From: Volvariella volvacea V23
Lineage: Eukaryota; Basidiomycota; Agaricomycetes; Agaricales; Pluteaceae
Reading direction: 5' to 3'
Assembly (NCBI GenBank): GCA_000349905.1
Contig: KB722769.1
Location: 73,046 to 137,045, forward strand
Length of the DNA stretch: 64,000 nucleotides
In this document: positions 1 to 64,000 of the stretch, piece after piece
Layout of the letters: each line of letters begins with the position of its first letter
Numbering within the stretch: position 1 is the first letter of the stretch
Notes under the pieces: generated by a model
What the model was told of the DNA's origin: nothing
Databases searched by the model: none
Seen by the model: only the letters and a program-made list of their open reading frames with translations
Translations under genes and position numbers: made by a program

Positions 1-2744
1 GGGGTGTGATCTCGTCAAGCTCCTCCCACAGCGTAGGGCTAAAACCATGCTTTTGAATGCATCGGAAAACTGCGACAACAAACTGGACGTTGAAGACGGA
101 ATCTATGGGGTGGGCAGATACTACAGCCTCGTATGCGCCTGCCTATGGTTGATGAACTCCATTGCGGGGAAACACGTGTCTTGCACAAAGGGAGGACGTA
201 CCGTTTGATCTCGTACAGTTTTGCCTTGTTCCCGTCACTAGTCGCTTCAGCGACCAACAATATCGTTCGGACGGTTTTTTCAAACGATCTCGTTTTGGCA
301 TTGACGGCACGGAGAGGATCCACAGACATAGTCTCTGAGCTGGACGCCATGCTAGAGATAAGTAAGGGTGCGGAAAGAGGCGTGTAAGCGTATCATCCCA
401 CGGTCCCATCGATGGGGTTTCCCTGAATCGCTGTCGGTGTTTGGCAGGCAATCATCGGCTATGCCAATGTTGGGCGCCCAACCTCACCCAATGAAGCGAC
501 GCCAATGCTGAGGGCCACCCGAGCTATAAGTAACGCCCGTTTCGTGTATGGGTCGATAGATGAACGTTGGGCAGTTAGATAGCTGTATTGATATATTGGT
601 GAGTTGGTCAACCAATTATCTAGCAAAGACAATTGAGACAATGCGCGGAAATGGAAGAAGAGGATAAAGAACGGCCTTATATGGCTCAGCGCCACACAGA
701 GCAATTGTACCAAGAGGATGGAATGGCAGATCCAGTTTGGAGGATATCAGCTTATGCTGGGCCTGGTAAGTTGTGTGGCTTTTTCTAAAGCATGCGCGTC
801 GTGGCGCATCAAAACCTAGTTTGGTCGGCGACTCGGCTTGTGGGTACTTGAAGCACAAAACTTAACACGTGACAGACACCACGTGATGACATAGGCACCT
901 TAAATTGGGGTTAGGGTCGATTGGGCAGAAGGGCCTACCTCTTGACCTGTTACCACTTGCTTCTCAATGGAGCTTGGGTAATCCTTCCAATCAGATGGGG
1001 AATCGTGGCCATTGATAGTTCAATTTACCTGTCAGATCAGGAGCGCTCAAGCTGTCCAACGGCTCCGTAATTCTGCATAATTGGTACGGAGAAATGCAGC
1101 TTATCCCCAGCCTGAGTCCATGCGGGACAGAAGTATTGACGCTGTTTAAAAATAGGTCTTTCTATTTTTGTCCAAATGCAAGTAGACACCCGATGAAGCG
1201 TGGTATTTACGATCAACTATTTGGGGATTCATTCACCTGCCGTAAGTCGTGAGCATTCGGAATCTGGAATAAACCCCATAGCACAGACCCTTTTCAATCC
1301 AGGTAACTTACATCTCTAGGTGATCAGGACAGAAGGTCAATAGCATTGATATCAAGTCTATTGGACCTGCGACGTTGAGGCCAAACAGAGCCTGAAGCAA
1401 CCAACAAAATGTGTGTAAATGAATTTGAGGCACGCCCGCGTTCTTCTGCTGATCTTCCATCTAGCACAAGTTCTCACTTCTTCCGCATAATCTGCGCTCG
1501 CGGCGAATCTTTATTTGACTCGATTTTTTTCATCCATTGGTCTACTCACGCGTGCTGGCGTAGACCTCTGTTCTCATACTTACGAGGCGGGCCTCGCTCC
1601 CGGTCTCAAGCGTGCCGGTTGCTTGGCTGATTAACCTTCTCTACCCATCCTCTTGGTGTGGAGAGCGTTTCTAACCCCGCGCAGATGACGTTTTTATGGA
1701 CACATGGTCATATTTCTCCGGCGAGTTCCGTTGTCGCGGACCTGTTGTGTCAGTTGAACAACTCGCCTTCAGCTCTTCTCAATTCAAATCACGGACGAAT
1801 GCTAGTCAAACACGGTGCTCGCCATCGTTGGAAGGGCGGCGCGCGTTGACGGTCCGGCTGTGTAACCCATATCCCGCGATCTCGCTGCTGTTGTGTGCCT
1901 TCGTCGAATATCCTAGAAGATTGACCTATGCCATAGGGTGCATATGCTCCCGGCAGCGGATAATCAAATCCCACAGGCAGCGTTAGGGCACTCGCAGACT
2001 TTTCGGTGGGTGATGATAACGTCGGATAATCGGCGTATCGTTGAACCCTTCCAATAGTCCCCTTGTCAGTAGAGATCAGCGCTATCGCCTGCTTGCCGTC
2101 CTATACAACAATAAAATGTTTACAGTCCACGCTTGGGTTGAGTGTGGTGGCGTGCTTCTCGAGCCTAGTAAGTCGCCTTTCGCAGTTGATGGGTGCTGAT
2201 ACCCTTACGCCGCGACTCACGTGAGGGCTTTCTCATCTTACGATGCAATTATCGCGCAAAATTGCCGTTCTAGGGTTCATCAACCAGGATCAAAGCCTCT
2301 TCTACCGTACGGGCCGCTGGAAACTGCGTTGTATTATTATCATCATTTTGGAGGAATCGTCGGTGAAAGTCGACTTGCTGTGAGGTCTGGAACGGTAGCG
2401 AAAAGCCGTTATTCTCTTCACAATAGCGGTTCTGGGTGACATAGTTACGAGGTCCGGACGGAAAGGCGCGGTCCGCAACGTTGAGAAGAACTCCCAACAA
2501 TTTAGGTGTTTTACAGACCATAATGGGGATGTGGGATCATAATCTGAACACGATCATCAGCAGTGTCACCGACGGCTACGTTTAATATGTGTTGTAGCAT
2601 CAAAGTGAAAGAGGCAAGTGTATTCGATTTTTCCGACGAACGCAGCAGTGACTGGTTATAAAAGCAGGATGAAATTCGCTGTTGAAGACCAACAGTCCAC
2701 TGCGATCTGTCCTCTGTTAACAGCTCTTCGAACTCTTGCTCATC
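1..2744. other. No recognised gene (left edge of window)
   Basis: Only short overlapping open frames occur on both strands, none over about 110 codons and none with motifs or exon structure I recognise. Two CACGTG E-box hexamers lie at 866-871 and 880-885, 14 bases apart; they could be regulatory but nothing ties them to a gene. The last few hundred bases before 2745 should hold the pectate lyase promoter. Confidence 0.5.
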
Positions 2745-4102
2745 ATGAAGTGGCTCATCTCCTTCATCGCCTTTGCTGCTCTGCAACTTGTTTCGGTGAG
2801 TGCATTCGACTGTGGCATGATCGTTGACTATACTGAGCAATTTTTTTATTATCTAATAGGCACTCCCGACCGAACCATCCGAGCACTCTCTCACCAAGCG
2901 TGCTGCTTACGGTGATGTCGCCAACATTGGTTATGCGACTCTGAACGGAGGGTAAGATAATACAACGATACAGTGAACGAGGTCCTCACTCAACTGATAT
3001 CATTAGTACAACTGGTGGTTCTGGAGGATCGGTCACTACCGTGTCCACTCTTTCTGCTCTCACATCTGCCGTCTCTGGTACCGCTAAGAAGATTGTTGTC
3101 ATCTCTGGTGCGTTAAATGCAAAGTGTACGACACACGATGTTAAATAAACACGTTCAGGCACTATTACTGGTAACACGGTTATTCGTGTTGGCTCAAACA
3201 CATCCGTTATCGGATTAAGAGGCTCTTGTAAGTGATAACCCTTACGCTCTTTGGTAGAAAGCTAACCAGTTGCACGGATTAGCTCTCGTCGGTGTTGGTC
3301 TTCGCGTCTACAGGGAGAACAACGTCATCATTCGAAATGTTAAGATCTCCAAGGTCTTGGCTGATGCCGGTGATGCTATTGGCGTTCAAGAAGCCAACCA
3401 AGTTTGGATCGATCACGTTGACCTCTCTAGTGACATGGATCACGATAAGGTATGTTTGTATAATAACAAACTCCAACTAATACTAACTGCCAAATCAATC
3501 AACAGGACTAGTCAGTTGTGCTGTTAAACGAGACAAAGAATAAGCACTGACCTTTCTTTCAGCTACGATGGATTGCTTGACATCACCCACGGATGCACTG
3601 GCGTTACCGTCTCCTACAGCAAGCTCTACAATCACTGGAAGTCCTCCCTCGTTGGCCACTCTGATAGCAACTCCTCCGAGGATACCAAGATCACCGTCAC
3701 CTACGCCTTCAACTACTGGAGCAACCTCAACTCCCGCACACCTTCCTTCCGCTTCGGACACGGACACATCTACAACAACTTCTTCGAGAACGTCAACGAC
3801 GGCATCAACACCCGTGTCGGTAAGTAGCCCACACACCACACAGCTCCTAGTAGAAGGACCTCTGCTGACCGCCAACAGGTGCTCAGCTCCTCGTAGAGAA
3901 CAACGTCTTCGTCAACACCAAGGCACCCCTCTACTCCACCAGCTCCGGATACGCCGTCGCCCGCGGCAACGACTTTGGCGGCGGTGTCAACGAGGCTCCC
4001 GTTGGCACATTCACCTCTGCTCCATACGGCTACGGCCTTACTGCTACCTCGAGCGTCAGGTCTACCGTCACCAGCCAGGCTGGCCAGACCTTGACTTTCT
4101 AA
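2745..4102 (+). CDS. Secreted pectate lyase, polysaccharide lyase family 1
   Basis: This enzyme cleaves de-esterified pectin (polygalacturonate) by Ca-dependent beta-elimination outside the cell. Eight exons join in frame: 2745-2795, 2860-2951, 3007-3107, 3159-3227, 3283-3449, 3506-3510, 3563-3819 and 3879-4102, giving 321 residues, a usual fungal PL1 length. A hydrophobic signal peptide (MKWLISFIAFAALQLVS) is followed by a Lys-Arg Kex2-type site (SLTKRAAYGD). PL1 hallmarks are the WIDHVDLSS strand, the DHDKDYYDGLLDITHG calcium/substrate region, NHWKSSLVGHSD, and SRTPSFRFGHGHIYNN, which carries the conserved Arg. The DYYDG motif only forms if a 5-nt exon (GACTA, 3506-3510) is spliced in between introns of 56 and 52 nt. 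All introns are GT-AG. Nothing in the sequence suggests inactivation. Confidence 0.95.
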
Positions 4103-4855
4103 ATGGGTTGAATGGTTTTTTTGTACTGTTTGGGTTTTGTGTTGAAGTTTTGCTCCCAATATACAATTTCCTTTGTCTCGACTATATCCACGGCTAAGTG
4201 GTGTGAGAGAGCATTTCAGATTAACCGCTACATTACTTCGGACACATGATGGACAACGCTGATATAGGGCCTCTACTGCTACTTTTCCTGACGGTCTTGC
4301 TTACCGCTCACCACTATGTCTACAGAGGACCATAAATTGATCGTCCTCTGGAGGTACTAAATTCAAATGGACGAATTAAACGAGGGCTCCTTTCGTCCTG
4401 TGATGAAGTCAGTGCGCTAGGAAGGAGGGAGGGGTTCGAAAGTACGGCGGATATAGTTTTATAACATAACTCGTATTCAATGGGTATCCCTACTGATGTC
4501 ATAGTCGTAGCATAAGTCCGGTACATAGGCAGTGATACACAAGTCTAAAAGTGACATCGAAACGTCGAAGCAACAAGGTCCATGCGGGGTAATCAATAGT
4601 CAACATACCAGGCCCTCTGTCGTCTTAAGGCCTCGGACCCAACTTAACACATTGGGACGACCCTTCGGAACATCTCCAAACACACAGTCCATCTCCTCTT
4701 CCCTAACCTTCTGGTTCTGCTTTCTAAACCTCGCCACATACCCGGCTCGTGCAAGACGCTTGTCGATCGTCGATAGGTTGAATAAATACCTCCCCTTTTC
4801 CAGACGACTTTGCCAAGATCCGACCACCGAATTGCGAGACTGTTCTTACCCAACT
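4103..4855. other. Intergenic, convergent 3' ends
   Basis: The plus-strand pectate lyase and the minus-strand hydrolase converge here. Short open frames are present but none matches a recognisable protein. The stretch presumably holds both 3' UTRs. Confidence 0.5.
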
Positions 4856-6986
4856 CGCTGAGCAACAGCTGCTGTCGACGCTTCTTCTCTTCGCTTAATA
4901 ATCGGATTCAAAAATGCCTTCAACATGGTGGTATAGTACGGCTGTGAATATGTCGATCCTAGTAGAAATAGAAAGCATACATTCCTCGTCATCGGAACAG
5001 AGAGTTGACAGGAAACAATCGGGGCTTACCATGTTTACCATTCGGAAAGTGCTTAATCTGCACGCCCGACTCGCGATCGTGCTCCGGTCCAGCGTTCCAC
5101 TTCTCCACGACCTCTCTATACCATTGCTCGTCTTCAGGGGTCAGAACGTACTCCTCTTTCTTCAGGCTTTGATTTCCCGCTCCTCCCGCAGGACCGGTCT
5201 TTGGTACACCTGCAGCACGAGATCTCGCACCGACAGCACGATGCACTCTGCGAAATCGGCCGAAAAACTCTGTCGCATTCCTCCGCGCCTCCGCCTCGAC
5301 CGCGTCCAGAGTCGCGCTAGACGAGGACAAAGACACGGCCGAGGGCTCTGACGACACTGGCTGCGATCGTCCCCTTGGCTTATCATCCTCGCTCTCATCA
5401 CAGTCGTCACCCCCTCCCCAACACGATCCAAACGCAAACCCTAGTCCGAGTCCAAGTCCCAGACCCAACCCATACCTCTTCTCCTCCCGTCCGCCATCCT
5501 CACCATCGCCGTCTTCTCGTTCGGTTCGGCCAGGTCTTCGCTTCGCAATCTCATACATGATCATCATCTCTTCGGCTGGGACGATCTCGTCCCTGATTCC
5601 GCTCAGCATCAGGATAGGCAAGTCCCTCCTGATCGTCCACAGTTTCTTGTAAGATTCCCACTTCTGTCGGATCGTCCAGAGGAAAGGGCGGAGAAGCGAG
5701 GAGCGGGACATTAGCTTTGGTATTGACGTGAAAGTGTTGTCTATGATTAAAGCGTCGACCTAGGAATTGTGTTAGATGGATACCAACGTCGGGAGACAGA
5801 CAGGAGGCGTACTTTATCAGCATTCCTGCTGACAAGGTCTATCGCGACGGCGCCCCCGAGAGAATACCCGTAGACGACCTGAATTGCATTAATTCGTTAG
5901 CACCTGCACGTGACCGCCAATATGACAGGCGCTGGACTGGCAGCTTGCATGGAATTCCAAGGCACTTACGACAAGTTCTCCCAGTTCAGGGCGCTCGAGC
6001 ACATAATCCAGTGCCGCTTGCGCATCAGCACATAAACCTGAAAAGATGAAAAATCCACCAATCTACAATGTGAGCGGCCGATCCGGACGGTCGAACGGGA
6101 GACGCAACGCACCTCTCTCCGACGGCGACCCTTCGGAATGTCCAAAGCTACACCCCCAAATCGCCTGATCACCACTTTGTGGATGGGAATGATGCGCTGC
6201 GCTCACCCTCGATAGGTCACGGCGAGAACCCAAAAATCGAGATAGGTTATTAGCTTTTTGATTAGACTGCTCATGCGTTCTGGGGTTGCATGGTTTCCGT
6301 GGAAAAACAGTATGGTTCCTTTTGGTTTCGCTGGTGGGTTCTGGTGGAGTGGTTTAGACATTACATGACGCGTAGGGTGAAAAAAGCGTACAGAGCCTGA
6401 ACAACCAAAAAAAATGGATTCAGAGAAGCAGAAAATATACATGTCGCCCCGACTTACGACTATTTCTCTTCGTCAGATACGCTCTCAGCTTGACGCCATC
6501 CTTCGTTCTCAGCTCGAGATTTTCTACATTGAATCTCGTCTTTTTGTTCGTGTTGGGATTAGCACTGGGTGTAGCAGCAGGCGCTTCTGTGTTGGCGTCA
6601 CTTCTCACGGCTTCCGGTTTTCCTTTCTCCTCCCCTCCCCCTGCTGCTCCACTAGCACTACCTCCTGCGGGAATATCGTTGGGCTTGGTGCCATTCCTAT
6701 CTTCTCTTGGGGTATTAGTCGTGCTAGTCGTAACTGGGGACAACACCAACGTAGGCATCTGCTCGGGTTTGGAATGGGGAACATATGCGCCGGGGTACAT
6801 CAAGAGGTTTAGCCGTGTCTGCATAGCTGCTCGTTTGTGGCGGTATTGCCAAAACGGGATCCGGTGGGAAAAGGTAGGCAAGTTGTGAGTTGGCAGCGTA
6901 AAGGAAGAAAACGAAATCAAGGCTCCAAGACGCACCAACCCCGCGATTTTGAGTACCCGAAGTACCGTGGATTCTCCCTTCTTCAT
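4856..6986 (-). CDS. BEM46/ABHD13-type alpha/beta hydrolase, copy 1
   Basis: A membrane-associated serine hydrolase of the BEM46/ABHD13 family; its physiological substrate is not established. Reading the minus strand, the N-terminal exon starts MKKGESTVLRVLKIAGL, followed by LMYPGAYVP and a Gly/Ser/Pro-rich linker. Then come LELRTKDGVKLRAYL, KGTILFFHGNHATPERM, YRGFGHSEGSPSE and LCADAQAALDYVLERPELG. The nucleophile elbow is GYSLGGAVAIDL (Gly-Tyr-Ser-Leu-Gly). The acid loop is SGIRDEIVPAEE and the probable catalytic His is in FPNGKHGS. An unusual acidic and Gly-Leu dipeptide-rich insert (about 5350-5530) precedes the last catalytic residue. Exons are joined by short GT-AG introns; the last exon ends ...STAAVAQRVG. 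An in-frame ATG 27 bases further upstream (7013) is possible. A paralogue lies at 56659-58877 on the opposite strand. All triad motifs are present. Confidence 0.88.
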
Positions 6987-7879
6987 TGCGACCGAGAAAA
7001 GATGATAATGCAATGGGATTTGGGCAGTTCTTTGGGCACCAGTGGCGGTTTACGACAGTAATGAAGTAAAGTTGATATTTCGTGCTGGTTTCGTGGATGG
7101 TATCGTACTGGCTGTCAGTCCTGCAATGGCTGTACCAGGAGTTCAGTAGCTCGTTCATTTCGGCAACCGGCGGGACACAGACATTGGCTAATGAGTCAGG
7201 TGGGCTGGGGCGCCTCTCGGTGGAGCGTTGCTGCCGTGGAGTGCTGTTGCGAGTGCTGTGGGACGCGATGGCATGGGTCGGCGCCGCGACGGTTGTGTGC
7301 TCGGCCCACCATCAGGGTTACATTGAGCGCTGGGGCGGCAATCATCCTGGACGCAAAAGAGAGCATGCTTGTGACATGTGACAGAGCGTGTGACACGACG
7401 CCTGTCACGGCGGTGGCGCTCACGCAACAAAAGGTGTCGATGCGACTCTACCTTGGTCTGGCCCCAACGTGCGGTCGACACGCCACTCGTTGGTAACACA
7501 ATAGCCCATCGTGCGGAATAAGTGCGCTCACAAATGACTCATATTTAGACAGCAATCAATGCCCCCGGTGGGTCGCTTTGAGGGTTCTTTATTAGAGACA
7601 GCGTTCGCTCTTGAAGCTTGAGGCTTGAGGCCCCATCCTGGAAACAAAGACAGCGGCAGTGTTGCTGAGAGGCAGTTCCATGCGAGGCTCCCGCTCGCAT
7701 CCAACCCGCAGTTGAAGTTGTGCATAGCATGAGGGCGTCTTAATACTCAAAGCGCCCCAATGCACATATGGTATGGCTGTCATCATGTCCCTCAACTGAC
7801 TACGTTGCGCGTATATAAAGAACTCAACTCTCCCAATGGCAAACCACCACTCGATACTTTACACTCTACCATCCTACAA
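6987..7879. other. Intergenic between divergent genes
   Basis: This is the shared upstream region of the minus-strand hydrolase and the plus-strand LRR-like gene. A TATA-like sequence occurs at 7811-7820. Around 7388-7426 lies a GC-rich stretch that resembles, in inverse orientation, 14484-14527. Overlapping open frames here look like artefacts of GC-rich sequence. Confidence 0.45.
7811..7820 (+). promoter_or_regulatory. TATA-like element upstream of LRR-like gene
   Basis: The sequence gtatataaag sits about 60 bases upstream of the chosen ATG (7880), a plausible spacing for a core promoter in a basidiomycete. No other support. Confidence 0.4.
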
Positions 7880-9251
7880 ATGCCACCAAACACGTATTCA
7901 TTCGGCGAAGTATTCTCATGCAGGATCCTTTTCTGCTACAAGCACTCTTCTGGCCTCCCTTACCAACCATTCAATGTCCCATACTCTATCAAAGACTATG
8001 CGTCACACTTCCTGACCTATCGCACTACACATTTTGAAGAGGCTGCAGTAGACATCCGATGCCACTGCAGGCATACTGTCAATAACGGAATAAACGGTTC
8101 CATCACCCCGGTATACGGAACACGGCCAAACGAAAGATTTCATCACATTGTCGCCAACTTCCAGAACTTTGACGTCGTCATATCCCCCTCCCAGCCGAAT
8201 AATCGTGAGTAGCGACACTTCTATCGTGATGATATCCCCTCATTGACTTGCAAATAAGCCAACTCTTCCTGTATATTCAGTGATCCGGACCAGCTAATCC
8301 ACCTCTTTAGAACTATCGTCAGGCCAGACCTGGGCTTTACACGGATGCTCACCACCCTCAAGTTCACAATAGCCGGAGACGAGATGCAACCGCCTGGTCA
8401 CCCCCCAATTCCAGCTCGCCAACTTCCCCCTGCATTGAACAACCGACTTCTAAGGCAGTTCTGGATGCACTTGACCGCCCTCTCGAACATTCGTACGCTC
8501 ATAACGGGGATGTCTCAACTGGAATACCTCGACGAGTCGGACAGTGGGATCTACGGCTCACTTCAAACGCTTGACCTGACTATCCGACATCCGTACCAGC
8601 CAAAGATGATCATTGTGCGCTTCCTTACCCAGTTGGCCTCTCTTCGCAAGTTGTCTCTCGACGTGCCGCATATCGGATCTGCCGAGAGTTATGTGCAACT
8701 AGATCGCTTGCTCGTCAATCTGAGATCCTTCGAGCTGTGGGGATTGCCACCAAGTCCGCCAAGAGGACAAGCACCCAGTCCCGATTTAAGGTTTTGGTTG
8801 GCGTTTATGAGAAACCTGCTGGCTTCGGGCGCAGGATTGACGTCCTTGGTTATTCCCTTAGACCTTTTAGGTGAGTACGCATTCTTACTTGGCTCATGTT
8901 TGTCTAATCCATACCCCTACACCTACTCGGCGTCAAACTTCAGAGAACGCCGATGATGGACTATTGGCACAACTGGCTCATACCATCAAGCTCACCGGAC
9001 GAAACCCCATGTCAATGACCGTGCATGGAAGCTTAGCTTCTTGCCATGTTCAACCAATCTCCAAATTCGCCCAAGCCCTTGAGCAGATTGTCCTTAACCA
9101 CCAGCAGCGCCCGCCACTGCGCACTCTCCACTGGTCGATTCGACCGCCAACAAGCATGTCCAGAGAAATCGTCGGGGCGGTGAAGAACTTGAAAAAGGCG
9201 GTTGAGAGGTTTGCGGTATTTTACACCCCACAACCTGACTTATACCGATAA
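7880..9251 (+). CDS. Hypothetical protein with LRR/F-box-like C-terminal region
   Basis: I do not recognise a named family. Three exons join in frame: 7880-8204, 8259-8870 and 8944-9251, with GT-AG introns of 54 and 73 nt. The first acceptor must be the TAAG at 8255-8258; the later CAG at 8280 would put a stop in frame. The first exon encodes a Cys/His-containing segment (VDIRCHCRHTVNNGINGS). The middle exon has the alternating leucines of degenerate LRRs common in agaricomycete F-box proteins (LTALSNIRTLITGMSQLEYL, SLQTLDLTI, LASLRKLSLDV, LRSFELWGLP). I see no F-box. The start at 7880 is chosen because the frame is open and lies downstream of a TATA-like element; an in-frame ATG at 7760 exists but lies upstream of that element. 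Only the reading frame, coding quality and splice consistency support the gene. Confidence 0.6.
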
Positions 9252-9545
9252 CCCGGGTTTTGCTTCTGCTGGTGATAAGAGCTCAGACTCGTGTATCACG
9301 TTTTGTTTCGCTCTTCCCGCTCAGTCGTTTTTATTACATCTCATCTTATGATATATATAATTAGTTCGGGGACTCAACAAGCTATGTGCGATTGTGACGG
9401 ACGGCAGTGAAAAATAGAAAGTACAAATTGGATCGCGCAGGACCTCTGATGCCAGTATCCTACATTTACATGATTCTTGCATCCACACTCCAAGCACACC
9501 AGAAATTATAACCCTCTTCTTCCACTACTACGAGGCGTAAAACCC

Positions 9546-9992
9546 TCAACCCACAGGGTAAGTACCAAGCTCGTGGACGACTAAAACTCTGGTGCATCCG
9601 GCGTTGTGTGGATCGTCCAAAGTAGCGAAACGATTCTCCGACTCTTCTTCAAACATACACACCAAATCCTCCGCCTTCACTCCTGCATGATCCTTCCTGA
9701 ACCTCGTCACCATTTCCGGTACGTTGGAGCCATGCAGCACACTTGCAATTGTAAAGAGGCTGAATGTTTCCCCCCTCCCAGACCTAAAGAACGCCCAAAT
9801 ATTGAGGGTATTCAGTATGATCAATAAGACCATTGAGCCGATAACATGAGGCCGAGATGCAGTAAAGGCGGGCGCTTTTGTGAATGTCACCCCGCGTACT
9901 TTCACAGTGCCAAGGACACCACTCAAATAGGGTTTGGCGGCTGATAAAAGGTATTTCAAATACGTCGTGGTGATGTATTTTATCGAGTGTGG
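9546..9992 (-). pseudogene. Array copy A: C-terminal fragment of the tandem membrane-protein family
   Basis: Only the 3' part of the family's last exon is present. On the minus strand it reads ITTTYLKYLLSAAKPYLSGV, then the fourth membrane segment (HVIGSMVLLIILNTLNIWAF), FRSGRGETFSLFTIASVLHG, and the charged tail ending HELGTYPVG and a stop. Upstream of about 9992 the frame is interrupted and no ectodomain, N-terminal membrane exons or start codon can be found before copy B ends at 11593. The fragment itself is open and well conserved, which suggests fairly recent loss of the rest or a mis-assembled, gap-adjacent repeat (N run at 10802-10901). Confidence 0.8.
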
Positions 9993-11592
9993 AACTCACA
10001 CCAACAGCTCCAAGGTGCTGCACAGAGTGTCAAAGTTGATTGTGCTGCCATCAGCCGTCTATTCAATATAACATAGTGGTTTATTGCATCCCATTTAATT
10101 AAATTCCTCTCACCCATTACACCCTGAATTTCCTGCACTATCCCAGTGGCACAGCTCTTCATTCCATTGGGCAAGGCTGAAGTTAAGAGATTGGTACTGC
10201 AGTTTCTAGTGAAAAGGGATTGGACGTAGTCACTATGACCTCAAATGACTTGTAGAGGGCCACAGAAGTTGTATGGGTGCTGTTAGCCATATGCAGAATG
10301 TACTCAGGACTAGGTCATAGATGAGCATTAAAAGAGGGCATCAGAATGGGATGGTGTCTCAAAGCATGCTATTTGTTGTTTTGTAGTGGCAGACAAATAA
10401 TTACCTCAAAACTCATCACATCCAGACAATATGCTGACTTAATTGCCTGTGCCTGCTGAGGAGTGCAATTTCTACAGCTGACTCATGGTTTGAAGGGCAA
10501 TTCCTTGGCAAGTGATATATAGTGATGATTAACTTATACTTATTAGTACTACAATCCACATTATACCTTATAATTGTCTCTGACATGTATCACTGCCAGT
10601 GGACTCCTTACTTTGGCTGTTTGACAAGCTCAGCAATGCAGCACAGAAAAATGGTGCTGAAGATACCTTGCTGGCTTTTTTTGGATTGCTGCAGATATAC
10701 CTTGACAGTTTCAATATGAATGATACTTTTTAGGCAGCTTGATAATAAGGTTCCCTGTTGAGGAAAAAGCGAATACTCAGATTCTATTCCCAAGCGAAGA
10801 GNNNNNNNNNNNNNNNNNNNNNNNNNNNNNNNNNNNNNNNNNNNNNNNNNNNNNNNNNNNNNNNNNNNNNNNNNNNNNNNNNNNNNNNNNNNNNNNNNNN
10901 NCTAGTGGAACTGAAGATTTCGACTGATATATTGCGTAAGCGGTTAATTCTCCTTGAAAGATTGAACTAAGTGAGACATTACTTTGATATTTATAGTGTA
11001 TATCAATGTCAAGGAACAACGACCTATGTCGAACCTTGCAAATTGCATTGCATCAACAGTGTGTCTGACATCCCCCGCCATTTTTGGACCGCTCACCTCA
11101 GAACACATGAACCAATTTGACCGTTTGGTTGACGAGGTGGTACAGATTTTATCTGCAAAGTCACCAAATGAAAAGCAGCTGGCGGGACGGCGCTATTTCA
11201 ATTGGTTTGTTCACAAAGATTTATCAGAAGATTTATCCGAACATTACACTGCTCAATTGAGTAGATTGGAAAATGAGATTGGAAGGTTTGCGATTTTTAA
11301 TACAGGAGGTGAAGCAGCTTCTCCTTGAATTTGCCTATATGGTGGGGTAGGATAATACGGCGTTATGTAGATACCATGTATTGGTCCATTCTGCGAATTT
11401 TACAAGGTCGTGTATAAATTATAGTTCGTCGTTTTCGCAGACTACCGCTTTAGCCCCTCATACTCCACCACTTCAGATTATCCAACACCTCTACGAAAAA
11501 CAAACTCGTCTATGAATTTATGCAACATCGGAAAGCAAAGAATGATGTTGAAGGTATGTTACTGCATTTATCCCAAAATTCTCAGTCAGACA
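9993..11592. other. AT-rich stretch with gap; no confident gene
   Basis: AT-rich sequence between copies A and B, containing a 100-N gap (10802-10901). A 114-codon plus-strand open frame (10984-11328, containing LTSEHMNQFDRLVDEVVQIL and ending NTGGEAASP) reads like protein but matches no family I know; it may be a small gene or the end of one cut by the gap. Nothing else is recognisable. Confidence 0.5.
10802..10901. other. Assembly gap of exactly 100 N
   Basis: A run of 100 N, the conventional placeholder for a gap of unknown size. It lies in the AT-rich interval between fragment A and copy B, so missing family sequence here is possible. Confidence 0.99.
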
Positions 11593-13718
11593 TTAGTTCA
11601 AAGGATAGGTGCCTGCATCATGTAGAATCAAAACCCCGCATTCATCAGCATCACCTTGACGATCCAGTGTAGCAAAGCGACCCCTCGCTTCGCATTCAAA
11701 CTCATACTCCATATCCTCTGCGTTCACCCCCGCGTGCTCTCCTCTAACCCGTCTAACCTCCTCCAGTACATTTGAGCCATGCAACACACTTGCAGCCGTA
11801 AAAAGACTGAACACCTCCCCTCTACCAGACCGGAAGTACGCCCAAAGATTTATAATATTAAGAATTCCTAAAAAGACCGTCGAAGCGATGACATAACCCC
11901 GAGACGCCGTGAACGCAAGCACCGGTTCTGAAATTACTCCCTGAGTGAATCTATAGCCAAGAGCGCCCGTCATGTAGAATTTCATCGCTGATCGCAGATA
12001 CCGTGTGTACGCCTCTGTTATATCTTCTATATGCATCGGGTACCAAGTTCGAGCGGGAAATGTGCTGAGAGGCCCAGTGGAAACCTGGTCCCAACCGAAA
12101 ATCAAACTAGCCTGGATTTTTGATTCGGCAGGAAGTGGCTCTGGCGGTGTGGGACTTGTACCACGCGAGAGCTCGCGGAAGACGGTCGTGAAGAAGAGCT
12201 CTACCTGCCTCTGATGAAGATTACCCAGTGATGGTGTGTTTTTTAAAGGGGATACTACGATACTGCCTCCCTCGTTCCTTGCTTCAACAGTTTCAATGGA
12301 GAAACCTGGAGAGCATGCGAGAATTGCAACGCGAAACAGATCTGAACCGAAGGTTGGTATCGTTGAGAGATCGAGGGATACGGACCAGTGTGGGACGGAT
12401 GTCCGGTATAGGAGCGCCCAGACGGAATAGCCGTCTGAGGGGATATCGTTTGTGGTTGTATCCCAGATCGTGTACGACCCGTTCAAGGCGGCTGAAGCAT
12501 AGTGTATCTCAAAGGAGTAAAAATCGTCAACTGCAAGCCTTGTCGTTAAAAATAAGGCACAGGAGGTTCAAAATGACTTACGATCAGCACTCATGAATCT
12601 GGAAGTGAGATTTAGTGCAACGCCTAGTGACTCGTAGTGAGCGATTAAGGTCCCGTTAGTGAATAATCTTGAGAGTGGTAAGCCCTCCGTGTCCGTTTGC
12701 CACCAATTGCACACCGGGCGCAGTACAAAAGCATCGGTGACCCATCTGGAGAAGACCGTCGGTGAAAGACCAAGAGGGAAGGGGACGATGTACTCCAGGG
12801 ACTCAGAAGTCCGAATGGAAGGGTTAAAGGAAGAATTAGTGAGGTTCATCGCCATTTCGGCCCAGATTACCAGGGCCGCCTCTCGAAGTGTGTTGTTCAT
12901 GCCTGTACTAGGGATGTAATGTTGGTAAGTTGGGTATGTACGAAGAGTACTAGATGAGCCGTGCTTGATACGATCAATTGAAGGTAGTCATTGAGCGACA
13001 AATTACAGACCTGTTGTTGACAACTGCCACGGAATCGGGACCTATAGCTGCCACCATCCACATCGCCGCACCAGAATCGAGCATAACACGGTGAACAGAG
13101 ACTATTTAAAGTACGTTAGCCTGGATATCGAGCTAATAATTCATTCAGCTGAAGTACGAACGCGCAGCGGGTGCCAGTGCAGATATCGCTGTTACAATAA
13201 AGCCACAAAGAACCGCAATGATAAAATAAAGGCTACATTCTCGCTTTATGATAATGAGAAATGCAGTAATAGTTCCCAGAGAGCTCGAAGATACTGAATT
13301 TGCTGTGGCTAGATCGACGCCTCCAGGGCCACGGTGCTGTCCACCGCTGGACGTCCTCAAAAGGCGCATAAATTCTTCTCCCTGCCATCAATTTTGTGGG
13401 TGAGTTTCAAACGCTCAGTTATTGATTCGGCACACACCTTTAAATCAACGATTAGACTTTTCATTGGGTGCAGTGCCAATAAAATCGTCAAAATACTAAT
13501 GGTCGTAGTTCCCGACCTTATAGCCACTGTGAACCCTTGAGCCAGTTACTCTTGGGTAAATGAAGGTACTCGTGCTTACCCAAACTCTCAACACTATAGG
13601 TAGAGCCTGGCACCAGAACGGTACGGTATAGAACAAACCAACAGAATGAGAGATACCCCACAGATATAACTGGGAGCAAGGAGAGCCTAATATCACTGAT
13701 GAGCGTCCTCAATTTCAT
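11593..13718 (-). CDS. Array copy B: predicted four-TM membrane protein, unknown function
   Basis: Six exons on the minus strand, all open with GT-AG junctions in the family's conserved phases. Exon 1 (start ATG at 13718) encodes MKLRTLISDIRL and the first membrane segment (SVGYLSFCWFVLYRTVLVPG). Exon 2 holds the second (TISILTILLALHPMKSLIVD). Exon 3 begins GEEFMRLLR and contains the third (YFIIAVLCGFIVTAISALAP). Exon 4 is short (VSVHRVMLDSG). Exon 5 has TYPTYQHY, an N-glycosylation-rich stretch and the WVTDAFVLRPVCNW motif. Exon 6 carries FRVAILACSPGFSIETVEA, QIQ-type KIQASLIFGWDQV, the fourth segment (GYVIASTVFLGILNIINLWA), FRSGRGEVFSLF and the tail ending LHDAGTYPLN. No disabling change seen. 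Function and known domain: none recognised. Confidence 0.85.
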
Positions 13719-14958
13719 GGTTGAGTCGACCAGAAGAGAACGCCAGGATGGGACATTAATGGCCCACAGATGTCCGTTTCCATGCGGTATTTAACGGGTA
13801 TTGCATCGGGAGTTTGGGCCATGGCGCACAAGGAGATATAGCGTGCGGCGCCAAACTGGTGTATTGCGGCCTAGTAGTGACATGGTATTACCATATCGAG
13901 CACTTGATGTGGGCTTCGAAAGTTCGTCGCTGAGAATTATACAGATAAGGGAACATTGAACATGTTCACGTGTACCACACCTTATTGTCCTCCATATAGA
14001 GCAATTTGAAATGCAGTGTAGGATGCTGTGGCGAATTATAAGTCATGGGGCTGACCACTGCATATACTACGAAAAGCCAAAGACCCAGAAGGCGGGTGTG
14101 GCAAGTGTCCCTTCAATGACCCCTGCCGGATTTGCACGCGCGCTGCAGTGAGCATGCATAGTGTCCTATGCGGAACACGAGTATTCACTCAGTGCTCGGG
14201 ATTCATGGACGATAAGAAAGGATAAGACAAATACTTCACTGCCTGTACTTGCCGCTCCATGAGACATCGACTCCAATCAATGATGAGATAACCCTACCAA
14301 GCCCTGGAGTAGCGACTGTGCTTGTTGGTACAGCTGTGAGTAAAAATAGACATGCCGCAGGAGAACCAGCTAGGCTAGTATACGGACTGCATGCCGTGTC
14401 TGTTCCGATGATCTGAGCCCAGGGTCACCAGGATCTCAGGACATGAGCTACACCGCAGTCGATTCTGGTGGGATACATTCCAGCGCCACCGCGACCGCTG
14501 TGACAGGCGATGTCACATACGCAGTCACTCCAACGCTGCTCATCCACTTGTGTCGAAGACGATCACCGCCCATTCTAGAACTGCATGCAGCGATTTCTGG
14601 AAATCTCCGGTGTGGGGTGATCCCAGGATCGATTGGATTTCTGTTGCGAAATCTGGGTTGCAATGTTGCTTTCAACATTCCTAGTTGCGCCTCTCATACA
14701 AGTCCTTGGGTGGGTGCTGGGTTACTGGTTGAGCTATGTTTCGTCCGGAACTTGTCCAAAACACTGGCTCGCAAGCCAAGTTTGAAGTACCTCCCGGGTG
14801 GTTCGTCACAATCAACGCGGTACGTCGCGTCATACTTTACTTTTCGAGATCTACGCCACCTCATCTTAATCGTTTATGGTATCTAGGTCAGTCGTAAGAC
14901 ATACAATCAATTAATCACCTGCGATTTCGAGATTCAAGGAAAACAGAAGAGTCACTTT
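13719..14958. other. Intergenic; unresolved upstream exon of the oxidase possible
   Basis: Upstream of both copy B (minus) and the amino-acid oxidase (plus). A 147-codon plus-strand frame at 14443-14886 ends 73 bases before the oxidase start but shows no recognisable motif. A short GC-rich stretch at 14484-14527 resembles the inverse of 7388-7426. No other structure seen. Confidence 0.4.
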
Positions 14959-17516
14959 ATGGTTAACAAATGGGGTCAGCCTAACGCGAAGATGCGAGAC
15001 TTGATTACTGCAGAAGACGCGATTACGATCCTTCCACACGACAAACCAATCATTATCGAGTTGAATGTCTACTTCTCTACTGCTGCTCGCACCAAAGGAG
15101 AGGCGCTCAAGGCAGACAGGTATAGAAGTTCCAGACTCAACGTCGTTGGAGTGAGCAACTCCTCTACACAAAATATTGCACCGCCTCATGCTTTATATTT
15201 TAGAACCAATTGCCTCCCAATGCCCCCAAAGGCTTCACAGACCACAGCACCTTCATCGTGCGCTCAGAACGCTTACAGATTTCGCATTTCCTTATCCGTT
15301 TATAGATCTTTGTGGAAGACGCTCCTGCCGCAGCTCAAGCTCCTGGTGCACCAGGATATGGTGACTCGTGAGTTCGCAATTATAGATTCATATCATCTAG
15401 GTGATCCTCGTGTAACCGCATGATTTCTTAGGCTTATCACCCTCAATATGTTCCAGGGCGAAGTCCCTCCCCTTCCATCCGCCACTGGTTCTCATGCGCT
15501 CAGCCAAACAGGTAAAAACGCCATCCAAGAGTTCCTAGACTTATGTACGAATCCAACAAAATCTGGGCCTATTGTCGATCCTGTGACTATCATCCCACCG
15601 CCAGTCAGACCGCCTTCCCCATATCCAGTTTGTATTATCGGTGCTGGTGTTTCTGGTTTGTATATCGCTATGATGCTCGACTCGCTTGGCATCGAGTATG
15701 AGCTTATGGAAGGCTCTGGACGCACCGGAGGAAGACTTCACACTCATTACTTCCAAAAGAAACCTGGAAAGTACCAATACTACGTGAGCATTTCCTCACC
15801 TGTTTTATAACCACCATGTTGCAAACACAAACGATAGGACGTGGGTGCTATGCGCTATCCCAGAACCACGTTCATGGCGCGCACATTCGAACTCGTAGAA
15901 AAACGACTCGGTATCGCCATGATCCCTTACCTCCGTAAACAAGATAATGCATTCCTGTCATATAACAACATCAGCATCACCAAGGCAGAAAGCTGTGGTT
16001 TCAAACCTGGAGAAGATATATTCAAAGTCAGCCTTCATAAGGATGGCTACGTCCCACAGGAATGGCTTGAGAGAGGGTCTGGCTACTTCTGGGAAGTGAT
16101 TCTCGGCGAGTTGAGAAAGCTCTTCGTGGATCATCCGTTCCCTGTTGCTTTTGAGAAGCTCAAGGCCTTCGAGGATCACTCGGTTACTAGTTACTTGCTA
16201 TTGGAAAAGAAGATCCCGTTCCCTGTCGTCAAATGGTGGGAGACAGTGGAATCACGTACGGGCCTTTTCGATCTGTCGTTGGTCGAAACGGTGTTGGCGT
16301 CTCTGGTCTTCATGGATCCTAATGTGACCGGAGAAGTTGACTGGCGGTGCTTCGAGTGCGTACTGCTCATACCCTCAATGGTCCTTACCTTTTGTGCCAA
16401 CTCGTAATTGCAGCGGTGGTTCTGAAGTCCTTCACAAGGCCATGACCGAACGAATCTCGACCCAACCTCAGCACTATATGCGCGTCACCGCCATCAAGGA
16501 GACGGACAACGGGCAATCCCTAACGGTCACATTCGACTCCAGCCACAGCCCTCGTCCATATCACTCCAAAATCCGAAAGAAGTACTCACAAGTCATCTCC
16601 ACCATGTCTCTTGCGTGCCTCCGAATGGTCGACCTCGACGAGCTCTACCTCTCCTACGGACAGCGCAACGCCATCCGTCAGCTGACCTACACACCGTCCA
16701 TCAAGATTGGCATCCAGTTCAGGACCGCCTGGTGGGAGAAGCTCGGCATCGTCGGTGGACAGTCGTCGACTGACCGTCCGATCCGGGATGTCGTCTACCC
16801 GTCGTATGGTCCAGACGACTCGCATCCTGGTAGCGAGAGGTCGAACTGCATCATCGCGTCGTATAACGGGATGCAAGACTCCCAACGACTTGGAGGGTTG
16901 ATGAACGGTAGAGATTCTCCGGGGGAGAAGGTCATGCTCGATCTCGTCATGCGTGATCTTGCGGCCGTGCATCAGGTCGACGTTGAGATGCTATGGGATG
17001 AGTTTGAAGATTACTTCCCGTGGGATTTTTATCGCGATGAATTCCAACTCGGTGAGCTTATCTCGTAAATGGCGTCGTGCACCAGGAAACTGACTGCTGT
17101 CTTTCTTTCCTTTCCTTTGACTAGGCGCATTCTGTCAATTCGGACCTAATCAATTCAGGTGTATCTATCCCTATGTAACGCAACCAGCTTCGAGGGACCA
17201 GCGCTTCCACTTTGCTGGTGATGCTACAAGCACCTTCCACGGGTAGGTCGCAGCACAATAGGGTGGCTATGCTGATACCGTAATTTGATGCTCATGGATC
17301 TCTTCCAGTTGGGTTGCTGGTGCTCTCAACAGTGCATGGCGCGCCGTTCTCGGAATGCTTCTAGCGCATCCAGAGCTCAACCCGAATCCTGATGAAGATA
17401 TAATCGCCAAATTCAAGAAGGAGTGGGGAAACTCGGAGGAATGGGACCAGAGAGCGTTGGCGGCGCATACTTACCTTGCTCGCGAGCTTACCAAGTTGGA
17501 TCTCCAATCTGCATGA
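14959..17516 (+). CDS. FAD-dependent L-amino-acid oxidase (flavin amine oxidase family)
   Basis: This flavoenzyme is expected to oxidatively deaminate L-amino acids to keto acids, ammonia and hydrogen peroxide. Eight exons join in frame: 14959-15150, 15204-15257, 15306-15367, 15432-15783, 15838-16355, 16414-17051, 17125-17242 and 17309-17516 (713 residues). The Rossmann FAD motif is CIIGAGVSGLYIAMMLDSLG with the acidic ELMEGSGRTGGRL following. The oxidase core has RYPRTTFM, FDGGSEVLHKAM and SYGPDDSHPG. The C-terminal FAD motif is HFAGDATSTFHGWVAGALNS. The 130-residue N-terminal extension, spread over four exons, depends on my splice choices: a GTGAGC donor after 15150 and introns of 53, 48 and 64 nt. 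An in-frame stop lies just upstream, but a further 5' exon cannot be excluded. It is on the opposite strand to the surrounding array. Confidence 0.85.
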
Positions 17517-17767
17517 GCTGCTCGTCCTGTTTGTCTGGTTTCTATTTCTTGTCGAGTTGGGAACATGTACGGTGTGTATTTGGTAGCACGATGACAGCTG
17601 TTGTCATACTTGGACAGAACAATGTTATCGGACCTGGTCTTGCGGATTTGAAACATGGCGATAGCAACAGACAGAGGGCAATGAAAAGTAGGGAAAAATG
17701 CAACGTAATAAATATCTATCAGGCCACTGGTACTCCAGGAGTATCTTTGAATGCACATGGAGAAAAT

Positions 17768-19864
17768 TCAATGAAGTGGGTAAGTGCCCTCTTCATGGAC
17801 AGTTAAGGCTCTTCCCCCGTCGCTGGCATTGTGATCCAAAGTAATGTAGCGGTTCCTGTATTCATCTTCGAACTCGCGCTCCAATTTCGTCCCTTCCGTT
17901 GGTTTATCCTCTCTAAACCTCGTCACCTCTCCTGGTACATTCGATCCATCCATAATGCTCGAAACCGTAAAAAGGCTGAACACCTCCCCCTTCTGTGATC
18001 TGAAAAACGCCCAGATATTTAACACGTTCAGAATAGCCAACAAGACCGTCGAAGTAATAGCGTAAGCTCGAGATGCCGTAAAAACGAGAGTTGGGCTGCG
18101 AATTATCCCAGGTAGTGTCTTGTTTCCAAGAATGCCTGTCAGATAGGGCTTGGCGGCCGATTGGAGGAAGTTTGAATACATTGCGGTGATGTTGGGTGTT
18201 GGCATTGGTCTTAATACTACTTTGTCCCCCGAGTTGTAGTTATACGTATCGATAGATTCGAGCTGATCCCAGCCCACGACCAGGCCGATTTGAACTGGTG
18301 TGCTTGTGCCACGTCGTCCTACGATGAATGGGGTCGCGGGTCGTGAAAGTTCATCGAAAAGTGCTGGGAAAAAGAAATCTGATTCTCTCCAATCTAGATT
18401 GCCCGGTAGAGAGTCCTGGCTGTTGTGGCTGAGTGATCGGAGGACAGTGATATCCCTCCCATTGTTTTGTGCCTCGACAGTCTCGATGGTAATGTTAGGA
18501 GAACATGCAAGAGCGGCCATATGCCATTTAGTCTCTTCGGCGTCAAAACCCTCAACAATCGGAATGCCTGTTAAATCGAACGACAGCGGCGTATCGATTT
18601 CTGGGAAATGTATGAGTATCCAGACGGAATACCCCCCTTCAGGAACATCTTCACTGGCGGTGTTGAAAATCATAAACTCGCCATCAAAGGCTGAAACATA
18701 ATACATAAAATAGTTGCGGTGTTCATCAACTGTAACAGAATTAGGTAGCGGTTGGGCTTAACTAATGACAGCTCACTTTGTGCTGGGCCAAATGTTGCAT
18801 TAAAACTGATATTCAGTTTCGGAAGAGTTCCCGCCAGATCCAGCGTCTGAGATACGCTGAGTTCAGTTGGAATTCTGATATCGCTTGATTGCCAATCGCA
18901 CCAAGGGTGCATCACGAAAGCATCTGTAATCCATTTGGTAGAGATGTCGTAGGAGAGATTGGTTGGGAGTGGAATGAGGTACTGAGGATCAGATGAACTG
19001 AAGGAGTAGTTAACATTCAAGATCCCTTCTGCCCATACAAGTGAAGCCGAGTGTTGAAGTCTGCTCCACATTTCATTTGTGAGTAGACGTTGTCGATAGA
19101 TTGGATTCCGATAAATGTATCTGAGTTGCGATTAGGGAGATTAAAATTTTCATGATAAAGATGAATACTGACTGCAAGCTATTCACAGATAAAGCAGGAA
19201 TAGCCGCCACTTCAAAGGTCGTGTTATAGGAATCAACCACGACATCATGCACAGACACTTCAGTGTATTAAGTGTCAACTCAATTCGAATAAAAATACCA
19301 CGCATATTACTTACATGCAGCGGGTACGAGTGAAGAGGTTGCCTTGGCGATGAAACCAAAAATGAACGCAACCACAAACCAGATGCTACAGCTCCGAGAA
19401 ATGAGGATCGGGATCGTTTTCCATATTCCTAATGACGTCGATGATAGTGAATTTGCGGTGGCAACAGTTAGGCGCTTGTTCCTATCTTGCAACTTCAGCA
19501 CGCGTACGAATTCCTCTCCCTGTCTCTGAGTTCAGCGTATCGAATCGCTTAGGAAGGGTGTTGCGGCAACAAACTCTGAGATCAGCAATAAGGCTTCGAA
19601 TTGGCTGCAATGCCAACCCAATAATGACAATATTGACTGAGGTAACTACAGACTTCACAGTTGCTATACATTAATGGTCTATATGTTGACAACCACACAA
19701 AAGCGGTAGCACTTACTGAAATTATCCGTGGATGTGTCAATGAACCTCGACACGGGCACCGGAACGACACGATATTGCACAACCCAACAAAACGCGAGAT
19801 ATAAAAATGATAGGATGGGGAGTGGAAGTAACTTCAACACGCTCACGACTGTGTCTAAATTCAT
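17768..19864 (-). CDS. Array copy C: predicted four-TM membrane protein, unknown function
   Basis: Six minus-strand exons, start ATG at 19864 (MNLDTVVSVLKLLPLPILSF). Membrane segment 1 contains LYLAFCWVVQYRVVPVP; segment 2 VNIVIIGLALQPIRSLIADL, whose exon ends at a less usual GTTTGT donor. Exon 3 begins GEEFVRVLK and carries segment 3 (WFVVAFIFGFIAKATSSLVP). Exon 4 is SVHDVVVDSYNTTFEVAAIP; exon 5 has WITDAFVMHPWCDWQ. Exon 6 has YYVSAFDGEFMIFNTAS, ALACSPNITIETVEAQN, segment 4 and a tail ending TVHEEGTYPLH. The ectodomain carries several N-x-S/T sites. C, D, G and J share EGGYSVW-type and FRSxKGEVFSLF-type sequence, which separates them from B, E, F, H, I and K. A decayed RRT8-like fragment lies upstream (20828-21028). 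All junctions keep frame. Confidence 0.83.
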
Positions 19865-20827
19865 GGCTTGAGGAGAGATGCGATAGGATGGGGGCACAAG
19901 CATAGAGTCGACCCTTCCGTTTGTTGTGCTTAAATTATAGTTGCTTGTGTGAGAAAAGGGAAATTCCACATGCAGCGGTGCGTGGTTGATGTGCCCTGAG
20001 TGCAAAACCTGACAAGGAATGATACCCTACCACAGCTTCATGCAAGGAACCAGTGCTCAGTTGCGAGTTTAGGTATAGATAAGAACATGTTGAACACCTC
20101 GCTATTTCCGTCACTGGAATCGCGGATCATCGAAAAGCTTCGTTTTGTGGAGCTCAAGGTCTACATCACTGCACTGACTGATGAATGGCCATGAGCCAAA
20201 GCTCTATACCCTCACTGGGTGCAACGTGGGAGGCACGGGAGGCTTTGACTGACTTTGGTATCCTATCAGCCGCTCACAATTCTGGGAGCCGCGTTGCCGA
20301 TCTTACCACGAATGTTACTGCGGCATTCCTTGCCGCATTCGAAGTCCTGTTAAGGCATCGGTTCCCTGTGCAACATATAGAAGGGCCATCCCCTCATCGT
20401 AAAATGCTCAACAATCTCTAACTGATTTCATCAGGATGACGACGGAGGCCGATGGCATGGTACCCGGAAAGCTACGCCTCTTCAATAGTACCCGAGCACA
20501 GCTTAAGCGGGTCATCAAATTTAAATGTCATGGTTTCAGGTCCTACTTTTAAGGAAATCGGGGGATATGGGCAAGAGGAATTACAAAGGCTGGGGACTCA
20601 ATAACAATTGCGAATGGGTGATGGAGTAGTAGGGATTGTAGCGTCCTTCTGACAGACTTTAACTCCCTTCAGGGTTTCCATGCTCGAGAACGCAGACATC
20701 TAACCACCTCCAACTCTGGTAATCGCACTGGATTATAGCATGTAGAGTATACAGATGCGACATTGGTGCTTAACATACGAAGACTGCGTGCTTACTCTTC
20801 TCTCCACTTGGTCAAGTACCACCCATT
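19865..20827. other. Intergenic; no gene seen
   Basis: Presumed upstream region of copy C. Short open frames only (for example 20000-20194 and 20185-20421), none recognised. A tandem of the decamer ccccattcta lies at 20822-20845, at the truncated end of the neighbouring RRT8-like relic. Confidence 0.45.
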
Positions 20828-20845
20828 CTACCCCATTCTACCCCA
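20822..20845. repeat. Short tandem repeat (10-mer, about 2.4 copies)
   Basis: Two full copies of a cccattctac unit plus a partial copy. It coincides with the point where the RRT8-like relic loses similarity to the intact gene, so it may mark a deletion junction. Confidence 0.8.
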
Positions 20846-21028
20846 TGTGAAGAAGAGTGCGAGAGTAACTATAGATACTGTCAGAGGTAGGATACAAGAT
20901 AGCAGAGGCGGATGGAGCCATTCGTGAGCTAGTAGGAACGGAATGGAATATGGCACGTAGATGAACGAACAATTGGGAAGAGTTTGGAGTGATACTGGTG
21001 GGTACAATAGAGGCGTCATCTGCAGCAT
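20828..21028 (-). pseudogene. RRT8/EI24-like relic 1 (5' part of exon 1), upstream of copy C
   Basis: On the minus strand this reads MLQMTPLLYPPVSLQTLPNC, then IPFLLAHEWLHPPLLSCI and VSIVTLALFFTWG, and stops. It matches the first 75 or so residues of the intact gene at 47723-48919 (TTPLLYATPHPPVPLQSLPN, IPYLLAHTWLHPPLLSRI, VSLVTLALFFTF). The rest of the gene is missing. Same strand as copy C, whose start lies about 960 bases downstream. Confidence 0.85.
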
Positions 21029-21387
21029 CATAACGCGCAGAAGTCTAATCACCTCAACATCAACGGCAGACAGGACACGCCGCAGAGTTCGGTACATTTC
21101 GTACTATACCCAACCCAGACAAGAAAACGTGTAAATCACTAGTTTCTCCCAGCCTTGGAAACTCCATGCACCGTTGCACGCACGTGCGCAAACCACAAAC
21201 GTTCAATGCATAATCGATAATCCTTCAAATGCTCGTTCAATCTCGCCGCTACGGATGACGAGCCCCCTGCTACATTCACCCTTTCCACCCCCCTCCCTTG
21301 TCGCTGTTTTAACTACAACCACTTCTTACCACCCGCTTCACCTCATTTTTAGCGCATACATGCCTGAGCTATTCAACACACCCTAAT
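21029..21387. other. Intergenic; no gene seen
   Basis: Short region between the 3' end of copy D and RRT8-like relic 1. A pyrimidine-rich run occurs around 21260-21340. No coding signal recognised. Confidence 0.45.
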
Positions 21388-23704
21388 CTAACCGTTACCG
21401 TTCCATAGTGAGCCAAATTCATAATGTAACGTATACAGCAGTTGCGAGCATACAAAGAGACTATTGAAACCTAAAAACGAATCATGACATCGCACGCATT
21501 CTCTCGTATAAAGCACAGAAGGGGAAGCAGGAACCAATGACTCCTTTTCATCCACGTCGTCCTGATTGTTCAGGGTGTCCCCCAAGCATAGGGTGCCCTT
21601 ATTCAGGGTAATGAAGCGCTCTCCTGATGTCTTCTCGAATTTGGCAAGCAAATCCTCTTCACTGGCATTTCGTTTCGCGTTTTCCCTAAAATGTCTGATC
21701 CCTTCTGCTACGTTCGAATCATGCAACAAGTCTGCAACGGTGAACAAACTAAACACCTCTCCCTTTGTGGACCTAAAAAATGCCCGAATATTGAGGATGT
21801 TCAAAGTCAGCAACAGAATCGTCGAAATAATAGCATATGTCATAGATGCTGTGAAAGCGAGTGTGGGTTTGTATATTATTCCAGGTACTTGGGTCGTGTT
21901 CAGAGCACCTGTTAGGTAAGGTTTGGCAGCTGATTGAAGATACCTCGCATACGTTGCGGTAACGTCGCGTATTGGGAAGGATGACCATTCTGCGTCATCG
22001 GACCTACGACTGAATCCAAAGGTGCTGATGTCGGGAATATTGGTGATGGCTTGGGAATCGACGCCGTGGTAGCCGTTGAAGCTGAAGGGTGGAGGTAAAT
22101 TTAAAGTATAATCTAGCTTAATGGTTTCAACTCGATCCCATCCAAAGATGAGACCGGTCTGAACTTGTGTGCCTGACCCATGTAGTCCTAGGAGGGATGG
22201 GGTTGCTGTATTTGGAGGTTCATCAAGAAGTGCGGTGAAGAAGCGATTGGCTTCACTCTGATCTAGATTACCCTGTCGGCCATCGGCTATGTGCTGTTGG
22301 ATGGTGATAACCCTCCCCTCGTTCTGCACCTTAACGGTCTCGATGGAAAAATTAGGATAACAGGCGAGAGTGGCAATACTAAATCGTCCTCCGTCTCCAG
22401 GAGTGGTCGGCACATCTGTGAGATTGAATGATAGGCCAGAGGTGCGCAGCTCATCTTGTATGAATGCCCAGACGGAATACCCTCCTTCAGGAACATTGTC
22501 ACTAGTGGTGTTGAAGCTGGTAAAATAGCCATTGTAGGCTGAGACGGAGAACATCGCGTAGCTAATAGGCGAGGAATCACCTGTAGCAGGATTAGGTAGA
22601 GGAGAAGCCCGACTAATGACGGCTCACCGTGTAACGAAGAATTGTATGAGCTCACAAAACCGATGTTCAGTTCTGGAAGAGTTCCATTCAACTCCAGTTT
22701 CCCATCATCGTCTAGGTCAATCGATAGTGTTAGATTGCCTGACTGCCAGTTGCACGAAGGGCGCATCGCAAAGACATCTGTGACCCATGTGGCAGACATG
22801 TTGTAGAAGAGATCTGTTGGGAGCGGAATGAGGTACTGAGGGCGATCAGAAGACTCAGAAGAAGGCTCTGCTGGACTAAAGGAGTAATTGACACCCAAGG
22901 CTGCTTCTGCCCATACAATTGAAGCGGCATGCTGAAGTGTTCTCCTCACTCCCTCATTAGGCGAATAAGCTTGATAGGTTGGACTGTCGTTAAAATCTCT
23001 GAATTATAGTTAGAGACGAAAGTTACATTGAATAACGAAGCTAAATACTGACGATCGCAAATCCCAAGGCGAAGCAAGGATTGCTCCTACATCAAAGGTT
23101 GTATCATTAGATTTAAGAAAGACTTCGTGCACGGTCACTTGTAATGCGTTAACTTTCAATTCAATTCAAGTAGAAGACGGTGCATATGATACGTACATGT
23201 AGCAGGAGCAAGAGAAGAGGTCGCTATCACCACAAAGCCAGAAATGAATGCGACCAAAAACCAGAAGCTACAGCTCCAACGAAGGAGGATTGGGATCGTT
23301 TTCCATATTCCTAATGAAGCGGATGATAATGAATTTACGTTGCCGATAGTTATGCGCCTGCTTTTATCTTGCGAATTCAGCAAGCGCAGGAATTCCTCTC
23401 CCTATCTCTAAATTTAACCTATCGAATGGCTTAAGATGCGCAAGCATACCTTGAGATCGGTAATGAGGCTTCGAATTGGTTATAGTGCCAACCCAATGAT
23501 CACGATATTGATCGTGGTGATTCCAGACTTGATAGACACAAAGCACTCGTACTCACTGAAATTCTCCGTAGATGTATCGATGAACCTAGACGTGGGAACC
23601 GGAATGATACGACCTTGCACAATCCAACAAAATGCGAGATATAAAGATGATATGATAGGGAGCGGAAGTAGTTGCAGCACGCCCAAGACTGTGTTTAGTT
23701 TCAT
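21388..23704 (-). pseudogene. Array copy D: membrane-protein family member with one nonsense codon
   Basis: All six exons can be read from ATG 23704 (MKLNTVLGVLQLLPLPIISS), with exon 3 GEEFLRLLN, segment 3 WFLVAFISGFVVIATSSLAP, exon 5 WVTDVFAMRPSCNWQ and exon 6 from MFSVSAYNGYFTSFNTTS. Exon 2 carries an in-frame TAA (complement of 23480-23482) inside membrane segment 2, where copy C has Gln in GLALQPIRSL. Nothing else disrupts the frame, so this is either a young pseudogene, a sequencing error or a polymorphism. The ectodomain has an extra stretch (VDSQAITNIPDISTFGF region) absent from most copies. The C-terminus departs from the usual tail after DDVDEKESLVPASPS and ends in a hydrophobic extension. 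RRT8-like relic 2 lies upstream at 25615-26015. Confidence 0.8.
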
Positions 23705-25614
23705 AGATGTAGAAGTGGGAGGTAATGAGATGGAATAAGAACAAAGGCGTGTACTCGATCCTCCTGGTGGTGATCCTGTGAAGTTTGAGTTGCCTGTGGT
23801 GTGAGGAAAGCGCAATTCGAGCCGTACACAAGTGCGTGGTTGATGTGCTAATAGCACCGAGCGCAAACTTGACAAAGCTCCACGCAAGAAGCCGGGGTAT
23901 ATTTGCGAGTTTAGGTATAGACCCGTGTCGTCACCTGTGGGTACTAATAAAGATAACGGCACATTGTATAGGGAAACGTGTACCACAACACCTTCCTATC
24001 GCCTTCATCTCAATTTGGAAACTTTGCCTCGTCGTGTCACTAAGTTTCTACCATGTGCACGCTATGTATAGCAAAGATCAGGAATACAAACTCTCCGTGT
24101 ATCACCATGCTGTACTGAAACCACCACCAAGTCACAGACTTTGTAATCCCTGCTCCCCGCGCTTGATCTCTCAGAAATTTGGTATCAAGACAGCTGGAAA
24201 CAGCTCAACACATTGTTCAAATTTGGTGGCAATATGTTGAGTTGTCCTCCAGTCCCGTCGAGAAAACCTATCTGTTCAAGTACCACGCTACCCCTAGGCA
24301 CCCCAATTGGGAGTGCTCAGGGGTGCCAAGACTATCAGTGTCATACCGTCTTCGTGGCCATTGAATTTGGAGCCAGGACTCTGGCATGACAGCCTTCGAA
24401 TGTCGCCACAGTGACGCTTGCGGCAATTTCAATTGCTGATAACTGCGAAGCCCTGGCTGGTCATAGCTCTATGCAGAATCTCTTGACATGTAAAATGCAT
24501 GAACCAGGAATGTGGAGACGAAACTTCCAATACCATCACCTAGAAGTCCCCAAATTCGTGGAATTCTTCCCCTCCGACTCGGTTGTTATGTGATCCGCCC
24601 TATATTGGCCTTGGGACCTTCAGAAGCTGTGACGGTATTAGTCCATCCAGTCGTTCATGATTCCTGTCGAAAACACACGACCTTCCAAATGGCACGCTAT
24701 TCATAGGCGGCTGTAGCCAGTTGCAGGGCTTGAAGACTGTCGTAATGCCATGATCTGCAATTTTTGGTCCTTATAGCCGTTGTATAGTTGTATCCTAAGG
24801 TCGACCTTTGAGTAAGGTGGTCTTTGCCGTGGTGACCCTCATGAGATTTGCGTGGTTGCGAAATCCTGGTGGACATTTGTCGCATTTACATCGCAATTAC
24901 TCTGTATCAAAGTTCATAACGATTTTGTAGAGCAATATGCACTCTTGAGACCCGGCACGATGTCTCAACATGCAGCTATGACGAGGGATGGAATATCTTG
25001 GCCTATCGATTGTGTTGGTCATGTTTGGTGAGAAAAAAGCTTTGATTTTGAGGTGATAAATCACACCTTTCTTATACGATTAGCTACAGTCCTATGTTGA
25101 ATACTAATCACCCAACCACATATGCCGAATATGGAATTCCCTTTTATATCCCAGATAGCCTCATGTATCGTATGCCAAAATAGGTAGATAAACTGTACAG
25201 TTCCTTTGTCTTGTACATGGACCAATATACACAAAACTACACTGATTTTCGCTATCTGTATCAAGGTGTGAGATTCGACATCTTATCCATACTTGAATTA
25301 TTACACCTGAGAGTGTGGACATCAAGAATCCATACCGAGACTAATCATGCTCAAGGTCGCGACCACTAGTTCAAGTCGTAGTCAATCACGACAATGGTTC
25401 TCAAATATAACATGCACGATGAGCTTCATGTACGTAGACTGCACACGTGTGAATGCCCCGTTTACCTGGGATACAACGTCAACCCCTGTGCATCTCGACG
25501 AACTCCGCTCCATCTCTGTACTAGTCTTCCTTCATCTGGGTACGCGTAACAGGGATATCAGACTCGGTGTGTGGCCAGGACTAGGACTGATTAGCTCTGG
25601 GGTATCACTTCTCT
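23705..25614. other. Intergenic; no gene seen
   Basis: Nearly 2 kb upstream of copy D. Several short open frames on both strands, the longest about 150 codons at 23785-24240, with no motif, no paired exons and no resemblance to neighbours. No repeat evident by eye. Confidence 0.4.
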
Positions 25615-26015
25615 TGTTCCTATTGTCTGGTTTGGATTTGCTCACCCAGATGGCTGCACCTACACCGGTGGAGGAAGAATACATTGAGGATCGGTATAAT
25701 CAGAGCGCTACATGGGCTAGCCGGAGACTGTAGTAGCGTGAGTGAGAGGGATGCGTGAGTGGTTAGAGGCTGTGCTGCAGCAGTAGAGATGGAACGATGG
25801 GTGATAGGGCTGGTTAAAATGCACAGAAAGCATTGGAGACGATTGTATTGATGTTGATGTGGAGTTAAGATGCAGGCGTGAGGAAGAGAGAGTAGTTCGA
25901 GATAATGCCAGAAGTGGGACGCGAGATAGCAGAGGTAAATTGAGTCATTTGTGAGAAAGGAGGTTTGGCGTAGAACGTGGATGGAGCTGATGAGCGCAAA
26001 GTTGACTGTTTTAGA
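25615..26015 (-). pseudogene. RRT8/EI24-like relic 2, upstream of copy D
   Basis: Nucleotide similarity to the intact gene at 47723-48919 is visible on the minus strand in pieces. A garbled part of exon 1 (TTCTACGCCA followed by CCTC, in the IPYLLAH region) is followed directly by the end of exon 2 (CAATCGTCTCCAATGCTTTC against CAATCGTCTCCAATACTCTC). A decayed exon 3 follows, reading IPILNVFFL against the intact IPVLNIFFL. Stops and indels interrupt every frame. A plus-strand open frame here (25347-25733) is antisense to the relic. Confidence 0.7.
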
Positions 26016-26890
26016 AAGGTGGCAAACACACCAAAACACCCCTAGTCCACCACCTCAGAGCGTGCGTCGAGCACACCCTGCCAGGTTCTGTGAGTTTGAA
26101 CTGCGTATTGCAAGGATAAGATTCAATTAAGGGTTAGCCTCACAACCACACGTTTTTGGCAAACAAGATCAAGTTGTAACTCGCCATATTACCCCTCGTA
26201 CCTCACACCCTTTAAACTTGATGAGCCATTAGAGGAATCCAATTGGCAGTGCTCGTACTGATGCCACTCAAAATTGAAGTGGCTTCTGGAAAGGTGGTCA
26301 GGCACAACCGCAACAACACCTTTCTCTGCCTCATGGGTGATAAGAGGACGAGAAGAACGAGACCGAGAACATCATCATCGGACTCGTTTTTCCCTCCATG
26401 TAGATTAAATGAGAATAGATATGTAATATACAGTTAATTTGGCAATCGTATATCGATTTTTTGTTCGGGAAACCTAGGCAGCAGAGGGTGGGAGAGGTGG
26501 GTAGCAAAAAAGCTCGTTTATTTCCCTGACACGCTGTGTAGGAAAGAGAACAACTGTTAGTCGTGATGCGCCGGTGGGAGAGATAGATGCATACCTAGGT
26601 AGGGAAGAGAACGACTGGGTTGTCTCGTTCTTCCCTCCTAGGTATTTATGGGGATTTTTGTTTTACCCACATAGGAGAGAAAGAGTCAGACCACCGGCGC
26701 TTACACAGACGCGTCGTGGTCAGGCTATTCGCACTTCTCATTGGCCTCTAGTAAACTTTCGTTTAAAACTGTGATAAGAATGTGGAAGCCTATTATCGAG
26801 TGACGGTGTATATCAGTATTTATAATGAGCAAAGAAACCCTCGCGGGTGCGAGCATAAAAAGAGACTGCTAGGGACTATAAATTAATCAA
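26016..26890. other. Intergenic with a hairpin-forming inverted repeat
   Basis: Lies downstream of copy E. It contains the inverted-repeat element at 26525-26723. The rest (26016-26520) shows no coding signal. Confidence 0.5.
26525..26723. repeat. Imperfect long inverted repeat / hairpin (MITE-like)
   Basis: A core palindrome at 26591-26645 pairs atacctaggtagggaaga with its near reverse complement ending ttccctcctaggtat around a short loop. Outer arms pair gcgccggtgg (26568-26577) with ccaccggcgc (26691-26700), and ctgac plus ctgtgta (26525-26540) with tacacag and gtcag (26702-26723). Nested arms over about 200 bases fit a miniature inverted-repeat element or a hairpin-derived small-RNA locus. 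No transposase is nearby and no target-site duplication was established. Confidence 0.65.
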
Positions 26891-29147
26891 TTATGATACT
26901 ACACCCGTACTTCGACCTTGCCTCGATACAAGATGCAAAGCCCTAAAGGGGGGAGCGGGAACCAATGCCTCACGCTCACCCACATTATCTCGACTGCCTA
27001 GGGTGCTCGGATCGTCCAGGCATAAGGTGCCCTGATTATCCAAGGTGACAGAGTGACCCTTTGATTCCTCTTCGAATCTCTCCTGAATTTCCTCTGCACT
27101 TGCCCCCATATTCTCCTTCTTGACCTGCCTCACCATTTCTGTGACTCCAGAATCATGCAATGCATTCGCAGCGGTAAGCAGGCTGAACACCTTCCCTCGA
27201 CTAGACCTAAAGTACGCCCAAATGTTGATCACATTGAGGATGGCCAACAAGACTGTTGAAATGATTGCATAGACCCGAGATGCGGTAAAAGCAAGAGAGG
27301 ATACCATCACAGGTGCATACGCAACACCAAGGAGGCCAGTCATATACCACGTGGTGGCGAATTCCAAGTACTTTGCGTACAGGGGTGTGATATCTTCTGC
27401 ATATATCGGACGCTGGTGTGGCATCTCGTCCTCATTAAATAAACTCGATAGCCCGAATAGGGCCCAACCAAAGATCAAGCCCACTTTGACCTGTGATATA
27501 TTCCCAGGCGGTAACTCTGGCGTCTTGGCCAGCGCTTGCGAGAAACCGCCAAAGACAGATGTGAAGAAAAGCTCGGCCTGTCTCTGATCCAAGTTTCCCT
27601 CTCTCGCAGTGGTAGTTAAAGGAGATACAAATAGGCTAGTCCCCTCGTTCCTTACTTCGACCGTTTCGATAGAAAATCCTGGAGAGCAGATGAGGATGCC
27701 AATTTGGAACGAATCTATGAGAAAGGTTGGTATGCGTGTCAGGTTGACCATCCCGGGCAAAAAGTCGTCGGAGCTCCGGGTTATGATGGCCCAAATAGAA
27801 TACCCTCTTGAAGGGACATCGTTTGTAGTCGTGTTCCAGATCGTGAACCTTCCGTCTAGTACTGTTGAAGCATGACGTATATCAAAAACGTAGGACTCGT
27901 TGTCTGGGATAAACACCTGATTAAACCTAGGAAGACGGAATGTTTGTAGGGGACTCACCAGCAGTGGGTGCAACGTCGAGATGAAATGAGATGCCCAGCG
28001 ATTGATTATGGACATTTAGGGTTCTATCAGATAGGTATTCAATCTGCGATGACTCTGTTGCATTTTGCCAATTGCAGACAGGCCGCAATGCGAAGGCATC
28101 CGTCCGCCATCTGGTAGGCATTGATGGTTGGAGGTCGAGAGGGAATGGAACAGCGTATTGAGGGGATCCAGAACGAGAATCGGAACTAGGGAAGCTCCAG
28201 GGGTGATCCAAGAAGCCCAAATCATGCAAGGTGGGAGAGGTGGGATCCATGCCCATCTTCATTTGGAGGCATGTGAAGTCGGCAGCCTCCCTAAGGTTGA
28301 CTCCCATCTCTTGTGTAATTGAATAGCGTTGATAGGTTGGGTATGAAGAGGAAATGCTGAATTATGATCGTCAATGTGATCAGTTGAAAACGGTCATTCA
28401 TTATCAGACGACATTTAGAATACTGACCTACTATTCAAGATTGCCACAGAAGATGGTCCCATAGCTGCCACTTTGCACACGTCTCCTTCACCACGGTCAA
28501 TCGTAACGCTCTGGATAGAAACTGTTGGAGATGCGATACATTAAGTTGAGGACCAAATCAAGCCATTCGTATACGACTCACTTGTAGCGGGTGCCAGTGC
28601 GGATATTGCCATTACAATAAAGCTTGAGACAATCCCAACGGAAAAATGAGGACTAGATTTTCGTTTGAGAATCATAGTGATTGAAGACAGCATTCCCAAC
28701 GAAGGCGAAGATACTGCATTTACTGTGGCAAGATCTACGCCTTTTTGCCGACTTTTCAACAAGCGGATAAATTCTTCGCCCTGTTATTCACTCCATTGGT
28801 TAACTCAAATATGAGGATGTCCCATTGGTACGCACCTTGAGGTCTGTAATCGCATCCCTGACCGGCAGTGTTGCCAAAAAAATTCATCGTAATGTTAATG
28901 GTCGTAATTCCGGACTTTATGATTCCTACCAATTATTGAGACGAACACTATTGATTCAACGAAGTTGCTCGTACTCACCTAGATTCCCAATGCTCGGAGA
29001 ACTCGGTACCAGAACAGTATGAGATTGTATGAGCCAGCAAAAGGATACATACAGTACGGATATAACTGGGAGCAGAAGGACCCTTAATACCGTAACGAAT
29101 GTTTTCCATTCAACATTCTGAACAGCTGAGATGGTGGGGCGGGGCAT
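26891..29147 (-). pseudogene. Array copy E: membrane-protein family member with damaged 5' exons
   Basis: The ectodomain exons are well preserved: exon 5 has RWRTDAFALRPVCNWQ; exon 6 has FTIWNTTTNDVPSRGYS, LICSPGFSIETVEVRNEG, GNLDQRQAELFFTSVF, segment 4 (AIISTVLLAILNVINIWA) and FRSSRGKVFSLL. Exon 2 has one extra base relative to copies F and H: after the seven-A run at 28876-28882, E has 21 bases where F and H have 20 before the next conserved block. This shifts the frame inside membrane segment 2 and leads to a stop in exon 3. The family start codon is also lost; the nearest in-frame ATG (29147) adds about 12 residues before NVEWKTFVTVLRVLLLPV. Exons 3 and 4 are otherwise open. A sequencing error in the homopolymer is the main alternative. 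The C-terminus resembles D and F (REALVPAPPF). Confidence 0.75.
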
Positions 29148-29588
29148 TGGTGAGCACGCAAAAGCGAGTTTTGTTGTGGTGGTTGAGAAAACTCTGGATT
29201 CATGGAGCTATGGTGCAGCACAAAGCACTTGCCTATTTCATCGTCGAATCAAGTGGGACTCTTATCGCCGCATGGGGAAGCATACTACGGCTCGTTGTGC
29301 GCCGGCGCTCTGCCATGGCCGAGAAAGCCGCTGTAAAGTGGACCCTTGGCATAGCAGGGCGCTCACTGTCAAGTTCTAAAGCAATTCCTCCTGTTTTTCG
29401 ACCGCTTTGAGGGGTGCTACCGAGACAGGTTAAAACTATCCCAATACGTTATTCAAATTTGGGTTAGGGGTTAATTCCTGAATTCAAAATTCCTGTTATG
29501 TCCTATCAGCCGACATTGCAGTAAGCAATTAAATTCATCGAGCAGTCGATGCAAGAGCATGAAAAAGCAATTAGAAACTAAAAATTTG
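29148..29588. other. Intergenic between copies E and F; no gene seen
   Basis: A 440-base spacer, the presumed promoter region of copy E and the 3' region of F. One plus-strand open frame of about 100 codons is present without recognisable features. No RRT8-like relic is visible here, unlike the spacers upstream of C, D and F. Confidence 0.5.
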
Positions 29589-31828
29589 TCACCATACGCT
29601 ATGAGTCCTGTCACCACTCGACACACGATGCAAATCCCCCATAGGTGAAGTGAGAACCAAAGCCTCCCTCTCACCCACACTATCCCCTACACCCCTCTGA
29701 TCCAAGCCTAGTGTATCCTGATCATCCAACGTAACAAAGCGATTCTTCGATTCTTTCTCCAATCTATCCAGCATATCATCCACACTCGCCCCCGCGCACT
29801 CCTTCCTAACCTCCCTCACCATGTCCGTCACCCTCGATTCGTGCAGCACATTCGCGACCGTAAACAAGCTGAAAACCTCCCCTCGAGTAGACCTAAAGTA
29901 CGCCCAGACGTTGATCATGTTGAGCACGACCACCAACACCGTCGAGGCGATCACATATCCCCGGGGCGCGGTGAAAGCGAGCACGGATATCATCACGGGT
30001 ACATCCGTCTGACCGAGCACGCCATTCATGAAATACGAGGCGCCTATTCGTATGTACGTCCCATACGTGGGCACGATGTCTTCCGCGAACATGGGGTAGA
30101 ATGTTGCTACTCCTTCTCTGTCCAGGGAGGTCGGAGCAACTTCGGGCCAGCCGAAGATCATACCGGCTTGGACCTGCAATTTGGGCGTAGACGACGTCGC
30201 TATCACGTCATCCAATATCTGAGCTCCGATGAAGAGACCGGTGAATAAGAGCTCTGCTTGTCTCTGATTCAGGTTGCCCACTCGTGCTGTGGTGTTTAGA
30301 GGAAAGACGGACAGGGTGGTTCCTTCACTCCTGATTTCGACTGTTTCGATGGAAAGCCCTGGGGAGCATATGAGGACGGCGAAGCGGAGGAAATCTGTCG
30401 CGAACGTTGGGAGAGGGTTTAGGTTAACAGGATCCCGATCTACAACTGCCCAAACGGAATACCCCTGTGATGGAACATCGTTCGTCGTGTCCCAGATTGT
30501 GAACCCTTTATTAAGTGATGCAGAGGCATAGTATATCTCAAATATTTGAGAATTATCTAGTATAGAGCTTCTGGGTCAACGCAGTGAGACGGAACAAATC
30601 CAAAGATAACTTACTGACAGCACGCGTAAAATTAAGATTGAACGAGACCCCTCGAGACTGATCATGAAAATCAATAGTCCCATCCGACAAATAATCCAAC
30701 CTTGACGAATCTGCCTCATTCGCTTGCCACTCGCACACAGGATCCAACGCCAATGCATCCGTCCTCCATCTAGTACCCGCCGGGGGCAAAGACTCTGGGG
30801 CGATCTCAGGAGTCGTAGAGGTCTCGTCGGATATAGGGAACGGGACGATGTACTTGGAGAAATTCGAGTTTGGAAATATCCAGATATCCGACAGCTTTGA
30901 CATATCCGACGTAGGGTCCATGCCTATGACCATTTGCTGCAGTATGGCGCCGGCAATGAAATCAAGGTTGGTTCTTATCTCGTAGTGTTGATAGGTCTGG
31001 AGTGAAGGTGGAATGCTAAATTATTGTAGATTATGATCAGTGAGAGGTTATCTGTGAGTGTTCAAGTGCTGACCTACCTACTATCCTTTTCCGCCACGGA
31101 GGAGTCATTCATAGCTGCTACCCGAATAGAACCTGATTCGCCAGTAACAACTTCGACAGAAACTGCCACGAAACACGGTATATCAAATCGAGGATCCAGC
31201 CAGGCTATTAATGTACGACTCACGTGTGGCTGGTGCCAGTGAAGATACCGCCATCACAAGAAAGCTAGAAAGAACCGCAATAGAAAAATGAAAGCTACTT
31301 TGGCGTTTGATGACCATAAGGATCGAACGCATTGTCCCCAGTGAAGTGGATGATACTGAATTTGCCACAGCGAGATTTACACCTCTCGAGCCATGATCTC
31401 GTCCGCCACCGCTGGAGTTCCTCAACAAGCGGATAAACTCCTCCCCCTGCCATCGATATCCACCAACTGAATTGATTCATCGATACGGAAATGGGTTCAA
31501 TTAAAACACACCTTTAAATCGGAAATAAGACCCCTAATCGGCACTGTTGCCAAAAAAATCACCAACGCGCTGACGGTCGTCACTCCGGACTTTATAATCC
31601 CTATGAACCCATTGAGATGGTGACCACCAGCCCAGCAAACAACAAAGCCGCTCGACGCTCACCCAGATTTTCAGTGCTCGGATAGCCCGGTACCAGGACG
31701 GTGCGGTATTGTACGACCCAACAAAACGCTACATATACGATGGATATAACTGGAAGCAGGAGATTCGATGCCCTGTATAGCGCTCTCGTGTAGATGATCG
31801 GGTGAGCTGGAGAAGCGGGACGGGTCAT
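29589..31828 (-). CDS. Array copy F: predicted four-TM membrane protein, unknown function
   Basis: Six open minus-strand exons. The start at 31828 gives MTRPASPAHPIIYTRALYRA before segment 1 (LLPVISIVYVAFCWVVQYRT), a longer N-terminus than copies B-D. Segment 2 is VSALVIFLATVPIRGLIS; exon 3 is GEEFIRLLRNSSGGG with segment 3 (HFSIAVLSSFLVMAVSSLAP). Exon 4 is SVEVVTGESGSIRVAAMN; exon 5 has SLQTYQHYEIRTNLDF and RWRTDALALDPVCEWQ. Exon 6 runs open through FTIWDTTNDVPSQGYSVW, LICSPGLSIETVEIRSEG, GNLNQRQAELLFTGLF, segment 4 and FRSTRGEVFSLFTVANVLHE, ending DRTHSVW. The tail shares GEREALVL with copy E. An intact exon-2/3 remnant of the RRT8-like gene lies upstream on the same strand (32345-32863). 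No disabling change found. Confidence 0.83.
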
Positions 31829-32344
31829 TGAGGAGCTTGCAAAGGTGACGAGTGTTGTGGGATTGACAGTGAGGGTCAAGGAGCTATGAAGCAGCACCAG
31901 CCCACTAAGCTGCCGTGTTGCGCTATTACCAAAGCATATCGTGAGCTTAGATTCTATCACGTCAAATGCCAGGCTAGTGCAAGAATCGTACTGAATAGGT
32001 AATCCACCAGCACTTTATCGCCCTATTTGAGTTGCAAATCACCACAACAACCGTATCATGTTCGATGGCATGTTATATCCCATCAGCCGCAGCCCATGTT
32101 CTAATTGAAAGCAAACACTATGATAGGCCGATCCGCCTTGACAAAGTTCGTCATTCCACAATCAGGTTATATCTCTGGGAGACGCAGGAACGGATTAGAC
32201 GAGTGCACAGATCATGATTGGAACCCACTGGAATACAATATGCGCAGTATAACATACAACAATGGTACTAGGCGTGAGGACTACACATACTCACTAATAC
32301 CCCACCCTCCTCCTCTTCCTCTCCTCCATTCAGCCAAGCACGAC
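31829..32344. other. Intergenic upstream of copy F; no gene seen
   Basis: Presumed promoter of copy F plus the 3' flank of RRT8-like relic 3. Nothing recognisable. Confidence 0.5.
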
Positions 32345-32863
32345 TCAACAAACCCTATTCCACGTCTGGTACCTCTGCTGCGCTTGCACCTGCTGTACAT
32401 ACTCCACGCCATGCGGTGAAGGTCCAACAGGAGGGACAGGAGGAACATATGTCCCATAATTATACGCCAGAGGCGCAAATCCAGGACCCGGAACAGCATA
32501 TCCAGGTCCAAGGGGACTTGTCGGATCGACTTTGAGGTATCCTCGTCCCTCTTCCCATTGTCTGATCACGGTTTTGCTCGCCCACAGAGCTGCACCGGCG
32601 CCGGTGGCGAAGAGGAAGAAGATGTTGAGGACGGGTATCATTTGAAGCGTGACATGGGCTAGGCCGAATCTGTTATGGTATGGGTAGGAGGGGGGTGGAC
32701 GAATGATTAGTAGCTGTGCTGCTGCTGCGGAGGGATGATAAGATGGTTGGGACATACAAAGAGTATTGGAGGCAGTTGTGTTGGATGTGGGCTTTATGCA
32801 TTGCATTGTCGTAGCCTAGCAGTTGGGTATATTGATAGTGGTGGAGAGGTCTAAGATGGTATC
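32345..32863 (-). pseudogene. RRT8/EI24-like relic 3: exons 2-3 only, splice sites kept
   Basis: The minus strand preserves exon 2 from its acceptor (start 32863): GYHLRPLHHYQYTQLLGYDN and KAHIQHNCLQYSL, its donor, an acceptor, and exon 3: FGLAHVTLQMIPVLNIFFLF, GAGAALWASKTVIRQWEEG, a Pro/Gly/Tyr-rich tail and a stop. Compared with the intact gene, the tail lacks the short GPHSPPGFAP segment. Exon 1, which encodes most of the protein, is absent upstream. Exons 2-3 have no stop or frameshift, so the truncation is young or the piece is still constrained. It lies upstream of copy F on the same strand. Confidence 0.88.
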
Positions 32864-33379
32864 CTGTGATAATGTCCGCATCAGCATCTTTGAACACGAC
32901 GAGATGGCTTTGTTTGAAAGAGATGTACAAATGCAGAGCGTGGTCGCTGGAAAGGGCTGGGAGTTGGGTTAGGGTTTGCGCTTGAAGTCATCGCAGTTGC
33001 CACCGCCAAACCTGCGCTGATTGACGGGGTCCTCCTGATTTCGAATCGGCATAATACGAACCTTTATTGGCATCACATGTATTGGCAAGAACACGGGAAA
33101 TCAAACGGGTAGTGACGGCCAGTGTTGATTATGTCGTCGCAGACATGTCCATTCTGTCTCATGTCTTTGGATGTTGATTCTCGACCTCAGCCAGGACGTT
33201 GCTTACAGAATTAAGATGATTAAAAAACCTGAATTCCTCATTCAGTGGGTCCGTGGAGACACAAATGGATGCATATGGCTCATACCTATGTTCAAAAACA
33301 GGATCTGCAAGGTACAACATCATGATCGTTGTAGACAATAAATCCAATCGCCTCTCTCCTACTAACATAAAGAAAGCTT
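32864..33379. other. Intergenic; no gene seen
   Basis: Between relic 3 and pseudogene copy G. Where exon 1 of the RRT8-like gene would be expected, no similarity is visible. Confidence 0.5.
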
Positions 33380-34660
33380 TCAACCTACTGGATAAGCATC
33401 CACACTGTGGGCAATCGAGGTTCCGTTTCTACCTCCGCTGGTGCTATTAAGGCCATTCAATGTGACGTAGCGGTTTCTATGCTCATCCTCAAGCCTGCTC
33501 TCCAGTCCCGTCCCCTTCATCAATGGATTCTCCTCTTCAAACCTCTCTACCTCTTTTGGTATATTGGACCCATCGATGACACCCGAAATCGTGAGAAGGC
33601 TAAATACCTCTCCCTTTTCAGACCTGAAAAACCCCCCAGATGATTAGAATGTTCAGAATCGCCAACAAAACCGTTGAAGTAATAACGTATGCTCGAGACG
33701 TTGTGAAAATGAGTGTTGGTTCGGATACTACCCCAGGTACTGGTGCGGTACCAAGAGCACCCAGCAGGTATGGTTTGGCGGCAGATTGAAGGTAGCTCGA
33801 ATACATTGCCGTGATGTTGGATATTGGCATGGGTGACCACGGTACTCCGTCCAATGAGGAGTAGTATGTAAAATCCCCTTGATTGAAGGTCCCAACCTGA
33901 TTCCATCCAAAGATAAAGCTGGCTTGAATCTGCGTGCCAGAGCCACGAACTCCAAGAACAGATGGGGTTGCTTCCCGCGACATTTCGCTGAAAAGCGCTG
34001 TGAAAAAGAGATCTGCTTCTCTCGTCCAGGTTACCCTGTCGTTGATGTGGGCCATTGGTGTCGCCATTTGGGGTGATAACAATGATCTCCTTCCCTTTGT
34101 TGTATGCTTGAACGGTTTCGATGGCGAAGTTTGGAGAACACGAAAGAATGGCGACGCGCAGGAACGGGCCTTAGCGGAAACATCAAAGGCCGGTACTTCT
34201 GTGAAATCAAATGACAAGTGTGATTGGCTAATTGGCAAGGATTGCATGAATATCCAGACAGAATGACCTCCCTCGGGAATCCCACCCGTAGTAGTGTCAA
34301 AGCTCATGAACCTGCCCTGGTATGTTGAGGCATATAACATCGCAAAGCCGAACGTGTTATTAACTATAGCGGATGTCAAACTTGATCAAAGATGGCTCAC
34401 TTAGCGAAGAATCAGCATGGTAAATCAAGACCGATGTTTAATGATAAGAGAATTACAGTCTCTCGGTTTCCAAAGAAGTCGGACATTCCGATTGACTCTG
34501 TGATATTGGTCGACTGTCAACTGCACGAAGGTTGCATTACGAATGCATCTGTAAACCATTTTACAGACTCGTTGCACGAGAGATTGAGAGGGAGTGGGAT
34601 GAGGTACTGAGGGCGATCTGGAAATTCGGCAAGATTCAACCCTGCTGGCCATGTGACTTG
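33380..34660 (-). pseudogene. Array copy G: truncated, multiply broken family member
   Basis: Only exon 5 (partial) and exon 6 are found; no exons for the first three membrane segments exist upstream. Exon 5 (PQYLIPLPLNLS, VKWFTDAFVMQPSCS) has a TGA replacing the conserved Trp of the PxCxW motif. In exon 6 a missing base after AKAR shifts the frame through the CSPNFAIETV core, and a second small deletion at DER restores it (READLFFTALF). A run of six G at the TM4 end adds one base, ending the frame at WGVFQV. The remaining tail (FRSEKGEVFSLLTISGVIDG ... AHSVDAYPVG) follows in another frame. It groups with copy C in sequence. Confidence 0.9.
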
Positions 34661-34873
34661 ACGTGAACGCGGTCACCTGAATCTCGCGTTGATTAATGGA
34701 GCTCCTGTACTAATGCACTTCTGATTTCAACTAGACGCGAATATTTATCAGTACGACGTGCTATCAATGAAAACAAATAAATCATGTGGATATCGACGAC
34801 CAGTGGACTCTCCAAGTGAAAGTATAGGGGCGAGCAGACATGGTCCCCATTTTACCAACTACGACGAGTCGTT

Positions 34874-36877
34874 TCAAGGGTGGTTATCGGCATCGTGAAG
34901 AACTAAAACCTCGCTTTCACCCGCATCATCCCGATGATCCAGAGTGATGAAGCGATTTTTCAACTCCTTCTCGAATTTGTTCTGCATATCCTCCACACTC
35001 CGCTCCGTATTCTCCTGCCTAAACCGATCCACCTCTTCTGCCACATTCGAATCGTGCAATAGGCCCGCAATAGCAAACAAGCTAAACACCTCCCCCTTAC
35101 CAGACCTGAAGTATGCCCAGATGTTGATCGCGTTGAGCACGACGAATAAAGCTGTCGAAGCGATCACATAGCCTAAAGGTGCAGTGAAAGTGGGTATCGA
35201 TCTCCTGAAAAGCGTATCTGCTTCACCCAAGGCGCAACTCATATAAGATTGCGCGGTGTTCTGTAGCGCGGTTGCATATGCGGATGAGAGGTCGAAGATG
35301 TTTCCCTCCTGAACGAGAGGTAGTACAGTTTCACTAAACGATGAGTCGTTGCAGAGGAGAGTCGAGAAGAAGAACTCTGCCTGTCTCTGGTCCAAGTTCC
35401 ACCCTCTGTTGTCAGGCCACGTAGGAGATATGGACAAGACGGACTCTTCGATTGCCACTTCAACGGGCTCGATGGAAAATCCTGGAGTACACATGAGGAT
35501 TGCGAAGCGCAGCGAATCTGTGCTGAACGTCGGTAACCATAGTGCCATGTCAAAGGCCCGGCTGGAACTCTGGATTGTCATTGCCCACACGGACCATCCT
35601 CCTGATGGAACGTCATCCGTAGTGGTATTCCAGATCGTGGACCGCCGATCTAACGACTCTGAAACGCATTGCATGTCGAAGAGATACGACTCATTATCTG
35701 GAATAGACTTTGTCATTGAAAAGTACGATACAGAATCAATCCACTGACAACTCACAGAAAGGGCGTGAAGGGTTGAGATTGAACGAAATAGCCCGCGATC
35801 GAAGATGGAAATCAATGGTCCCATCCGGCAAATGTTCTAAGCCCGACGGCTCTGTCACATTAGGTAGCCAGCTGCATATGGGGTTCAATGCGAATGCATC
35901 TGTCCACCATCTAGCAGACACCACGCGTGGAGATGTTCTGGGAAGTGGGACAACATATCGGAGGAAAGTGGCACGCAAATCGGAGCGGAGAAAACTGTCT
36001 AACAGTTCTGAACCACTCGAAGATGGATCTATTCCCGAGGTCAATTGCCACTATATCATGGGAAGAGGTTTGGATGTCACTTGTCATGTTATCGTTGAAT
36101 TTATAACGTTGGTAGGTTGGATGGAAGTCGGGGATGCTAGATTTTGCATGTTATACAATGGACCTCAATCACAAGATGACGCCAGAGTACTGACCTACTA
36201 TCTATAGCTGCTACAGAGTCAAGATACATGGACCCCACGTAAAACGTGCCTAATTCATTAGGAAGGTCTACAAGCTTGATGAAAACTGTTGGAAACACGA
36301 TAAATCCATAACTAGCCTCCATTGTATCACTCACGTGTAGCTGGAGCCAGCGCGGATATCGCCATTACAATAAAGCTTGAGACAATCCCCACGGAAAAAT
36401 GAAGGCTACATTTGCGTTTGAGAACCATGGGGACTGAACCCAGCATTCCTAGCGAACTCGAAGATACTGAATTTGCTAGGGCAAAACTAACACCTCCTGG
36501 GCTATGGTGTTTTTCACTGTTGGAGTTCCTCAACAAGCGGATAAACTCTTCTCCCTGTCATTCATTTGCTGAATGGATTTAGAAATGAAGATATTTTTTA
36601 CTACACACCTTTAAGTCAGCAATAAGACCCCTCATCGGCACTGTTGCCAAAAAAATCACCAAAATATTAACCGTCGTTAATGCGGGCTGTAGGATCCCTG
36701 TGAGAGGCTGAGATGGTTACTTTTAGTTCAGCACAACTGTTGGTACTCACTCAGAGGCACATAGCCTGGTACTAGGACAAGGCTAGATCGTGCAGCCCAA
36801 CAGAAGGATATATACAGAATGGATATAACCGGAAGCAGAAGCAGCTTCGATACCTCAACAAATGTCTTCAAATTCAT
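34874..36877 (-). pseudogene. Array copy H: family member with a 1-nt frameshift in exon 5
   Basis: Start ATG at 36877 (MNLKTFVEVSKLLLLPVISI). Exons 1-4 are open: segment 2 NILVIFLATVPMRGLIADL; exon 3 GEEFIRLLRNSNSEK with HFSVGIVSSFIVMAISALAP. Exon 5 begins in the expected frame (FHPTYQRYKFNDNMTSD), but after SSHDIVA one extra base (near 36053) moves the conserved part (LTSGIDPSSSG, RWWTDAFALNPICSW) into the next frame; the original frame reaches a TAG. Exon 6 is open (STIWNTTTDDVPSGGWSVWA to LHDADNHP) but lacks the QIQASLIFGWDQV block present in nearly all copies and has a shorter ectodomain. A (TGG)7 run lies in the upstream region. Sequencing error remains possible. Confidence 0.75.
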
Positions 36878-38568
36878 ATTGGAAGAGCTGGGACGGTGGG
36901 GGAGGACATTAACGAGCGCACAGGGAAGTGTGGTGGTGGTGGTGGTGGTGGTAAAAGGGACTGAGGGCGTGTGGAGTTCCTTGTAGCAGCGCTGTTGTCG
37001 CCAAGGGGGCTTGTTGTGATAGAAAAAACACAGCTCTGGGAGATTTACTGGGAATCACTGCAGGTTGAGGCACAAATAGCAACCCATCGCCGAATAGGAA
37101 GACATGTACGGCGTGCAGCACCTCCTTAAGGCCCTCGCCAGGATTGCAGGTTGCGATAGCCTTGCATTGGTGCCCCTGAGATGTGAACAGTTGCGTCGAG
37201 CGAAGCATAACAACGAGTGGAGATGCAATTGTGATAGAGGGAGACAGAAGGTCACCATGGATGCCCTATCAACCATTCGTGATCACCGTCGTCGATGTCC
37301 TACGACAAGCCTGCCGAATTCCGTCAAAGTGTCGGCTTTGGGGGATCGTGAGAAAGAGGTGGACAAGCAAATCCAACACTTCAGCTACCTTCAAAGACGT
37401 ACGACGTTGGGCTCTCACTCACTATTGGGACCCAGCCATTCGTCATTTTAAGGGCTGACACCCCCTTTCTTCCTCATTGAAGTATTCCATGGTGCTTAAC
37501 GTGCCTCAGCTGTGCTCCAACCTCCCCAACGGGCAGATCTCTCTCAGCCATCCACCCACTGGTGCTCAACAGATCGGATTTACGCCGCAACTTGAAGTTT
37601 ACGATGCATCGGGCTCACCCAATCTCGTCTGTCAATTGGTACATCCCACCATGATCCCGTTGAGCGCTATCAAGCTACGCATGCCTGTTAGTCATTTTGG
37701 AACGCCTAATCAACACACATTGCCCGTCATTCAGCTTGGTACTCAATGGTCAAGCTTAAGCGTGGAACTATCAGATAGCATCCATAGCCATTCCACGTGT
37801 GCTAACCCCCACTGTCCCGTTCGATGTATAACTAGCATTTGATAACTTTCACGCCGGATGACGCTCAGGTTCAAGCCATCCTGTTGAATGGGAAATCGGT
37901 GCATGTGTACATGCTCACGCAATAACTTTGGCCAGGATCCTCGAACCTGATACTGACCGCCAAGCTTTGACTTGCCACATCTAAGAAAGTGGCTGGGGAA
38001 TCTCGACTATCTGAATCTCGTCTTTTGCAAGACACCAATGGTAAATATCTCCAGTGCACTAATCGAATTCGGTGATGATACCGTTTTCGAGTTTTGGTAG
38101 AAAGGTACATAATTCTAAATGCGGACTGGTCTGGTAATTTTGATCTCATTGCTGAGTGTTCGACTCCGACGACTGGAATGGCGCAACAGGTTATATCAAT
38201 AAGCCAACAGATAACCAAAAATGAGATGATATCTGCCTGAGCATAATATAGCATAACGCTGCATAATAGCTGACTACCGCTTGCAGGTCAAGATTTAGCT
38301 GTAGAATTATCTGCTGCATCTTATCCGCCAGCGCATGTGGGTACTTGAACATCAACTCGCTACTACATAGCACTGCATAAATGATTCTAATTTTGCATCA
38401 CTATGTCTCGCCTTTGAATGGGCCCTCTTGCATAAAAATAGCTTCGGAATCACTTTCTCTTCAATACCAACAAGAACAAGTGAGTTCGCTAGGCAGTATA
38501 GAGGTTGAGGGCCTTGTGTCTATTACGAATGGGGACAAAGAAGTTCGCAATAGTTTCTTTGTGTGTTC
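36878..38568. other. Intergenic; microsatellite and no confident gene
   Basis: Upstream of copy H. Contains a TGG microsatellite (36930-36952). Open frames at 37183-37458 and 37477-37842 have protein-like composition (LEVYDASGSPNLVCQLVHP) but no recognised motif and no joined partner exon; they could be remains of an F-box/LRR-type gene. I do not call a gene. Confidence 0.4.
36930..36952. repeat. (TGG)n microsatellite
   Basis: An uninterrupted run of seven TGG units plus flanking GTG, about 55 bases upstream of the copy H start codon. Confidence 0.95.
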
Positions 38569-40700
38569 TCAACTCAAAGGGTAAGTACTTGCATCATGGA
38601 GAACCAACACTCCTCGTTCATCCACATTGTCCCGATGATCTAGGGTAATGAAGTGATTCTTCGATTCCTCTTGAAACTCATGTTCCATATCCTCCGGCTT
38701 TAATCCTGCATGGTTCTCCATAAACCACCTCACCTCTTCTGGCATATTCGAACTATGCAATACGCCTGCAGCCATGAACAGACCAAATACTTCCCCCTTA
38801 CAAGATCTGAAGTACGCCCAGATATTGATCGCGTTGAGCGCTATTAATAATACTGTCGAGGCTATCACATAACCACGAGATGCCACGAAGGCGAGCACCT
38901 GCACCGATATTATTTCAGGCACCTCTGCGGTACCCAGTGCGCCAGACATAAATGGCTTGGTCGCTGATAGCAAGTATGTCCGATATATCCACGTGATGTA
39001 TTCTGCGTCTGCTGGAACCCATTTCATATGATCTGAAGAATAGTTCTCATCGGTGAACCACCTGATTTGATCCGGTCCAAAGATTAAGCTCGCCTGGATT
39101 TGTGATCCAACGCCGGACGGTAATCCCGGGATTTTGGGGCTCTCCCGTGAAAATTCGCAGAAGAGAGCGGTGAAAAATAGCTCCACCTGCCTCTGGTCCA
39201 AGTTATGTTGAGGCACGACCTGAGGCACAGGAGTTACGAAGAGGTTGGACCCCTCATCCCTCACTTCGACTGTTTCAATTTCAAATCCCGGTGAGCATAT
39301 GAGAATGGCAAACCGAACTGAATCGATACCGAATGTTGGTACAGACGTCATGTCGACAATCAGGGGAGAAGATTCGGTTGACGTCCGTTCCACTATCGCC
39401 CAAACAGAATATCCTCCTGAAGGGACATCGCTCGTAGAAGTGTCCCAGATTGTGAAGCGACCATTCAAGGCCATTGAGGCGTAATGTATTTCGAAGACGT
39501 AGGATTCATTATCTTATACACATGTACCAATTAATAGGGATGAAATGAGCGGATCCAGAGATGACTCACTAACGGTGCCTATAGAATCCAGGTTGAAGGC
39601 GATACCGCGTGACCGATCATAAAAAATTATGGTTCCATCCTCCAAGTATTCGAAACTTGATGACTCTGTCGTATTTGATTGCCAACTGCATATGGGGTCT
39701 AATGCCAAGGCATCTGTGACCCATAGAGTGGAAAATTCGAGCGGAAAATCAAGAGGGAATGGGACAACAGACGAATAAAATAGGTAGCGTGGGTAAGTGT
39801 ATTGCAGGCTCCAGGTGTAAGTCATGTTCATGGCTATTTCCGCCCATGTTATAGAGACAGCGTCTTGAAGCTTGCCTCTCATCTCAGGTGTAAGTGTGTA
39901 GCGTTGATACATTGGAGGCAAAGGGGAAATGCTGAAATAGAGCAATACATTCAGTGCCCACATTGAGCAGCATAATCATTGGAATTCTGACCTATCGTTC
40001 CTGATAGCCACAGATTCGGGACTTACAGCTCCGACATAAAGCGGAAGCACGTCAACATATTCGAGCGTAATGATCTGGACGGAAACTTTCGACATATTCA
40101 GAAAGCCGAACTGCTTATAACCTTTACTAGGTGCTTACGCGCAGCTGGTGCAAGTGCAGATATCACCATCACTATAAATCCGGAGCCAACTGCAACAGCA
40201 AAATGAAGGCTGCACTTGCGCTTGATAATTATGAGGAGTGCGGTAAATGTTCCCAACGGACTCAAGGATAGAGAATTCGCCGTTGCAAGATCGACGCATC
40301 CTGAACCGCGGCGTTTTTCATCTTTGGAGCTCTTTAGCAGGCGGATAAACTCTTCCGCCTGTCATCCATCCTATGAATCAATGCTGCAAGCCTAGGTACT
40401 GACAAGCGCCCACCTTGAGATCAACGATTAGATTTTTGATTGGCTGCAATGCAATCAAAATCACCAATATGCTGATGGTCGTAATTCCAGACTTGATAAC
40501 GCCTATCAGCAATGGAGCTCATCATCGCCAGTTCAACAAAGAGATGAGAGCACATGCTTACCCCGATTTTCAAGCTCAAACGGAGAGCGCGGTACTAGGA
40601 CAGTACGCTTTTGCACAACCCAACAGAAGGTAAGGTATATCACAGATATGACTGGCGGCAGGAGGGTCTTTAATATTCCAATGAAAATTCTAAATTTCAT
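38569..40700 (-). CDS. Array copy I: predicted four-TM membrane protein, unknown function
   Basis: Six open minus-strand exons with conserved splice phases. Exon 1 from ATG 40700: MKFRIFIGILKTLLPPVISV, YLTFCWVVQKRTVLVPRSP. Exon 2: GVIKSGITTISILVILIALQ. Exon 3 begins AEEFIRLLKSSK, with Ala replacing the usual first Gly, and has segment 3 HFAVAVGSGFIVMVISALAP. Exon 4: VSVQIITLEYVDVLPLYVGA. Exon 5: YQRYTLTPEMRGKLQDAV and LWVTDALALDPICSWQ. Exon 6: FEIHYASMALNGRFTIWD, ILICSPGFEIETVEVRDEG, HNLDQRQVELFFTALF, SQIQASLIFGPDQI, segment 4 (GYVIASTVLLIALNAINIWA), FRSCKGEVFGLF and a tail ending LHDASTYPLS. It is the last minus-strand copy before the central block. No disabling change seen. Confidence 0.85.
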
Positions 40701-42115
40701 GGTTAAAGTGCTGGCAGAGGGGATAGGGGCTTATCGAGAGGCGTCGTTATTCGATGCTTAAAACGGCTTGACATGATGGTTTCTGGAGATATGCTGTGGG
40801 TGGACGCCACTGCACATGTGCCCTGCGGCATTTCAATTTGACGTAGCCCTTTCATACCGAGTACCCAGACACGGAACATGGCACCTAATGCGGGTTTCCA
40901 ACGTTCACGTTCATCTCTTGATGACAACATAGATAAGAGGGCATTTAGCGGGAAACATGAGCTACAACACCTTTCTATTCCAGCGTTGTAGTGACAATCT
41001 TCACCTAATGACACCATGGAGCTTGCCTGCGTTATGCCTGCGTTATTGGACAAGTGGCACACCGCCACGAACCCGAGGTGTCTATCAGCTGAGACTTGCT
41101 TCTGACGCCGGCTTATCATCCATACTTGCTGCCTTGCGTAAGATTAACTTTGACTATCTGTTCCTTCATGTGACCCCCTGTACCTGCAACTGTATTGGAC
41201 GTCAGCCTGGGTGAATGAAGTGACAGCTGATACGCACCCCGCAAGGGACTTGCTTCCACAAGCACCGACGACGCTAGTGCATATGCAGGACTGGGTGCTG
41301 TGTTGACCCTGATATCCGATAGCAAGGGTCGCCGAGGATCGCGCCGCAACAGACCACAGCAGAGCCCTGGGACGTGGGGCAGGATCGCACCCATGTCACA
41401 TTTATCAAGGTGACGTTGGGCGTGTCTAGGCCTAGGCCTATGGATGCATGGATGCATCTACGCAATAAGAGCTGGTCCAATTGCCTTGGTCCTTCACGAA
41501 CAAGGCAATGCGCATAGTGAAAATGCCTGTGTAGGCGTCGATACAAACCGTCGAATACGAGCTCGTACAGCCGCACGCGGTACGCACCAATAAAGACTGA
41601 ACGATGAGAAGAAGGTCGGGGCGACAGCCAAAAAAGAGTACGCAACGAGTCGTGTCGTCGTCGTCAATGTCAGCGCAAGGTCTTCACGCTCATGACGCCA
41701 AAACATCAGCGCACAGCGGACCACCACCACGTGGATTTTAATGTCAAATTAGGCAGCACAGCCAAGCACGGATGCGTTCGGACATAAGCCGGGCCGAAAT
41801 TTAAAACGATTAAGCGCCCTCCCGTCCGTTTCCGTTGCGGCATCAATGCTATCAAATGCGGGGTAACGAGGCTGTGTCTGTTGGTATATGTGAGATAACG
41901 AGATGACGGGATGATGTGGGATGGGATGGGAGAGACGAGATGTACGATAGGAGAGATCTAGGGGACGATGAGACGGGAGAGGAAACAAGCGAGCGAGTGA
42001 GTATAGGTACCAAACGATAGATTAGAGCAAAGAATAAGATAGACCAACGAGAGAAAGGCAAAGAACCGAGAAAGAAGAGAAAGAGAGAAAGAGAGAGAAA
42101 GGAAAGCAATCAACC
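40701..42115. other. Intergenic; purine-rich tract, no gene seen
   Basis: Separates the array from the GC-richer central block. Contains nested palindromic ctaggcctaggccta around 41426-41440 and a GA-rich stretch (about 41880-42110) downstream of the Cys-rich gene. Overlapping open frames at 41116-41730 do not resemble known proteins. Confidence 0.45.
42037..42108. repeat. GA-rich low-complexity tract
   Basis: Almost pure purine sequence with gaga and gaaa units on the plus strand, just beyond the stop codon of the minus-strand Cys-rich gene, so probably in its 3' UTR or terminator region. Confidence 0.85.
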
Positions 42116-42882
42116 TCAACGCTCAGCACTCCCACCCACACCAACCCCCTCGACGGCCCTCAAGACCTCCATCTCGCCCTCGCCCATCTGCATCGCCTTC
42201 CAGCTCTCGCGCTTGCCCATCCACCGGCCGTGCTCCTCCGCGTCCTCGGCCTCCTTCTTGATGGCCTCGACCCAGTTGAAGCACGCCGGGCAGTCGATCG
42301 TCCGGTGCCGCTCGCACTCGTACGCCGCGTCGTGCGTGGAGAGCACCGCGGGGAGCGCGCCGTGGGCGTAGGCGTTTATCGGGTGGCGGACCTGTGTAGG
42401 CGTGCGTGTGGAGGTGTATGTAGCAGTAAGGATCAAGTGGTGGTGAGGGGCGATGGTGAATGTGAGATGTAAGTGGGAAGGGGAAGGGGTGAAGAGAAAG
42501 AGAAACGAAGCGACGGGCATCAGATACCGAACAGAGCGCCTGCAAAGGACGGAGCACACACCTCGACTTCGCCGTCCAAAAACTCAACCACGTCCTCCAG
42601 CTCCTCCTCGATCTTCACATTGTTGCTCATCCTGTGGTCGCACCCGCAGAGGTGGCAGTATTCGTCTCCGTGCTCGGAGCAGAACATGAACCCGTTGACG
42701 AGGATCGTCTTGTCTTTTGTGTCTGTGTGGGCGTGGCCGTGGTTGTTGATGTTCGTGGTGGCAGAGGTGGGGGTGGGAGTGGGACTGTCGTTGATGTCGA
42801 CGGTGATAATGGGAACAGTGTTGGTGTTGGTGCTTGGGCTGGTGCCGGTGCTGGTGCCAGCTACGGGTGCTTCGGAAGCCAT
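42116..42882 (-). CDS. Small Cys/His-rich protein (putative zinc-binding), unknown function
   Basis: Two exons on the minus strand (42562-42882 and 42116-42391) flank a 170-nt intron and give 198 residues. The N-terminus is low complexity (Thr/Pro/Asn-rich, MASEAPVAGTSTGTSPSTNT). A Cys/His cluster follows (GFMFCSEHGDEYCHLCGCDH), then an acidic helix-like stretch (EEELEDVVEFLDGEVE). The second exon has another cluster (YECERHRTIDCPACFNW) and a charged C-terminus. The spacing CxxH...CxxC and CxxH...CxxC looks like a zinc-coordinating module, but I cannot name the family. An alternative upstream in-frame ATG exists at 42972; the 42882 start is preferred because the sequence before it is not protein-like. 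Confidence 0.75.
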
Positions 42883-43999
42883 CGGATGATCAAGTCGCAG
42901 AAGAAACAGTATTGAAATCAAGTCGAAAGTCCAATTTTCGGTTGTGTGTGCGTCTGGTGTGGTGTAATGCAAAGAAGCGGCCTTGTTCGCTCGTCTCGTT
43001 TTTATGTATGTATGCCTATAGCCGTAGCCGTAGCCTTTTCCGTATTCTTACGCGTGCACCGCGTGCCCGTTTTCGTACAACCTGTGTCACAAAATCGGGG
43101 TTAACGCCTAATGAGCTGATGTCGATGTCGACGATAGGATAGGGATAACGCGGTTAGATTGATGGGGCTAAACGACCGGTTTGATGGCCTGCCTTGCCTG
43201 CCTGCCAGACAGAGGTATCGGTCGGGCAAGTGTCGGTGATGAGAGGTGCCAAGTCCTGTGCTGTGCTCTACACAACGCAACGCAACTTGACGCGTGCTTT
43301 ATCCGCGGCGGGGTAAAGGAGGGGGTTGATTTGAGGAGCTGGATTAGGGACTGGGATGGGAGTTAATAATAGCCTGCGGATCAACAAAGGCAGGAGGGCC
43401 AGTGATGGTGGGTGTCGAACGACAAACTCACGTGTCGAGTGTTGTTCTGGCGGTGAACGCGAGACGAAAAGGATAGCTGAGAGCTCGAGCGCGTTGAGGC
43501 TAGGTATGGGCCCAAAATCGGCGGTCGACGATGACGATAACGAGCCGAGGCGAGGAGTGACGCAGCCAAGGGTCACCTAAACCGCGTTCGGTTCAACTAC
43601 GATGCAGAGCGTGGCGAATAAGAGCTCGGAAAGAGGTGGTAGCAAACAAAGAGCGGTCGGGTCGAATTCAACCACAAATTTGAGTGGAGATGTGACGGAC
43701 ATCGGGGGGTTGTGGCGCGCGCAACGTCAAGTTGAAACTCGGTGCGCGTGGACAGGACAGGCACGTCCGCCTCGACCCTTAATATTGTGATATTCCGTGC
43801 CTCGAGCTTCGAGCTCGGAGCTTATTCGACAATCTCCAGATGCGCAGTACCTTGACTCTGTACGCGCATAACCCAAGGCCCGGTACATATTGCAAGAAAG
43901 ACACCCAATCCCAAGCAATACAAATACATAGCATAGCATAACAATAACCTCCTTGCTCTTGCAAACGCCATCCGTGCGCTGGCACCACCAACCTCCCCA
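42883..43999. other. Intergenic; no gene seen
   Basis: Between the Cys-rich gene and the 3' end of the aldehyde dehydrogenase. GC-rich with many short open frames on both strands; none convincing. Confidence 0.45.
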
Positions 44000-46142
44000 C
44001 TACAACTTGTGGCCCTGGCGCGCACCCCACTTCTCCAACACCTCCTCCTCGCTCGGAATCCTGACCTTTGCGAGGCCCTTCATGAACTCGAGGTTCTCGG
44101 GCGTGTAGGGCGGGTACCGGTTTCCCAGCGCTTGTTCGGCGCTGCCGTCGTGGTCGTTCGAGTCAGCAATATCACGCCCAACAAGGCCGGGCCCACGCAC
44201 CTCTTTGGAACGTCGATGGAGCTGCGCTCGTACGTGAATGCGTCAAAGCTGAACTTGAGCACCTGTCTGCCGTCTGTGTCATGGCTGTCAGAATCGCGAT
44301 GCGGCGCAACACGGCTAGAGCTAGTAGAGCACAAGGGGAGAGAACTCACGTCCCGATTCGCCGACGCCGCCAAACGGCAGCTCGTCCACTACGCGCCACG
44401 CGTCAGCACAAGGAAAAGAGAGGGAGGGAGAGGGAGACGCACCGGAGAGCTGTATGAACGTGTCGTTGTACGTTATCCCCCCGCTCCGCGTACGTTCCCT
44501 TACTACACCACCATCAGGGCTCCAGTAAGCAAGTAAGACGAGGAAGGGAACGCACTGTACTCCTTGACATGCTCGTCCCCCGCAAAGACATACAACACGA
44601 GCGGGTGCGACTTGGAGTTGACAACCGCCAGCGCCTCGTCGACGTTCTTCACCGGCACAATCGGCAAAATCGGGCCGAATATCTCCCTGCATCCGTCAGC
44701 ATCCCCATACGGGCGCACCAAGGCAGGACTCACTCTTCGAGGAGGACGTCGTCGACGGCGACATCGGCTACAACCGTCGGCTCGATGCCCAGCACCCTTT
44801 TCTGCCTCGTCCGCTCCCTCTGTCCGTCCTTGTCAACCTCGTGTTCCTCTCCCCCCACCAGCACCTTCAGCTTCAGGCCTCCCTCTGCCTCTGCCTCGCC
44901 CTCGACCCACTTGCCGCCAACGACGATCTTGCCTTTTGTGCTCTGCAAGACGGCCTTGAGGCGCTCATAGTGCGGCTTGGAGACGATGCGCGAAAAGTGG
45001 GGAGAGTTGAGGGGCCCGTCGGGGAAGAAGGCGTGGATGTGCTTGGCGACGAGGGCGGTGAAGGCCTGTTGGAGGTGCGCGGGGATGAGGACGTAGTCTG
45101 GCGAGACGCAGATCTGTGTGTGTGTGTCGGGTGTTGGGTCGCGTATGTGCACAAGTAGAGCGGGAAGGAAAAAGGGAGGAACGCACCTGGCCGGCGTTGC
45201 ACGTCTTGCCCCAGAGGATCCGCTTCGCCGCCAGATCGAGGTCGCACGACTCGTCGACGATCACGGGCGATTTGCCGCCGAGCTCGAGGGTGGTGGGGGT
45301 GAGATGCTTCGCGGCGGCGGCGGAGATGATGCGTGCTATTCTGGCGTTGCCGGTGTAGAAGACTGGGAGAGCGTGAGTAGGCAGAGGGTGGGATGGGAAG
45401 GCGATACGTACTATAGTCCCCTGTAACAGTGTCAGCATGGTGTCACGATCTGGATGGTGTGTACTCACACTTGAACTCGAGAAGCCTCGTCACCTCTGGC
45501 ACGGCACCCAGCACAACCTTGTACGCATCGTTGTCCAGATACTTGGGAAGCAGCCCCGCGAGCGTGGTGGCATAGTGCGGCGCCACCTCGGACAGCTTGA
45601 GCACGGCCGTGCACCCAGCCGAGATGGCACCGTACAGCGGCTGGAGCGACAAGATCATCGGATAATTCCACGGCCTACACGCCCGTCATCAGTCCCTCCC
45701 CTCCGCATATCCGCACCAGCGGCGACTCACGCAATGATCAGCACCGCGCCCCGGGGCTCCCTGAACACCCTTGGCCGCCAGGACCTCTTCCACTCGGGCA
45801 CCCTGTCGCTAAAGTCCTCCTCGCCGTGGACCCACTGGTGCAGCTTGTCGGCGCAGACGAGGGCGCGCTCGACGACGACGGCGATCTCGCCCGCGTAGGC
45901 CTCGAGCGAGGGCCGGCCGAGGTCGAGCGCGAGGGCTTGGGCGAACGCGGGCGCGTTCTCCTGGACCATGCGCGCGAGCTGGAGGAGCTGGTGTGCGCGG
46001 TAGGCGAGGGGCTTGGTTTTGTTGGTGCGGAAGGTGTGCTGGACGGTGTTGTAGATCTGCGGGTGGGGTCAGATGCGTGGATGAGCGGGCGGGGTGCACG
46101 CACCGTTGGGAGGTCTTCGAGGGGGGTGGCCTGGAAAGACAT
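44000..46142 (-). CDS. Aldehyde dehydrogenase, class-3/fatty-aldehyde type
   Basis: An NAD(P)-dependent oxidation of aldehydes to carboxylic acids is expected. Minus-strand exons start at ATG 46142 ([13 protein letters not shown]), then [20 protein letters not shown], the [20 protein letters not shown] cofactor region and [14 protein letters not shown]. The motif [15 protein letters not shown] is assembled only by splicing in a 9-nt exon at 45412-45420 (introns of 48 and 49 nt). [12 protein letters not shown] carries the catalytic Glu and GKTCNAGQ the catalytic Cys. Later motifs are [40 protein letters not shown] and the class-3-like [12 protein letters not shown]. The protein ends GARQGHKL. 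An Ala/Glu-Gly-rich insert ([13 protein letters not shown]) lies between the catalytic Cys and EIFGP. A decayed second copy sits just upstream at 47040-47585. Codons are strongly G/C-ending, unlike the array genes. Confidence 0.93.
45412..45420 (-). other. 9-nt micro-exon of the aldehyde dehydrogenase
   Basis: On the minus strand GGGACTATA is preceded by an acceptor CAG and followed by GTACGT. With the T left over from the previous exon it gives TGG GAC TAT A, completing the conserved WD-x-IFYTG motif with the next exon (TC TTC TAC). Without it the motif is lost. Confidence 0.85.
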
Positions 46143-47039
46143 GGTGGGGTGGCGTTGTCGAGCGGTGCGCCGGATTTATAGAGGATGAGCAATTATTGTG
46201 GCCGGATAGAGCTTAGAGCATGTGCAAATCGTGGCAGGGCGGATTCTTGGGAGGCGTTAGACCCCATTTGGCAGGTCGCCAGCGTGACGGCGATCCCACC
46301 CAATTCAATGTTCTCAATTATCCGTGCCTTGGAGAGCCCAGGCCTCGGCGACCAATTGCAGATGACGCATCTTCTCCCGACGAACTTGCGACGAACCTGA
46401 CATCGTCCAGCGCTAATGCTTTCAGGGGCGCCTACAGCCCAGTATATCTGCACTGATGCTCGTGCTCGCCCACCGATCTACATCCATCCCTCCTACCCGT
46501 CTCCCCATCCCGATCCCGCCGCCCAGCTTCGCCAGCTGAATCTCCACCAGCCCTGTCCTTGATCGCCACGTAGCAGGATGAATGCAAATTGAGGTTGTTT
46601 GCCCGCCCCGATGTGCATCCATCCGTCATCGCGTGCGATCGATCGATCGACCCCGCATCCTGCCTTGATGGACGCTATCCTCCAAGGTTCGCATTGGGGT
46701 TGCGGGCGCAGCATCGCACGCAAGAGAAGCCACGCGTCTTCCCCCGCCTCTTCTTTATGCACCTGCAGGATGTCAGTTGTAATAATCAATCAAGCATCAT
46801 TGATTGCTACAACCGACATTCATGACGGTGCCCATGATGGCTGTATCAATGCTGATATCGTTCGACGACCAGACGCCGGCATGGAATCGGCAACCGCATG
46901 ACAATAACATTAGGCCAAGGACACAAATACACAAGCTAGCATCCCAAGCCTTTGCCAAACTCCTACTCCTCACCGTCGGAATCTGCACCAACGCAGACGC
47001 CGAAACGACCACCTTCTGCGTATACGGCGGGCAGCGGGC
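46143..47039. other. Intergenic; no gene seen
   Basis: Upstream of the intact aldehyde dehydrogenase, containing its promoter and decayed sequence. A short gatcgatcgatcga run lies near 46638. Open frames here are short and unrecognised. Confidence 0.45.
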
Positions 47040-47585
47040 CTCGAGCGGTCCGCGCTTGATGGGATGTCGACCGAGCTGCGCTCGTAGTTAATACTTGGCG
47101 GCCATCTGGGTCGATGTTTGTGTTGGGAATGCTGGGGAATTGAAGAGCAGGAGCTTACGTCCCGATTCGCCGACGGGCAGCTCGTTTACTTCACGGGCGG
47201 ATGAGAAAACGTATATGCGTGGGAGGTGACAAGACGTGCCGGATAGTTGCTGGAACGTGTCGTTGTATTTTATTCCGCCGCTTGTACGATCACGGACTGT
47301 CGTGAGTAGAGATGAATGTATTAGTTACAGAGAGCAAGGAGAATGAAAACGTAATGTACTCTCCAACCCCCTCGTCCTCCGCAACACCAGCGCATGCGGC
47401 TTCGAGCTGACAACCTCCATGGTCTCATCGACACCACCAAGCGGCAAAATCTCTCTACAAACACCTCATCATCAGCAAACAGAAACCAGAACTCGGCACA
47501 CTCACTCCTCCAAACGCACATCGTCAACCCCGACGTCGACCACAACCGTCGGCTCAAACCCCAACGCCCTGTGGTGTGCGCGGCG
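47040..47585 (-). pseudogene. Decayed second aldehyde dehydrogenase (3' half)
   Basis: Minus-strand pieces match the neighbouring intact gene in order. LGFEPTVVVDVGVDDVRLEE corresponds to [40 protein letters not shown] corresponds to the [19 protein letters not shown] region, with the central FGP block deleted. SGGIKYNDTFQQLS corresponds to [24 protein letters not shown] lacks the FGGV of [10 protein letters not shown]; and DGRQVL is followed by an internal deletion before YERSS-like sequence. The 5' half with the catalytic Cys and Glu is missing. It is a tandem duplicate, now non-functional. Confidence 0.88.
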
Positions 47586-47722
47586 ATGAAGGGCGTTTTC
47601 AAGGCTGCCCGCCAACGCGTTTGTACGTTTCCCGGCGTGGATGAGCTCACTCAGGGGTGTTTTAAGATTTGTTTGTCCGCCTCTTTCCCGAAACGATCCC
47701 CGTGCGCTCTGCTACTGCAACG

Positions 47723-48919
47723 ATGGCACAGCAGACGACGCCGCTGCTGTACGCGACCCCGCACCCACCAGTTCCGCTCCAATCGCTCCCAAACCGCTCG
47801 TTCGTCTACGTGTTCTACGCCATCCCGTACCTCCTCGCGCACACATGGCTCCACCCGCCGCTGCTCTCCCGCATCCCGCCCCTCCTGACCGTATCTCTCG
47901 TCACCCTCGCGCTCTTCTTCACCTTCCTCTGGATCCCGCACATGCTCATCCTCAGCCTCTTCCACGGGCCAGTTCTGGGAGCATCATATGCAACGCTGAT
48001 GATCCTCTCCGAATCCTCCACCGTCGTGTCCATCATCGCCGAGTCCTTCCTCACCGAGGCGCAGATCATCGACGTCTTTGACCTCGTCATGCTCGAGAGA
48101 ACGGAAAAGCACACGAACGGGCTGACGCAGAAGGTCCAGCGGATGATTGGCGAGAAGAGGGTGTTGGGGAGGATCGACCGGGGCGGGGGAGAGGTCGACT
48201 GGGTGCTTGGGGAGCATCACGTTTATCCGTTCTTGCGGTTCAAGGACAGCGCGAAAGCGAGTCTGCTGTTCGTCCTCGAGCTGCCGTTGAACTTTATACC
48301 TGGGATCGGGACGCCACTGTTCCTGTGCTTGCAAGGTGAGCGGGGCTTGCTCGTTCGGATTGATGATGCTGATAGGGGCGTCGGCAGGATACCATCTCGG
48401 ACCCCTCCACCATTATCGATATACCCAACTGCTAGGCTACGACGATGCAATGCGCAAAGCCCACATCCAGCACAATCGTCTCCAATACTCTCTGTACGTC
48501 CCAACCATCTTATCATCCCCCCGCAGCAGCACAGCCACTAATCACTCGACTACCCACACCCCTACAGATTTGGCCTAGCGCACGTCACGCTCCAAATGAT
48601 ACCCGTCCTCAACATCTTCTTCCTCTTCGCCACCGGCGCCGGCGCAGCTCTGTGGGCGAGCAAAGCCGAGATTAGACGGTGGGAAGAGGAGCAGGAGTAC
48701 CTCAAAGTCAGTCCGACGAGTCCCCTCGGACCCGGATATGCTGTTCCGGGCCCTGGCTTTGCGCCAGGTCCGCATTCTCCGCCTGGATTTGCGCCTCCGG
48801 CGTATAATTATGGGACGTACGCTCCTCCTGTGCCTCCCGTTGGACCTCCACCACATGGTGTGGAGTATGTGCATCCTGGACCGTCGGCGTCGTCGTCGGG
48901 GTATGTGCAGCAGGTGTAG
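47723..48919 (+). CDS. EI24/RRT8-like multi-pass membrane protein
   Basis: Three exons (47723-48335, 48388-48493, 48568-48919) join to 356 residues. Hydrophobic segments lie near residues 27-47, 55-75, 80-105, 190-210 and 235-260. The LELPLNFIPGIGTPLFLCLQ stretch followed by GYHLGPLHHYRYTQLLGYD is typical of the EI24 superfamily, which in fungi includes the RRT8/LDS proteins linked to lipid droplets and spore wall in yeast. The C-terminus is a Pro/Gly/Tyr-rich cytosol-type tail (PGYAVPGPGFAPGPHSPPG). The start MAQQTTPLLY matches the equivalent start of relic 1. An in-frame ATG 54 bases upstream is possible. This is the only complete copy; four decayed copies lie elsewhere in the window, each upstream of an array gene, as this one is upstream of copy J. 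Family assignment is from motif memory; role here is inferred. Confidence 0.8.
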
Positions 48920-49331
48920 ACGCAGCAGGGGTATCAGAGGTGGAATGAGGTTTGTTGAGTCGTGCTTGGGCTCGGATGAGGGGAGGGGTGTCAGTGGGTA
49001 TGTGTGGTTCTCGTGCTTCGTAGCATTGTTGTATACTGTACTGTGAATAATATTGAAATCATTCACCAGGATATCAAGGGCCTTGCTGCTCTCAGTTATA
49101 TCCACGCTTCATATATTCTTTTGTTGCCCCTGAGATGGCTGAGGTACAGGAATGGGGCGATCAATGCGCGCGGATTTAGTAGCCTCTCTACCACGCACTC
49201 ACGTGCCTCTGTTCCACCGCATACAACTCTAATTGGTGCTCTTAGTACCTGGTAGCAGGGCCTACCACCAGAAGCATCAACCCCACGCTTATGCTCCTAT
49301 CCTGTCACCTCGCCTCTTCATCTTGCAAGGC
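48920..49331. other. Intergenic between RRT8-like gene and copy J
   Basis: A 412-base spacer on the plus strand, presumably the 3' UTR of the RRT8-like gene and the promoter of copy J. No separate feature seen. Confidence 0.5.
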
Positions 49332-51500
49332 ATGAAATGGGACACGGTCGTGGGCGCATCGAAGCTACTTCCACTCCCCATCCTATCGTTGTCATATCTT
49401 GCATTTTGTTGGGTTGTACAATATCGCGTCGTTCCACTGCCGGCTTTTAGGTTCGTTGACACATCCCCAGAAAACTTGAGTGAGCATATGTGCTTTACCC
49501 GGTGATCAACTAGTACTAAATTAGTGTCGACAGCGACTATAAAGTCGGGAATCACGACGATCAACATCGTTATCATTGCATTGGCACTACAGTCAATTCG
49601 AAGCATCATTACCGAAATAAGGGTATGTTAATGAGTGAAACCTCCTTTCATATACCATTATAGCTGAGCGCTGAACTTTTGATATAGGGAGAAGAATTCA
49701 TCCGCTTGCTAAGACTAAACCGAGATGGTCGTTCCAAGCCTGTGACTGTCGTCGACGCAAACTCGCTATCGTCACCTTCATCGGGAATGTCCAAGAGATC
49801 CCGATCCTCCTTGCCCAGAACTGTAGTTCGTGGTTTGTGGTCGCGTTTATCGCCGGTCTCCTCGTGACGGCGACCTCTTCGCTCGCTCCTGCTGCGTGTA
49901 AGCACCATATTTGTGGAGTTTTACTTGAATTGATTGGAGATCGATGCGTTGACAGTGTCCGTGCATGAAGTCATGCTTGACTCCTATAAGACAACCTTTA
50001 ACGTGGCAGCCATGCCTGCTTCATCCGTTGCTCCGACAAGTCCAGAGTTGGTATCGAGCCTCATCCTAGGATAAAAATTCAATCTCCCTGACTACGTTCC
50101 AGTGCCTCCGATACAGATCCGCTCCATAAACGGCGCCGACTCACACACCCAATGCGAAGCAGACTCCAGCACGCCGCGTCATTCGCATGGGCGGAAGGAG
50201 CTCTGAATCTCGACTATTCCCCTAATCTCATCCGCCACCATTCCGGGTCCTCAGTACCTTGTTCCACTCCCGACCAGTTTCTTTTACGATATGGATGTCA
50301 GCTGGGTTACAGACGTCTTTGTGATGCGCCCCTCGTGCGATTGGCAATCAAGCAACGCGACGATGTCGATTAGGCAGGATGACGACATGAGGCTGGGTGT
50401 GAATGGGACCCTTCCAGAGCTGAACATCGGTTACGCGTTGTCCCTCGATCCGTCGCAATGTGAGTCGTCATTATCTGGGGTTCAACGATACATAATCTTG
50501 TTATAGATTTAAACACGCTTGCTTGTGTTATGTTCTATGCCTCAGCCTCTGATGGCGAATTTAGTAGCTTCAATACTGCCACAGGCGACGTCCCCGAAGG
50601 GGGCCATTCCGTCTGGGTCTTCATCCAATCCGTCATCTCGCAGAACCGCCCACTCGGGGCGCTGTTCAATTTCACAAAAACACCCACCTTTGACTGTGTT
50701 GGAGATCTCGGACTCCCAGTGCACCTCGACGTCGCCATTCTTGCCTGCTCTCCAAACCTTGCCGTCGAGACCGTCGAGGTGCAGAGCAAGGGGAGGGATA
50801 TCACCATCCTCCGCCCACATCCTTCGCGACAGGGCAACCTAGACCAGAGAGAAGCCGATCTCTTCTTTACGGCACTGTTCAGCCCCCAGCCTCCCAACGC
50901 GGCGACTGCGCTCGCTCACAGCGTGACCTGCCCAGGCCCGCAAGTTCAGGCCGGTCTCGTCTTGGGTTGGGATGTGCTTGGAGACTTTGATGAACACCAT
51001 GGCGTTGCAAGGGAAGTGAGATTTTCACCCATGCCAATAAGCGACATCACGTCGGTGTATGCGAGATACCTCGAGTCGGCCACCAAACCGTATCTTGCAG
51101 GAGTTCTCGGCACGGCACGAGTGCCTGGGACGGTGCTCGAGCCGACGCTCGTTTTTGAAGCGTTTCGCCCATATGCCATTGCTTCCACAATCCTGTTGAC
51201 GATTCTCAATATTCTCAGTATCTGGGCATCTTTTAGGTCAGAGAAGGGCAGGGTGTCTAGTCTGTTCACTGCGGGGTTGTTGCATCTTTCGAGTGTAGCG
51301 GAAGAGGTGAGGCGGTTTAGGGAGGATAATGCGAAGCTGAATGAAGAGGACACGCTGAAAAATTTGAAGAAATATTAGGGAATCTCTGAGTTGCTCTGGA
51401 TTGGGGCACGCTAGGCATAGTTCAAGACATCCCGAACAATCGGGGCGATGTGGGCAAAAGGGAGCTGTTGGTTCCTGCTCCCCCATTGGCTGTTTCACCT
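49332..51500 (+). pseudogene. Array copy J: family member with several frameshifts
   Basis: Exons 1-2 are open from ATG 49332 (MKWDTVVGASKLLPLPILSL, TTINIVIIALALQSIRSI). Exon 3 starts GEEFIRLLRLNRDGR but loses one base after SPSSG, so membrane segment 3 (WFVVAFIAGLLVTATSSLAP) is in another frame and the initial frame reaches a TGA near 49868. Exon 5 starts RLQHAASFAWAEGALNLDYS and then shifts again before QYLVPLPTSFFYDMDVSW and WVTDVFVMRPSCDWQ. Exon 6 is a long clean frame (MFYASASDGEFSSFNTATGD to EEDTLKNLKKY, stop at 51378); the tail beyond it (DVGKRELLVPAPPLA, to about 51500) is in a further frame. It retains LACSPNLAVETVEVQSKG and segment 4. Type resembles C, D and G. The upstream RRT8-like gene is intact, unlike at other copies. 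Confidence 0.85.
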
Positions 51501-51564
51501 CCTAAGGAGAATGAAAAGATACGCGCAGCGTCACGATAGATTCTAGTTTTAAATAGTCAGAGCA

Positions 51565-52030
51565 CTCTCCTAGGTCCCTCCATCACTATCAATGTACCCA
51601 ACCACTAGGCCACGACGATGAAATACAGAAAGCCCACATCCAGCACGATCTCTCCAATACTCTGTTTATGTCCCAATCATCATCGTCCCTCCTCCAGAGC
51701 AGCACAACCACTAATCGCACCCAACTCATTGCTCGCACCAGTACAAATTCTGCGGATGGCACTCAGCATTTTCTTCTGTTCCCACAGACGCTGGCACAGG
51801 TCTGTGGGCGAGCATCCGAGATCAATCATTGAGGGTAGATGCGGGGAGGCTACCTCAAAGTTGCTTCATCGGGTCCTACCTGTTCTCTTTGTCCCGCCAG
51901 TCCAGGTCCTGGCTACTCGTCGCATCCATACTCTTCACTGGTTCGTACCTGTCTCATAACGTTTAAACTATGCTCCTCCGGTGCCTCTTATGCGTCTTCT
52001 CCCTCGAAATGTGCAGTATGTGCATCACAA
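51565..52030 (+). pseudogene. RRT8/EI24-like relic 4 (exons 2-3), upstream of copy K
   Basis: The start matches exon 2 of the intact gene base by base with scattered changes (CCCAACCACTAGGCCACGAC against CCCAACTGCTAGGCTACGAC; AAAGCCCACATCCAGCACGA against AAAGCCCACATCCAGCACAA). Exon 3 is decayed: TACCTCAAAGTT and GCTCCTCCGGTGCCTCTTAT correspond to the tail region. Frames are interrupted repeatedly and exon 1 is missing. Confidence 0.82.
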
Positions 52031-52219
52031 GCTCACGCTCGTATAGATTTCATTTAGAATGCGTAACACTACAACTAATATCTGTCATCAAAATCCTCGT
52101 TCTTTGTAACTGGAGCAGATGCAGCATTCTGGGAAAGCAGATTTGAAGCTAAATGATGAGAGCAGGGGCAAGGATAACTCAAAACCGGACCCTCCCGTGT
52201 TGTTGATCCTATCGATCCT
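52031..52219. other. Spacer between two pieces of RRT8-like tail sequence
   Basis: Separates relic 4 from a second tail-like fragment. No feature seen. Confidence 0.4.
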
Positions 52220-52380
52220 ATTCCAGGTACGAAATATGCGCCTTCTGCGTAAATTACGGAATGTACACCTCTTCTTTGCCTCCTGAAACATGCACATGAG
52301 ATATTCTGGTTATTCCTTGTCTTGGTATGCGTAGCAAGTGCAGGAACAAGGGGGGTATCAAAGGGAGCACGGAGATTTAC
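52220..52380 (+). pseudogene. Second fragment of the RRT8-like C-terminal tail
   Basis: GCGCCTTCTGCGTAAATTAC and the following tacacctcttctttgcctcc correspond to GCGCCTCCGGCGTATAATTA and tacgctcctcctgtgcctcc in the intact gene; the end (GTATGCGTAGCAAGTGCAGG with the run ggggtatcaaag) matches the intact 3' flank as well (GTATGTGCAGCAGGTGTAGA, ggggtatcagag). A second copy of the tail beside relic 4 indicates either an internal duplication or two successive insertions. Confidence 0.65.
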
Positions 52381-53218
52381 GTTGCATGGAAAGTGCCGTG
52401 AACATCCACATGCATACGTGAAGTTCGATATACATACACAAACTATACTCCAGCGGGATTGTAATGATATGCAGCGGCAGGATTCAACCTTAGTCAGGTA
52501 AGAGGAGTGGGGGTATTCGCTGTCGGGAGAGGCATTAGGCGTATCATCCTATTACCAAGCCATCGCTTCCTGGTTTTGCTACTGACAAATATAAAACCAA
52601 CTCCTGGGTCTTGATTCCGTATCTACCCTCTTATAGTTGCCTCATTGGTATAAGTACACACTTCCTGGACAGTGGAAAACGAGAGAGATCCTAAGACGAA
52701 GGAATACACTGGAGCCACAGATGGTAAAATGATACTATGTAGCCATTAGCATTATATATAATTATTTTGGTCCTGGTTGATTAGATCTCAATCACAACTC
52801 CGAATGTGCAAATGTAGTGCTGGCACGCCAAACGCCTGACAAGTCAATGTTCAAGTATGTAAAGCATGCGAAATTCACATAACTATGACATCGCACCATG
52901 TGGTGCTCTTCTCCCTAGTGCATACCGCCTTTATCAAACACTGCCATGACGTCCATTGATAGGTAACATATAATGTTGAAATTGTCTGTCCATATGTAGA
53001 TCTTGGGCAGTAAAAGATCAATGGAATGAGGTTTAAATTGGCCATATAGCCTCGTTGCCGCTTTGGGGAAAAGAGGTGGAAGGGATCCTGACCCTGGGCT
53101 TGTGACATATATAATGACACCCTGCCATTCTATGTCTGCTTTCTGTGTTTGCGACCTGCAAGCTTTGAGTCTCCCTGTACTTGCTCACCCCTCATTCTAC
53201 CTTCCTTCCCTCTCAGCT
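52381..53218. other. Intergenic upstream of copy K; no gene seen
   Basis: AT-rich presumed promoter region of copy K. Nothing recognised. Confidence 0.5.
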
Positions 53219-55334
53219 ATGAGGTTTAAGACGTTTGTTAACATACTGAAGCTCTTCCTTGCACTGACTATGTCTGTGGTATATCTATCAATTTGTTGGA
53301 TTGTACAACACCGCACTGTCCTGGTGCCCAGCTATTCTTATTTTGCTTCTTCTTACTACGTATACGTTGAACATCTGGGTGAGTGTGAACAGTTTTGGTT
53401 ATGATGAACTAAACCAGTCGCTTTCAGAGCTCATAAAGTCTGGAATCGCCACCATTAACATCTTGACAATTTTGCTGACATTGTTGCCAATCAAGAGTCT
53501 CCTTATGGATCTCAAGGTGTGCAAAATTTCGATGAACACACCCAATTTTACCTCCTGAATGAATGACAGGGAGAAGAATTTATCCGCTTGTTGAGAAGGT
53601 CCAGCAGTGAGCAGCACCGTGGTCCTGGTGGCACAGATCTTGCCACAGCAAATTTAGTATCCTCAAGTTCGCTGGGAATACTGGCCGCAATCCTAATCAT
53701 TCTCAAGAAAAGGTGTAGCTTCCATTTCGTCGTTGCAGTTGGTGCAGGTTTTATTGTAACGGCAATATTTGCACTGGCGCCAGCTACACGTGGGTACTTG
53801 TGGTGGCATTGTGTGTATTCGAACTGATGCACCTTGTTTCCGACAGTTTCTGTTCGAGTTGTTATAGTCGACTATCTAGACCCATACCCGCGCTACGTGG
53901 GATCTATGGATCCATCGTCTGTGGCGGTCATCAATACTAGGTCAGTATTTTGGTTCCATTTTCAATCAGTGAGCATGACCATGTAGTCCAAAATTCATGC
54001 TGCATACCCAACGTATCAGCGCTACATGCTTACATATGATGTCAAAAAACGACTTCAAATGGCTGCCTCCATGGGCGGGAACGGCTATGAACTTTAGCTA
54101 TTCCTTCGGCATTTCCAATGCCAATCCGAGCTCAGAATTCCCCAAATACATCATTCCGTTTCCTATCAACTTCCCGCCCTCGACCTCAGCTATATGGACC
54201 ACAGATGCCTTCGCGCTCCACCCAAATTGCGGTTGGCAGCAGCAGGATGCGACAAATTCCTCATCCGTAGAATATCTTTATGAAAAAACTATTGCTTTTC
54301 ATGGTCGATCACGAAATATTGCCTTCAATTTTGACTTGATCAGTGACATTGGTAACTCATCCCCTAAAATTGCCTGACCACACAACTTTTAACTAGGAGA
54401 TGTGCTAGGTAACGAGCCCGACGCCTTTGAGATATTTTACGCCTCAGTGTCCCTGAATGGGAGTTATACCATCTGGAACACCATCACTAACGATGTTCTC
54501 TCAGAGGCTTATTCAGTCTGGGTAATTGTGTACCGAATTACTGACATGGGCGGAATCTTCGCGTCACGGAATGTACCAACATTCGATCCCCACACTCTTC
54601 GTCTCGCCATCCTCATGTGTTCTCCTGGCTTTTCCATTGAGAGCGTTGAAGTGAGGAACGAGGGAACAAACCTTATCATCTCTCCTTCAAATAACTCCAC
54701 GCAGCTGGACAGCTTGGATCAGAGACAGGCAGAGTTATTCTTCACGGTTCTCTTGCGCGACCTACCACAATATACAAGTCCAAAGATGCTAGGATTACCC
54801 TCTGGCACGTCGCAAATACAGGCCAGTCTGATTTTCGGTTGGGACCAAGTCGCAATGTTGGATAGCATGGATGATGGCACAGGAATTTGGATGCCGTACC
54901 CATTGTCATTGCAAAACATCACAGATGCGTATGCGACGTACTTACAATCAACTTCTAAGCCCTATATGAGCGGGGTCCTAGGTGCTGCGAAAGCACCCAG
55001 AACAATATCCAAACCAGCACTCGCCTTCACGGCGTCTAGGGGTTATGTAGTTGCCTCCACAATCTTATTGGCGGTACTCAACATGATCAACTTCTGTGCA
55101 TACTTCAGGTCTAGCCGAGGGGAAGGGTTCAGCTTATTCACAGCTGCGGGCGTATTGTACAATTCGAACGTACCGGAAGAGGTGATGCGGTTTAGGAAGA
55201 AGTATGCGGGATTAAGGGCAGAGGATATGGCAGATGAATTTGAAGAGGAATCGAAGAATCTGTTCATCACCCTGGAATATCGAGACGACGTGGATAGAAG
55301 CGAGTTTCTGGTTCTCCACGGTGCAGCACATTGA
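53219..55334 (+). CDS. Array copy K: predicted four-TM membrane protein, unknown function
   Basis: The clearest plus-strand model: exons 53219-53378, 53428-53516, 53570-53789, 53847-53940, 53987-54351 and 54397-55334, all GT-AG, giving 621 residues. Segments lie near residues 10-30 (LFLALTMSVVYLSICWIV), 60-80 (INILTILLTLLPIKSLLM), 133-153 (HFVVAVGAGFIVTAIFALAP) and 525-547 (VVASTILLAVLNMINFCAYF). Ectodomain motifs: IWTTDAFALHPNCGWQQ, LMCSPGFSIESVEVRNEG, SLDQRQAELFFTVLL, SQIQASLIFGWDQV, KPYMSGVLG. The tail is charged (EVMRFRKKYAGLRAEDMADE). The start of exon 5 is odd: the family's YPTYQRY sequence is present in the DNA but one frame off, and a small deletion at PPWAG restores the family frame, so about 27 residues are out of register although the gene stays open. 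RRT8-like relic 4 lies upstream. Confidence 0.85.
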
Positions 55335-55344
55335 CATACGCAAG

Positions 55345-55545
55345 GGGTATCCGGTCAGACACCCAACCCTACATAGCAGGTGTTCTCGGTACCACACAAG
55401 TGTCAAGCATAAAATCTAAACCAAATGAGGTGAAGCGTTAGGGAGAAGAATACAGATATGAGGGAAGAATATTTGGAGCACGGGTTTGAGGATGACTTGA
55501 GGAGTTGGTTCATTAGTTTGGATTATCTGGACAGCACAAGTGGAG
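55345..55545 (+). pseudogene. Array relic K2: C-terminal remnant lacking the fourth membrane segment
   Basis: Right after copy K, the DNA encodes QPYIAGVLGTTQVSSIKSKP, which matches the pre-TM4 sequence of the family (KPYLTGALNTTQVPGIIYKP in D), and then directly EVKR and, one frame on, MREEYLEHGFEDDLRSWFIS, which matches the tail (EEVRRFRE..., RFITLD). The whole fourth membrane segment and the FRS-GEVFSLF block between them are deleted and a frameshift follows. It is a fourteenth family locus. Confidence 0.78.
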
Positions 55546-56658
55546 CTGGTGTTTCGTCGTTCACAATTTGGATACGTAGTCCTTGAGCTCAAGTTCTGTG
55601 CAATGTGCAACAATGTATGTACTCGCCCTGTCATTATATGCGCCTATCCTTTTTTTCCAATAACAATAGCTATTGTTGAGTTTGTTATGGACAGATTGAG
55701 GAGGCATTTATACCGTTCGATACTGCCGAGATTAATTAACACTATTTTGTCTAGCTGTCAGTAGCGCCTCTTTAATGGAACTATCGAATGAAAGGACTGG
55801 CAACACACCGCCTGCTCACCTCTAACAACGGCATATAAAAAATTAGCATGCTTGCAAATGTTCGATTAATGCACTACGCACTTCAACTTTTAGTTGCACA
55901 AACGAATGATAGCTCGCTTGAGATGTGTGGACACCATAGATCACCATCTCTCAAGCGATTCACAATAATCTTGATGAGCTTGACACATGTTAAATAGGAA
56001 GTGCGAGTCAGGGGCTCAAATGGTCTGAGCGTCTGTGTCAAGTTCTCGAAATACAGGCTGGTGAGCTGAGGATGAGTCTGCTCGTAGGACGGGAGGATAA
56101 GTTGCATCAAGCTTGGCCGGGTAATCCGCTTAGGCGCGTGACCTGTCACGTGACGCTGACCGGCGCCACAATCGCGTTTTGCTTCGCGCTCTGGAGGCGG
56201 ACTTGTGATCAACAACTGTACGCCGAGAATGAAGCATCATCAACTCCAGCCCAGCGCCTTCGGGCCTTTATCTGAGCGCGCTGCTCTCTGCTCCCCGAAT
56301 CCTGCTACCCTTCGACCCTGACATTCCCTCGGACCCTGATAGGTAGATCGAGCGGCACCTGTGTCAGCTTAGTTCCTGACTGCACACGTCCAACTTTGAC
56401 GATACTTCCCGCTCACCTGTCTCTTGCTGGGTAGCAATCATATGCTGCTCTGACTTGTTAACTACGGTGAGTTCGGCGTTTCTTCCTGAGATAAACGACC
56501 GGAGTCATTGAACCCTAGTACAGCCATCCATTTTGACTAACGCTGCATCACTCACGAAATTGTAACGACAACGGAATTGCACCTCTTGCGCAGTCGAAAA
56601 AGATATCACTTACCCAACGTTCACAAGCCCATTCAGCTTTTTATACGCCGCCAACACT
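55546..56658. other. Intergenic upstream of hydrolase copy 2; no gene seen
   Basis: Holds no recognised coding sequence. Around 56130-56160 there is gtgacctgtcacgtgac with a CACGTG E-box. Presumed promoter of the hydrolase. Confidence 0.45.
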
Positions 56659-58877
56659 ATGAGCGCAAACCCGGACCGACCTCTGGTTCTTCAGGTACTC
56701 AGGACTATTGGTCTTGTGAGTACCCAAATTCGGTTCCTAACTTCCGTCTCCCCTTCATTATTTGCGTATCCACCTTCCAATCCCTTTACCCTCCTCTCAC
56801 TCTAATCCTCTATTTCTTCTCGTGATTCCGCATTATTCAACTGGAAACGACAGCTTTGCAGGCATGGCTATTCTCTCCCAATGTACCCCGGCGCATACTG
56901 CTACTGTAGCAAACCCAAACGGATACCCGAGCTCACTTTGCGCTCGGTCTGGCCAGCCCCGGTTCCAGTGGATGGTCAGGGTGATAACGATAAGCAGAAC
57001 AACGATGCAGGGCCTGGCAATACCGGCAAAGTACCAGATAGGAGCGCGGAAAACGCAGAAGCGGAGGGAAGTAGCTCCAGCCCAGACACAGCTGCACCTA
57101 CGGACGACAACGTACGCAAGAAAAGGGAGGTAGAGTAATGGCAAGGTGGCATGAGAGAGAACGGTTTATCGTGGACACTCTGGAATTGATAACGGAGGAT
57201 GGCGTCAAACTGAGAGCCTACTTGGCGACGAGGAGAAGAGGTGAGCGGGAGATACCTCTTTTTGGATGGGTTACTTACCCTCGGTTCAATCTACCCTTAT
57301 CTCGATCACTTCCTATGACTCATCTCGTGCATCACATTATTGATGCCCCGGGCGCTTAGTTGCTGTGCGTTTTCCCCGCTGCGAGGCGCGTCCGTGCGGT
57401 GCTCAATTGTTTTCCTAGGATCCGCCTACAACGCCCAAAGGGACTATCATATTCTTCCATGGAAACCACGCCACGCCAGAGCGTATGAGTGGCCTTTTCA
57501 GGACTTTGCTGGGTAGCGTGGACTTTGGGATCCTTGCGATATCCTATCGAGGGTGAGTACGGAGTAGCATCACTTAACTGAGGAGGTGTTGATTGTTCTG
57601 TACACAGGTATGGACATTCGGAAGGATCGCCATCCGAGAAGGGTGTGTTGTCCCTCCAGTATGGTCAATCCGATAGATTACTTACATCAAAATGGGTTCT
57701 CTAGGTCTATGCGCTGATGCTCAGGCCGCATTAGACTATGTACTTGGTCATCCAGAGCTAGGAGAACTCGTGGTAAGTTGCAATCTTATAGTACAGATCG
57801 GCAGTCCAGCGCCCACCGCGCGCAATATTGTTGCCAATGGAACTCATTTATTAATCTCGTCTAGGTCATCTATGGACTCTCCCTTGGAGGTGCAGTTGCA
57901 ATAGACCTCGTCAGCAAGAATTCCGATAAAGTACACCTCTACGTCCCCTATTACCCATGCACACCTAACACCAATTTCCAGGTGCACGCTCTAATCATCG
58001 ACAGCACATTTACATCTATACCAAAACTAATGTCCCGCTACTCGTACCTCCGACCCTTCCTCTGGACAGTCCGACAAAAATGGGAGTCGTACAAAAAGAT
58101 CTGGAGAATCAAGAGGGGACTACCGATCCTGATGATGAGCATCGTCAAAGACGACGTTGTTCCGCCAGAGGAGATGATGACCTTGTTCGAGATTGCAAAG
58201 AAGAGACCTGGGAGTGCTAGTGCAGGACGTGCTGCGAGTGAAGGAAAGAAAGGGCTGCTGCCGGTGGGCAGAGGGTTAGGGTTTGCGTTTGGATCGTGTT
58301 GGGGGAGGGGTGATGACCGTGACGAAGTTAACGAAAATAATGAAAAGGAACGAACAGATCCCGGACTTGTGTCATCTCAATCTCAATCGCCGTTATCGAC
58401 TGCGAGACTGGGTAAAGTGGAAGCAGAGGCACGGAAGAGTGCTGTAGAGTTCTTTACGCGGTTCCGTAAAGTCTATGATTCTATCAGCGCCGAGCCTGGA
58501 GGTGGAACGGCGAATTCAAAGAAGGAGCCCACTGTGACTGCTGAGGATGAGGGGTGGTATTCACAGACTCTGGCCAAATTCAGTTCTGGGGCGGAGCGCG
58601 ACCCCGAGTCGGGTGTAGAAATCAAATATTTTGCTCATGGTGAACATGGTAGGTGTTGACCCTTCTCTACCGCTTTTCTGGTGCTTGGACCTTCCGTTAA
58701 TGACCTGGTATTGTGGTTTTGTCATGGATAGGGTCTACGGAGGGGCAACTAGACTATATGCCCACGTTGGAGTCATTCTTGAACCAGGTTGTTGAACAGC
58801 ATCAGCGCTCTCGGCCGACTGTTCTCCACCAGAGAGGGAATACGTCAACCACAGCCGTCGCCCAGCTGATTGCATAG
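56659..58877 (+). CDS. BEM46/ABHD13-type alpha/beta hydrolase, copy 2 (possibly disrupted)
   Basis: Paralogue of the hydrolase at 4856-6986, in the opposite orientation. The start MSANPDRPLVLQVLRTIGL is followed by an intron, then LPMYPGAYCYCSKPKR and a variable linker. Then come LELITEDGVKLRAYLATRR, KGTIIFFHGNHATPERM, YRGYGHSEGSPSE, LCADAQAALDYVLGHPELG, the nucleophile elbow YGLSLGGAVAIDL, the acid loop SIVKDDVVPPEE and the His in FAHGEHGS; the end is STTAVAQLIA. The linker is the problem: its frame hits TAA at 57136-57138, one frame off from the downstream core. Removing a 50-nt GT-AG stretch beginning GTACCAGATAGG (linker, near 57030) would restore frame, but no such intron exists in copy 1. 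So it is either intact with an extra intron or recently frameshifted. All triad residues are present. Confidence 0.75.
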
Positions 58878-60013
58878 TTTGTCAACTCCGGATATTGATT
58901 ATCGGGTATGTGCTCTTGGCAATGCTGTTTTGGAGCCCCCCCTCAATACTCATTTTTGCAATTGCACTATGGCAGATAGACCCTAGATACAGTTCCGTAA
59001 AGCGTCAGACGGGTGTGGCGCTCTTCGTGCCAATTGAAAATGACCAACTTCATGTGTCACTTGTAGAACATGCGCATGTCGAGGGGATATCCCCTGTTCT
59101 CCGCCGTTCAATGTTGTGGAGCTGCGAACAGCATCTGGAAAAAGCTCATATCATTTGAGGGTACCTATGTGATAAAGGAGAATGCGGCGAGGGACCTGGG
59201 TCATCTTCAGCCACAACGCACTATGAGTCCCAAACGGCGATCACACCTCGGGAGATGCCTTTGGATGCGCATGGCGAACTCAGTTGTATACGGGTACTCC
59301 CGTTGCCTGTTAACTTGGTGTGTTTCATCCTTGTTCCTTCCGATAACAAAGGGAAAGCTGTGGTGAGATTAAACCTTGCTTTAGTGCCCTCCAAACTGCT
59401 AGGCTTGTGTTCGTATTCAACACGCCCCACCGTGTTGGCTTTCTGTTGCTTTTGATCACCTTTTTTTTTGTCTGAGGGTGCCGCAACCCCTGGAACTAAT
59501 GATATCATACGCATTCTCCACGATGCGCGCACAACCCCCTTTCTATTCCTAAAAATTTTCAACCCATTGCTGGATGGTAGTCATCATCTGTTGGATGATC
59601 GATGCACAGCCAATTGGACACAGACAAGTTGGGTCAACCTTTGTTCCCATTTGGAATTGACAATATACTATCTCAGAAGGATTTATTGCAGCCATTTTCT
59701 GCACAGTGTCCCAGAGGCTTTCCATAAAACGTAACCGTTAAACCTTGTACTTAAGTTCTCTTGGCTGACTACAAACGCGAGGATTGGGGGGACAGAGGTA
59801 CATGTGACTCCAGTCTTGTACCTGCGCCACATATTACGTGCTGTCACTCCGCGATCATGAGTCAAGTGATAGGGCTCTCTCTTTTCTTGGCGTAGACATG
59901 CGGCCATGTCCTAGTGCCTCCCACTGGAGGGCACAGCACTGAATTTTGTGTTATCGAAGTACGCCATCTTAAAATGAGCTGCATAGAATTACGCCCATCT
60001 TGAATCCCCAGAC
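58878..60013. other. Intergenic; no gene seen
   Basis: Between hydrolase copy 2 and array copy L. A run of ten T occurs near 59460. Open frames are short and unrecognised; no RRT8-like relic is visible upstream of copy L. Confidence 0.45.
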
Positions 60014-62310
60014 ATGGCAGTGACGACTTCCGTCAAGGCGCTCTTGCTTCCGATTGTGTCTATTGCGTATCTAGGATTTTGTTGGACAGTATACAACAAT
60101 GTCGTGTTGGTGAATGGCCACACGCTCATCGACACCTTTCCAGAGAACCTTGGTAAGTGAAAGCATTTTCGATTTCAAGGTGCGCTAATGTCGGAAATCT
60201 ACTAGGTGTCTTAAAGTCGGGCATTACCACAATCAACGTCTTGGTCATTGCCTTGGGATTGTGGCCAGTTAAGACGCTGATCACTAATNNNNNNNNNNNN
60301 NNNNNNNNNNNNNNNNNNNNNNNNNNNNNNNNNNNNNNNNNNNNNNNNNNNNNNNNNNNNNNNNNNNNNNNNNNNNNNNNNNNNNNNNATCAAGGTATAA
60401 ATTCCCTGCTGTGCTTGTTGGTTTGTATAGTTCTGATTATCCACGCTACTGGCAGAGTGAAGAGTTCTTTCGCTCAATAAATCGATCCAACAATGGTGGT
60501 ACCGATGGCACGAAGGGCGTCGATCTCGCTACAGCATATTCGTTATCTTCACCCACACTCGGGGCATTGGATACGATTGGGATAATTTTCAAGCAACGCT
60601 GCAGCCCCTACTTTTCTGTGGCATTTGCTGCTACCTTAGTTGTTATGGCGGCATCTGCACTAGCTCCAGCTGCACGTAAGGGTGACATCATACAATAATA
60701 GCAAAAAAAAGCTGACTTAAATTTACTCTTCAATCTTTGAAGTATCTGTGCACAATATCGTTCGTCATACCTACGTTACGGACCTCGAAGTGGCAGCAAT
60801 TCCTCCTTCATCCGTGGCTATGGATACGTGAGTGTGTATTTGGATATAAGTGATTCCCTTTCATTGATCCCTTTGGTTGGCATTACTTTAGTTCATTGTT
60901 CAACTCGTCCAACTACTTTCGGTACATGTTCACTCACAATATGGAGAATAAGCTCGAAGAAGCTGCCTCAATTACCTGGGCAGAAGCGGCTTTGAACGTC
61001 ACTTATTCTTTTAGCGTCGCCCATTCCAGCCGCGGACCCACCGACTCCCTCCATTATATCGTCCCACTCCCTATCGGCGTCTCGCCCACAGCTTCGGCTC
61101 GTTGGTTGACGGATGCTTTCGTGATACAACCTTCCTGTAGCTGGAAGGAGACTAATGTCACAGGAACCGTCGCTTTTGAGGACATTACAAACGGTATGAT
61201 TAATTCTGCCACTCTGGCTATTCCCGATTTGGATATAGGTCTTCTGTTGACCTTACGCGCCCGACCCAGTAGGTCCTTTTACAATGCGCATGTCTTCATC
61301 GCTTATTATTTGCGCCAGCTGAAAAGATCAGTATTCAGCACGCTTCCACTGACCATGTGGGCGCAACTTTTAGGGCATTCAATATTAGCACGGAAGATAT
61401 TGCCTCCGGTGGACACTCGATCTGGGTAGTCTCACAATACCGCTCGAGAGCAGGTGCTACAACAGTACCGGAGATCATACCAGAGATTGTGACATTTGAC
61501 TGGACGATACCCACGTTTGCGGTAAACTTCGACGGTGACGATGGTGTATTACATGTCGCAATCCTAGCATGTTCACCCAACCTTTCCATCGAAACAGTCG
61601 AGGTACAGAACCAGGGTATGGGGCTCACGATCTCTCGCACCAGTGACTTGCCTACTTCCGGCATCAACGGTCAAGTGCCACGACAAGGGAATATTGACCA
61701 GAGAGAAGGGGATAGACTTCTTATGTCACTATTCACACAACTCGGACTGGACACAAGCCCAGCTATTTTATCGTCTTGGAACGAAGGCTCACAAGTACAA
61801 GCAAGCTTAATTTGCGGCTGGGATCGAATCAAATCGGAATCGGAGAATCCTCTCCTTGAATTAATGGGCTGTATACCCATGCCGATTTCGAATATCACAG
61901 CAATGTACACCAAATACATCCAATCAGCAGCCAAACCCTACATGACCGGTATCCTTGGTACTTCCAGGGTACCTGGCGTGATATCTGAAAAGGTCATGGC
62001 TTTTACCGTATCTTTCCCTCATCTGATTTCTGCAACAATATTGTTGGCGTTCCTGAATATTGCAAATGCTCTGTCACTCTTTAGGTCCGGGAAAGGACAG
62101 GCGTTCAATTTCTTCACAATCGCCAGTGCGTTAAACCAATCCAACGTACCAGCAGAGATGGCAAGGTTCAGGGGCGAGAATCCGAAGTTGGAAGGCGAGG
62201 AATTACATCGCATTTTTGAGGATGCATCAAAAAATCGGGTTTTGACGCTGGGTTCACGAGACAACGGGCGCGCTGTTGTTTTGACCATTCATGATCGTGA
62301 TACGATCTAA
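60014..62310 (+). CDS. Array copy L: predicted four-TM membrane protein (gap in exon 2)
   Basis: Start ATG 60014: MAVTTSVKALLLPIVSIAYL, GFCWTVYNNVVLVNG. Exon 2 (KSGITTINVLVIALGLWPVK) runs into a 100-N gap at 60289; after the gap ATCAAG and a GT donor appear, which fits the usual end of exon 2, so little coding sequence may be missing. Exon 3: EEFFRSINRSNNGG and segment 3 (YFSVAFAATLVVMAASALAP). Exon 4: SVHNIVRHTYVTDLEVAAIP. Exon 5: RYMFTHNMENKLEEAASITW, RWLTDAFVIQPSCSW. Exon 6: GATFRAFNISTEDIASGG, AILACSPNLSIETVEVQNQG, GNIDQREGDRLLMSLF, SQVQASLICGWDRI, KPYMTGILGTSRVPG, segment 4 (LISATILLAFLNIANALSLF) and a tail ending TIHDRDTI. The exon 5-6 junction is the least certain. L and M share a distinct N-terminus (LLPIVSIAYLGFCWTVY) and form a third subtype. 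Confidence 0.82.
60289..60388. other. Assembly gap of exactly 100 N inside copy L
   Basis: Placeholder gap in the second exon of an array gene; repeat-induced assembly failure is likely. Confidence 0.99.
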
Positions 62311-62943
62311 TTGCTATACCTTGTACATCCCAGAATTTGATGTTGTTTATACTCACGCACTGGTAATTCTGAAGCATTGCGGTCTGGTGTGCAAGCAGCG
62401 ATCTAGGCCATGTTAAAACAGCATCCTAATAAGAAGCACTATTATCAATCTTACAATATGGTAACTGGTCCCTGTTACTGAACAAGACCGCAGGAAGCCT
62501 GGAATAGTAAGTTGTATGCAAGTTTGGTTTGAGGGTTGCGTTGAACAGCTGTGGTGTAGACAAAATTATGTCAAATGCCATATTAACACAGGTCAGATCA
62601 TGCCGTTTCCCAGTCGTCGGCTCTGAAATACAGCTTAATGGCATCGCCCTAAAGCTCTGGATTTGTGCTGTCGTTTCAACAACATCGGGATGTAGGGGAT
62701 CTTGACTTTTTAAAGGTCAGGTGAGTATGCTCCCTGGTTAGTTTGACTTGGCAAAACGGATGCCAAGTGACTCCCTTGGTTTGAGGTCCTGGCTTGCCTT
62801 CTTTGTTATCTTCTGATGTCTGAGCCATTCGTTGTCATCGTGGCTATACGTTAGCTCATGGGACGTACTAGGATATCAACTACCTTCCCTAGCGGGTCCC
62901 TTTCCATATAAACCGGCATGGTATTCACACAAAATACGCAACC
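62311..62943. other. Intergenic between copies L and M; no gene seen
   Basis: Presumed promoter of copy M. No RRT8-like relic or other recognisable sequence. Confidence 0.5.
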
Positions 62944-64000
62944 ATGGCACTGACCCTTACAATCGCTTTGAAGCTGCTTCTACTCCCTATTGTGAGCATC
63001 GCATATCTGGGGTTTTGTTGGACTGTCTACCATCGCACTGTTTTGGTAAACGGGCGCGGGTTAATCAACACCTCAGCAGAGGGCCTTGGTGAGTCGGTAT
63101 TTTGTTGATTTAGAGCGTACTGAATTTCTTCAAGGCGTAATAAAGTCGGGAATAACCACCATCAATATTTTGACCATTGCGTTGGGGTTATGGCCGGTTA
63201 AAACACTCCTCATGGATGTGAAGGTACGTGCTTGCGCTCACTTTTTTGCTTAATACCCACTTCGTGGACGCGTACTAGGGTGAAGAATTTTTTCGTTCAT
63301 TGAGGCGATCCAGTGCTGGCAGCAGCAGCAATCCTCGGGGCATCAACCTCGCCACTGCCCATTCTATATCTACACCATCACTTGGGGCATTTGAAACACT
63401 AACTATCATTTTACAGCGTCACTGTAGCCTCTATCTTACCGTGGCTTTTATCACTGGATTTATTATGATGGCTACCTCGGTGCTAGCCCCAGCTGCATGT
63501 AAGCGTCACGAGATTTGTCATCTAACAGTCCGAAGCTAACATGTTGTATGGCCTCTAAATTTCTCAGTATCCATACAAGAGGTTATGTGTGACTTAAATG
63601 AAACTACCTTTGAAGTGGCGGCTATGCCTCCTTCGTCCGTTGCTGTATCTAGGTAATCCTTTAAAGCTCCGCTGATCACGAGGCATTTGTTACGTGCTAA
63701 TTCCTATTTTCAGCACGACGGGTCTCTCATTACCCTCTTCTCAGTACTATCTTACCGATAGGATGGAACGTAAACTTCAAGAAGCTGCCTCTATTACTTG
63801 GGCAGAAGGTGCTTTGGATGTCGTACATTCCTTCGAGGTCAACGGTGCTCGTTCGAAGTTTGCACCATCTGACCCTTTTCGATATATTGTTCCAATCCCT
63901 ACCAACCTTTCACCTATGATTCCAGTCCGTTGGTTTACAGATGCCTTCGTATTGCAACCATCCTGCAGCTGGCAGGAAACCAATATATCAGGAACGGTCC
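62944..64000 (+). CDS. Array copy M: predicted membrane protein, cut by window end
   Basis: Start ATG 62944: MALTLTIALKLLLLPIVSIA, then YLGFCWTVYHRTVLVNGRG. Exon 2: VIKSGITTINILTIALGLWP. Exon 3: GEEFFRSLRRSSAGSSSNPR and segment 3 (LTVAFITGFIMMATSVLAPA). Exon 4: SIQEVMCDLNETTFEVAAMP. Exon 5 starts STTGLSLPSSQYYLTDRM, ERKLQEAASITWAEGALD and includes RWFTDAFVLQPSCSWQ; the window ends inside exon 5. All visible exons are open and in the family's phases. Closest to copy L, including the TINIL-ALGLWPVKTL segment 2, and lies next to it in the same orientation, which fits a recent tandem duplication. Confidence 0.85.

Follow-up and report, generated by a model that had tools for sequence, protein, structure and literature searches.

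What is encoded by a long run of related genes whose proteins match no named domain, and what might such proteins do? Using a purpose-written spliced aligner and a profile of 15 family proteins, we found that the window (the whole stretch of 64,000 nucleotides that was analyzed, positions 73046-137045 of contig C34) contains 14 loci of one family, comprising 11 full-length models and 3 relics (Table 1). Full-length models are those with a profile score >1000, the last one in the window running past its end. An earlier sequence-only reading had also counted fourteen loci, and the relics among them comprise two longer ones and one of 29 residues. The family motifs that it quoted are found on both strands where it had placed them, and three relaxed family motifs, counted 11, 8, and 11 times there, are absent from 100 first-order Markov resamples. 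The 29-residue relic was undetected by tblastn at E 1e-4; the family profile gives it a score of 85.8 versus a maximum of 49.6 across 120 control stretches, and it fits the relic K2 of the sequence-only reading.

The array exceeds the window on both sides. In the surrounding assembly of 35.4 Mb in 54 contigs, clustering gave 30 loci on C34, including relics and fragments, spread over 173 kb, 22 of them with full-length models. Among the candidates scored, translated searches with three family queries placed the C34 matches between ~23 and 197 kb and found one further locus on C36 and another on C8; for two of the queries the scored candidates numbered 72 of 81 and 68 of 99, such that relatives may be missed. 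The genome-wide total is 24 full-length models among 32 loci, a count that is a lower limit because parts of the array neighborhood read N. Within the window there are 100-N runs at 10802-10901 and 60289-60388, probably assembly gaps, the second of which interrupts a family gene.

An exact structure of six exons and intron phases 1,0,1,2,1 is shared by 19 of the 24 full-length models in the genome and by 8 of the 11 in the window. It had been ascribed to all copies; of the three exceptions in the window, one (60017-62304) spans a 100-N gap. Not every copy is intact. Those at 11.6, 17.8, 38.6, 53.2, 60.0, and 62.9 kb are lesion-free in their sequenced part and have an in-frame start codon; in this assembly the copy at 21.6 kb has an in-frame stop and those at 27.0, 34.9, and 49.3 kb have frameshifts, and a start codon was not found for the models at 27.0 and 29.7 kb. 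An ectodomain insertion in the 21.6-23.7 kb copy and a deletion in the 34.9-36.9 kb copy, both noted beforehand, are present. The relics and lesions among the loci agree with the birth-and-death evolution that had been proposed, and the decayed copies show birth and death of family genes.

Table 1. Loci of the family and neighboring features in the window (positions within the window; 100-N runs are given in the text).
Feature	Position	Strand	Profile score	Remarks
Relic, C-terminal part (TM4 and tail)	9570-9992	-	435	100-N gap nearby
Family gene, six exons	11608-13718	-		without lesion; counterpart P0009, 1 of 610 compared residues different
Partial flavin amine oxidase gene	16328-17065	+		PF01593, E 1.3e-13
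Family gene, six exons	17783-19864	-		without lesion
EI24-like fragment	20843-21031	-
Family gene	21601-23704	-		stop near TM2, first intron unrecovered, insertion after IFGWD motif
Family gene, phases 1-0-1-2-1	27029-29105	-		one frameshift at T run, no clear start codon
Family gene, phases 1-0-1-2-1	29715-31762	-
EI24-like fragment	32447-32870	-
Relic, ectodomain to tail	33455-34657	-		three frameshifts and one in-frame stop in model
Family gene	34886-36877	-		ectodomain deletion and one frameshift in model
Family gene, six exons	38584-40700	-		without lesion
Open frame, presumably aldehyde dehydrogenase-like	44965-45489	-
EI24-like gene	47723-49201	+
Family gene, six exons	49332-51351	+		two frameshifts in model; counterpart P0010
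Weaker EI24-like similarity	51575-52243	+
Family gene, six exons	53219-55325	+		without lesion
29-residue relic	55337-55423	+	85.8	directly behind the preceding gene
Family gene across 100-N gap	60017-62304	+		sequenced part without lesion; counterpart P0003
Family gene, continuing to contig position 138193	62953-64000	+		without lesion; counterpart P0002

The copies are widely diverged, with a mean pairwise identity of 0.42 among the 24 models and 57% for the closest pair. In the 15 most similar pairs, dN ranges from 0.31 to 0.40 and dS from 0.84 to 1.90, three pairs being saturated; dN/dS is about 0.2-0.4, a ratio that is rough at such dS. These calculations and the tree below took the 24 of 32 loci with a profile score >1000. 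By these measures the radiation is old and mostly under purifying selection. The ectodomain had been described as the region that varies most between copies. We find that it is less conserved (mean identity 0.365-0.406 across the 24 models) than the N-terminal helices (0.495) or helix 4 (0.572), but that the tail equals it at 0.384.

How widely the family is distributed was addressed by protein and profile searches. The first protein search gave 10 proteins, nine of which are Volvariella volvacea WC 439 entries named 'hypothetical protein' AX16_* (P0001, P0003-P0010); these WC 439 proteins belong to the same family and have counterparts among the loci described here. With its nearest database proteins in that species, the genome analyzed is most likely one of V. 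volvacea. A profile search added three proteins, including one from Rhizopogon and one from Suillus among the matches listed, and a second gave at least 14 proteins, 8 of them from Suillus, Rhizopogon, and Melanogaster. The hypothetical-protein relatives from these Boletales are P0011, P0013, P0014, P0016, P0018-P0020, and P0022. In the two profile searches, scoring covered the 7999 and 7998 candidates with the most words in common, such that relatives can be missing and other orders may well have the family. Alignment A3 contains nine Boletales-type proteins, seven of them named Boletales, that are 29-32% identical to P0001. Among four Boletales relatives examined, three have a stretch of 61-113 residues ahead of the first helix, and a CxxxC pair is present in the ectodomain of all four.

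In a maximum-likelihood tree, a branch with 100/100 support separates all 24 full-length Volvariella models from 7 outgroup rows, which are 7 of the 14 proteins listed by the second profile search and include 5 named Boletales. The sequence-only reading had called the family lineage-specific, which does not hold because homologues exist in Boletales. Within this sampling, the family is evidently wider than one lineage, and its expansion is on the Volvariella side, with all 24 models in one clade.

In the shared layout of the proteins, three N-terminal membrane helices are followed by a long, beta-rich ectodomain, after which come a fourth helix and a tail of about 65-85 residues. Four hydrophobic segments had been read from the sequence; by hydropathy, exactly four are present in 8 of 10 proteins, with 3 and 5 in the remaining two, and an AlphaFold2 model of P0002 built from 29 sequences (mean pLDDT 77.6, pTM 0.65) has four long membrane helices. 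In this model many ectodomain blocks have a pLDDT of 85-96 and one loop is near 41. Helix 3 continues into a long strand (152-169), another long strand (525-541) leads into helix 4, and the tail forms short helices and two strands. In the nine of ten proteins with both helix 2 and helix 3 recovered, the loop between them has a K/R fraction of 0.09-0.15 and is charge-balanced, and the loop between helices 3 and 4 is 365-404 residues long, acidic, and has a K/R fraction of only 0.02-0.06. Each whole protein contains 8-13 N-glycosylation sequons. The positive-inside rule favors a predicted topology in which the helix 2-3 loop and the tail are cytosolic and the long loop is outward or lumenal, although the helix 2-3 loop is not strongly basic. 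We found 68 columns conserved in at least 27 of 31 sequences. The ectodomain residues C264, C393, W253, W266, P240, and P242 (P0002 numbering) are invariant in 31 of 31, as is C25, and the two ectodomain cysteines may pair as a disulfide.

Searches for a known domain bore out the view that the family had none recognized: Pfam gave no match better than E 0.05 in any of 21 members. The PDB gave no convincing match by sequence or by fold, and the ectodomain has no convincing binding fold among solved structures. The family is real and undescribed, and its evolutionary kind is ordinary.

Tentatively, we prefer to see the products as Agaricomycete four-span membrane glycoproteins that present a binding domain outward or to the lumen, with old tandem duplication and loss behind the divergence of the copies. 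The long domain would face the lumen or the outside, N-glycosylated and stabilized by a disulfide that links its two invariant cysteines, with the tail and the helix 2-3 loop in the cytosol. Less securely, the proteins would belong to the plasma membrane or the secretory pathway, and their ectodomains might bind different partners, be these cell-wall material, other hyphae, microbes, or ligands. Binding targets would have diverged between the copies with the membrane part retained, and the repertoire would be tuned by tandem duplication and loss. A role in surface sensing or recognition would fit the topology, the sequons, and the expansion. To our knowledge, few surface receptors of mushroom-forming fungi are known molecularly, and about two dozen full-length genes without a Pfam match, mostly in one array of a cultivated mushroom, form a candidate set for such sensing or recognition.

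The main competing explanation, which we consider rather unlikely, is a housekeeping endomembrane family that handles lipids, wall polymers, or proteins in the ER, Golgi, or vacuole and was expanded by dosage or drift. The dN/dS values of about 0.2-0.4 are as such a family would have them, single copies persist on two other contigs, and 5 of 10 WC 439 protein pairs differ in at most one compared residue. However, dosage hardly explains two dozen full-length copies whose identity averages 0.42 and peaks at 0.57, and among the matches listed by our word-limited searches the relatives occur in few fungi. Even if the proteins were housekeeping ones, the family would deserve a domain-database profile.

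Going further than the preferred reading, the array might be a contact or ligand receptor repertoire of mushroom hyphae, in which Agaricomycetes use a membrane-protein fold without a solved relative, bearing a glycosylated, beta-rich ectodomain, to tell self from non-self or to recognize microbes, some loci having divergent alleles; we think this improbable. Recognition, in either reading, draws its support from the topology, the number of copies, and the greater divergence of the ectodomain than of the helices among paralogues. Counting against it, the tail is as variable as the ectodomain among those paralogues and the dN/dS values indicate purifying selection. The comparison with WC 439 bears on it as well, in numbers that are lower limits given that stretches of <60% local identity and gap-adjacent columns were omitted. 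Counterpart identity is at least 86% for 9 of 10 database proteins and 80% for P0007, and over comparable stretches residue differences are 0-0.2% in five pairs, 1.3-3.0% in three, 6.9% for P0004, and 14.7% for P0007. Pooled over the ten pairs, the ectodomain (108 of 3542 residues changed, 3.05%) is barely above the N-terminal helices (37 of 1403, 2.64%). The most different pair, P0007, has its ectodomain more changed (62 of 327, 19.0%) than its N-terminal helices (15 of 124, 12.1%), as recognition would have it, but in the second most different, P0004, the ectodomain is less changed (26 of 375, 6.9%) than the N-terminal helices (13 of 138, 9.4%). The closest copies here are C34:196591 for P0007 and C34:58935 for P0004, and the differences may reflect divergent alleles or other paralogues.

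It also seems unlikely that the family belongs to the ascomycete DUF3176/DUF3433 membrane proteins as a far-diverged branch in basidiomycetes. The layout of DUF3176, which resembles three helices, an ectodomain, and one helix, would be in its favor; DUF3433 (PF11915) includes the Neurospora allorecognition protein CWR-2. However, the DUF3176 (PF11374) and PF11915 profiles match none of the 21 members at E up to 10, in searches where the HMMER filters drop most weak matches, and the DUF3176 profile finds no match in this genome, a result of little weight, the control genomes being equally silent. CWR-2 of Neurospora crassa crosses the membrane in eight regions, contains two PF11915 domains, and provides a precedent for allorecognition by fungal multi-span membrane proteins (PMC9550227). 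CWR-2 resembles the present family in being a fungal multi-span membrane protein and its transmembrane regions are double the family's helix number, which would suit common ancestry; it differs in having eight such regions and two PF11915 domains, versus four helices, one long loop, and no PF11915 match here. Another point of reference is SNB1 ('snowball'), a mushroom membrane protein that has seven transmembrane helices, DUF6533, and no known mechanism (PMC10949477). The likeness is of a mushroom membrane protein family without known mechanism, and the difference is of seven helices and DUF6533 versus four helices and no DUF6533 match in 21 members.

A channel-like or sensor unit, with the four helices as an S1-S4 bundle below a polycystin/mucolipin-like outer domain, is very improbable, as only 112-146 of 649 residues aligned, a best Z of 7-8 is what models without a match usually reach, the Foldseek match to 9eba had an E of 1.6 and a TM-score of 0.06, a paralogue's low-confidence model did not have TRPML1 among the 50 entries listed, and the pore helices of TRPML/polycystin-mucolipin channels are S5-S6, for which a protein with only four membrane helices has none left.

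Several other genes lie among the family genes. An EI24-like gene, assigned to PF07264 via its WC 439 counterpart P0010, immediately precedes the 49.3 kb family gene; the single open frame at 47666-48538 had no Pfam match at E 0.01. The two EI24-like fragments, with 70-77% identity, lie upstream of family genes, which suggests that some duplications carried an EI24-like gene and a family gene together, with the EI24 part then decaying. Weaker EI24-like similarity, at 33-42% identity, was observed behind the 49.3-51.4 kb copy. The public WC 439 gene model of P0010 fuses an EI24-like gene to a family gene, and public annotation of the array therefore needs care. The partial flavin amine oxidase gene lies between two family genes, and the open frame at 45 kb, judged by eye, presumably resembles part of an aldehyde dehydrogenase with the motif ELGGKSP.
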